A stretch of DNA of 64,000 bases from Diprion similis (lineage: Eukaryota; Arthropoda; Insecta; Hymenoptera; Diprionidae): NCBI RefSeq assembly GCF_021155765.1, contig NC_060106.1, positions 10,609,501 to 10,673,500 on the forward strand, given 5' to 3'. The notes beneath the pieces were generated by a model, which was not told the DNA's origin, did not search any database, and saw only the letters and a program-made list of their open reading frames with translations. The translations under genes were made by a program, and so were the position numbers. Shown here in pieces: positions 1 to 64,000 of the stretch (the stretch's first letter is position 1; each line of letters begins with the position of its first letter).

Positions 1-3000
1 TTTCAGGGTTGATCCGACCTCGCACACCGCGGCTAGGTCTCGTATATCGTCGTTGAAATCTTCATTACCAAATCAGCCCCCACGATATTATATCCCTTAT
101 TTAAATCCTGCGAATTCTACAATATGCGAGAACGATGTTTGTTTTATTTACAACCGTGCCTTCCAATGGTCACATGTATTCTATACGAGGCTGGCGTGTG
201 GTTAAAAAAGGTGTATATTACTCGACGCGGTCACTTCCCGACTGCTACTCACTCCTACGGGAGAGAAGTGGCCCGTGGCTTAGCGTTCGCCGTACGTTCG
301 CCTCGTGATTCTTCAGAGTCGTTCTCTCGGCGCGCTCCCCTCGAACAGAAATAGACCATCGCGCTGCTGCGTTCACTTCTCCGATACCTACACGCATCTC
401 GAGAATCGTGGACCACCGTGGTACGCAAAGCGGTTTATCGCCTGGACGACACCCGCGCGTTTTGCCAACGAGAAGACAGCACCAAACGCGAAGAACTTCC
501 TCGTCGATGAGTCTCCGGTCCGAGGAAATATTTTAACTCGCACTACAGGGGACGGATTCGAGTGACGAAAATTTCTTCGTCACACTTTGACCAATTTTTC
601 CTCAAACTGAAGGAGAGTTTTAAACTTTATGCAAAAACGTATTCGATGAATGGTTACGGGTGTTTTTTATTTCTGAAAATATATCTGCTCTGTAATCTGG
701 TTTCTTGGTTGTATAGCGAGCTCGCCTTCGTCTGAACGAGTGTTTCGGAGAAGTGTTGCATCTCATATTAAAGCTTCAAAGTCAGTGTTAAAAATAGTTT
801 AGTAGGTACTCGTACATCTGCGGTGACGTTGGATGTCACCTTTGTCTGCCCATCGTCCACGAGTCTCCACGATTTGCGCACGATGATTGATGTGGATCAT
901 GTCGACGACTATGTCTATCCTCTATGACATTTGCGGTACCTGGATTTACTGACGCGGAGATAATTGTTCCGTTTGACGTTTATGACGCGAGGTGGTGGTA
1001 CTTCGAGCGAGTGTATGATGATCCATAATAACGATAATTAATCATAAATAACGGTATATTTCATTGTTTCGTATTTTCGAATTCACATGCCTCGTCATTT
1101 TTTATTCGAAAATTGATTTTACACGCTACCAACGTAACGAAGGAAGCATTTCTGAACTGATCGTTTTATTTTATGAAATAGCTAGTAAATTGTTGAAAGA
1201 GATACGAAATCGATGACAGAGAATAAAAATAAAGCTACTGCGGGGTATATAGATTATAACTGAAACCTGGAGGATTCGTAGAGAGTTCGTTTACGCGGCA
1301 CGCAAGTCGAGATATGCAGGAAGTGCGCGTGCCGTGCAAATTATCTCTCGCGTAATTCAAGACGAAGCGCTGGTGTCGCTTCAATAATAATATCACGCGA
1401 AAATTTATCCTCCACTTTGTCACTCACTGCTGTTAAATCCTTGGATAATAATTTTTCTCCCCAATGATCATAAAATGTATGTCCAAATAATAGTTGGCAG
1501 AGATGAGACACGAGCTACTTGCGCTATAATGTTGATAAACGAAATGGGACGATCGTTTTTCCTAGATTTTTTTCTTCCCAACGCTAGTGTGCAAATCGTG
1601 CCAAGTGATTCAAGTATGCCGCTCGTAGGTGCAGCGATATCTTAACCGATTATTGCTTCTAAAGATTTGCCAAATACATTCGTCAGACAAATCGTTTTAT
1701 ATGAGTCATTTCCAGGTCAAGGTAAAGCTATTATTTCCTCGTCGCCAGGTGGCAAAATCTCGAAAGATAATTTACTTTTTCCACTAAATTCTCAGTTCGA
1801 CGAGATGAACAGCCGATATTTCTGCAGACTTGAGTGCATATTCTGCACCAATTTTTAAGGCCGTTTTACTTCGTCGCTGGATTTGGATAGAATAATGATA
1901 ATTGGCGGCAAGGATGAGACGATCGAATGACAGATGACGAGTAGCGACGAATTGACAACTATGTTTAAAAACCGATTACAATGCACCGCGAATCGTCTCG
2001 TGTGATTTAGTGAGCTATTAGTTTCACGTCTGGCGGGCTATTGGCACGTTTGCGGGTGATTTTGATGGACTGCCAGAGTTTAAAGTCTTGTTCAAGTTAA
2101 TCTTTCGGCGCTGTTCATAATTTATACCCTCGGTTCTGGTTGCGGAAAATAACGACTTGCCCAACGTCTCGGCGTTGGTTTCGCCCAATTTCGCGTTTAT
2201 TGTTCTAGATTTGATCGAAGTTACTCAAAGCAAAAACCTAAACTTGTCGTGCCAATGCCGTCTCCAAAATGTAGCCCGAATTTTCGGGCTGAGGAGAGAA
2301 AATTTATCGATTTCAAAGTGAATACATTCATGCGTTCCTCCCAACTATTTTGCTTCATTCCATAAGTAATTTGTGAATTTTAAGTAATATAAGAGGTGAA
2401 TATTTTCGGGGTTCAGAAGCTCTCACTTATTTGAATGCAGTGAAAAACACAAAGTGAATCGAGCAACCATTGCCTGGATCCTGATAAATTTATCAGAATT
2501 TAGAGAGCCTGATTTGAAGGAAATAAATTACTCATCGAACGAAGCGAATCCAGGGTATGTTTAGTCAATTTGAGGATTACACGAGACTTGGCAAACGACA
2601 AACCAAGTCAAGAGCCGTCGCATCCTTCGGCCGACGGCTGTAGCATATAAAATAATCATTCCGAATCTGGTTTCGGAGCGTGTCAAATCGTCATGCGTCG
2701 TTTGAAAGCTTTCCTGCAATGCGTGCACCGTCTGATGCACTCCACGAGGCTTCCAAGAAACTATAATTACGTGGAGAGGAAAGAACAAGTGAGAACAGAG
2801 AGAATCGAGTGTCCCGGGGGCAGTAAATCACAACGGAGTTAAGGAATCCGGAAATTGCTGGTCGAATGCGTATTGCTAATATAACCGGATATAAAAAATC
2901 CCTCGGACAAGAATGCGCAGCGTGTGGTACAGAGCCGGGCATTGCGGGAGTGATTGGGATGGCGGTGAGTCCCAGGTTTACTTGACGCTTTGGCAACGCA

Positions 3001-6000
3001 CCAGAATCTGCTTAACTTCGAGACGCCGTTGGTTTTGGTTTAATTTAGACGTTCGCAGCTCATACTCGCAAACGATAGACCAGCTCTGCAGCCTTTGGAC
3101 CATCTGAGCTCACCGTGAGGAACCGAGCCGATCGTTCGTTGCGAGTTTCTCGGTGATGTAACGCGAGTGTTTGGTCGGTTGTGTCTTGTTCTACACGGAT
3201 TATTCCACTCTTCGATTAGTCACTGTGCGATATTCGGGATTCCGAATTGTCTGCGAATTTCTGCCACTAGAAACTAGTGTGTACCTATATGTATCATTCT
3301 TTCAGCTGTTTCAGCTTCATTCCCGGTTTTCACACGCAGCTTATCCTTGATGCGTATTTCGCATTCTACGAATGCCAATGAATGCCAAAATTTATCGAAA
3401 ATCAGACTCACCTCGAATGAGCTCCGAATGATTTCAGTCGTGATTGATTCTTCAACCTTCGTGCTCCCCCCCACCAATATCCGGTTTAGTTCGGCCGAAA
3501 ATTCTGAAACAGGGAAATTTCGGTTGGATTTATAACAACGATTTCCTCATTATTCTCAGATATTATTATTACCCAGGTATTCGCTGAGGAAATGCCAAAA
3601 TTGTTATTTCGAACCCACTAATATATCAACGTCAAGCTCGTAATAATGCCAAACCCTTGTTTGAACAAAACTGCCGGTTGTTTCTCATGATTTACAACTT
3701 CTGGGTATCAGAAACGGTGTTGCAAGTATTTTACTGTTTCAAAATGGGAGCGAAGTTGAAAGTTATTCGAAGAAAAATTGTCACCGTCATATAATCGAAC
3801 TTTTCTTTATCTTAATCTTAAAAATTAATTTACTAAATTCGTATAACTGTTGTCATTCGTGTTAATTATATTTTATAAAAATTTCCCACCAATAAGTAGA
3901 AATAATAGGTACTTTGAAAACCGTTGCAACTCGTCTGCTGATACAACGTTTGATTCGAATAAATTCAATTCTTAGGAGAAAATGAATGAAGATAAAACAA
4001 TTTTTAATCAAATAAAAACTTGTCTAAGGTTTTGTATAAAACACAATTTCTACTTTATTACCTTTTTTCTTCTTGGAGGAGGAACTTATGAAGGAACTGG
4101 TGAAGGCCATGACGCGTGTTGAATTCTACGGCATCGTCCTGCAGCACATGGTAAAGTAGATTGGCGACAAGTTTGTTACAGCGATCTATTTTTTTACTTT
4201 CATAAATCTTTGTCAAAGAATAAGTATTTCTCATTTGCTTGATTTGAGGAAGACTCGCGCGCCGAATCGATTTCAGCAATTAATACTTAAATTACACCGA
4301 CCTGCAAAAAGTTACACTTCCCTCAACTATTCAACTGATAAAATCCCGTTACCCCGGAGGGTAAATAACTTTTTACGCATTGTATCTGAAGGCTGGTATG
4401 TGTGCAAACGCGAAAGCATCGCTGCTGCCATCTCAACAGACAGTTTGGCAAGCGCTTGAGCTTTCGAAAGCTCGTTTTCTGGTCGGTGAGATTCAACAGT
4501 CGGTTCTTGCGGAGCTCTTCTTGTCGCTGTGCACCAGGAGGATTGAAAACTCGGATAACAGCGTCTCGCTTGAGCTTATTCTCGATCGGGGAAATCCCGA
4601 TTTTGAACGAGCTGCTAAAAGCAATTCGCGAAGAGTCATTTCGTCATTTGTCCCCGCCTCTGAGTGCGAGAGAAGATGAATAGCCGGTAGACAATTGGAA
4701 ATACTGACAAATAACTTGATCAAGTGATCCGACCGGCGTTCCGCGTCTACTTAACAGGTTGCTAGAGAAATTCGTGCCTGCGATTTTAACAAGAAACTCT
4801 CAATACAAGAATGATACAATAAACAAGCTGGACAATAAATGGCGGAGCTTGTTGTTCGAGGACCACAAACTATTGGGTATTTTCAAATAAACAGCGCTGA
4901 CGATTATCTTATCGTTAGAATTTACCGCATTTACATCTCTGGTATTTAATTACAACTGCAAGAAGCGGCCGCCGTGTGGAAGCCGCGTCTTGTGCGATAA
5001 AGAACTTGCGCTTAGTCACAAGTTTGGAAATATTTGAAAAGCGACCGATCACTCGAAAGTTAGCCTTTCGTTATTTTTCGCGGAGATATTCACCTTTACT
5101 GTAACGGCAACACGAGCCGGCAGATTCTATTTCCGGCACGCGGGAGCGAATCTTTTGAGAACTGGCGAGCCAGTCGCGACGCTCGGTTATCTGGCCTCAT
5201 TTTCTTGCATTTCGTAAATAATTAGGCCACTTCCGCTGTCAGTTTTGCCCGCGGCGATCAAGGTTCAAAGAAACGGGCTCGCCCTGACCACCGCTGTCAC
5301 AACCTACGCCATTTTGGTTCCGCGTTGATATTATTGCATATATCTACGGGCTGCTGACTGGCTGACACTGAAAGACGATATTAGAACAGCCCGCCAAAAT
5401 TCTAGGGTAAAAACAAACCGAGCCTACTGACCTTAAGCGAGCTTTCTACTGCCAGATTTATCTTTGCGTTTACGCGCTGCAAGCATACCTCGATCCGTAA
5501 ATCGCGTAATTTATCCGACCCGTGACCATCAATTGCGAGCCAAATTTCTCGCGGGATTAAGGTGATATTTTAAAAATAAGCCGTCCCGAATGACCGGCTA
5601 CACATTTTTAGTCGTTGCTTCTTCAGATTTTGCAGGTTTCTAGTACACAATAATATATCCACGGCAGGGGAAAACGGTCGGAGAAAAGAATGCCTGCAGT
5701 TTCGTTCGCAAGTTGGTCAAATGGTCTTTGCTCCGGTGATATTTGGCGCTCATTCATCATGGCAAATTCTTGCAGCGGCTAATCTTAAACAACGTGATTC
5801 ACTTTGCGAAAATATTTGGCAATAACATCACTCATGCATTCGAAACATCGCGCGTACATACAATGTTTCTAAACAGATTTAGCTTTTGACTGTATTGTAT
5901 CGGCCTTTTTTCAATTTATCATTAACTGATTATTGATTACGAAGAAATTCACAGGCACAGATTCGTCGTTTTCAACGTATATAAGGTATAGCGTCGCTAT

Positions 6001-7410
6001 GATCGCAGAGCACAACAACACCGCGATGATTTACAAAATCTGACGTATTATCACAAAATTTAAACCCGGTTGCACAAGCCAGCCGCTTTGCAGAATCGTA
6101 AAATTAATATACGCTGAATTATACCCATTCGACACTTGCACAACACGAGCATAAAATTAGAATAGTGACGTCTGATGGTTATCGAGGGGTTGACTCACCT
6201 CTAATGAAATTAATACAAATTGTGTACAACTGGGCAAAGGTAGCGAGGCTGATTGTGAGAGGTGAAAACGATCGATCGACTTTAAAGATCTTTCTAATTA
6301 AAATCACAGGCTGCTCGTCACTTTGGCAGAATACCCGAATAAATCGAGGTGGTGGAGGGCCGGTCGAAGGCTATCTCGAGACTGCTACCAACGCCAGAAG
6401 CAAGGCGTCGCGACGCCTCCGTCTCTTGCCCGCTCGACGTGCACCGACATCAAACTTACTATTAATTAAAGCCTAGCAACGTCGAACTGCAAGTCTCTAG
6501 GGCCCCAATTTCTTCCCCGCTGTTTCCTGTTCGCTCATCATTCGTAATCAAGCTTTTGCACGGTGACAAAGAAACGATAATTTTTTTTCGGTGCTTTTCC
6601 CGTCGTCGAAAGCGTTGTTCAACTTTATATCTTCTATAACGTGTAACTCTTATATAAATGTAATGGCGTGGAATTGTGGCGAGTTGTTTAAACTGTTTAG
6701 AACCACTCAAATAAATAGTCGCGCATCAATTTGACCGCGAGCCATTTATTTTTATTTACGAAAGTCTACGCCGTCTCGCAGAATTCATGCGAATTGACTC
6801 TAGTTGACTCTTCAAGAATTTTTTCTCCTATGATTACGATTAAACTATCGTCATCTGTATCAATCAGTTAGAGTTGTTCGCTAACACGCGGCGTAGCGAT
6901 TCTCGGAATCAAAGTAATCATCCGTACATAGAAAAAAAAAAATTCCCCTATCGTAATTTCTTCAGGTGACCTACACGAATGTGAGAACACTTTTGAAAAT
7001 GAATAATATTTTTAAAAAATAGTCTCCATAAGGAATTTGTAAAACTGATTTTAAAATAGAAGCCTCCAGTGTTCTAACACTACCTCAATATATTTCTTTT
7101 GAAAATCTGTCTAAATATAGATTCTAGGTATATGATATGCTGGAGCTTATTTTATATTGTAAAGATTTTACTCGTCGATCGTAATTTCTCTCGATAAATT
7201 GAAAGAGACGTCATCGAAAAATTGCTAAGAACGTAAAGTGAATAATTTATCGAAAAACGGGGAATCCGGGAGTGGAAAACGAAGTTGGCGAAATAGTTTC
7301 GTGCGAAAACGTATCGATTTACAGGCCGTCCCCGCATCGGGACGTATAGGCCTACATGCAAGAGGCTTGCATTCGTATGTTGGGACTTCGGTAGCCAGTA
7401 GCCGGTAGTT
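1..7410. other. Upstream intergenic or regulatory region, no convincing gene
   Basis: This AT-rich stretch with GC-richer patches holds only short open frames in all six frames, with no chain of splice-compatible exons and no recognisable domain. An exon-like segment near 4.08-4.15 kb is listed separately. I see no tRNA, rRNA or transposase gene. Part of it is probably the promoter region of the avidin-like gene that begins near 7.4 kb. The first bases could belong to a gene off the left edge, but I cannot show that. Confidence 0.5.
4079..4150 (+). other. Possible orphan exon encoding an amphipathic helix
   Basis: A pyrimidine-rich tract ending in AG precedes 24 codons that include KELVKAMTRVEFYGIVLQHM, followed directly by GTAAAG, a plausible donor. 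The frame has no ATG upstream before a stop, so it could only be an internal exon. The opposite strand also shows an acceptor-like site and an open frame here. I found no partner exons and do not recognise the peptide. It may be chance. Confidence 0.17.
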
Positions 7411-7417
7411 TATATAG
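7411..7417 (+). promoter_or_regulatory. TATA-like box of the avidin-like gene
   Basis: TATATAG lies about 30 bp before a TTCATC initiator-like site near 7443 and about 150 bp before the ATG proposed at 7568. The spacing fits a TATA-Inr promoter. No transcript evidence is available. Confidence 0.35.
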
Positions 7418-7567
7418 TATAGGCGATCGAGAATCTATTTCCGTTCATCGCGTCTTCGGAGAGGGTCTAGCGTCGAGTTCCTTTTCTGCGCGGGCGGCCG
7501 TGTCCGCAACGTCGAAAAGCTCGAAGTTCGACTTGAGAATAATACGCGATATACCAAGCTTTCGACG

Positions 7568-10500
7568 ATGCAAGTAAGGTACAGATTGGCGAACGGCAAG
7601 TTGTTTGTTATCGAGGGGCAATCCGACCTGTTTTTGCCGCAACCAACGTGCAAATTATCCGTACGCCGTCTTGCGCGAATTCTCCTTCTGTCCCCCCTCC
7701 AATCGTGCAGGTCTGGTACCAACTGTCCATCCAACTGTTCGAGCCACTCAAACTTTTTGCAACAACGGACTGTTTCCGGCTCAGCTCTTGTAACTCGGAC
7801 TGCACCGTTCGGTCTCGACTTGAGTCTATTTCTCAACACCGTTAGCGAATCGCTAATTGGTGATGAGACTAACGGGAGTCACGATGGAAGGGGACCGCGA
7901 AGAACTGGCTGCGAAACAGAGGATCGTTTCCATAAAACGGCCCCAAAACCGCCGACAGATTATAGTCGAAACTCGTCGCTGCGAATCTCTAGTCGTTTGA
8001 TTCCTCGTTATTAATGCGCCATATAAGCTTGTAGGATATTTAAATGTAATATCCAACTAATTGAGGCCGACGCTGCGTGTCTGGCTTTGAGCCAAGACGC
8101 TTTGATCGCAACTGAAAAGGTATATGCTACTACGCGGTGTTCGCGATAAGCTAAACGCTGCACCGCCCGAATTAATCGCGCCTGCAGACTCGAGTCCGAC
8201 CGGATCTACACGGGAATCGATGAGTGCTACACGAAGAGACTCGCGCATTTTCCTTCCATTTTCACCTCGCTTATCAGGCGTGAAAATTCCCATCGAGCAC
8301 CAAGTTTTCGCGAAGTTCAGCACCTCGCCTCGCCTTCGATCAAGCGAAAAGTCGATTACCTCGTTCCTGTAGACCGTCTTTTTGTTTTCTTTTCAGAAAT
8401 TCAAAACACTGCTCTGAATTCAGGAGGTGAGACAAGGGAGGGACGAGACAAGAGCGAAGCGACACGGGACCGATTGACCCGATGACATTTTGGTAAATTT
8501 TTCACGAAAAGAGGATGACAATGGTCAGCCACTGCGACTCGATTCATCTTCTGATCCCCGGAAAATATTATCAGATCATTTTCTGCGCGGGCGAGTAGAG
8601 CAACCGGCGTCGATTATCGTTTGAGAAATTTGTTCCATCAGTCCTCTGGATCAAGAGTCAGTAGTCTCCTGGGGGGTTGTCCAAGGACTCATGGCCTCGC
8701 GACTCCTCGTCCTGTCATCTCACCTCCTGGAGGAATGCAGCTACTTTTGATCAGGCAATTGACACACGTATTTTCTTTAAGCGATCGCTACTCGCGCTTT
8801 ATTCCCATACTTCATGGAAGCTCGAGTTTCCGTCACGCCCCTCAGCAATTCCTTGTCTTAACCTAGGTGTTTGTATTTTTTTTATCATCCAGATTCTACC
8901 TAATCGTCCTGCTATTTGTCAGCTTGATCGACGTCGAAGCCGTGAAAGAGTTGTCGCGTTTCACAGCGCTCACTCCAAACCCCGCACCGATGCCTGCAGT
9001 TCAACAAGTGTCATCCTCCTGGGCAAACGACGAGCATACCTCGGGTGTTTCGTATCGGCAATCGGGCTCGAAGTTGTCGAATATCAACGGGGGCGCCGTA
9101 CGGATTAATCGGAATATAAAACGTAAGCGGCGCCATCGCGCCATGGGAAAAGTGCTGGACGGCAAGAGTGTCCATAAAACGTTTGTTCCCGGGCCGAATT
9201 CCTCCGCCAAGTTTCTCGCTGAAAAACTTGCACAAGAAGCTCTCGACTCGAAGGAGATGCAGGATACTATTAAGCACTTGACCTCGTTGGAGGGCGGTCG
9301 TCAACAACACAAAGTGTCAAGAAGCACGACCGCAAGGAGCAAGGATCAGCAAAAACGCAAGGACCGGGAACACAGGAAGCGCATGAGGCACCGGAAAGGG
9401 GATCGGAAACACCGGCACCCGAACCATCGTTTGAAAAGGAACGGTTCAAAAGTAGGTGCGAGAATATATTTCAATACTTTTGTTCGTTATTTGAAATTAT
9501 AGAATGACTCGTTTTCAATCGTCCGAAATTGGAGTCTATTTCTTGGTTCGATTTTCTTCAAAGTAAAAATACTCCGTTCATCTAGAAAGAATCCTCAAAG
9601 ACGATGCGTTTGAAGAAGAATAGCAAGCTTATAAACGAGGGGAAACTTAGCGGATTCGGGAAGAAAAGTAGTTTGCAAAAGTCACATAATCGTCGAAGAC
9701 GAAGGGGCCATCGGACAGGGAAAAAGACGAAAAACTTCGGTAAAACATCAGGTGATAATCTTCGCTCGGTTAATAATGACGATTGGAACACTATCGAAGA
9801 ACTGACGAACTCTGGTGCTGTGCACGGAAAATACACAAACATCGCGGTTCCACGACAAACTGGTAATGAGAGAGGCGTCGTTCCCAGGAGCGATATGATC
9901 GCCCGACTTATGCTTACGACAACTCGCGACCCGACTAAGAAAAAGCCGGGCGATCAGGGTATCGAATATTCTGAATACTATAACGACAATGAAAATGCTT
10001 CGCCAATGGAGATCGGATCGCCTACTAAACTGGACGAGGCTTCTGGAGACTTAGCCGAAGGACAAAGCAGATCGATTCGGGAGATTGCGGACGATAATCT
10101 TCTTCATCATCAAGATTACGACGATTCTTTGGATGATGAAGTGTCCTCAGAGGACGTAGACAGGTCCAAAAGAAATGATCAAAAATCCGTCAAAGTTATA
10201 GAAGACCCATTGAACTCCATGGAGTATGTAGACAGCACTTATGGGTCACTGCATGTGGACGGTGTTGCAGAGAACGAGCGAATGCCTCCTTACTTGGTCA
10301 ACTATAATTACATTCCTAATGAGGGAGTGCAGATGCCTGTCCGAGCGTTACAGATCCCGTATCATCCGCCAAGTAATCCTTCAGCAGGTCCTTCAGGAGT
10401 GGGACAACCGATGGCGAACCAATTCTCTTCGGACGAGCAGGACTCGCGCAACAAAAATTTCCTCATACCAACGGTGAATCCAATTTCGTTTGTGAGCAAT

Positions 10501-11956
10501 GCACAGTTAGCTGCTTCCGGTCAACTTGGGATCCTCGACAATGACGCATTGTCTCAAATGCCGCAGCCAAACTTCGCTGAAGGTAATTTTCTTGCTATCT
10601 GATTAGTGAAAGTCCATTACTTGCCGTTCTCTGAACTTTTCCACGTGGTCGTCATCAGGTGAACAGTTTGCTGCTTCCACCGTTTCGAGATCCAGCAGGT
10701 CCAGCACCGATCCTGTGACTTTCACTTCTGGATTGGCGACTCTTGGCGGAAGTACATCTGTAGCTCCAGAACCCAAGTTGAGGATGACACCTGTGTCGGT
10801 TGGTACCAATGCAGTGGCTTCTAGACTTCGAAGCGTTGGAACAGCTGTTGATGCTCCGGAAGTTGCGTATTTAAGTTACCACGACGGAGGGGAAGACATT
10901 CAGGGTCTGGATCAAATCGAAGCAGCAGCATCTCGGAAAGTTGTACCAAAAAATGGGACTGCTGAAAAGAATATAAGTAGAGATACTAGTTCCACGAAGG
11001 TGGACACCCACTCGTCTGCAGCGTCGACTCAGTCACATTTGAACGATCCGAAAAATAACAGCAATAGTAACGCTGATACGGACGTGAGTAATGTCGTATT
11101 GCCTGCCACGTCATCTCCGGCTTCATTCACCCCCAAGCCCTGCACTCCAGAGCCAGGAAACGTAACGTTGAAAGCAAATGAGACGAAGGCAGTTGCTAGC
11201 CAGATACTCAATGAAATCATAGATGAACTGGAAGAACTGAAGTTAGAAAATCCAAAAGATGAGCGAAAGGAAGGTTTGTTAACGTCATTTCAGTCTTTGG
11301 GAAAATCACTGGAATGATTTTATTTCAATTACACTTCGTCAGGTTTACCCTGCAGACTGACAGGGTCCTGGGTGACGACGAGAGCCGGCGTTCGAATCGA
11401 CATGGAAGTGACGAATCACAGCGTGAGAGCCTCTCTTGACCACCTTACGCCACCACCGATCTCTGAAGGTCTTTTGAACGTAACTTGGAACGTGACCGGT
11501 TTTGCACCCTTCCAACGGGGAGGCCCTTTCACTTTGTTAGCAACAGATAATCACACCAAAACGCTCGCTGTCTTTGTCGGTAAGTCTTCGACCCTGTACT
11601 GCGATGGCTGATTGAATTAATATCATTATTGTTATTTGTTCGCGTATACAGGGGCATGCAAAGTTTGCCAAGGTATCGACACTATAGAAGGATCGTGGAC
11701 AGTGTCGCGGGAGCCAAGGGATTGCCGAGACTTTCAAATGTCGAGCAGTATTTTCAACGAGATGTTCAGACGAACGCGTCTTTTCTCGGCGATCAAAGAG
11801 AAACAAGTGCAACACGACGCAGCATCTTTGAACACGACTGCTACCCCGGGCAATAATTCCTCGCTATCACAAAGTACAAGTCCTAGACACGAGGGGCTGG
11901 CCGATTTCAGCAAACTCCACAATCAAACTACCCCGTCAGTTAATGGCTCGAAATGA
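7568..11956 (+). CDS. Secreted basic protein with C-terminal avidin-like domain
   Basis: Six coding exons: 7568-7578, 8893-9451, 9586-10582, 10659-11273, 11343-11579 and 11652-11956, giving about 907 aa. The first exon is inferred: the frame in exon 2 has no ATG, and ATG at 7568 with a GTACAG donor restores a good signal peptide, MQVRFYLIVLLFVSLIDVEA. Residues about 65-230 are extremely basic (Arg, Lys and His clusters such as KRKRRHR and RRRRRGHR, many dibasic sites). Residues 230-725 are Ser/Thr/Asp-rich and look disordered. Residues about 729-850 resemble avidin: CRLTGSW at the first strand, FVGACKVC at the second conserved cysteine, GSWTVS, and SSIFNEMFRR near the end. The two cysteines match the positions of the avidin disulfide. 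Several N-glycosylation sites (NVTWNVT, DNHT) fit secretion. Most biotin-contact residues seem replaced, so biotin binding is doubtful. The avidin link is my inference from pattern. Confidence 0.72.
7579..8892 (+). other. Inferred first intron of the avidin-like gene
   Basis: The donor used is GTACAG at 7579. A stronger-looking GTAAGG five bases earlier would break the frame. The acceptor is the strong tract TTTTTTTTATCATCCAG ending at 8892. Overlapping open frames on both strands here reflect higher GC content and show no domain. An AG-flanked segment near 8396-8426 with a GTGAGA donor could be an alternative untranslated exon. Confidence 0.4.
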
Positions 11957-12808
11957 GACGATCAGTCGAGAGCGAGTAAGAATTATGCTACATTTAGACA
12001 TTGGCAAGTCAGTGCTGACACGACTCTGGGTTTCGAAGACCGCGCTGATCGACGCGATTTCGAACTACCAATGACTGCAGCTTGGATGATCAATCTCCGT
12101 CATCTTAATTATAGCAACTGATGATGAGAAATGAATTAAGTGAAATACAAAGATAGAAGCCGTATGAGGAAGAGACAGCTGAACCTGAAGGGTTATTTTA
12201 GATCTAGTGTAATACACGATTGCATATCTTTATGGCTTCTCCTCGACGTAAATTCATCTTACAATCGACTGACAATCGCAATGGCTTTATATTATTGAGA
12301 ACGATCATGATGATTATTTTGCTCAAACTCACATTCCTTATCACGTTAACGGCAGTGAAAAAGTTTCGCCAGCTTTATCGATATGACACTCGTGAGAATC
12401 GTAACTAAGTATTACGATTTTTGTACGGCGATACGTCAGAATGACGAATGCAGAGTTTAGTATTCGCTATATTCGCGTAGTCGAGTCACAAGTTTCAATT
12501 GGATGGCATTTTTTCATAGGCTGAATTTCAGCTGTTGCGAAGGATGTAGAGTCGTGATATCAAGAATGTTTTCTCTGCTTTAAAATAGATCTATACTGAT
12601 TGTAAGATGGGAATACTACCTCATTTCTATGGCATGTACAATATTTGCGAAGCCTACCGAATACGTGCACATGTACACATATGTTATTAATAACTTTAAT
12701 AAACTTTATATAACAAACTGTAGACGGATCAAAATTCGGACGTAAGTTACAGAATACTGCGCAAATAGATTGCAATTTCACTTCCTCTCATTGTTTAAAT
12801 CGGTTCAT
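11957..12808. other. Convergent 3' UTRs of the avidin-like gene and RPGRIP1L
   Basis: This gap separates the stop of the plus-strand avidin-like gene from the stop of the minus-strand RPGRIP1L gene. An AATAAA on the plus strand at 12698-12703 could end the avidin-like transcript. The same short region reads ATTAAA on the minus strand, a possible variant signal for RPGRIP1L. No other coding signal is visible. Confidence 0.45.
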
Positions 12809-15800
12809 CTAATTTCGAAGATTTGCTTGAAGCATCATGCAATTCCGAATAAGTTCAACGCCGTCGATTGATATCTGGATTAATTGCCAAGTTAAAATTC
12901 TGTATATAATCGATTTAACAGCAGCCTTTCGTGACCTCACCTTCAACATTCCGATTTGCTCCGATTGTACCGGATTCATAATTATCAGTGCGATGTTTTT
13001 CAATCCATCGCCTAATGCGTACTCTCGTATGTTAAGGTCAGCATGCCTAGAGATTATAACAGCGTCATCGAGTAGAAACAACAAACATGTAATCAATCAG
13101 TTAAATGTCCGATAAAGAATTGGCGACTGAAACGGATCACTGACCCAACTTCGATGCACTCTTTGCGATCCATTTCCTCGGGAATTGGTTCACTCACTAT
13201 AAGAAATCTGATTACTGGGCTTGACGCTCCGGTCAACATGGCATTCAACATCAATCTCTGCGAATTATGATATTCCTCGTCAACTTGGAAATCTGTAAGT
13301 GTATTTTCCGACTTTACACCTCGAAACGACCTTATTGTTCAAGGTACACGGACTTGTGAGTCAGCTGTATTAAATATGAAATACGCAATTGGTGATTTGA
13401 TAAACCTTACGTCTAGTAAAATTATAGAACATCGTTTCATCCTTATTCTTTGGCTTGGGTAATGAGTGGGTCTCCATATCGGCCCCTTGATGTCCGAGAA
13501 AAGAATATTCAATGTACAGCAACTGAATTTCCGGATTATTCATGATACTACTTTTCTCGAAAAGGTTCATCGACTGGATTGTTATAGTAATCGGATACTT
13601 GGGTGATGCTACCTGAAAAATAGAATTTTAAACGATTCTCTTTTTGCCCCTCCTCAATAGCGCGTTAATCACTTTCAAAATAATTACAGAACAACATCTT
13701 ATTACCACATCTTTGTTCACTGCCGTGTCCTGGATATTTTCAGCGCTCGAGTTGTCGGATTTTGCTGCAAAGCCTGTAAGGAATGTGATATGCACATATT
13801 TATTTTACCGATACTTGCAGACTTGGAACACACTACGCGAAACGTTATTTCCGATTTACACGCTGATACTGTTAGGGGTGCAGTTACGTTTATATTTTTC
13901 CCACTTCTCATCGGAAATTACCGCCCCCAAGTCGTTTGACGTGCTTTCGGTTCCGTGAAGAGCCGATCTATCAGTTTGCTGGCAAAATACAAACAAAACT
14001 GTCACATTCCGTAATAAACAGTAGTAAAAAGTAAGAGTAACAGTGGAAAATGTGGCCTCCTTACATTCTTCAAGACATTGTTGAACTCGGTGATACTTGT
14101 CGATTCAATCTGTTGACTGCTGTCCAATTTACTTTGCAAACTTGCGAGTCTAAAATCACGAAGTGACGTAAGAGATTAATGCGCGATTTATGTGATAAAT
14201 GCCCTCAACAATTTTCCCTTTATTCCCAATTCACCGTCATCCCTTGTTTGAGACAAATTACTTTAGTTTTATAAATAAAAATTCATTACACATTCTCAAT
14301 CATCGAACGATTTTTCCAACTCACCTGTCGTAGGTGGACGTACTCGCTCCAGCATCACTTTTCAGAGAGTCATTGCCGTTGATCGTATTCGATGACATGT
14401 AGAAACCGTCGCGGCCACGTTTGGCGTCTGGCTGTGTTTCCTCTGGATTTTCACTACGGTATTCCGTTTGTTTATCAAACTTCTGAGCAGGGTCCGCTTG
14501 ATTCTCCAGCTCTACTATCGTGTTGGTAAAACGTGATGAACGGGATGATTAAGTGTCTGCAGTGAAATATGATGACCTACCAGCTTCCTGAATTGTGTTC
14601 AATCGATTACTGTTGACCGTCGTCAACTGCTTCAATGGGTCTATAGGCAGTTCTTGCGATGTTTCCTGTCGCTTATCGCGAACTGACGAGGCGATCAGTT
14701 CGGGGTGAGTATACGAATCGTCCCGAGAGTTGGTGCGCTTTGATGATGAGCTTTTTTTCGGGACCACAAACGATGCTGTATCTTCGTTCTGCAAGCTGGC
14801 CGGCATCTGTATTATCTGTTTTCTCGAAACGGGCAGTGCCAAGCCACAACGGTCTTTGAACCTATCCACCAAACCAATGTCACAGCTGAGCCGAACCCAC
14901 AATGATAACTGTCCAAAATTAGCGCCACACGAGCATGGCATGAGGCTGAAAACTGGCGTTACGTAGTGAAGCTTATTTTGCGGATAATCCAAAATATCTT
15001 TGACGCTGAGCTGCGCCTTTGCTATCGTGAACGTCTCTTCGTCTCGATTAATCAGGTGGACTTGAAAAATAATTTTTTCTCGAAGTACGCAATCGAAAAA
15101 ACTCTGCAGCTCGCACACTCGATACACTGATGACGAATTGAAGCTCAGCGAAGGATACTTCGACATCGGGGTCATCGCCGTTTCTTGGCCCCATATGTCC
15201 CAGCTGATAAACACAGCTGCATCCTCCAAGTCGTTTTTGAATATACTCTGTGCGGCCTGAAATCCGTGTGCATGAATTTAGAAAAGAATTTGTCGCCAAG
15301 TTTTATTCGAAAACGATTCCGTGCCTACACCTTTGCAGATAGTTGCAGAGACAGTATGTGGATCTCGACGAGTCCTTGTCCCTCTGTGATGAGCATCGGA
15401 AAAGCAGAGATTTCGCACAGCACAGGTGTATCACCGCATTCGTTCGATGGATGACAATCGCTTCCACAGCAAGAAACGCTTGTCTGAAACATTTTTGGAA
15501 AGCGAAAAAGTATTTTTTTACAATTTTTTTTTTAAGATATACTCAATTTTTTAAATTTTTATTTCAAATACTTGAAAATCATTTACTACTGGTATGTAAT
15601 AAATCTAGAGTATTTCTCAAGGTTGCGAAAGCGTCAATACAACGAATTCTGAGGAGAAGTAGCTTACCTCCTTGTAAACACTGCCCGGATTATATCGTAC
15701 ATGTAAAAGCTCCTTGCATTTTTCCAGTTCATCCGAGATCGCTTCTGGACTTTTGCAAATCGATGATTGCAATTCTTTTCCAATCCCCGGATTCATTTCA

Positions 15801-18800
15801 CTCCAATGGTCGCGGCATTCATCATCGCATTCGCACTTGCTGTCTCTACGTTCATATCATTACCATTGGAGTACCCAGACATTACATCGAAACCAAAATA
15901 CAGCACGAACATATCAGAATGATTTTTGAATTTGGTATTATCTGGGTACAAATTACATAGCAGTATCAATTTTACAAGTCCCAAAAGTTTTCGAGCTACA
16001 ATGAACAGATAGTGAAATGAGAAGATCCAGGATTTAATAACGTTGATTCCTTACCGCCCCATAAACATGGACTTAAAGGTCTCCTGAATCGCCAAACCGA
16101 TTTCTCCGACTCTGCCGAGCTTGCCGTCCGTCGGATTACTGGAGTTCGAAACATGTTTTCTTTCTAAAAGTGCCAAACACGGTTCGGGTTCCGGTGTACA
16201 ACAGCCGTAACCGCAATCCTTCGTGGCGCAGCATCTGTGATTTGAATCGCAGGTACAGCACATGGTCTCAGTGAATTTGTGCAGCGGATTCCGTTCCTTG
16301 TTACTTCGCCCCTCCGAAATCTGTGTTTTGCTGTAGAGATCCATTAATTTTTCGCACAAACTTTCGCCGGTTTGATTTCCCTCGTATCCTTTTTCCGAAA
16401 TTTTATCTGAGGCTGCATCATGCGGTTGATATTTGAAAGAATTGCAATTCTCCGTGCTGCACGTTACTGGCAATTTATCACATGAGTAATTCCTGTATTT
16501 AGTCTTGGACATAATCTCGCTGTAGCACTTTAAGATTTCAAATAGCGATAAAAGGATATGTTTCGGATCGAAGGATTCGGTCTGTTCGTGACATTGGGCT
16601 TCTTCGTCGGCCGGAGTTGACGGGACATCCGTTAAGGCAACAGCATCGTTTGAACGTGACAGCGGAATTTCAGGCCGCCTAATTTAATGGGACATGAACG
16701 TATTTATTGAGGGCTCAAGAAAAGAGTCAATTTACTATACGGACTCGAGGCCGTCGGAGACCAAACAAATGTCATTAATTCTATTTATCGACCACAGACG
16801 CGTACGTATATTTAAGGAGCAAACAATATTGACCCGCAAACTAATTCGAAACTTTTGGCCGATTTATACGGCTAGAATAACACAACGTACCGAATCATTA
16901 ATTATGTACTTTCAAATCATCTAACGTGTAGTTGAACAACTACAATATAAAAAGTTGTGAACTTCACGGTGAGATTTGGAGTTATCATTTATGTAGGATA
17001 AATTATTACGATGAAATACAAAATATTGTACAATTATTGTAATAGTTGTAGAACAATTTCTTAATATACGTCCACTTGCAACTAGTTGGAGTTAATATTA
17101 GGGTACAAATGATCTCGCGTTTTATTAACTATTATACTAACTATTATGTAAGTAAATTCGAAGCTACAGATAAGGTAAAGTATCGTATACAAGATAGATA
17201 CTATTTTCGACTGTCCGCTGCTCGCCGGTATAAATCAAGGAAAATAGTAACAAAAAAAAAAAAAGGCAAATAAAATCATTCAAACCTTGATAAAAAGTTT
17301 CCGAAATATAAGCTGAGTCTCAATTATACTTTCTATTGGATTCTACAGTCACAAATTACAAGTCAGCGCAGTTTATTTTTTGGAAGAATAACGTCAATTG
17401 CTTGTCAAACGCACATACTTTAAGACAAGATTGTAATGAAAGAGTTAATGAAACTCGAAAACCGTACGAAATGAAACGTGCGTGGACGGGAGTAAGAATT
17501 TTTGCTGGAGTAGCAAAAGCTTCGAGAAAAAAAGCTTAGCTTTCGGTTATCTCAGTAACAGAGGAAAGCGATTTCGTCGTACTTGCAAAATTGTCGCTAT
17601 ATACTGCAGCGAACTTGCTTGTCATTTGTGCAGTTACTTTTCGTAACCGACCAGCGAATCTCTATTTCCGTGTAATGCGGAGAAACGTGAAACCTCAGTG
17701 ACCTCGCGTACGATCCGCTGACGTTGCTTTACGAGCCAAAATGACGTATCGACAAAATTCTATCGTCATTTACGAGACCAAGACAACCCACGATTGAGAG
17801 CGAAAGCGAAACTTTAAGCCTTCGTCAAAAGCAGCTAGAATTACCGAACAGCAATGTTTCAAGATTAATAACTTGCCTATAGGGCTCGGGGTATTTCGAA
17901 GCGTCATTTTGACCGCTGGCAACATCAATCTGCCGCATTCTCGCGGCATTCTGTGCCTCCAGTGGTGTACTTATCTGGGCCTGATCCAGCAGTTTGAGCA
18001 TTTTTTCACGCGACATAGATGGACTCTGAGTACGTTGGGGCTGTTTTGTCTTGCTATCGACTCTCCTATAAATCGTGCGAGAATTTGGTCGAGAGTTTGG
18101 CCTGCTCTGGCCGCTGGGGCGATTTTTTACTTCCACTTTCTTCCTGGCGGTATTTTCTGGGCTAGAATCTTTTTTCGAAAATTTCAAGTTGCGCGTCTGG
18201 CTATTATCCGCATAATGCTCGTCATGTCCGCTTTCGAAGAGCGGCTCCTTTTCCTCGTCAGATAGTGCGGACAGACTGCTGGATCCAACTGATGTCCCGA
18301 TGTTTTTATCGGCCTGTTTCAGTTCCGTCTGGGTTCCCTTTGCGAGGATTCGTCCGCCTTCGCCTCGATTCTAAAATTCGAACGTATGGCGAACAATGCC
18401 TGATTTTAATGATCAATACAAACCGTCAGCGCGGATCGTCTTCGTGGCTTTCTCTTCAACTCACCTGCACCAGCTGCGTCGTCAGGTTGTCCATGTTCTT
18501 CTGCAGCTCTTCAAGCTTCTTTATCAACTTGTCGTTCGCCACTCTCAGCGCTGCGTGCGATGCCTGCTCCGACTGGAAGGCGTTTTTCAGACTCTGCTTC
18601 TCCTGCATACACTCGGCCACCTTCCGCTTCAATTCCACGTTCTCCAGCTCAATCTGGCCGAACTTTGAGCTGACTGAAATCAACTCGCTGTTGTGCTGCT
18701 GAAGGATCTTCATCTCATTACTGAGATCCCTTATCTGTTCCTGCTTTTCTCGCAAACTCAATTGCGAGTCTTTGGCACTTCTTAACTGCTCGTCTACTTC

Positions 18801-20420
18801 GGACAAGCGTTGCTTCTGAGACACCAACGCCGTTGTCATTTCTCTGTTGTTTCTGAAAAAAACGAAATGTTTTAATCTTCGAATAAACATACCCGATGGT
18901 TTACAAATTCTCTCGCACACACTTTGTCGTCTCTTCCAGAAGTCTTTTCAAGTCTCCTATCTGAGCGTGGAGCGTTTCGTTCACGGCTTGTACTGATATC
19001 AGTTTATCGTTGGTTTGTTTCATCTGACGCCATATCCGGATGTACTCTACATTTTCCTGGACTTTTTCCCTTTGTATGCCAGCCGTGTGTGCCGCGATCT
19101 GACCCTCGAGATCGGTTATCCGGGTCATCATTTCATTTCTCTGCGTCTCGAGTTCCTGAAATCAATACAGGAATGCTGTTGACTTGTCCCAGAATTCTAT
19201 TCTGTTATGACTAGTCTATAAACTTTACTCTATGCGTACCTCAATTTTCACGAGATAATTCTGTACGTCGTTATCATCAACTACATTTTGTGGAGGTTGT
19301 TGATTATACTTTGTTCGAGCACTTTCGCTCCGATACGTCCTGAGAAAAATTTACACAGTTATTGAACGATACATTATTAATTATGAACAGGCAAGAGAAA
19401 AAAAAATTCTAAAGTGAATGCCCGTTCACAAACTCACGTAGGACCTGAAGATACGCCACTTGGAATACGTCGGCATCGTGACGGTGACCTAGGACCCCTA
19501 TGACTTAGCAATTGGTTTTTCAACGTGTAGGCTTTGTCTTTTAACTGAAAAGAATAAGTAAAATTTACTTCAATATTTCTCATAATTATATTTATATGGG
19601 CTTGATGTTACTGAAATTTTGTTATTTTATCGACTTTTTTTCAAACAAAACATCCAGTCAGCCGGCCAAACGCCATATGTCGTTTCAGCTCTACCGATAT
19701 GATAACAATTATTGAAGCTGAACATACACTTACGAGTATTTTCAGAAAAAGCTTTACGAGTATAAAGATACTGAGATCTAATTATATTCTGTGAAGTGTA
19801 TAAGTATTTGTATTCTAATGACAGATTAAACTGGGGAACGTAAAGGAAGGTGATTGTTTAAATATAAAAGTAAACATTCAATTTCCGTTACTCTAGCATT
19901 TTCTAGCTCCAGCCGGGCGATTCTCTCTCGTTCATCGTTAATTGTAAGAACGGCAGGACAGGTTCTGGAGGAGGCTGCGGATCGCATTAATTTTGTCGCT
20001 AGCCTCTTGATCTTATCTTCCTGACTGTTGGACAATTTCTTCAGACCTTGGACCTCTTCCAGCAGCCTCAAGTACCTGTCTTCTAATTGGTAACGGTCGA
20101 GCTTGCAAACGACGTGACGTTCTCTGGGATCTAGTGTTGTTTTTACATGAAAATTTAAAGTTGAAATTATTCTTAAAATAAAATACTTGTTCCACACGAT
20201 ACTATCTAGAATTAATAAGTACACAGAGAAATTGTTATCGTGGCAGTTATCGTAAAAGTAGATTAGGTCTGTCTACAGTCTACAGGATATATTGAATGTA
20301 TTGAGTAATCAGTAAGCAATACGCAGGTATCAAGTAACCTATCTCGCTGGAGCATCGAACGCTTCCGTAGCAGGAATCATCTTTAACTGGAAGAATGTCA
20401 CGGTTCGGATCGTCCGCCAT
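12809..20420 (-). CDS. Rpgrip1l: RPGRIP1L / protein fantom, ciliary transition-zone scaffold
   Basis: Minus-strand exons: 20420-20339, 20130-19892, 19544-19438, 19339-19240, 19155-18905, 18852-18465, 18370-17845, 16678-16055, 15845-15668, 15483-15331, 15256-14581, 14514-14325, 14149-14065, 13978-13888, 13773-13706, 13612-13411, 13292-13145, 13046-12941 and 12874-12809, about 1,426 codons. The N-terminus has ILPVKDDS, then LEDRYLRL and SQEDKIKRLATKL, hallmark RPGRIP1/RPGRIP1L sequences. Coiled coil covers roughly residues 28-400. A C2 domain lies at about 865-1010 (GLVEIHIL to LSLWVRL). The C-terminal RPGR-interacting domain is at about 1253-1425 (YIEYSFLGH, SLPKPK, YNFTR, VIRFLIVSEP). RPGRIP1L family proteins act as NPHP/MKS-module scaffolds at the ciliary transition zone. 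The link 17845 to 16678 does not keep phase, so a small exon is missing there. Oddities are a cysteine-rich insert and no visible second C2 domain. Confidence 0.93.
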
Positions 20421-21885
20421 TGGCCTCGTTTGCAGATTACATTTTTCTCACACGCATCTCGAGTACTTCCGGTTTACAGATTGAACCGATTAAAGCGATG
20501 TATTCTGAAAGACAAATCGAATACAAGTAAACATGCGTTAATATAATTTATAATATCAATCGAAATATTTCATCGAATCAGCTGCCTCAGCTCTGTATGA
20601 GAACATGAGCCAGCAAATAAAGTTTATGAAACAGTGTTAATTGCACATCTGATTAGTTTAATTCGGCTAGTCGTTTCAAATTTTCGACGTACTTATCATG
20701 CTACCGATCGATGCCTCAGTTTTTGATACGTTTTTTGATATCCTGCAAAATATTGGCGCGAAGAGTAACGTGTCCAAAATATAGCCATATAAGGAAATTT
20801 CGCACTGTAGGAGCGATAAATTTGGGGCGCGAATGCGATGTAACGCGCAAGCCTGCGAGGTTCTATCAAATTTCAATTCGAGCCTGTTTCAAACGGTAAT
20901 TCTAAATTACCAAACCTATGAAGCGTAGAGCATAGTTTCAAATACATGTTCCATTGGTCATTGGTAGCCCGGTGTTGACGAATAGATAAAAATAAATGTT
21001 AAAACTGTATTATCGTGAAATGTAAACCACGCCTGCATGGTGAGTGTGCATCGAGAGAAGACGAGCGGGGCCGATGACGCCCGAGTGAAACAAACCGTGA
21101 CAAGGTTGATGCAGTAAAGGCTTTTCCGCCGGGGTTTTATCGCGTTATTGGATTTGCAATTGGGATTGTCACTTTGCAATGTGAATCCTGGTGAGGATAA
21201 ATCAAACTACTGCAATCAGGCTGACAGCTGACCGTTGACCCACTTTTTTCGCGTTTGGATAATAGAAGAGATATATTATTTGTTTAAGATTAATTAATTA
21301 ATGTAACAGGAGTGATTTGAAAGTCCAAGAATTACGATTTGCCTCTATTAAAATTCAAAAGTTAGGTTATGTGGTGATAAAATGGCGTCGACAACCATGC
21401 TCTGACGTCATGAGGACATTTTCCAATACTCGCGCCGGTCGCAAGGATTCTTGGGTAATTCGAAGTTCTCAGTATCATACTAAAAATTATGGGCTTGACT
21501 AGTGAATCACTCAACTAAGTAGTAAGCCCAATATTTTCAGGTATACGAATTTGATATGCCGTTACTTTCTGCGACATAGAGTGTAACCCAACTGAATCCA
21601 CAAACTACTGGAAAGAATCAGAGTAAATTCGGAAACAATCTCGAATCGGCGCAGAAATCGTCGAGTCATTTAGTCAATTCACGATCGAGCGACGACATCG
21701 AGATTAACATTAAAACAAATTTTTCGTGAAAAAGATTTGAACGCGGCACTTGGAGCGCGGAAGGCGAGTCGGTGAAAGGCAGATTGGCCGCATTCGCATT
21801 GGCGGTGAGCCTATGCCTATGAGCCTGTACTTCATGAGCCTTGGTTTGACACATCGGCCGAGTGTGCGTGCAGTGAAAAGGTAAG
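20421..21885. promoter_or_regulatory. Divergent intergenic region between RPGRIP1L and capping protein alpha
   Basis: The starts of the two genes face away from each other across about 1.5 kb. Both 5' UTRs and promoters should lie here. I see no open frame with support, no clear TATA box and no long repeat. A convincing RFX X-box for the ciliary gene was not found by eye. Confidence 0.5.
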
Positions 21886-23755
21886 ATGGCGACGGACGGA
21901 GATGTGGTGATCCCCGATCAAGAAAAAGTGCGAATAGTTTCGGATTTTATACTACACTCACCCCCGGGTGAGTTTAACGAAGTTTTTAACGATGTGAGGG
22001 TTCTACTGAACAACGACAACCTCTTGAAAGAAGGCGCGTCCGGGGCATTTGCTCAATACAACAAGGACCAGCTTACGCCTGTTAAGGTACACCTATTCTA
22101 TTCTATTCTATTCTCCCCGCGATAACGGCGAGTGATTATGACGACGAAAACGATGCTTTAATATATTTGAAAAGGTTTTGTCTTGCCGATCTTGCGCGTC
22201 AATGCATTCTCGATACTTTTTGACGGGTTGAAAATTCGTAGTATCAGTTTTTCACCGTTCGAGTATCTCGAGCAAGTGACGTTTCGTTTCGATTGAAATT
22301 AGAACGCTGCACTAACCGGATCCGGCAATCGCGGAAGCGCGATACAATTGTTGATATTCAAATTCGAAAAAATGCGACAACACCATTGTTACACGTTGGA
22401 ATGAACACACCTGATGGTCTTTGTATGCTTTAGCAATGCACGATGACTCATGTTTGACAGATGATTTGCAGATAGTGGTCAACCACTGCATAGCGATACA
22501 TAGATTCCATCACAATCCATTCGTAGAAACATTCTTCCTCTTTGCAACAGATAATACAAGTTTTCCATGGTCGTGTGAATGTCTATCGAAACAGATCACC
22601 AGTCAGGAGTTTTATCAAATTGTGTGTGAACGTTACAGATAACATGCGATTACAAAACATAATTGTACATTCATCACGGCTTATTTAAATATGTATTAAA
22701 GTATTCGAGCACAACAGTATGAGAGTCGATTCATGTTTCGGATTATCTTATTTTTCCGTATTAAAGAAACTATACCATCCTCTAAAAATTATAAAATTTA
22801 TACCCATTCTGTGTGATGTCGTTTTTCAAACATTTAAAATCTGAGTTGCACATACTTGTATAGATTAAGATAAGTTTGACGTAATACAATAATCTTCCTT
22901 GAACATAATGTGACAATAATTAGGCTCATCGGTTTAATTATATTGTAAATGAATCAAGGTCGAGGGTACCGAATTTCCTGTCCTCATTACTGAGCACAAT
23001 GACTTGGGGGGTCAAAGGTTTTACGATGCTCGAAGCAAGCAGAGTTTCAAATATGACCATCTCAGAAAGGAAGCTCAGGACTATGAGCCATACGAACCAG
23101 ACACGGTCGCCGAACCCTGGAGATCTGCACTTCAGGAAGAATTAGCCACGTACACTCAAAATCATTATAGGCACGGTACTTCCTCTGTATTTGGAAAAAG
23201 TCAAGGAGGTATGTATAGAATGAAGATTGAAACTATTTTTTAATCTGAATAAACCATGGAGAAAACTTTTTTCTTTAATACTCGAGTGTCGAATCATCAA
23301 GACTGTATGTATTAAAAGGCAGTGAACTTATTTCAGGTAACGTAACGCTAACTGCCTGCATAGAAGATCATCAATTTCAACCAAAAAACTTCTGGAACGG
23401 ACGTTGGCGTTCGGTATGGTCGGTGAATTTTAATACCGGTTCCGGTAACGCAGAACTGAGGGGTAGCCTCAAAGTTCAAGTTCATTACTATGAGGACGGA
23501 AACGTGCAGTTGGTGAGCAGCAAAGAAGTGAAAGAGAGCCTGCCGATAACAACAGAGAAACAAACGGCGAAGGAACTAATCCGATTGCTAGAGGAAGCTG
23601 AAAACGATTATCAAACAGCTATTTCGGAAAATTATCAAACCATGTCAGACACAACGTTCAAAGCTCTACGGAGGCAACTTCCTGTTATGCGAACGAAAAT
23701 TGACTGGAGCAACTTCATGTCGTACAGTATTGGCAAACAGCTTAAGAGCCAATAA
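21886..23755 (+). CDS. cpa: F-actin-capping protein subunit alpha
   Basis: Three coding exons, 21886-22086, 22959-23208 and 23337-23755, give about 289 aa, normal for the family (about 286). The ATG in AAGATGGCGACG has a good start context. Recognisable stretches are [50 protein letters not shown] and DHLRKEA, then [13 protein letters not shown] and the C-terminal [14 protein letters not shown]. The C-terminal tentacle with conserved basic residues is present. The protein pairs with the beta subunit and caps barbed ends of actin filaments in the cytoplasm. Both introns keep phase (0, then 1). A downstream 3' UTR carries AATAAA at 23894 and 24024. Nothing looks broken. Confidence 0.97.
22087..22958 (+). 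other. Intron 1 of capping protein alpha
   Basis: It begins GTACAC and ends AATCAAG. Just after the donor is a short run of about four TATTC units (22094-22115). No other feature is visible. Confidence 0.7.
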
Positions 23756-25407
23756 AGACAGATTATTTATATCTCTTATTAAGAAAATTAATTAAAAAGC
23801 GCATACTGCTGCATTGGAGAAAGTCTGGAGGTGTGATGTGTATGGAGACAAAGGTGTGCTAAAAAAAAAAAGAAGCAAAACATAATAAGAAATAATAAAC
23901 ATTTGACAGAAGCTCATACACATGCCCTAGTACTACGCTAGTTATTTCTTAGACCGGGCCATATTCAAAGACAAGGTGTTAGAAAGAATGTGCAAATAAT
24001 GTATTATTATACAGTATAAAAAGAATAAATTTAACTCTAAAAAAAGTAATAATAATAATGACGTCTGTGGATACGGCCCGCTATTTTTATCAAACTTTAT
24101 ATTACACGAAGTATAAATAAATATCTACAATTTTGTTAAGACACATTGTTTTATAATTATTACATCTATTATAGCTAATATGTTGCTAGGATCAATTGAA
24201 GTGGAATAAAATAAAATTTAATACACATAAACTTGATTGGTGTATTGGTTACTTTATAGTTACACAGAATTGATTGTTGTGCCAAGTGAAATATTGGCAA
24301 ATATTTTGGTGCTATCGCTTAGCACACATTACACAGCCAGACACAAACACGCGGAAACGAAAACTAAGAAAATACATAATGCATACATTGTACATTGTAG
24401 AACGTAGTCTATAGCCTGCTGGAGCCTTAATCTGTTCACATTTTTGGTTGAGACGGTATTGTGTACATAAGTTATTGAATTCGGGTCGATGAATGTGGTG
24501 AAAATGACGAAAAAAATAAATAAACATAAAAACGAATGCAGAGAAAAAAAATATCCCGATATTCGCCACTGCCCCTCAAACCACAGATAATAGTTGCCTA
24601 CATTGAATCAATATTGAATTTAGGGTAATATTTACAATCTAGTGTATCGTTAAATAAGTGAAGCATGTCCTGATGTAAAGAAGAAAAAAGAAACAAAAAT
24701 AAAATAAAATAAAATCAACACACAAGAAATACGGTTATATCAATTAAATTATGTATTATTCAATGTTACTATTGAGTAAATAAAGTGACGTGACACTTTG
24801 GAAACTTGGCTCTGTATTTATGTATATTACGCATACATATAAAGCTATATGATTATATGAAAATCACTATCCCAAGATGTATTGCTATTTTGCTTTATAT
24901 TGTATGAATTATTTTATTACACTATGATTGATAAATAAGTTTAATATTTATAAATGTTATACTAAGGTCTTTGGATTTGTAATCACCGAAAACAATCATT
25001 GTTTCTAGGATTTTATTTTCTAATAAAACTCATGCAATCTTAGGTAGTGAATAAATGTTATTTTCAGGGAAAAAAAGAACATTAAATGAATTCAGAGATA
25101 ATAAAATAACTGCATACGAACATCTAGACCTTCGTATATCCAATTATCATAAAACCTTGTAAACTTAACGCATATCGTCCAAATCTATAACAATATCGCA
25201 AATACGAACTATCGCGTTTATCTTCGCTTTTAAGAGTAGAAAAACGTACCTTAATTTTCTTTTGCATCATCTCATTTCGTTAGACTCACTACAAACGCGG
25301 AACGAGAGTAAAAACTCTGTACACATTACGATTAATGGATAAAAAACATTGAGCATGTCGTCGCGACAAATTTTTACATATGCCGCCATGTTTGTTTACA
25401 TGCTTAG
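23756..25407. other. 3' UTR of capping protein alpha and intergenic DNA
   Basis: Very AT-rich sequence with several AATAAA signals on the plus strand (23894, 24024 and others), consistent with a long 3' UTR. No open frame here has splice support or a domain. Confidence 0.55.
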
Positions 25408-25409
25408 AA

Positions 25410-25443
25410 ATTGCCTAGCAACCTAGCAACCAGCGATCACGTG
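25410..25443. promoter_or_regulatory. X-box-like palindrome and E-box upstream of QNG1
   Basis: ATTGCCTAGCAACC at 25410-25423 resembles the RFX X-box half-site arrangement, with a second partial copy (CTAGCAACC) directly after. CACGTG follows at 25438-25443. The cluster sits about 120-150 bp before the QNG1 ATG. The sites are seen; their use is inference. Confidence 0.35.
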
Positions 25444-25561
25444 ACTAGCAATGGAGCCGAATTCAGGCGAACTGTCATCCCTGTCATAAAGTGATAAGGA
25501 ATTTTTACGGGGCTTGTCCGTTATCACATTTCTGATTGCTAATCCTTGGCAGTGACAACTA

Positions 25562-28500
25562 ATGGCTACCCAAACGACTTTGAAACCTCGAGAATCAGCT
25601 AAATTAATAGCTAGTTTGTCAACTCATGTTTTCATCGAGAAGACAGGTGTCCAAAGAATTGCGGAGGAAGTGGGTAAAACTAATTCTTTTCCACTTGACA
25701 AATTATTTTACAACTAACATTAAGACTGTTCTACTATTATTGCACAGGTTCTTAGAGGGTTAACGAGTCGTGACGTTCACATCGACAATTTCTCTCAGCA
25801 CGATTTGCATCCTAACAAAGATGACCCGAGAACACCAGACTGGATTTTTATACTGGATACTTTGAATTTCTGTTTTTGGCCTGAAGGAGATGATACAAAA
25901 TGGAAAGTACAAAATAATACTGGATACTTTGCTCTCTGCGCTGCTGTGAAACGAGCTATTTCCGTAAGCACTACAAGATTTTTCGGTATCTACCCCCTTG
26001 TATCGATATATGAGTAAAACTCAGCGCAAGTCATTCAATGAAATGAATAAAATTTCAATCCATTTTTCGTATAAAAAGACTGTTTGTAAACGTTTCGCTG
26101 ATTGCCTCAATTAGAATTTCTTTTGAACTAATATATATTATAGAATGATCACAGGCACAACTTTTATACGTAAACTCAATTAATAACATGAATTATTATT
26201 CTATTTTTTTGCCAAGTTTGTTCATTATACCAGACATGGCTTAAATATTTATAGGATGATATGAAAATCCGAAAATTAAGTACTGATTTGTTGGCGTTGA
26301 AGCCATTCTGCCTTGACCTTCTCACATTCACATTTATCTTTCGATACAGGTTGTTCTTGTATGCATAAAAAAGGTGTTTCAGTTCCTGTGCACATTTCCT
26401 CAGGCTCAGGCTGTGACAGTGGTTTTACAATTCGTTTCTTTTTCTTGTGTTTCCGTTTCTTTTGTTTTTTCTTCTTAACATGCACTTTCATTTCAGTATC
26501 CGGCTAAAATAGTTATTTTTGTACATACATTCATGCAAATAGAAATTTCAGATCACCATGAAGTAAAGTTTTGTACGAGAATTTTGCAAGTTATTTAATT
26601 ACCTTCTTATTCTTATACTTATATGTTTTACCGGAACATGAATTGATGTCGCCCTTCCCATTCATCTAATTTAAAAAGACATTAGATGCCACATCAATTA
26701 CTTCTTACCAGTTTCTCATTCGTTTGTCTTACCTTACGCTTCTGACGCAGTTTTATGCAACACGTTCCATCTCTTTGACCAGCCACATGCCTACTTGCGT
26801 AACATTTTATGAACATTTTATACTGCTCTCCCATTCCTGGAAATAACAGTACTATTATTGTACTTATTCGGAAAAATTAATTTAGTACTATTAATTATCC
26901 ATCCTAATTGCATTTTAAACTTTGAATTATTCATGCAATATCATCAGAATTAAGCGATGACGTTCATTTTCACAAACTTACTTTGCATTCTTGCCCGTTC
27001 TCTGTTGACTTTAGCGTCGTATGCTTTGATATTAATTGCACGTTTTTCAATTGAACACCGCTGTAAAAACTTTTCTCTTTCCATTTGTTTTCTTTGCATT
27101 TCTTGCCTCAGCCTCCATCTTGAATGAAACGATAAAATTATTCAGTCACTTCTCAAATAACTCTCACTACAAACGTATAGCAATGTTGAAAAATATTACT
27201 TTTCTTCCACAGCCATTTGCTTCGCTTGCTTCTCCTCAAGTTGTCTTCGTGCCCTAGCTGTTTTACGTTGATACTCACTGTCTCTCCATTGTTTCAATGT
27301 TTTGACTATTTTTTGACGCTCAATGTATGCAGCTGCTTCACGTTTTCGCCTCAAAATCTCTGCTTCTTCCCAAGCCTTTTGAATGCGAATTTTTTTGTCC
27401 TGCATTTTTCTTAATTCAAGATCTTTAAGTCTCTGTTCAGTTTTTATTTGTCTTTCTTTCTGTTTCTGCATCTTTTCTTCTTCTTCAAGTCTGTTCTTTT
27501 CTAGCAACAAACTTGTGGCTTCCATCCTTGTTTCTCTTGCCTTGATTCTAAAATTTTGAAACGCCATTGAGTTCTGCAACATTTTCCATTTCCTATTGTA
27601 TTTCATAGCTGAATGTTTTACCTTTCAACATCTTTTTCAGCAAGTTTCTCAGTAAAGTACAAAGTTTTTCTTTCTAAATCCATACTCGCCCTATGTTTGA
27701 TTTCTAGATTGATACTGTCATTGTATAATTTCTTCAAGTATTTTCTATACATATTATAATCTTTTACCGAACACTTTGCATCAAGTTTTTTTGTTACCAA
27801 TCCGAGCTTCATCATTCTGCTAATGTTGATAGGCCGTGAAAAAAATCTCTTTAGATGTTCGTCGTGTAACGGATCGTAGATCCACTCTGCTTCATAATTG
27901 TATGGATCACTTAAATCAAATTGTGCATCCACAGAACCGACCCAAAGCTTTTTTCCAATCTTGTTTCGAGTAAAGTGGTAAGATCCCTTGGGGCCAGGGA
28001 TCATTGGAATTTTTGATTCTAATGGCATGACTTTCCATCTTGGTAAACCGAAATTTGGTGTTGCTCCTTTAGGCTTTGGTACTGAGTTAATAAGTTCGTC
28101 CAAAGCTCTAAAAAAATCAATCAAATAAAGATGAATATATTGCGTTCTTGGGACAGACCAAAAGTTATTTTTACAGCACTGATATCGATATAATACACGT
28201 TGCAAGGTTATTTTCGTGTATCGGTTATTAACTGTATCGAATTTGTAGTAATCTTGAAGCTAAAAAAGAATTCTAATTATTATTCTACAAAGAATTACTT
28301 ACGTTGGTTTCTTCAATGCCATTAATTCAAGCACAACAGATTTGTCTCGACAAGACATACTGATTAGGTTGTTTTTGTCAATTTTACAAGCACAAATCAA
28401 TTACAAGATTAGCGAAAAGCAAGAGAAGGCTCCATTTTTATATTTGTTACGTTTTTATGAAAATAATATAATGAAACTTGACATCATAATTTATTGGTCT

Positions 28501-29639
28501 TGACAAGTTTTCAGAGTAGAAATGAAGGTCCCTCAAAGATGAAAAACGAGAGTGCAAGGAAAGTTTTTTTTTTGTTTTTACAAAACGATGTGAAGGCTGT
28601 GTCGTATGAACGTATTTTTCGCGATCATAATTTAGTTCTTTTGATTTTAGACAAGACATTTGCAAACAGATCCCAATGTCTACTCTAAAATTACGAAAGA
28701 GAACTTACAGTTCATTCTTCGAGGAGACAATCCAAGTGCTAAAGTACCTTTGTTTATGGAACGATTAAAATGTTTACACGAAGTTGGAAGGGTCCTAGTA
28801 GAGAAGTATGATGGTATGTACTTGAATTTTTTAAATTAACATTACACATCGCAATCAACTAGATTTTAATCCTCATTATTCGAAATTCGTTGCTTATCTT
28901 TATTGACTTACAGGATCTTTTGTAAACTGTATAAAATCCTGCAATAAGTCGGCAGAAAAATTATTGGAGCTTATTGTGACAGAGTTTGAATGCTTTAGAG
29001 ATGAGGCAGATTACAAAGGACACAAAGGTAACTTTCAACGCAAACTATCCGTGACATTGATCGTATTAATAATTCTACAAAAATCGATTGGTCCCAGTGT
29101 CGTTTTACAAAAGAGCACAGATTCTGATCGGAGATATATGGGCCTGTTATGGGGGAAAGGGACTTGGCGAATTCCACGACATTGATATAATAACAATGTT
29201 TGCTGACTACAGAGTGCCTCAAGTTTTGATACACTTTGGGGCAATGCGATACAGCGAATCTCTCCTGGAGTCTCTTCAGTCGAGTAAGTAATCTTCTTAT
29301 TATCACTCAATATCAAAATAATAATTTATCTATAAAGTTTGTTTAATTTTAGATAAACAGAAGTTGTACTGTGACTTGTATCACATTACCTTGTTTCCAG
29401 ATACTTTATTAACACGAGGAAGTCCCTTAGAGGTTGAGATTCGTGGTTGTTCGATTGAAGTGATCGAACAAGTAAGAGACAAAGTTAAGTCTTTAATTGA
29501 GGCTTGTCCTGATCTTGCCTTGAAGAAGTTCGATTGCAATGCTATTTTGATCGATCATTTTTTATGGGACTACCGGAGAAAACATGCCGAAAATTTACAG
29601 AATATACCTTTTCACAAAGTCAGATCAATTTACTACTGA
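25562..29639 (+). CDS. Qng1: Queuosine 5'-phosphate/nucleoside glycosylase (DUF2419, queuosine salvage)
   Basis: Six exons: 25562-25669, 25748-25963, 28651-28813, 28914-29027, 29098-29283 and 29353 (or 29401)-29639, about 330-350 aa. The family releases queuine from queuosine 5'-monophosphate so it can be reinserted into tRNA. Matches to the family include [22 protein letters not shown] across the first junction, [56 protein letters not shown] with the conserved Asp in the DYRxPQ motif, [24 protein letters not shown] and the terminal [10 protein letters not shown]. The first intron uses a weak GTGGGT donor, chosen because the family alignment demands it. Two in-frame acceptors 48 bp apart open the last exon; the second gives the usual family spacing. 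Intron 2 is 2.7 kb and contains a complete gene on the other strand. Confidence 0.95.
26276..28358 (-). CDS. FSIP2-like (fibrous sheath-interacting protein 2-like) coiled-coil protein, nested gene
   Basis: Seven exons on the minus strand: 28358-28303, 28107-27622, 27547-27200, 27118-26982, 26836-26733, 26665-26603 and 26503-26276, 473 aa, every junction in phase. The start is ATGTCTTGTCGAGAC after a plain leader. Residues about 40-190 carry the pattern of the FSIP2 N-terminus: [47 protein letters not shown] and [20 protein letters not shown]. Then comes a long charged helical coil (about 190-350, Glu/Lys/Arg-rich, repeated KxxER patterns) and a Lys-rich tail ([15 protein letters not shown]) followed by a cysteine-containing end. 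Mammalian FSIP2 is a sperm-flagellum fibrous-sheath protein; insect relatives are short like this one. The gene lies wholly within intron 2 of the plus-strand QNG1 gene. Testis expression is expected from the family, not shown here. Confidence 0.85.
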
Positions 29640-31246
29640 TCATGTATACACATTCACATTCTACTGCGTTTGGATGTGAATAATTTGATCGCACCACAGA
29701 TCGTTGATGCAAAAGCCATGCTTTGGTCATCGCTCTCACACTGTCTGTTGAAAAAATTCAAATTATGGACTATTTTATGTACAAATATGGTGCCAATAGA
29801 GATAAGTTGATGAATATGAATGATTAATAAGAAATATGTCACTATTGAGAATTGCACTATTCAGTATCTGTCATGGTGTTGGCTGCCTCTATTCTGTGAT
29901 ATTAACATTTGTGGTATTTGCAATATTTGTGAAGCTGTTGCAAGTGTGGTGCTTTTTGCATCTCAAAAGAATGAATTGCACTGAAAATTCAAACAGATCG
30001 ATGAAAACATGATACAGATATATTTTTGTTGTGTGAGTGCTACATATTTTTACTACCGCAGTGTAACGTAGTGTAGCGTCGCCAACTGGCGTTTAGTGTA
30101 ATAAGTCCGAAGCACAACCTTCTGTATTTATGTAAGAGCCGTACCTTTCCATGCGCCCAGCATGAGGGAATAAATCTAGTATAGTCAACCGGAGATGTTC
30201 ATTTAAAGTAACCTTTTACTGGTCCTTCCTTTATCTAACAATTTTATATAGCTTTATTATCCTAAAATATACAATGATTCGCAATAATTAATATAAGTAT
30301 ACACATACATATTGCGAAATACATATTAATGAATTTCTCAATCTCATTTATTTGAATGATATACTATTATCGATTTTTAATATGAGTTACCTAAGATACC
30401 TTCTTTGGATGTCGACACTCCGTGTCCTTTGGCACAATGTAATAACGTCATGTTATATTCTTCTAAATAAACTTGAACTATAGAAGTACTTCCGTCCACC
30501 ATTGAATATATGATACATAGTAATTCATAATTTTTACTTATTTTCCTCTTTCTTTCTCTCCCCTTCTTCCTCTGTTTTTAGAGCGCACGTTAACGTGTCC
30601 TTATAAATCACACAAGGACAGAAACAAGCAGTGTATAAAATGACAGCAGATGCTTTGTTTGATTTTCATTTTCGATTTTAAATTAGAGCCAATTAGAAAA
30701 TAATCTGCTGATAAAATCATATACCCATTAATTCAAAACCTAATCGTGATTGACATTTCACCAAGAAATTTATATTAAACTCAAAATAACGACTGGAAGA
30801 AATGATTCAAATCTAAATAAACAACGGATAAAACTTATATAAGAATAAATTTCAATTTTACATTAAAATCAAATATGGCAGCGGGACTTGGTACAATGTG
30901 ATCATGGTACACCGTCCCGATATTTATCGTACCTTTAGATGCTTAATATTTATAATTCATGTACATATATTTATATTATAAACTTCAACGCATCTCGATG
31001 GGCGAGTTCAAATGAAGCCTCTTCATAAGATTGGTGGTGAATTTTACTCCGGATCGGAATGCGATTTCTGTCGTGATCTAACTATCCTCTACTTTGTTAT
31101 TAACAGTGAATTCGATGACTTTGAAAATCCAGTCCCGTAGTACTGATGTGTGACAATAAATGCTCAAAATTGTCATGATTCCACTCCCCAAACTCGTCCA
31201 TCACATGCTTCTCCATAGCACAGAGTGCAGATGTGCAAAGTTAATT
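29640..31246. other. Convergent 3' UTRs of QNG1 and the Rab-effector gene
   Basis: The QNG1 stop at 29639 faces the minus-strand stop at 31247. Plus-strand AATAAA occurs near 30171 and 30464. A minus-strand AATAAA (TTTATT at 30347-30352) could end the opposite gene, which would give overlapping antisense UTRs. No coding exon is visible. Confidence 0.5.
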
Positions 31247-34200
31247 TTAGCTCTGCTTTTGTAGTTGTTCCCAAAATTTGATGTTATTCTTCAACTTTCC
31301 CGGTTCAATGATTCTAACGTCGTCACCAGAGCTATCAATTTCGGAAGAAACTACTTCCCGGTGGGTTTGAACAATAATTGATTGTTCGCTGGTCGTATAA
31401 CTTACTGGTGGAGACGTTATCTTGTTAGGAATTTGTCTCAACCCTTCTCTGAACTCTCGAGAAAGTGACCTTGCGGTCAAACTATGCATCTGTCTTGGCG
31501 TCTCTATTATCTGAACTTCAGGAGTCGTGGGTCTTTCTTTTTTTGTAGCGCCATGCGTCTTCAGTACCTGCAATAAATTTAACACTTGCTAAAAATTGAA
31601 AGAAATCCTTCCCTTACGTATATTACGTAGATTTTCTTACCCTTGGTGCAGGAGCTGGTATTTCTTCCGGTGAACTGACGAAAGCTTGAGCAAGTCTTCG
31701 GACAGACGGCATTGGCAAATCGTCCTCGTTAATATTGCCGACGACGGAAGTATTCTCATCGGAAGTATTTTCGAATATTTCCTTCTTTGCCAAAACCTCC
31801 GTGGATTTTGCTTTTACAATTATGCCATCGAGTTCATCGTCCGAAGATAAATCTATCGAGCCTGTCCTTCCACTTGTAAGAATCGTAGTCTCCGATTTCC
31901 ACAAGCCATGGCTTGCCGAAGACGCCTTGATCATTTGTCGCCTCAATCGTTCTTCTTCCTTTAACCTTTCCTTCTTCGTACCAAAATGACTGATAATCAC
32001 ATCCTCTTCATTGTTGTACCTATGTCTCGTCGTCAAATTCTGTGAAAAATGTTCGATTTTCCTTACATTCGGCATAGACTTGGCCGAAATCATTCCGCCG
32101 AATTCATCAAACGCGTCCGACAAATTTTTCTCTTCACTGAAAATTTCGCTACTCTTTGACACGTCAAAGTCACCCGAAGCCTCGTACTCTACCAGATTCT
32201 GCGAACTCTTGGACCTCTCTCGTTGCCCGTGATGTTCGGTTAAATTTGATTTTGTTTTCATTTTTACAATTCTCGGTTTCACGTGGACCTCGTTATTGAG
32301 TTTTTCGTCAATGTGACCGATAGATTGGTTTCTGTACAAATCAGACTCGTAACCGTATGATTTCAAGTCCAATTTGTTCACTACTCGTTTCTCGGTCAAT
32401 TTAGTTGTAGAACTGCTGCTAGTTTTTATTGCATTTTCAAATCCGTACGCCTTGAGGTCAATGCGATTAATGGATTTCTGATGATCACTTCCGAATGATC
32501 TTCTCACTTGTGAAACAGCCACTTTCTCCAAGTCTTCCTTGTTATTCAATTTTGCATTTAGTTCATTCTTACTGTTCCTTCGGACATTCTCCAAAAGCTC
32601 CTCGTTACTTTGTTCTTTCAAAGAGTTATCCACTTCCGAAATTGACCTCTTTATCGTTACGTCATTGGTCTCTACCTTGTTTGGAGCAATCCCCAAATGA
32701 ATTGTTGTTTCAACTCTCTGTCTGCCCTGTGATACCACGTTAGAATTATTCGAATCAATGTTATTCTGCTGCCAAGTCGTCACTTTCGTTTTAACTTCCG
32801 TTACCGAGTTTGAGGTCTGCTCTGTTTCCTGGTGCTGGATTTTATCCTAAAACAAATCAAATCCCGCTTTAAAACAAAGGCTATCATTACATCGGGTCAT
32901 TTCGCTATTCACCAATACGTCGACAACATTAATAAGCGGGAGCATCAAGTGCCTCCAGACTGTAGCTACATATTTTATTATATTATAGAATATATTAACC
33001 AAGGCCAAAGCACTATAGCATTAATTCTGTAGTACCTAATAACTTGCAGCATTAATAAATTTTGAATCACGGTATGGCAGTTAGTACAAGATTCCCATTA
33101 TATGTGTGTGTACAGTGTAAGCAGAAATTCTGTGATTATTGACAGTTAATATTGAATAGGATTAGAAAGTAGTTGCGAGTAAAATATGCACGAGTCACAC
33201 GTGTACATTAGGAGATTTGTTAGATCGTCACCACCGGATGTGTTAGATAGAAAAAGTTTCACCGGGTTAGCGAAGACGGAAATAACGTAAAGAAACTCAT
33301 GGTGAACTTACTTACCATTTAGGTACATTGTACAAGGGGATCTCATGCATGTGCAGTGCTTACGTAGGGAAAAAATTAATGAAATTTAAAAACGAAAAAC
33401 CGTAAAACATATTTATTTTTTGATCAATTAAGAAGTGTATAACTATACATATAGCGTATGTATACGTATATACGTATGCGTCTATTGCATTGTATATACA
33501 AGTTGGTAGAGTCAGCATTCCAATTGAATGCAATGTGTGGCTGTGATGTGTGTGTGCTGTGTGCGTGTGTATAATAAGCTGTAAGAAGTGTTTAGATGAA
33601 AGGCAACTCAGATTATAACGGCAAAAAAAAAGATTTCTGGTTTACATGCACTGCGAGCGAGTAAAAATCAAATATGAAAAATGCTCGAGGCTGGATTCGA
33701 TAGCGTGTATTAAAACGCGTTTCCTTTATTTTTTAAGTTCCTGTTCTTACGGACGATAAAACTGCTATTTCAAATTTCGTTTATGACTGCTGTGCTCGGT
33801 AATTTCCGCTTGATACCTCCGAGACCCAATTAACCTAATGTTCGCTACCAATCTATCGCCTAATCAGACTTCGACTACCTCTTCCTACCTGAATATATTA
33901 TACTATGTGTATATTAGTATTTCTATTCTCACTAATGAGCACCTGAAATCTTGTGCTTTCAATATATCACCACATAGATACGTCCTCGGCAATCTTTCTA
34001 TGCACGCTGCTACTTCTAAGAATACTGTTACTATCGTCCTTAAGACTTCGACTCCTCCGTAAACCGGCCAACGTTTCAAAGCTTCTTTCTATCACTTCTG
34101 GGGACTCGGGTGGTTCTAATCTAAGACTGCTGTCATCGCGAATTGCACGAGGTTTGATCGGACGGCTGGATACTCCTCGATAACGGGGCGATTTTTGAGC

Positions 34201-37200
34201 TGATGCAGTATCCAGAGAATAAATTGATTCATTGTCGGTCGACAATCGTGACTTTGGCCGCATCAGGGCGTCTCTCAAAAAGCTCGCCATCAAGTTTTCA
34301 TCGCCGATGTTCCGTTCGGCTGACGCTCTTTTCGAGCCAACGTGATGCGATGGTTTCTTCTTCTTGACACGTTCGCCGTTCGAGTTCACTTTTGCATCTC
34401 TGAACTTTGTGTAGCTTGGATCTCTTCGAGTCTCAAAATTGCTGTAGAGAATATCCTCTCCGTTCTCGGACATGGTTTCCCGTCGCTGCTTCGCCTCTTT
34501 GGCGTCTCTGAACGAGAGACTTGGCCTCAATTTAACTTTATGGTACTTTATTATATTTTTACCATCGAAATTTGTTCTCTGCTTGATTCCGCCGAAAGTT
34601 TGACACTTCATACTGCCAAAGTCCGAAACGTTATCCGGGTATTCGGCCATACCCTCGTTTTCCGAATCCGTGTCGTCAAACTCGTCCTGCAGGTCGTTCC
34701 AGTTAAAGCGTCTTCTCTTTATTCCACCAAATGTATTGAACTTGAAGCTTCCAAAGTTCGAATATCTCTTACCGTTGGACGTCACGATTTCGTCACCCCT
34801 TTTCGACTCGTCAACTGACAATCTTTTCGGCGGTTCTTCATCCTCCTCTTTCCTAATCCCACTCTTATCCGTTTCCGTTACTTCGTTCGATTCGATGGAA
34901 TACATTCCGGAATCTTGATCCACAAAATTAGAACGTTGTGGATTACGATTCGGTAGTAGGAAATTATTTTCTAAATCATACAACGGATTAACAGCAAAGT
35001 TTTCAACAGCATCTCCGGTTTTGAAAAGTCTTTCAAAGTTCTCTGGATCGAGATCTACCAATCTTCCTCTGTCGTCCAATACTCTAAGCTCGCGATTTCT
35101 TCCCTCAGACATTAAATCGGAAATGCTCGCTAATTTCTCAGAGGACATCTCAGAGAAATCCATTTGATTGTTCTGTTCCTTCGGTACCTCTCCACAAGAA
35201 CTTGCTTTGCATTCTGAATTCTCGTCACCGATGACCCTTGGCTGCGGATCTCTCGTCTTCGATAAAGTTTGAATCAATTTTGATTCTCCATATCTGGACG
35301 CCGCGTTCCTTACCGTGACATTTGAGTCTTCATTCGACGAGCACTCGGTATCGTGGTGAGCATTACTGGGCCCAACAATTCGGTGTTGCACCGTGTCAAT
35401 CGGTGCATCGTTTCCTCGATAACTCGACGACGCGCTATTTCGTACTCTGTCTGTTACGGAATCGGACACGCAAGGGTCGCTTAGCTCGTCAACTCGACTA
35501 ACTTTCAAATCCTCGCCAACTTGCAAGTGGAGCAGAGGGTTGGTTACAAAATGGGGACTCGAATTCTGCCCTCGAAAGCTCCGTCTATGAAGGCTGCCCC
35601 GCAGGGATGCCTCCTCGAATCTGTCAAGTCCATAACTCACCTGCTGTTCAATATCGCCTTCGAACGAGCCGGAATTCTGGGATAACGAGCTGTTCGGTCT
35701 TCCGGCATTCAACATAGCCGATCTTCTAGCGCGCTCCCCACTTGCTTTCTTTGCCTCGTTGATATAGTAGTCTCTCCCATACCTGCACATTTCAAACAAC
35801 AAAATCTCATTACCCCGTTAATTTCTTTCCTCCATATTTTCAACATATTTTGCAAAAGGTTCTTCAATCTTCAATGTAAATTACTCAGCTGATCCACCGT
35901 GAATTATTAATAATTCGAACATAACTACTCAATTAAGCATTTAATGATTCTTGCGCTACCTCTTGACGTCCGGTTGACCAGCGCCCAGGACCACTTGAAT
36001 AGAGGTTCCATCCACCTTTGGTGCTTCGGTGTTAACCCTAAAAATTCCATTTTCGTTGTTCTCAATGGTACGGAGATACGGTGAAACAAAGTAGACGAAA
36101 TGACTGAAAAGAAAATGATTACACTCACCCAGATGAAGATTCGGATGATACCTTCCGGGAGTATTGTCGTTGCCATAATCTTTTCTGAATGTTTTCCTCA
36201 CTGTAAGGATTGTTCTCTATCGGCGCGGCATTTTCCCACTTCTTATGCTCGCGCTCGGCTATCGTGCCTGCAAAAATTCGTCTCGTTAATAATCTATTCC
36301 GTCTCATTTTTATGAGCAGCGACTCGACGTGTGCCGATTAGTAAACGAGGTTTAAGCTAGCAGCCAGAATTAAGAGTCAAACGTTTCTAATGAGTTAGTG
36401 AAGTCCGAAAATTAAAATTTTGTGAAACACCTTGAACCCCCAAAACTCTTACAGACTTATCAGGATGAAACTAAACTGCATTTTTCTGTTTCCAAAAAGT
36501 TTAACATATTCGACTCTTAACTCCCGACTGCTAGCTTGAGCTCCATGATTAGTAAATCGAAGAATCTAAACTGATTAAGTTACAACCGAGTGAGTACCTG
36601 GACGAGGTGGGGTGGCGAGAAACAGGTCAACTTCGACCTTCTTCCGTTCGGCTGGTTCGGGCTGATCAACCTCAAGGTTGGCTAACGCCGCAGCCTCGCG
36701 GCACTGCCTGCAGAGCAAAATCTTGAATTAAAGCAATGACACGATGCGAGGAAATGAAGGTTGAAAGCACAATTGAAATTCATAACAGTATAAAGATACT
36801 GAAAGAAAACGAAAACACGAAAACAATGTTGAACCACATGACGTGTGTTCAGTAGCTGAACTACAGCCGCAGCCGCTTTATCGAGTATCTTTTATTCCGA
36901 TTGAAACAAACGAGAGAACATCTCGATTCAAATTCATGACGGTGAATCATCCGAGTACACAGTGTGCCGAATAGAACAGTTTCCTGACGTGAATCAAACT
37001 CATTAGAATCATACCTGAGTCTAGCAATCGGTGGAGGAGTCGAGGGTATTGGCGGTGGGATATCGTCATGCTCGTGAATACCGAGTATTTTGCCACCTTT
37101 GCCAGGTCTCTTTAAACTGTCCAGGTGTCTCTGGGTCGCTGTAGCGTAATGCTCGGTGTACTCGCTTTCCTGCTGAGCACCATCCTCGTCTGGGGATTAC

Positions 37201-40200
37201 AAAGGCGTGCAATGAGAAACGATGAGTGATCGTTGACTCGGAAAGAAAATGAAAAAAGATGTGATAAACTCACGTTGCAGGTCGATTCTGTGCTCCTCGG
37301 TTATCACAGTGTGATGATTCTCGTTGCCGCTTTCTACGAAAGCGAAACGCGCTTCAACCACTCCGTTTGCAACTTCCGTAAGATTGAGGTCTTGGTTCTT
37401 TTCGAAGTCCGGAACGTAGCTTCTCAGTTTTTCTTCCAGCGAACTAAGATTCGTGCCAACTTTCGTCTCGATGGATACCAGTTTTTCATCCAGCGAACGG
37501 AAATCGGTACGAGTTTGGATTTCTGTGGCTCCGACTTCCTGTTTAAGAGGAGATGATGCTGGAGTTCTGGGGCACCCTTTTGAGCACAAATCATCCTTCT
37601 GGTTGACAAGCTGGTCTTGAGGCAGTTTATCCAACTCGTTAAGTCGCGGTGTGACGGATGGACGCTTCGCTTGTTGATCCTTTGGTTGGTCGAGCTGGCA
37701 GACCGATTCAGGTACCTCAGGACCTGTCACATCAAGATTAGACTTCTCTGTAAAAGAAGTCGACGAGCTGTTCACCACGACCGTTTGGACCCCGCTTCGA
37801 CTCGTGATTTCGACCGAAGCTCTCGACTTCACTCTAGAAGCTGGTTCTGGAATTTTTACATCACTTCCACCTATCTTTTCATCCAACGTTATGATATTTC
37901 CCGACGATTTTTCCGCCTGTATAAACTCGCTCGACGGATCCTGATGCGTAGTTTTCTGCTCAGATTGCGACGTCTTTTTGTCCCTCAAATGAAACACGAG
38001 CATATCTTCAATGCCAAGTTTGATCTCCGTCGTCCCCGACGATGGACTCGCGGGTTTCTGTTCGTTATGTCCGTTCGTCATTCCGTTGGCACTAGGTTCG
38101 TTGATTTGGAAGTGAGTGGCGGTGTTCATCGTTAAATTATCGTGAACAATCGTTCGGGCGTCATCTGCAGTTCGCGTGTTAATTTCCCCTCTTCCCTTAG
38201 CTTCCAGCAAACCAGAAGCTTCGGTCTCTTCCGTATTACCTGGAGGTTTTGGAATCACGTTGTTGATAGCTTCGAGAAGTTCGTCCTCAATTTCTTCGTC
38301 GGAATGAGCGGAACAGTCGGACAGATCGGAGGTGTCATCGGCTTCTCTATCGCCAATTAAAGGCTTTAAATCTTCGCTAGGATTTGGGACCAGCATTGAA
38401 ACTGGTTCGGATTGAGCCTGCATCTTCTTCTTTTGAAACAGCCAATTCTCCTCCCATGACTCGACAGGCGTGACTAGATCCACGTGCGTCGGTGTCGACA
38501 CCTCGTCCTGCAATTCCTCGGAAGACTCTTGCGAAACTGCGAATTAAAAATCGACGAGGACGTGTTCAAAGCCGCACATGACGAGCATCGTGATCGTTTA
38601 TTCTATTCTGCACAGTCCGAACCTAGAAGTTCGGTAGAAATCTAGTAGAAAGCCATTCTGTAATGGCAAATTGAACTTTCACGTGCCTCGTAAAATTGCG
38701 AATTCAAAAAAGGCACTCTAAACGCAACTCGTCACCTGGCTCCAAAAAAAAAAAACAAGAAAAAATTCTTCAAGAAACTTTCGTCGATTAACTTACGATC
38801 GATTATGTCCATTCCAAATTCAGGGAAAGGCACACGATGCGCCTTGTTGAAGTTCAGACCATTTGCCGCGGCTTCATCTCGTTCTTCCTCGTCCGAAGTG
38901 TAGGTCGTTGTCACTTCTTCGATGTGCTCTTCTATCTGCAACGTAACGTGTAACGTCGAAAAGAGAGTCAGTAAACTCTTATGAAATAACGAGTGGAATG
39001 ACTCCTGAATAATTAGCTTAACCTTTCTCCGCGTCGCACCAGCACTGCCGTAAGGTTTGCTCTCAGTTCCAAGCGTTGTTTATTTACTGATTGTATAATT
39101 CTTTTTCCTACAAAACCTTCATCAGGAAATAAGAAAGACGACCATCGTCATAGAAAACCTTTTGCTAAAATTTTTCCATGCAGCAAAATTTATAGCAGTA
39201 TTTCTCGCATTTCTCACTCGCAATCATCTTGCAAACTAGAACCTAGCCAATCCTGAGACTAGGAGAAATTAAACATTGCAATTCAGCAAGCCGGCAACCT
39301 AGTAAAAGAGTCTATTCCTAATTGCGCGGTGCATATCCAAAGCTCTTACGGTTCAGCAATCCCGCCACATTATGCTCAAAATAAAAAATTAGTGCATCGA
39401 CAGGTATTATCACATAATCATTAACGATGGCGCCGACTAAAGAGATTGTATCAATCGTCTTGCAGAGTGGAGATACTTTGTCCAACGAACAAGTTATCAT
39501 TTACTGCGATTCTGCAAAGGTTCGCAAAACTTACCGTCAACGATAGTGGTTCCTGACGATTGATGGAATATTTCGAGGGTGGTGCGCTACAATCGCTGCC
39601 ATACTCATCCTGCGAGAGTGGTTCGAGGCTGCTGCTGCCTTCCTCGACGCCTTCGTCGAGTCCCACCTCGATTTCGCCTGTTTAATGATTCAATTGAATT
39701 ATTCGCCCGGGAAGTGCCATTCGTATGTTAAACAGGCCTCGAAAACAATCTGAATTCTTCGCTCGAAAACTTTTTTCTCTTGTCGATTGTAGACGTACGC
39801 GAATTGCCAGTATAATAGATCATTCGATAATTTGACGCGCTAAGATGAGCTACGAATCTTTAACTTCTCTGATCTTTAATACAATTTTATCGGAAACGCA
39901 TATGCACTTGCTGGTGATGTATTTTTGATTTATGATGTATTTTGATTTTTGTACTTACTCGTGATGTATTTTTGATTCTGAGAGGTTTTCTTGGCGCCTA
40001 ATGTGTTGCTGTTATTGTCGACGCGTTCGGTTTGGTACTTCTCGATTACCTAGAATATACATCCAAACTTTAGTCGTCTGCAAGTATAATCGTCAAGTTT
40101 AAAATCGAGCTTTGTACCATTACGTTAGGGACAGCAATTTTGTCTTCTCAATTCGTTGATAGCTTACTTACTGGAAATTATACAAACATATTCAAAGCAT

Positions 40201-42744
40201 TGTATAACAAAAAACCAGAGAGTGCGATGTGTGAATATGTTAAAAAAGTTTGACGTCTTTTTAGGTGGTTACCGGTAATTTCTTGTGCGTCAATTAAACG
40301 TTTGGTAACGAATGACGAAATTAGCTATACGTATAATCGGCGATGAACTAAAGAACCTTTTTTTCACACAAGAATACGATAATTTTCATGCATATATCGA
40401 GGCTGAAGCAACTTCCTTGCTCGATTATTTTTATACAACCGTCTGAAGGATAAATCAACCATTGAATCGGCACGTGCATGAATTTAAATAACCGCAGTAA
40501 TTTCACAATATTTCGAATTTTATTTATTATAATTTGCTTTAAGGATACGCGAGCTTTATTTGAAAAAAAAAAGTTTTCCACTTCACTGAAAAGGGATATA
40601 ATAACGTATGAAATATCGCAAAAGTACACATTTCACGAAATTGTATCAATCTACTGTAGCTCGAGTCAACTTCTTCGGTCATATAATATATTACCTATAT
40701 GGGTAAGGCCCAATCTGATTAGGTAACTGTGATTATACTTCGACAAAAGTATTCCAACGTATAAACTGTAGGCACATACATCGCGGCTCTTGGTAAAAAG
40801 TTATAAAAGTGAAAAAAGATAAATAAAACCATGCAGATCCGAAGCCCCGATGACATTAGCGATAAAAATTGTTGCACCGTCATCGTCTCGCATAATTTGA
40901 CACGTCTTAGTTGTTTACCTTGTTGAGTATAGCAGTCGCGAGTAGATCCTCGTAGGTCTGGTCGGCTACATCTCCGGGCTCGGTGGACCGTCCAGCATCC
41001 GGATTTCCGAGTCCAGGCAGCTTCCTCGCTTCCTCCACAGCACGTTCGACCAAATCACGAAGCGCGGCGTGCGCCATTGTCGGAGTATCGGCTGCCGGCT
41101 TATCTAGGAATGGTAATTAGATATGAGAATCGATACGTGAGAAAAGACTGTAGTTTTAGTTGCCGAAGGCTCTACTGCTTCGAAAATCGACGAGGGGATT
41201 GAAAGTTTCGACTGCATGTCATCGCTTATTCGGACGTAAATTCGAATGTCCGAGCATCGACTCGTCCACTCGACGATGCTCGTTCTCGTAACTCTCTCGA
41301 GGCTGGCTCAGAACGACCTTGAGATTTTCTCCTCCAGGTGGAAATCCGTGTGGATTACTAACCCGATTAACCAATGGCGACAGGTCACCAGGTGCTCAGC
41401 ACCATAGACGCTATTATGCGTACCTTTTCGAATTAGGGAAATGTGTGTGGATTGAAGCCGATCTTGCACGGTAGTATGTGAAAAAATGTAATATTATTCA
41501 GATTAAAATAAGGCCAGTCCAGTTACTGTCAAATCGTATAACCACGCGATTATTTAAGAAAATGTCGACAAGGAACTTGAATGAGTATCTTTGTATTGTG
41601 CTATTTAAGGAGTCACATAGTGTGAGAGGCCTCTCAGACTCGAGCTAGAAATCCTATAAAATATAAGAAAAAGCCTTGAAATCAGGCAAAAACTGGCGTT
41701 TAGACCATGTTCCGTGATAAAAAAATTCCCATAATCCGAAGGAATCTAGTCTAGACGTACAATGGAATAATCTCTCCGAAGATCGTGTTATGGTGTTGAC
41801 TTTCTAGCCCTGATCCCTCCAGACCGGAGGTGAAGGTCGCCGTCTGCGTCACCGCGTCCCTCTAGCTGCGTGGCCTTAATAAGGTCGTTTGGTAAGATTG
41901 CGGTCAGAGTAAGTATGAGCACGAAACAGGAAATCGATTATTACCATCTTCTCTACGACTCGACTCAGGTTTTCCTCGACACTGTTTCCGCCTCTCAGAT
42001 TCCATCTATCTTTGAAACCTCGAGATTCCGAGGCCGTTTCTCGCGTCATTCAGCTTCCCAGTTTCATCTTAATACCATCCTACGTCTTTGACATTTTCTC
42101 GGGAATTTACTCTGAGTATAAAAATCAGACGCTGGTATAAAATTCGCAGCTTCTGATCGGTACGATCTACGTGAATTTATAGGATCCGATCGCGGCTGTC
42201 TCGGTTAATTTTTAACGTTGCGTAAAATCGGCGAATACAGGCGGTATAAAAAACTGATAACCCCTATTTTTGCAGCAGACTTTCCAATACCGCAATCCCT
42301 TCGAGTGTGGATCTCTCATCAATCTTTCTTAACAGTTGGTAAAATCGTAGGATAGACACATGTAATTAAAGATTTTTCAAGAGTGAGGTCAATCGGGTTG
42401 CCGCACTATAATCCGTCGAGACTCGAGTTAATGATTCGCAAAATGCGATTTAGCTGGTATGCGAAATTTGAATTCACAGGAAAAAGAATGTGATTATAAA
42501 GCGGAATATTTTTGAAGAATAAAAAAATTACATCCAGTAATTGATGGCAAGGATTCGCTATTTTTTACACTTTAAGTATATATGATATTACGATTCACAA
42601 GGTGTAATTAGTGCAGGTACTTTGGACAGGTGATGACTAGATAATAATCTTACCATCTTTCTTCTTGAGGAACAAGTAGATGAAGTAGGCAATGACGATG
42701 CCACCGATCAGCGTCAACATTTGTTCTAGGAATTCCGGTATCAT
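31247..42744 (-). CDS. Same locus, short isoform with N-terminal transmembrane anchor
   Basis: A first coding exon at 42744-42654 starts with ATG immediately after an in-frame TAA and encodes MIPEFLEQMLTLIGGIVIAY followed by FIYLFLKKKD. It ends in phase 1 at GTAAGA and joins the exon at 41103-40919 exactly as the long-isoform exon at 50065 does. The protein would be 1,913 aa. The short acidic lumenal or external tip, one hydrophobic segment (residues about 9-26) and a following KKK predict a type III signal anchor with the large C-terminal part in the cytosol. It lacks the Rab-binding finger. The same 12 downstream exons follow. Alternative promoter use is inferred from phase and the in-frame stop; no transcript is available. 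The membrane could be the ER, vesicles or plasma membrane. Confidence 0.7.
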
Positions 42745-45700
42745 TTATAAACAAATATTTCATGTTACGCCTTCGCGCACCTGTTTGAAAAAAGAAAACT
42801 TTCGTTTCGAACAGCAGATTCCAACTGCGGCGAGGAAAATGTGAATCCCTCAGGATCTACAACACTTCCATCGATCCGAAGAATGCGGTGAAAAATCGAT
42901 TTGGGTGATGAAAAAAATGAAGAAAAATAACGTCACGTACGCGAGGCCGGAAATTACTGTCGATACATTTTTTTATTATACAACGCGGCGAGACTTACGA
43001 GATTAATGTGAGACGGAAAGTCATTGTTGCCCTATTCTTAACGGCGTACTTATCTCTTTCATAAACGCGCAAAAGATAACGAATGACAAAGTAATGACGC
43101 AATCTACGCCCCGCCGTACGCGTATCGACTCCTTATCTCTTTCTCAATTTCCAGTAACAGTTCATGTTTTCGTAGCCAATCGGGCCACTCTTTTTTCGCC
43201 CTGATAATGAACACTTTTTCGCTCCAATGAGTAATTAATATTGCACCGTATTCCAAAACTCGAAATACCTGCCAGTTCGCTTCGTTGACCGAGTTACAGT
43301 GAATTTCAATTACGTAAAGGGATCGATATATTTAACTGATAAGCTTTGATGAGACACGGATAAAAATTAAACTGTGTTGAGACTTGAATCAAAGGAGGGA
43401 AATCAAACACGTATTTTACCACTTTTCAAATATACTGTAGAACAAATATGGAATGAACTAAAATTCTCGTCAAAGGCTGAAAACCAACTTTCGTTTACCT
43501 ATATATATGTATATATATATATGCATATTAAGCCCTCGGGCAAGGATGTGTAATTATAGTTTCGGCGATGAGAAACGTTGTAAAATCGATTCCAGTTGAA
43601 AAATGAAACTTGGCGATTGGCACTTCGCCGGTATACATATATGTATATGTATATATTCCTCTATTTGTATTATCTACTTCGCTCGATTTCTTGATTGCGT
43701 GAAAGGTTTCGGATAAATATTTAATTTCGCGTATATTTAATCGCCTCGCTAATCAAACGCTCAATTTGATTCATTAATATATCGAGATATTCTATTATAT
43801 CCGATACATAACACGTGTGATCTGCGACGATCGCGATTTTTCAACGCAAATTTATCACTGATTGTGAGTAAAAAGCTTCCGTCAATGATGAGTTGAGATA
43901 CGAAACGCCTTCCTATGTACTCGTATGCTTGACGTACCGACGGTGAACGTATTTGTGCCATCGTTTTGTGTGCTCAATGATAACCTGGTAAATTCTGTCT
44001 CGTTTCACTAGATTTGTTTTCGAAAGATACTCGAGAGTTCAATCTCCAAGTTTCACCGTTTAGTACTCTTCAGTTTACACGTACACAGTCTCGATTGACT
44101 GCATCCTTGAAACGATTGAAAAATGAAAATATACTAGGAACAATAAGAAATTTAAAAAAATTAACGATCACAAAACAAATCGTTCAATATAAATAATCAA
44201 GTTGTTTCTTCACTGTTATTCCATTCATTTACGTAATAGTAAAAATATGGAAAAAGAACTTATGAATTCAAGATGACGTAGGTATTATTGTTTTTCTTTT
44301 TTTTCGGTTTGTTTTCGTCCTTTTCCAACAACCATATGAAGAGCGAGTCACGCTCACGGGCACTTTTTGATCTGTGCTCCAACAGATTATATTATAACGA
44401 TGTTTTTCCGTATCGTATACCCTCAGGCGTTTGGAAAATATTTCTGAAGTATACTAGTAAGCTCACTGATGTCGGAAAATCTTCTCGAATGTTCTGTCAA
44501 GTGAGAACTTACACGATAAAAAACCGACCTGCAGCCATTGTTTCAGCGTTAATAATATACTAAAATATCAGCTCTGTTTGCAAAAAAAAAAAAAAAAAAT
44601 GTCGATGAGTCGTGATATTTGAAATTTTATAAAAAACCAATATTTTTCGAAAACACCATTCGAACAATCGTTAAAAAATTCCAACGTCAGCGGTGCGATT
44701 ACCTAAACTTTTAAACACAAAGGCCACCCTAACAGTCACATTGCACGCACTTGTACATTAAGGAGGGGGGCGTGGAAAATCAATCGATCACTTAATCTCA
44801 ATCACTCTGTTGTACAGCTTCGTCGTGAGTTTTTTTTTCCTGTCACAAACGCGGTTCACCGTTCACGTGGGAAAAGTCGTAATTCGACAGAGTCAAGCAG
44901 AAGAAAAGGGATGAAACAAGCGCGCACGCAATCGTCGGAAAGCGATGCAAATGTTTGAACAGTTGTTTGAAGTCAAAACGCGGGAGATGAAAGCGCGATG
45001 CTGACTGAAAAGAAACAGGCCGCGCAGTCGGTTATGGAGTTGGAGATGTGGGAAAACGCGATATGAGAAAGGTGAAATTTTTCGTCGTACGTCGAAATTA
45101 TACGTAGATTTTTGTAACGCCTCTCGCACTGTCACTCATGGAGTATCTGAGACGCGCCAACGGCCGACGTCGCGACGCCCGACTTACTAATTGTGGCCTC
45201 TTGATACGCGACGTCGCTTCTACTGTAGTGGCGAACGTACGGCTTCTTTCGGTGGGGATCATTTCGCACAGAGCGACATAGTACGTTTTTCATCAAGCTC
45301 GTTCGCCGTTGCGCGATTATGGAATATCAGGTTCGACGTTACGACTGCACGTGCTCAGGATGAAGAAACTGAGATGAAAGTTAGTCGAGAATCACTGACG
45401 CTCAGATTTCGTAAAGTATAATTGTTAACGTGATCCGATTTGATTGGAACGAAACTCTGGGATCTTTAAAAGTCAACACTGTGGCTTGTTTTCACATCGA
45501 AAAAGAGCTTTTTCGACTATCCTACGATAATTTTCGAATTTTGCAATGCCTTAGTAGTATTTTTATGGCGCCGTATCTCAACAGGTAAAAATGTAATCTT
45601 TAAAGGATGACTTCGTTGTCTGTTGTCTGTTTGTCTGTTTGTCCAATAGTCAATTTGTTGTTATATCACATAACAATAATAATTGAGTTTGTACGGAACC

Positions 45701-48700
45701 CTCAACGCGTGAGTCCTAGTCGCACTTGTCCAGTTTTTTCATCGATAAAACCAAATCAAAACGATAAAAACTTAATACGTGTTAAAATAGATTCATTTTC
45801 ATGTCCGCCAATCTTAAATACTCGAAAGATCCTATTGCACGATACAAAAATCGATAGGAATGAATTTTTCTGTTGTTTTTAATGCGTCTTTGCGGATTCG
45901 TTTTTTGTTTTTTTTTATTCTTATTTTGCGGTCTTAGAATTTTTATTCGATTCTTTTGCACAAATTTCAATTTATCTCGAATGCAGTTTAATACGTCTCG
46001 AATGATTTAACTTGTATCAATTAGTTTTTCTTTGAATACTGCAACGATTTAAATCCATGTGAATTCGTGAATAATATCAGCACTTTTATCCTTTTGAATT
46101 GGTTTCTGTTTGCTTTTGTTTACTTCAATCCCTGACGAAAGATGCCGATTATTTTTTCGGATTAACTCTAATTACTTTTCGTATCATGCAACACGTTCTC
46201 TTCAGAATTTTGAATTGACAGACAATATAACGAATCTGTTTTGACACAGATTATTTTTTTTTTCCGGTACCGGAATGTCTTCTTCAATTTTTAGATCATC
46301 CGTATGAAAAGTACTTAATTTCTTTAAATACAAAAATCCAGACGAAAATCTTTTCAGTTGACTGAAATTCGAGAAAAAATACGCATTAACCTTGACGAAA
46401 ATGGAACTCGCAAAAATAAGCCTCGAACGGTGCCGATTCGAAACGCAAATTCGACTGAACTGACACAATGAAAGATCAAAGGGTATAGAGATAGTCGAAT
46501 TTCACTTTGATCCAAGCAAATAGGAAAAGAAACTCTGCTTCACATGTCGATTACATGCACCGAGTTTCGAGTCGGACATAGAAATCGGGGCGATTGATAT
46601 GGTCGCACATGTACAGAAATCGCAAATTTGCTCGGGTAGTTTATGCACTAGAGAAATCGTAGCCTCTTACCCCACGCAATCTGATTTATTCGAGTTGCAG
46701 GACATATCCTTTTATTTCAAGGAACATCAATTTGAACTAGAATTCCACTGTCGTATTAGAAACGTCAGTGTCGTTTAAGAAGATCAGCTCTGAATTAGGA
46801 GGTTCTGAATTTAAAGAGGTTTGATGGCCAAAAATCGACGCTGTTTATTAATTTTATTTAGAAGACACAGTTGCATATTAAGTATACATATTTCGAATGA
46901 TTATTTTAGGAAGCTACGAAGATTGCTTCGAAGATACATAGAATAGAAAATACTGAATTCATAAACAAAAGCTTATACATCGAAGTTTCATTCCAATTAA
47001 ATCACTTCAAAATAGTTCAAAACGTAGTACGTTCGTTCGGTTTGATTAACTCTACGATGGTTTTGTGTTAGAGATAAATTTTCTACAAAGGCATTGGAAA
47101 GGATTTTCTTTTTCTTCAGTAGGCAATTCAATACCTCTATTTTTTGATGATAGTCAATATCGATGTAATATTGTAAAATTAAATATTCAACGATACGGAC
47201 AGAGTGAAAAAAAGGTATTTCATTGAATTTGTGGAAAATAATCTGCTAAATAAAATGATTAATCTATTAAATGTAGAACGATCTAGAAGCGTGTTAAGAT
47301 TAGTCATCGATAACATCTAAGCTTTAGTTTCAAATTCCAGTATTTTCTATTTTTATATTTTCACCATGACTTCGTAACTCATGAATATGATAATTCGACA
47401 AATACTCAATTTACGACTTATCTCGTAATGAAACTTGATGAATAATGAAAAAAAGGATCCAATCTATTTCTGGCCAACCATTCTTAAAAATCTTCATAAT
47501 CCAGAAGTTGACGCCTTTTAAACCCCGACTATTTAGTACATGTTTACGCAACGATCTGGAAGATTAGTCAACCAGCGTACATAAAAAAAAGCATAACAAA
47601 GAAATGAAAAAACACCTTGCGTTATCTACAAAGATACGGCCTCTAATGCACATTGCCTGCCATGAAATGGGCCATATCCTGTAAACTTACACGCTTACAA
47701 AATTACACGTTCCGTGCGAGGGTGGAGTGGCACAAATTTGACGGGTCAACGGCTCTGTCGCGATATCAAATGCTGCTCAGAGATAAGACCAACTCCCAGG
47801 TGTAAACCCGTGTAACATGCTTACTCGAAACGTTTATGCGACGCGATAAATGCTGCGAGGGCGGATACCGGAGAGAGGAAAAAGAGTTACTCGCAATTGA
47901 AATAAACCGTAAGTCGGAGTGCGATTATTGCGGTTTGTCGCAAAACCTTGAAGCAGGTTTATCGACTCATTGCAGTCGTCAAAGTTGACGCGATTAAAGA
48001 GGAAAATTTCTTTTATCAAGATATACAGTTTTTTTTTTTTGCTTGTACTTATAATGCTTACGAGTGTATTTCAGTGATTTTAAGAAAATTTTATTGCCGG
48101 TTTTTGTTGTTTTTTGATGAAATTTATTAGCTATTAATTACACATATTAGATGAAAAATTACGATCGAATTATGGTGTGTTTTGCACAGTCAGCCGCTGG
48201 CAGCGGTTTTTTTTCTATCATTCCCTGCAGCAGTAATTTGAGGTTTCGTGAAATGACGTGGGCAAGGTCCGAACGGAGATGCAGTTACGTAGTTTTATTA
48301 CTCGTATGATAATCGCTGGTCATGGCTATTCGAAGATGCATCAGCGCGCGAGTGTTATTCCAGTCTTTGAAATTCAGGTTTTTGTATCGAAATCCTCAGG
48401 GGAAATAGTAATAATAAATAAAGAGGATAAAAACAAACCGTCCTCCAAAATACAGACATTACTATTTAGGTTAACGTGGACTCTTGTAAAAATATTATTA
48501 ATAGCACCAGGATCTGGTGATGGACTGCAATTAGCTTTATGATGTTATACGAGATATACGCTAGATCCAAAGATTGCAACGTGACGCGATTAGATTTGAT
48601 CTTCGTTGAAGAAAAAATTAGAAGAAAAAACTAAAGTTCAAGTTGTAATAAAAAGTTACGCATTCCGTATTAGTTAGGTACTAGAATTGCATGTAATACG

Positions 48701-51700
48701 TTTCGCGAATGATAGTAATAAAATCATTACGAGTCGCACGCGATTAAATAAACTTGAAACACGCCTCTGACGTCCGAAGCTCAAAATTAGCGAAATTATT
48801 TAATTTACTACCGATACTACGGCATGCAAGCGTTTTCAGGAGCTTTGAATGAATTAACCAGACAATATAGATAAGCAAAATAGACTCGCGCGCGTGTTGA
48901 GAAGAAGAAAAAAAAATATTCATTGACTCAACGAAACAATTATTATTGCACTATATGTTACATTATTTTTAAGGAGTGAGTTTCGAATCGAGCCGGGGTA
49001 AAAAGCGCGTCTATTTTCGCCGTGGTTTTATAAATTAAATAGCTACTTTGACTTTGACATGGTTGTTCGATGATTGCGGCTCGTACCTATAAGAAATAAA
49101 ACGCACGTCCTTACAGAACGGCGAGTAATAGGAGGAGATAATTACCATTTCTGTGTCACATTACGTAATCATCATGAACGCGTTGCAGACTTGCAAACTT
49201 TTTGTCTATCTTTTTCACTCTTTCTCTCTCTCTCTCTATCTCTCTATCTTTCATATTTTATCCTCCGCAGTGTTTAACGCGTTACGTCCGAGAGACGACG
49301 GTTGAACAGGCACCTGATCGCTTGATTCTTGAGTACATAAATAAATTGCATGTGGATACGTACCTCCACGCATGCTAACCCGCGGTTATTATACTCACGC
49401 CTATTGTGGCAAGACTAGGGTACAAGGTTATCCCTCACGACGTAATATTCCCTCGACGCGGATTGCTGCAGTGCATCTAATTGCAATTTCCACCAACTTG
49501 AAAAATTGTTATCGCTTTTTTACACTCGGAATAACGAATGCTCGAAAAAATAAATATTTTTTGTTTTACACAAGTGTACCGACAACTCAGCCTTAATTCA
49601 GAATCATAATTCAGAGGGATCATAATAAATTTCCTCAACGATACAGAAATTCGTCAGAATAATAAACCTGACAGCGGATTCAGATACGTGTAATTAGAAT
49701 TTTCTTATTTGTATGCGTCCCGACGCTATTTTTCTGGACATGCAAATCTCAACGCACGCAAAATGTTATTCAATTTTCGAAAAGCTTTAAGCTGGGTACA
49801 CACTTGAGCATATTTGCGCGCAAATAATGTATTATAAATAATAATATGTTCAAGTGTGTACCCAGCTTTATAAGAATCAGCCTCTGCAACGTTTGAGGAA
49901 TTGGAATCTGACCTAAAGCCTAATTAGTATTAATTTTCGCATGACATCGGACATTCGAATTGAATTTCAAGAGTTATTGCCCATTTTTTGAAATTTACTT
50001 AAAAAAAAATAACGTAATAACAAAGCAGCAGACACGTATAAATGCAACAGTAGATACTTACTACCGATAGAGAGTTGAAGCGCTATCGCCAGTCGTGCTA
50101 GGGCCCCAGCCAATGGTTGCTTGTAGTTTGCCACAAGTCGATCATCTGCGTTAATATGCGTTAGTGCGATGTTAGTACTTTGGAATAAGCGGTTCACTTG
50201 AATTTACACAATAGCGTAAGCTTTATTCAAATTTACATTTTCCTTCTCCATCCACTTTGTTTTAGTAGAATTAGTAATTAATAATACCACTAATTGTTAA
50301 CACCGTATAATCGCCATATTATTCATTTTGTGCCAAATTACTCGAATCAAATCTGTGTGCATAAATGATCTTTCTTTTTTGATAAATTTCTATCAATTTA
50401 TCACTATAGGTAGTAAAAAAGTGACAGACCGTCATACGCGATCGACTCATAGATTTCTGACTTTTTCATTAAATGTCGATAACACAGGAAGGATGAATCG
50501 ACGTTATCAAGTCTCGTAGACGCGTGTAGATCGAGATTCAAGTGAGAATTCTCTCTCGCAACTTGATCCGCGACTCGATCGACCGACGGCTTTAGGCCGA
50601 CTACGAACCCTACCTTTGCTACTTCGCACCTGACCGGCAAGCTTTTTGCGCCAACCAGCAGGTAGCGCTAGCTGCAGATGCGAATTTGAAACGAGAAACT
50701 GGTTATCAGCTCAAAGCGCGCGCCGCGCTATATCAGATTCAAAAGTCTAGTCACCTCACTTTCAAGGTGAATCACTTGCTTCGAAAAATATCGCAAAAAT
50801 CGCACGTGAAGGGAATCGAGAAGCGAATTTTCTTACGCAATTTAAAGCTTATTGAGACCGGTATTCACGGTCGCACCGATCAGATAAATTTCTGATGTGC
50901 TCACTGTTGTACAGACCTTAACGATTTTCATTTTTTCACGTGACGGAAAAGTACTCTACTGGGTATAAATTGAAAATTAGTTTTCTAGTATCGCGATACC
51001 AATTTGACTGAAATTTTGTAATCGCTATAAAAAAATTAGACTTTTCACAGAAGTTTTTAGTTTTAATCTCCGTGGAATGCAACAATGCAATAGAATGATT
51101 GAATGAAAGTAAGTCAAATCACAGTGCACACTAGTTGCTTGTAATTTTGCGATCGTTAGTTCTTTCGCCAATATCAACTCACTTTGAGAGTAGGTAGTGA
51201 CTACAATTTAGAATCCGATAATAACTGCATATTGCACGGTGATTTCTCTCGTTCAAACACAGCGTCTACTTATCGTCTCTCGGTTAAAATTTCGACAACG
51301 TTTGATGGAAAGTCAGAGCTCGGACCTTCCGTTCAAGGCTCAGTTGTATTCGGTTTAATTTTTGCAAGTCGACGAATGCGAGAAACGTTTCAATTGAAAT
51401 GACAGGAATTTTACTTCGACCCGCGACACGTTCTACCGGTTGATGTTTGCAAAAATATTGCATTTCGCGAACGACTGTTGTTGCGAAATAAACGCACAAA
51501 CAGCAAATCCAGGGTGCACTGAACCGGCGGAATGTATTTCCGGCGAATACTGACGAGACACGACGGATTGCTAAATTCTCAATTTTATATAAACAATAAT
51601 TCGGCACAGCTGCTCAACTTACAGGCGATGTGATCGTAGAGGCGGTCTATCGGTATCTCGTCGACGTCTCCGACGAGGCCTTCGACTATCTTCTCGACGA

Positions 51701-54700
51701 AGTCTCGGACCCTTTCCACCGAATCACCCGCATCCTCTTCGCCTCCGGCGGCAAGACCCACGCCAGGACCAACCCCAGCATAGTCCGCTCCTAGAAATTC
51801 GCAAAACAATGCACATTGTAAATCGAAAGAACTTGAAAGACCCGAGTGTCGATCGAGTAACGAGGAATGAATTGAGATAACGGAAACGATCGGAAATCAA
51901 TGCAAATTGCTTAAAACAACTTGATAGATTAACTTGGAAGAAATCGCATACGGCAAAATGGTTTCAATTCGCGGAAATAGTTTCAATTCCCGAACAATTT
52001 ATTGTTTTTTATTTATTTCCCGCAGTTTACCGACTGATTTCCAATGATTATTTCCCAACGATTTTCTAGGCGCAATCATCAGTGATTTGTAGCGGTTTAT
52101 GTGATTTTCCCCGACCCGGAAATCACTGCAGATCGCCTAGAAGACTAACAAATTATTGGAAATCAGGGATGAGATTGTAAATCAATGCAAGTTTCACGAT
52201 AAGGTAAAAGCAAACAAGTCGACACCCCACCGTACTGAGTCACTCTTGTCCCAACCCGAAAAAGCGCGTTGCAAATCGCAGTTTCCATCCTCTAAAAGCG
52301 TTCGCAGATCGTTATGCAGTATCGCTGGTCCAGTCTCGTTCACTTACTCATTCAACGGCAGTTTTACTTCTCAGTAGCCGGCGTCGTGGTCGTCTGTTTT
52401 GTTTTCTATCCTTGTATATCGACGAGTCTGCATAGGCGAAAGTCCGCCTATAATACCCGGGAAACGCGTTCAGACCGCGACACTCTAGTAAATCTAGTTT
52501 CACGGAAGCCCGTTACCTCGAACACGAATCTCATTGTATCCACACACAGAGTAGATATCGCGCGAATTCACATGGGTTAAGCATCGTCTACCCCCTCTTT
52601 TTGTGCGTGATTATCCTCGGTCCAATTTTATTGTCTTTATAATTCTCACTCGGCGTGGTTTGATCAGAGATTAAAAAGCTCCTCCTCTATTCTCGTTCAC
52701 TTTCGAATTCACACTCCGGATGGTCGGTTTAAGGGTGGTTTTTTCGCTAAGACGGATAGCTGGAACTTCCGAGGCTGGTGATACCCGAAGCACACGATGA
52801 TAAAAGGCGTAGAACCGAACGAAACGTGTCGCTTCTGGAGCAGAAGTACTGCTCGAGAAGTAACGGAGCACCGGGTAAGGAACAAGATGTTGTCGGAGAG
52901 GCTACTGGAGCAGAACTGACCGACTGGTAGCGGCGGTTGCGACCGCGGTTTCGCCTCCAGGGAAACTTCGGGATGCTTGGTGTAGCCGCGTCTATAGTCG
53001 ACGCTCTGGTTGTTGGTCTAAGACTAATCAGCGATCGGCGAGGAGTCCAAGACCCCATCGATACCGGCGATCAATCGGTCAGTATTGTCGTCGCGATCCT
53101 TTCCAATGGTCCGCGTGTCAAGGTCGCCCATCGCGGGCCACGCCGTTTCATTTTTACCTATCGCACATTCGCACTTCAATTTACATCCCATTCTTAGGCT
53201 GAAAACTTATCTCTATCATATATATTCCATATGCCGGGATTATATACTTGCACACTTTAATGGCTCGGTACTCGGCGTTTTAAACCGCCGGCGAAAGCAC
53301 GTCTAATCGAGTAAGTTCGTGGTTACGGCTCTGCTGCTCTCTAACTCTCTTGGTACTATATATGTATACCAATTTGTACTATTTTATACCTCGTACACAC
53401 GTCGTATTGTTAGCGTTATGCCAAATCGGCACAATTTCTCTGTTCCTAGATTTTTGATACCGCTCCTCTCCCCCCCCCCCCCCCTTCCCCCTCCGACCCC
53501 TCTCCGCCGCGGTGTTGATTTTCATTCTATAAAGTTATTTTCATCACGTTTTTCATCGAAACACCGTTTGCTATTATAATCCGAATTGCGAAATCAGAGC
53601 GCGTATCACTCCTCGATTCTCACGATATCGTAACCGGTGGAATATATTCTCTGACAAGTGAAAAGCAGGATTATTAGTAAATCACCAGCTTCTAAACTAG
53701 TTCCTACGGAATTCAGGACACCACCAGTTTCCGCTCAAGAAGTCACACGATTGTCACATTTCTTTTCTTTTGCTTTATTCTCTTCAGAACTACTTCTGAC
53801 TTTGATTTTTACGTCTGATATCAACAATCCTGTATGAAGAAAAGCAATGATCCTGGTTTTTTTTATTTTTAGTCTTTAAACCGTTCGATGTAAAAATTGT
53901 TGTGATTCGTGTATTTTCAAATCACAGTTTTTACAGGGGTATCGTGATTTCGCACTTTCTGAATCGAAAAGTCATTTTTTTTTTTTTTTTTTTGTATACG
54001 AGTCTGTGAAACAAGTTTGGTGAATATTATTGAAAGAAAAGTTGCTTATTGGAAGTAATTTGACAGGTTATATTCAACCATATTCAATTGTTAAGACTTG
54101 ACACAATTTCTATACTATAGAATTCCTATTGAAATGAGCAATGTCTCTGGGCGTATGTATACCTCATCGTCACCTGCGATTGATGGTATCGTGGAAATGA
54201 ATCGGATCGTGATTCAAATGCATTACATTGCATTTGAAGTAGCATCTCCGTACAAAAAAGACGCTACGGAAAAATTATCATCACAATGCAGTCTTACCAT
54301 ATTTGGAAACCAAGGACTCTTCTGTCTAAGAGCCAACGAGAAACCGCCATGGCAATACCGTCGTCGGTAAAACGCGTCTCAAACATGTTGTAAATGTACA
54401 TACTTCGTAGTATGGATCCCTAAGTATAACGCAAAAACGGCACGTGGTAAAGATTTTTGTACACGATTATAAAATAAGTGTAAACAGCGTTTTCCTCGAT
54501 TTTCGCCATGCGTGAACGATGCGTAACAACGTTTGCGGAGAATGCAAAGGATCGTAATCGTGACTCGAGTGATAAAATTCCATTGTAAACTAACGGCAAC
54601 GTATCACGACTGGAGTAAAAAAGTCGAGTTAACGGACCGAGTGTTTCTTTGCCGTATACTTTTGGCTGTTTTTTCTTTTACCCTTCTTCACTTCCTTTCC

Positions 54701-57700
54701 TTCGTCTCTATTTTTCTTCATCCCAATTACGCTCAGTGCCGATTTACCGCAAGAACAATAACAGCATGGCGGTAACGATATAATGGATAATAAGAGAGTC
54801 CATCGCAAGATTCACGTACACCGGGATAGAAGAAGGTGATCGTTAAATTCTTTTTTCAGTCGCGGTATCATATCCAAGAGCAATTGAAAATTCTGAAAGT
54901 TGTGCTGGTGGAAGATGCGATGCAACCACCCGTCTTATGATTGAGAAATAATGAACCGTCATCGCTACGCTTGGATTTTGATTGACGAAACGATCGGCTA
55001 ATGCATCCCAGAAAATCTCACGCCTCATGATTCTGATGTTTCGATATTATTACGAACCCAGCCGTAATAGATTTTTAAACCGTCCAAGGCGGTCAAAAAA
55101 AATTTCTCGCCAACTACCGAAGCTAGTGTCACAAATCGCTTATAACAGAGAAGGAAGAAAAATGCAAATCGGCTGGAACACCTCGCGTCTTTTTTCGGAA
55201 TTGATTATAAGTGAAAGTATCACGGGACAATAACGGTTTGGATGATTAATAAAAGTTACGTAAGATGCAAGGGGAACTTTGTAGTTGACTTTGATTCACA
55301 ATTACTTGGAAAATCGAGCGACTGGCTATTTTCTGCGCTATTCGCAAAGAGCAGAATGAACGATCATCGATTGGTTAATTTGTTACAGTTCAACGTTTCG
55401 TGCGGAAAAGCAAACTGTTGAGTTTGCTAAATGGCAAATTGGGTATCTGATTTTGTTAACAGTCGTGCCAGATAATGTGAACAGTAAAATCGCGAATAGA
55501 GGAGTGGAGAGGATAAAATGAATCTTCCGTAAGTTTCTTCGAGAGGGTCAAACAGTGGAACGACCAAATTTTAAATTCTAGTTCATAGAATGTGACAATT
55601 GGAATATAAAAAATGGATAAATCGAAACATCAAAATATCGAAAGGTAAAAATATAGAGAGCCAAGACATAAAATGATCAGAATTTCTATGTAGAACGTAC
55701 TATATATTTTCACCTAAATTTCTATATTTCTCGAGATTTGTAACGATTCTGTAGTTTAGGTTTATATTCCGACCCCTCAATTACGTTTTGACTTTTCTGT
55801 AATTAAACTGTCCACTTTTTAAAATCCTCCAAATTTCATACTTCCATTTCTAAATTCTCGACGTTGTCACCCTTCAATTGTGTACCCATTTTACTCTTTC
55901 ACCCTCGCTCTACTCCCGTCATTCTGTTTTCCAAAAATTTCTATCATCGAAGCCCCAAAGGCGGGAAGTTACGGAGAGTGTACTATAGCGCCAGATGGAG
56001 CGAACACCTCTTTTTTTATTTTATTTTATTTTTTTTTTTTTAAATTTCCCCCGGCGCCAGCAGAGTCGAATATATAATAACAAGAGTCATTTAACATTCT
56101 CTTGGTATACGAAGAGACGTATACAGTCGACGGTAGTTCGGCACGTCTGAGGAATTCCATTCGCCAATCAATTCCATGAAGCGGGCCAAATGCTGTCGGT
56201 GTTTGTCCAGGTATAAGAGTACACTGAAGTCAACAGTCAATTGTTTTGCAACAGCAAGGTTTGTATCGCGGTTTGCCGATCCGCACGCCGAGGAATGTCC
56301 CCGAGGGATTTGCTCCAGGTTCATTCTAGGAAGATAAATTATTTAGAAGGAAAGGCTTCTTCGTTTTCTCTACACACGCACACACGCCAGGCACGTACTG
56401 GAGCATTACTTTTTTAAAGCCCAATCTCCTGCCGCACCAAGGATGAGCCCTTCTGCCATTTTCGTCGTCGAACAATTACTGAACGCTTCGTAAACTGCGA
56501 GCGCTGTTAAATTTTTAACTACATATTCAAAATCAGCTCGTGAAATTCGATGATTACGATCCGGATGATCCGAAAAAAATATTCACCGCGAAACTTTTTC
56601 GTCTAATGTGCTTAATCAAGCGAACGTTTGCCAAGGATATAATTAATAATTCATGGTACAAGTGTCGAACACTCCAACTTCCGGTTGGACGCACATCCAT
56701 GCACGAAGCTGTATAATATAATTCATCGTGCTTCATTAACGGGTTATTATATTGGAATAAAAAAAAAAAAAAATCGACGATATTTCTAATTCTTCTTTTT
56801 CTTCGTCAGTTTCCGTAAGCAAATGTCAAGGACTTCCCGACGCTCGACGGAGGATTGTACAAAAAATATGCACAAAAAAACGTTTGCCTGTTCTTTACCG
56901 CAGGTATCCAGTCCCATTACTATAGATTCCGTGTGGGTACCGTGTGAATGATATTAACGTAAAAATTTTTCTCGTATATTAATAGATGAATGAGTAAATT
57001 GACAATGAAATAGGGACGAAGAAGAATAAGGAAAAGATGACAAACCTGCGAGAAAAACCTCGGATTTGGCCGTACTGAACCGGTGAGACGCGTCGTTGTG
57101 GTCGGCGGACAAACCGCCAAAGGTCTCGAACCACTTCTCGTTCCTCCTGAGCCACAACCTGCGTCGAGAGCCGAGGCAAAACGTAGAAAAACATCAATAG
57201 AGTCAATAAGCTGTGAGATTGAGTCGGACGGAGGAACGCCGAGGAATCCGATCAAAGTGGGTGGTGGACGAGGAGGGGAAGGAGGGAGCGGAAAGAGCCT
57301 CGAGGTCTCAAAAGATCCATTTACCTTGTACCTACAACGCTGTGGAGATAGGATAAAAATGCCTATTGATTTACTTGAAAATTTTGTATCCAAGATCAAA
57401 AGCACGTATCAACTGAGTTAATTTCACAGGCTGACATACGACGAATTTTTCAGTGATAGGTTTATTCTAATGGCGATTATTCTTTATTTCACGTGTCGGC
57501 CTGTGTTTTCTAGCGCGTCAAAGCAAACGCGTAGCGACAATATCGATTTGATGATCTTTGATTCTTTAATTACTTGTCGTTAAATATCTACAACTTTGAA
57601 CTAAACTTAACACATACTTAACTTTTTTCTCACATTTTATTTGATCGCAGATTTACTAGAAAAATAATAAATTAATCTTTGTCAAAAATATCGCAACTTT

Positions 57701-59395
57701 TAACACTTTCACAATTGTCAAATGAAAATGAGATATTCAGTTCAGCGTCTTTTTTTTCTACGTCTCTATCTCTCCTTTTATTACGAACCGAAGTAATCTA
57801 AGATGCTCAATGACCGGCTATAAAAATCTTCTTCTCGATGTCGTATAGCATCATCTATGCAAATTATTGTTTGTGTATATATAGGTATATACATCTATAC
57901 ACAGTGACTTTGCATACTAGTCAATAGTTCTTGAAATAATTACAATAATTCTGTTCTAGTCCCTTTTTTCTTGTCGTATTTCTTTCTCGCCTGTATTTTC
58001 ATCTCACGAATCATCCGCGCTGGCTGTTTGCCCTTGCCTGCGGGGCTTGCGATTAGATGAGGATAATCTAACGATAATCTATCTGGTCGCATTCCTGTCC
58101 ATATTATCGATTCTGACAAAGCAAGTTACTAATTATATACAGTCATGTACACGGAATTGGACTTACGAATGATAAATTTCGTGAACTAATGAACCATAAT
58201 CAACGTTTGTTTACTATTTTATAATATGCCTATCATGCGGATTGCAATTTGAATGAAAATAAGGAGATAAAATGCGGCGAGTGTCAAAAGGTCGCGATGC
58301 TGTAACAGTGCACATGTATTTTATTTTATATGTACTATATATTTGCCTCTGCGACCTCTGGCGAAGTAAGAAATCACACAAATCTGCATTCATATACATA
58401 ATGATTAAGGCTGTCGGTCAATAACCCGGACTCACATCTGACTGAAATAATCACCGTGAGATTACTAACCGGTGTTATGATCGACCAAAGCTGGTGTTTC
58501 TGATATATTCTGCCCTGATACATAAAAATGACAATTCTTTATTACAGTAACGTGTAACGCCTAACACTCTTTTCCGTAGCCATGGGTATTAATCCGAGCG
58601 ACCGGTAACACTTCACGAAAATACCGGTCCGGCTTACCTTGAAATCAAAACAGAACCGCATGCGAACTTCCTTCTTTCTTATATGTATATAAAATTGCCT
58701 GTATAATCTTCACTTATCGAATTACAGCAATCGATTGCAATTATTTAAACATCTGACAAATAATCAATTTTTAACAAACCGAGAAAGTTTCATTTTACGC
58801 CAAGAAATGTCTTCATTATTTCATAAAATCTGTAAGTAATTTCATCGAATGGATCCCCCCCCCCCCCTCCCCCTCATCCCTCCCCTGATTTTACAAAATT
58901 ATTTCACGTAAAATGATCTTCATAAATCTGTTATAATTTCGTTACCACTATTGACGGTAATAGTTCTAAAAAAATTATTAACAATTTCATAGAAGTAGTT
59001 AGGAATTTTTTTGAATCACGTAAAGTTTCCATCAAATGAATAAAAAATTAACGACGTCAAACAACGAAACTACGAGTCACGTATGCAGGCGATTCTCGAG
59101 ATACTATCTCGATTCGAAGTTGAGGCTTAAGGAAAGGATTTGGGAGTTAAAAAAATACTCAGGAGGGAGCTTGTATTACTGCAGTAACCTCCGCTGATGA
59201 CAAAACAAGCAATGCCAGGCGTTGTCCGGGGTGTCCCAGCGGGAACAACCCTTGCGGCAAACTCGGGATCCGCACTCGCCACAACCGACGCCGCGCCCTA
59301 CGACGAAGGGTTTCAGGCAACAGGCGCACCGACTATCGTCTAGAATCTGCTTGGTCTTCTCGTCCTTCGCCTCCTTCGCCTCCTTCGCTGCTCTC
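31247..59395 (-). CDS. Rab-effector-like protein, long isoform with Rab-binding zinc finger (5' end outside window)
   Basis: Exons: 59395-59189, 57158-57046, 51790-51623, 50145-50065, 41103-40919, 40049-39959, 39677-39535, 38935-38797, 38536-37274, 37189-37015, 36707-36598, 36267-36129, 36037-35960, 35782-33982, 32846-31641 and 31567-31247, about 2,070 aa in the window. The first exon starts at an acceptor, so one or more 5' exons lie upstream. Exon 1 encodes a FYVE-type finger with CxxC pairs (CACC, CGEC, CLFC). Exon 2 continues with LWLRRNEKWFETFGG and STAKSEVF, as in Slac2/MyRIP/rabphilin Rab-binding domains where a WF motif follows the finger. These effectors bind GTP-Rab27 or Rab3 on vesicles. 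The remaining about 1,900 aa are low-complexity, acidic and Ser-rich, with short conserved-looking patches (SWEENWLFQKKK, LGAGQPDVKRYGRDYY, KNNIKFWEQL). The donor at 33982 (GTATCT) is weak; reading through gives a stop at 33967. The exact family is not certain. Confidence 0.75.
32847..33981 (-). other. Intron of the Rab-effector gene (or 3' UTR of a shorter form)
   Basis: AT-rich sequence with a TG-rich run near 33534-33574 and alternating purine-pyrimidine tracts near 33440-33500. If the weak donor at 33982 is not used, the reading frame stops at 33967 and this region would begin a 3' UTR. Confidence 0.5.
36354..36537. repeat. Small inverted-repeat element (MITE-like) in a Rab-effector intron
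   Basis: The left arm AAGCTAGCAGCCAGAATTAA and the following GAGTC are mirrored at the right end by arms whose complement reads AAGCTAGCAGTCGGGAGTTA and then AGAGTC. The unit is about 184 bp with arms of about 25 bp. GATTAGTAAACGA and GATTAGTAAATCGA flank it as near-direct repeats at 36336 and 36547. No coding capacity. Confidence 0.6.
41104..42653 (-). other. Intron between the transmembrane exon and the shared exons
   Basis: No supported exon. A short plus-strand open frame at 41870-42091 has no splice signals or domain. The region is moderately AT-rich without strong repeats. Confidence 0.5.
42654..42780 (-). CDS. Alternative first coding exon encoding a transmembrane anchor
   Basis: An acceptor (TTTTTTCAAACAG) sits just upstream, so a separate 5' UTR exon is likely further upstream. 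The exon has a leading out-of-frame ATG at 42764-42762, which could act as a short upstream frame, and then the main ATG at 42744. Splicing it into the long isoform as a cassette would bring that other frame to a TGA at the junction, so it works only as an alternative start. Confidence 0.7.
42781..50064 (-). other. Large intron with the promoter region of the short isoform
   Basis: The untranslated 5' exon and promoter of the transmembrane isoform should lie in the lower part. Simple repeats include TA/TG tracts at 43500-43527 and 43630-43658, an A18 run at 44582-44599 and a CT-rich run at 49219-49247. A 78-bp foldback element lies at 49790-49867. No other coding exon was found. Confidence 0.5.
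49790..49867. mobile_element. 78-bp MITE-like palindrome with TTA target duplication
   Basis: AGCTGGGTACACACTTGA at the left is mirrored by TCAAGTGTGTACCCAGCT at the right, nearly perfect arms of about 25 bp around an AT-rich centre. TTA occurs directly on both sides (49787-49789 and 49868-49870), the 3-bp duplication typical of PIF/Harbinger elements. It codes for nothing. Confidence 0.7.
50146..51622 (-). other. Intron of the long Rab-effector isoform
   Basis: Bounded by a GTAAGT donor at 51622 and a CGCAG acceptor before 50145. Short open frames on both strands have no support. Confidence 0.6.
52034..52166. repeat. Imperfect long hairpin
   Basis: Both arms, read toward the centre, share CTGATTTCCAAT, then TTCTAGGCG, then CAGTGATTT in the same order, with small gaps. 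Arms are about 55-60 nt around a short loop. It could be a decayed MITE or a transcribed hairpin, since it is intronic. Confidence 0.6.
53470..53484. repeat. Homopolymer C15
   Basis: A run of fifteen C followed by TTCCCC in a pyrimidine-rich patch; a similar C13 run is at 58855-58867. Such tracts are rare in AT-rich introns. Confidence 0.85.
56091..56324 (-). other. Unassigned open frame, possible alternative exon
   Basis: An acceptor-like TTATCTTCCTAG stands before an ATG and 77 codons with a helical middle (NLAVAKQLTVDFSVLLYLDK). Its phase does not join the upstream exon at 57046, where the joint gives an immediate stop, and no donor is clear at its end. It could be a chance frame or a terminal exon of another transcript. 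Confidence 0.2.
57159..59188 (-). other. Intron between the two Rab-binding-domain exons
   Basis: AT-rich, with a C13 run at 58855-58867. No exon or element otherwise recognised. Confidence 0.6.
59189..59395 (-). CDS. Exon encoding the Rab-binding FYVE-type zinc finger
   Basis: A strong acceptor (TTCTTCTGTTTCCCCAG) opens the exon. It encodes a charged helix (AAKEAKEAKDEKTKQILDD), then SRCACCLKPFVV, GVGCGECGSRVCRKGC and WHCLFCHQR, eight or more cysteines in paired CxxC spacing. It ends AG before GTTACT, a weak donor, and joins in phase to WLRRNEKWFETF at 57158. The helix-finger-WF order is that of Rab27/Rab3 effectors. Confidence 0.8.
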
Positions 59396-59542
59396 CTGGG
59401 GAAACAGAAGAAATTATCAGAAAACCGACCCTCGCCGTTCGAGTTGGGAGTCAAAGAATTTGCGCACTTTTTAATTTTCTTGGACACGTAGAGCATAGTT
59501 TTGCATCTCTTTCACAGGTCCGTGGATCGCCGGTTTTTAGTG

Positions 59543-59568
59543 TTTTTTTTTTTTTTTTTTTTTTTTTT
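59543..59568. repeat. Homopolymer T26
   Basis: Uninterrupted T run just upstream of the zinc-finger exon (which is on the minus strand, so A26 in the transcript). Length is likely to vary between individuals and sequencing runs. Confidence 0.9.
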
Positions 59569-59704
59569 GTAAGACCTGTTTTAAAGAAAACTTTGTTCGC
59601 GGATTTCATTCCTTGATTATTCCAAGGATCAGAATTGCGACGTTGACGCAAACTTTTTTACAACATTTCCTGATTTTTTGAAAGTCTCGAATTAATGCGA
59701 ACAC

Positions 59705-59706
<2 letters not shown>

Positions 59707-59738
<32 letters not shown>
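59707..59738. repeat. (TC)n microsatellite
   Basis: About sixteen TC units followed by CCTCTTTC. A simple-sequence repeat with no other content. Confidence 0.9.
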
Positions 59739-59741
<3 letters not shown>

Positions 59742-60546
59742 TTTCTATCTCTTTATAGCGGTTACGTAGATACAATCATTATATATTAGTCAAATTAATA
59801 TTAATACAGGAAGTAAAATAGTCAGAGTTCCCCAAGCACGCAGTTTCTTATGACACTTTTTATCTCTTTCATTCTTTCAACGATTCAGCATTAATTGAAA
59901 TCGCCATCAGTACTGATACACGTCTAGTGGGTTCGGTACAATGAATAACGCACAACATAATAAAATATCATCCGATTTATTATTCTCTTTTCATATATTC
60001 TTGTAAAATTATCAGCGAATGTTCTAATTATTATCTATTATCTATGTCTACCTACAGGTGTTTACTATTCGCGAGAGCACGCGTCTCCATCCGTTTGCAC
60101 TTGCCATTTTCATATGGTTAGAATTTACAGTTATTTACCATCGGATTTCCACGTCTCCACTTCCTGAACCAGGGCGGTCGGTGAATAATAAAAACATTCG
60201 AACATACTTATTTCCTATATAAAATTCTCCACGAGTCCAACAATGATGCAACACGCGTTTACCAGCGGTGAAATAAAAACGCCAATTAATCATTCCCAAT
60301 TCGTATTCATCACACACGTATAAGACTTGCTTGTTAATTTATTTCCTCTTCGTACACTTGACCATGAGTGTAATATTCGTGTAAAAATAAATTTTGAAGA
60401 ATCACCAGGAAGAAAGGCCAAAAACCAAACACAAAAAACGTCGCTGTCGTCGGCGAGTCTTGGTCAAAAATAGCACATCAGTTCCGGATTCCTTTTGTAT
60501 CAATCGCCTTTTTCATCGAATAAAAACCGCCATTTTCCAAATATTC

Positions 60547-60687
60547 CTAATCTTCCCGGTCAAAAAATATGGATGCTGATCTGGGACCGGCGTGGCTCTC
60601 CTCCTCTCTCTCCCAATCGGCGGTGACAACCTTCACCACGACGACTTCAATGGTTATAAGAAAAAACAGCACCATGAAAACGGCCAT
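60547..60687 (-). CDS. Candidate 46-aa small secreted peptide
   Basis: CAACATGGCC is an excellent insect start context. The frame encodes a hydrophobic leader, MAVFMVLFFLITIEVVVVKV then VTA, followed by an acidic 23-residue tail (DWEREEESHAGPR, SIFFDRED) and a stop. It reads like a signal peptide plus short mature peptide, or a single-pass microprotein. No family is recognised and no splice link to neighbours was found. Chance remains likely for so short a frame. Confidence 0.28.
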   Translation of the reverse strand: MAVFMVLFFLITIEVVVVKVVTADWEREEESHAGPRSASIFFDRED

Positions 60688-62335
60688 GTTGTACTTTTCC
60701 TGACCGGTGACCACCCTGTCACCCTCCGTCAGTAGCGTAGAAACGACGAAAGAAACGTGGACGAACATCTTCTTGCTGTTTAAAGACGTTCAGCGTGATT
60801 ATTGCTGGGAAAATAACTTTGCCGGCATCTGTGCAAAACGCACTCAGATAACGAACGAGATAATTGCACGACTGTCCCTTCGTAACGACACCGCACTACG
60901 TTCTCACTGCTTTCTCGTCGCAGACTGTCAGCTTCATGCAGCCGGAATTGAATTCTACTGATTTCGTGCCACAGATTACATCGATTTAAATAGATGACCC
61001 TGTCGTCACCTCAGTCGCCGTTTGTTAGCGGAAGAAATTTCGCAGGCGCACCTTGGCTGCTTGATGTAATGAAAACTGGTTTATATCCTCGAAGAAGTGG
61101 GGGTATTTTTCCCGAAGGAAAGGCATACGGGGGCAAAACATACAAAGAAACAGCTCTGAATTGGGAATCAAGCGGAGTCACTCAATTTCAGGCTATTTTT
61201 TTCCTCTTACGAGAAGAGTTACGGAGATCTTTGTTGTCTATCTCCTCTTAATACAGCTTGTACGGATTTCCACAAGACGAACGACTGCGACTCAACTCGC
61301 ACACTTTATTACTGCTTGATGTCCGTAATTTCCAGAACACTTGTTCTCCCGCACGTGTTTCACGAAGTTCAACCAGAGATAAGCCTAGCTATCTCCCAAT
61401 CGAGCAATATTTAACGCAAATCTTGACTCTCTGAATCACGCGAACAGGGTTCGGCACTGGTTGTTTGTTCTCACGATAAAAAATGCTTCGCTATATTCCG
61501 GTATCATTCAACCACTGAGCAAAATATTGTCGCTATCTTCCGCATTTTTATTCGTGCACAGTCGTCGACGAGTAAGAGGTAAAGTGGGTACTTTGAACCA
61601 CGTTTTGAATATCAACAACTCGATTCTACCCACAGACGGTTATTTGTAACCACAGTGTCTTATCTGATCCCAGCTCGTTACACACAGCGGTTTACAAAAC
61701 AATTATGATTACATCGTATTTTGGAAAGTTTCATAATTTTCACACGCACTTTGGTTATTATCGAGGTGGAGGGTCATACAGGCTTGTAAACACTTCTCTT
61801 CCACGCGCAATCGTCCTCCGGTAAAAGGAGAGAGAGAGAGAAATTGTTGAGGCCTGCAAGCCGTCACTTTGGTTGAAATTTTTACACTATTCCGCGTTAT
61901 TTTCCATACACAGAGGCATTTCGGATAGCAACTGCATCGGGCAAGGTAGGTATATAGAAACAGATGGTCCGTTGGTTTGTGCCGGACTGCCGGTTTGAAA
62001 GTAACAGTGTTCAGTGGAGGGAAACTTACTCGCGCTGTAAAAGGAGGAGGCAGAGTCAGAAGTTATAACAAGCAACATATAACGTGATCCGTTATGTCAT
62101 AGTTTTAATACCAGTTTAGTTGTCGGTTCTCTCGCTATGAAGAGAAAACTTTCACTCGATCTAACCGTCGTCCCTTCCTCTCGTTCATCGGGTTTGTTTG
62201 TTTATTTATTTATTTCTTTCCAACAGCGTTCATCCACCTTGTGTCAAAAGTGTTCCGGTGACGCGCCGCAAATTAATGTTACATCACAACTCGGACGATA
62301 AACACACATGTGAAAAATTGAATTACTCCAGTTTA

Positions 62336-62365
62336 TGTATATATATGATATATATATACATATAT
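62336..62365. repeat. TA-rich simple repeat
   Basis: Alternating TA dinucleotides with occasional G or C. Similar tracts occur at 43500-43527 and 43630-43658. Confidence 0.8.
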
Positions 62366-64000
62366 CGGTCTATGTAACTGCAATTTAGTTCATTCATTGA
62401 TTGACGCTAAGTGCATGAATGACTTTTGACTGTGAATGAATATATTCATATATCAGTAGCTGGTTTATTTTCAGATTTAATATTTTAGCAGGGCTTTTAC
62501 TTTGATAAAACTAAAATATATAAATGTTTTATGTGCAATGATTGCGCTTAAGGTACTTGCACGTATTTATTTACGATCAAATTACCCTTCTCTGTTAAAG
62601 ATGTCAAATTTCACAGCCGATACATGCGGGTAATAAATGCTTTAAATTCTGTTTCCGTAATAAAATATTATTCAAATATATGATTATTGCAGAGGTAAGT
62701 GATTAAGCAACTGTAGATTTATAGAAAAACTGATCGTTCCATAATTGAATGTAGGTCATTTACTTGATCAGTGAAAAATTTTTCCTCGCGTATAATTTAT
62801 CGTACGATTTCAAGTTTAACGATTCACTTCCCATAGACAAGACGACTATCCTCTAATACACTTTCTACGAATTCGCAATATGCATTATCACCGATGGTGC
62901 GTATGCGATTTGCAACGTCGGTATTTTGCGAAATTCTCATCTCATACCGTCTATAATGCAGCAACGATACACCCGGTGATTAATAAAACGCTGTCGAAAA
63001 ACAATGGGTGTAGAAACGATTGTTTTAGCGAGACATTATTCTTCTGCAGAACAGATACGAATTTTTTGCGTTGAACAAGAAAATAGAAAAAAAAACACGG
63101 AATTTTGATAAACTGCGTCACCTGACGTAATACGTAGGCTAATCAAGATCGACGCAGCAAAACATTTTCGCCTCTGGTCTCAACACGTGAAGCGACCGTT
63201 ACTCAACAGCCTGTTATTCAATAAACATCTCTGTTCCACTTTACGAATTCTTTACAGGTCTCGATTTCTCTACGATCAACGTTCGTTACAGGCGCATATT
63301 ACACATTCGTATAACACACCTGTGTGTACCACCTATTAAAATTTCGTAACCGAATAATTCTCCGCCGCCTGACATAACGTCCATGCAACTTTGCTGGATT
63401 TTTATTACAGGTATTACAGTACTTGCGATAAAATTAATATCTGTGCAGTCTTGCAACGTTTGGTTGCAATTTTGTTCGCTGCAATCAAGAGCGTCCACCA
63501 AATCGCAGGTGGTTCGTAGAACGAGTTTAAAAAGTGGAAATTGAAGGTTTGTCTGAATTTTACGAAACGAAACCTGTTTTATTCCGGTATATCGAATGTC
63601 AAAAGTCCAGCATGCGGAAAGCATTCCATTTAAAGAAGCAAACGAGCATCATTCACCTCCTTTCTCAACGTTGACCTCAATGAAAAAGCCTCCACAACAG
63701 AGTTCTGGAATTCGAACGCGCGAACGGACGCAAATTAACTCGCATCCGTGAATAGCGACAAAATAGGCAGTCGAAGCTGCTGGCTATAATAAGCGCGTGA
63801 GAGAGCAGAAAGTTGACAATTAGAATGAAGCCACGCGCTTCTTCGTCCCGCATGAAAGTTCCCAGCCGTTACGAATATCACATACACGTTTGCGTTGAGT
63901 TAATTTTTTTTTTAAATCCGAACTTGACTTGTCATTATAATTTCAGACACTATCACTGAAATTTACTCAAAATATTTAAAAATTTTCGGAGTCGAAAACT

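Follow-up and report, generated by a model that had tools for sequence, protein, structure and literature searches.

Rab effectors are understood as going where the active Rab is, and those of the Slac2/MyRIP type have a FYVE_2 (SHD) domain, made up of an SHD1 helix and a zinc finger, and carry, after the finger, an SHD2 segment with a tryptophan-aromatic motif; they bind Rab27 or Rab3, and myosin or actin. For one of them, melanophilin (Slac2-a), we know of no membrane-anchored form and of no PKA helix at the place that will concern us here. MyRIP (also Slac2-c or exophilin-8, from vertebrates) is listed as an AKAP (PMC6861388) and its interaction with PKA is reported (PMC5496739). A change of N-terminus has been reported for another PKA scaffold, mouse D-AKAP1 (AKAP1), in which alternative N-termini retarget the protein between the ER and mitochondria, with the ER form said not to exist in rat or human (PMC7072574). 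Among insects, the Drosophila gene bitesize belongs to the Slp class, which is related to Slac2, and it is reported to have nine splice isoforms, all with C2 domains (PMC10153138).

The locus described here shares features with each of these systems and differs from each of them. Like MyRIP, its product would have a FYVE_2 domain and no C2 domains that we could find, and a PKA-anchoring-type helix lies in the segment after the FYVE_2 domain, as judged by alignment to a provisional human sequence. Unlike MyRIP, its scaffold is longer and matches no Pfam model above cut-off, and there is an extra N-terminus in the form of a membrane anchor, which is not described for MyRIP in the papers listed. 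Melanophilin provides the closest solved finger (2zet, E 6.5e-5). The resemblance to D-AKAP1 is one of principle, namely alternative N-termini as addresses for one PKA scaffold, whereas D-AKAP1 has no Rab-binding alternative and the KH-Tudor C-terminus is its own. Bitesize differs in having C2 domains in all its isoforms, and the passages on it describe no anchor form.

The shared scaffold

The DNA analysed is a stretch of 64,000 nucleotides (the window; C2:10609501-10673500) from a 269-Mb genome in 60 contigs, presumably that of an insect, with a Slac2/MyRIP-like gene on its minus strand. A further 39.9 kb upstream was read from the same contig, so that 103.9 kb were examined in total; coordinates above 64,000 are window-extended. 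Exons were modelled by dynamic programming that combined generic scores for splice sites with a trained codon model. The 2,819 codons used for training came from long reading frames in the window, in part from the scaffold's own long exons, so that the codon model leans towards those exons. In this model the scaffold consists of 12 exons on the minus strand, from an acceptor at 41103 to a stop at 31247:

40919..41103, minus strand: shared exon 1, phase 1 to 0, with the PKA-RII anchoring-type helix AHAALRDLVERAVEEA and an internal ATG at 41077
39959..40049, minus strand: shared exon 2 (VIEKYQ...), with 4 equal candidates in the 400 kb control strand
39535..39677, minus strand: shared exon 3, from the exon model
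38797..38935, minus strand: shared exon 4, from the exon model
37274..38536, minus strand: shared exon 5, large and acidic, from the exon model
35960..37189, minus strand: shared exons 6 to 9 (37189-37015, 36707-36598, 36267-36129 and 36037-35960)
33982..35782, minus strand: shared exon 10, large, with a weak 3' donor (0.5)
31247..32846, minus strand: shared exons 11 and 12 (32846-31641 and 31567-31247), with the stop at 31247

Shared exon 9 (36037-35960) has weak splice scores (3.2 and 2.9). The modelled exons amount to 1,884 codons when the stop is counted and encode 1,883 residues, the one at the junction among them, which agrees with the common C-terminal part of about 1,880 residues proposed in an earlier note on this DNA. 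The common acceptor proposed there is also borne out, as tcctag followed by ATAAGCCG (score 5.8, phase 1).

The scaffold, scanned in overlapping pieces, matched no Pfam model above cut-off; the sub-threshold matches were to unrelated families, and the C2 family was absent among them, as in Slac2-type proteins. Rab_eff_C, the Pfam family of the MyRIP and melanophilin C-terminus, had no match in the scaffold up to E 1 in one scan, or up to E 10 in others whose HMMER filters drop many weak matches, and we therefore call the protein MyRIP-like rather than MyRIP. A PDB search with 377 scaffold residues returned nothing up to E 10, no second transmembrane segment was found across the shared part, and shared exon 5, when used as a genome query, matched only its own place, with no retrocopy. 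Rfam at its gathering scores gave no match.

Several neighbouring reading frames were also noted. Just downstream of the scaffold gene, at 27199-28259 on the minus strand, lie two long coding-looking frames that are rich in charged residues and have no Pfam match above cut-off. A frame at 14552-15277, also on the minus strand, matches Pfam C2-C2_1 (E 4.2e-9), the first of the C2 domains in RPGR-interacting protein 1, and by that match is a neighbouring RPGRIP1-like gene, and at 8867-11314 on the plus strand there are three long reading frames with no Pfam match up to E 0.01.

A PKA-anchoring-type helix at the start of the scaffold

At residue 11 of its 1,883 residues, the scaffold opens with an amphipathic helix of the extended PKA-RII anchoring type, as found in AKAPs. 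Two forms of the PKA anchoring consensus, of 12 and 16 residues, were used. The extended 16-residue form occurs once in the scaffold and is present in 1.55% of 2,000 shuffles; the basic 12-residue form occurs 3 times against a shuffle mean of 1.29, which alone is weak evidence. Shared exons 1 and 2 were further compared with a human MYRIP fragment of provisional sequence. The local alignment scored 52, as against a shuffle mean of 38.4, and 2 of 300 shuffles of the whole protein scored as high. The global alignment scored 45, which none of 2,000 segment shuffles reached. The aligned segment is the best-scoring place in the scaffold protein, and the MYRIP stretch to which it aligns is the one after the MYRIP finger, where MyRIP has a helix of this type. 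Taken together, the helix match, the MYRIP alignment and the listing of MyRIP as an AKAP suggest that the scaffold is probably a PKA anchor, for which both N-termini would be addresses. The earlier note made no mention of this helix, which is likely the functional point of the locus.

A probable membrane-anchor exon

Upstream of the common acceptor lies an exon of a different character:

42654..42780, minus strand: membrane-anchor exon of 127 nt, with ATG 42744 (or 42720), MIPEFLEQMLTLIGGIVIAYFIYLFLKKKD and a phase-1 donor

Its acceptor at 42780 scores 11.6, and its donor at 42654, AGAAAGATG followed by gtaaga, scores 9.2 in phase 1. When entered in phase 0, the exon reads VREGVT, a stop, NICL, a second stop and then MIPEFLEQMLTLIGGIVIAYFIYLFLKKKD, followed by D-KPAADTP across the phase-1 join. 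Entry in phase 1, as from the finger side, puts TGA TAA right at the 41103 junction, and entry in phase 2 gives an early stop. Since the phase-1 reading stops at the junction and the phase-2 reading stops early, the anchor can only open a protein, and its peptide would be 22 or 30 residues long, depending on which ATG is used. The earlier note had argued that the exon has its own ATG after an in-frame stop and would bring a premature stop if used as a cassette; TGA and TAA do precede ATG 42744 in frame, and phase-1 inclusion does give the junction stops. Its description of the two N-termini as mutually exclusive stands as a statement about the reading frame and not as one about RNA.

The anchor exon joined to shared exon 1 matched only its own place in the genome, with no retrocopy. 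A wider search for relatives, made with residues 1-407 of the anchor form, yielded none from another insect in the collections scanned. Against prokaryote genome contigs it gave 59 pattern matches, one of which passed tblastn, and this one (L007, a Lachnospiraceae contig, residues 4-34) we read as a chance transmembrane match; against viral contigs it gave 7 pattern matches, none of which passed tblastn.

Translation starts and the possible use of the anchor exon

The first ATG in the anchor exon is out of frame. It lies at 42763, 19 bases before ATG 42744, has A at -3 and opens a frame of 36 codons, which runs as far as the junction. Both ATGs of the anchor are in poorer context (T at -3 for 42744, C at -3 for 42720). 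In shared exon 1, ATG 41077 has the strong context ACAATGG and stands at the start of the PKA-type helix; it could yield a third, soluble form with neither N-terminal module. Judging from these contexts, the anchored product may be a minor one, or leaky scanning may set its dose.

The same features can be read differently, with 42780-42654 used mainly as a poison or 5'-UTR exon, leading either, when included in finger transcripts, to the junction stop and decay or, in internal transcripts, to translation from 41077 and a soluble scaffold with neither module. An acceptor as strong as 11.6 is what internal exons have, phase-1 entry does stop at the junction, and the out-of-frame ATG in better context together with the strong ATG at 41077 would suit such a use. 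Nevertheless, we consider this reading unlikely: the anchor frame is rare by chance and its third positions are rich in G and C (see below), and it is hard to see why a poison exon should code for a clean signal anchor that ends in the right phase. We judge 42780-42654 most likely to be a genuine alternative exon for the N-terminus.

As such an exon, it would call for a transcription start of its own, for which the composition of the region offers one candidate:

44801..45500, minus strand: candidate promoter or 5' UTR zone of the anchor transcript, GC 0.47-0.49, CpG o/e 1.70-1.78, with a possible donor at 45188

Windows reaching the looser limits of GC 0.46 and o/e 1.6 numbered 10 of 1,035 in the 103.9 kb, 4 of them in the 44.8-45.5 kb zone, as compared with 16 of 1,920 control windows at the same limits and 9 of 1,920 that reach GC 0.47 and o/e 1.7. 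We treat the zone as a lead only for a possible anchor promoter. A search for core-promoter motifs (Inr with TATA or DPE, 60,500-42,700) gave two sites, 55674 and 45861, neither of them convincing. Inside the GC- and CpG-rich zone, 45293-45188 on the minus strand holds a frame (MKNVLCRSV...) with a phase-1 donor of 6.3, which may be either a 5' UTR exon or yet another, third first exon.

The finger side and its proposed connection to the scaffold

The other proposed N-terminus includes a zinc finger far upstream:

59180..59395, minus strand: finger exon, phase 2 in and out, with a FYVE_2-type zinc finger (DSRCACCLKPF...CGECG...CRKGC...WHCLFCHQRRLL)

The earlier note had called this a Rab-binding zinc finger, and exon 59395-59180 is indeed a match to Pfam FYVE_2 (E 4.2e-6), of Slac2 type. 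The first helix of the domain was sought with five patterns on the minus strand upstream of 59,300, and a single place matched. This exon, IEPYEYQLILEVLRRDATILDRVRVKL, lies outside the window by 8 kb (extended 72218-72134), has an acceptor of 9.7 and a donor of 6.6, and exits in phase 2, as the finger exon accepts; no exon equal to it in splice and coding scores was present in the 400 kb control strand. Helix and finger joined score 38.4 bits against FYVE_2, covering profile positions 6-114 of 118 (cut-off 27.2), as in a Slac2-type protein, versus 25.9-28.5 bits for four constructs without the helix, a gain that is partly built in because the helix was found by the domain's own patterns. PDB matches to the finger domain up to E 1 comprised 10 sequences, with melanophilin as the sole FYVE_2 protein. 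The domain is predicted to bind a Rab. As a genome query, the helix-finger domain found no retrocopy. A weak second genome match to the finger domain, at G000:C8:6693779-6693967 (E 0.59), is possibly another FYVE_2 protein.

Three exons are candidates for the path from the finger to the scaffold:

57046..57146, minus strand: tentative linking exon, phase 2 to 1 (RNEKWFETFGG...), a possible SHD2 segment
51623..51790, minus strand: upstream exon, phase 1 to 1 (ADYAGVG...SVERVRDFVEKIVEGLVGDVDEIPIDRLYDHIA), coding score 14.8, acceptor 6.7, donor 7.5
50062..50145, minus strand: probable small exon, phase 1 to 1 (DRLVANYKQPLAGALARLAIALQLSIG)

The finger exon exits in phase 2, but 51790 has to be entered in phase 1, so that an exon must link the two. 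The candidate at 57146-57046 is at chance level, with 17 equal candidates in the 400 kb control strand (0.34 per 8 kb); it adds 0.2 to 0.9 bits to the FYVE_2 score and aligns poorly with a provisional human SHD2 sequence (score 21), and another phase 2-to-1 candidate, 53526-53390, scores higher and has no motif. Exon 51790-51623 is well supported, with one equal candidate in the control strand of 400 kb, while 50145-50062 is weak (coding score 1.3; 5 equal candidates in the same strand). At the latter exon the earlier note had placed the donor at 50065, so that it and the anchor exon would both end in phase 1 with G. This is right for the anchor exon, but the donor at 50065 scores 1.4 as against 6.8 at 50062, where the exon ends in A. 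Exon 51790-51623 fits 41103 in phase, either directly or through 50145-50062, and splicing presumably joins the finger exons to the scaffold.

If they were not, the finger exons (72.2 and 59.4 kb) would form a separate upstream transcript and the scaffold would be a membrane-anchored gene of its own, starting near 45 kb. The unproven exon between the finger and 51790, without which the phases mismatch, leaves room for two such genes. We regard them as quite improbable, given that the best alignment of the scaffold's opening exons is with the segment after the finger in the provisional MyRIP sequence and that the well-scored 51790-51623 is in phase with 41103 by either route. A single gene joining finger and scaffold remains the reading that we prefer.

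Is the anchor exon beyond chance?

The rarity of the anchor exon was gauged by four criteria: a donor scoring 9 or more, a phase-1 exit, an ATG and a hydropathy of at least 2.2 over 17 residues. These were set after the exon had been seen, and the counts are accordingly rarities and not formal probabilities. On both strands of the 103.9 kb, the anchor exon is the sole match. Simulated intron sequence (third-order, 9,000,000 bases) contained one match, which lacked an acceptor scoring 8 or more. In a same-genome control of 20 stretches (200 kb, both strands, all phases), a donor of at least 9 gave one match, a poly-leucine frame in phase 0, and hence none in phase 1; relaxing the donor to at least 5 gave 7 matches, 3 of them in phase 1, all three with an acceptor of at least 8.

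Base composition and codon usage give different indications. GC in the anchor exon is 0.70 at third codon positions (0.82 from the second ATG), 0.40 at first and 0.17 at second positions, whereas none of the three relaxed phase-1 control matches has a third-position GC of at least 0.6. The trained codon score of the exon is slightly negative (-0.95). Four frames that open with an ATG, run for 10 codons or more and have a phase-1 donor scoring 6 or higher lie between 60,000 and 41,110. The anchor is one of them, and the other three have codon scores of -3.9, -4.1 and -1.4 (the last being 45293-45188) against -1.0 for the anchor, so the codon score does not mark out the anchor exon. The third-position GC pattern thus argues for coding, and the trained codon score does not. 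Such an exon is unlikely to have arisen by chance, and the reading of it as an open frame between decoy splice sites, to which the post hoc thresholds and the three relaxed phase-1 control matches lend something, is very hard to credit beside the single match in 9 Mb of simulated sequence, the empty phase-1 count in 200 kb of real sequence at a donor of at least 9 and the lower third-position GC of those three.

Proposed model and meaning

On balance, we lean towards one gene of the Slac2/MyRIP kind that would place two N-terminal modules on one PKA-type scaffold. Transcription from a far-upstream start, at or beyond extended 72.2 kb, would lead to a protein with the FYVE_2 Rab-binding domain. 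From an internal start, perhaps at 44.8-45.5 kb, 42780-42654 would become the first coding exon and supply an N-terminal signal anchor of 22 or 30 residues. Both modules would join the same scaffold at 41103, and the choice of start would decide whether a PKA anchoring scaffold goes to vesicles marked by a Rab or to a fixed membrane, perhaps the ER or the outer mitochondrial membrane. The earlier note knew of no such switch for Slac2/MyRIP proteins, and none is described in the papers listed from the open-access literature. More speculatively, and with somewhat more doubt than belief, one may see here an insect-lineage Slac2/MyRIP effector that, through an internal promoter, also exists as a form embedded in a membrane and independent of Rab, with the overlapping upstream frame setting the anchored dose.

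If the model is true, the same PKA-anchoring scaffold would be brought reversibly to Rab vesicles in one form and fixed permanently in a membrane in the other. A Rab-free, membrane-fixed form would separate the location of the scaffold from Rab activity, and the same gene would couple a second membrane to cAMP/PKA signalling. The locus would then be a simple case, open to testing, in which the choice of promoter acts as an organelle address switch.
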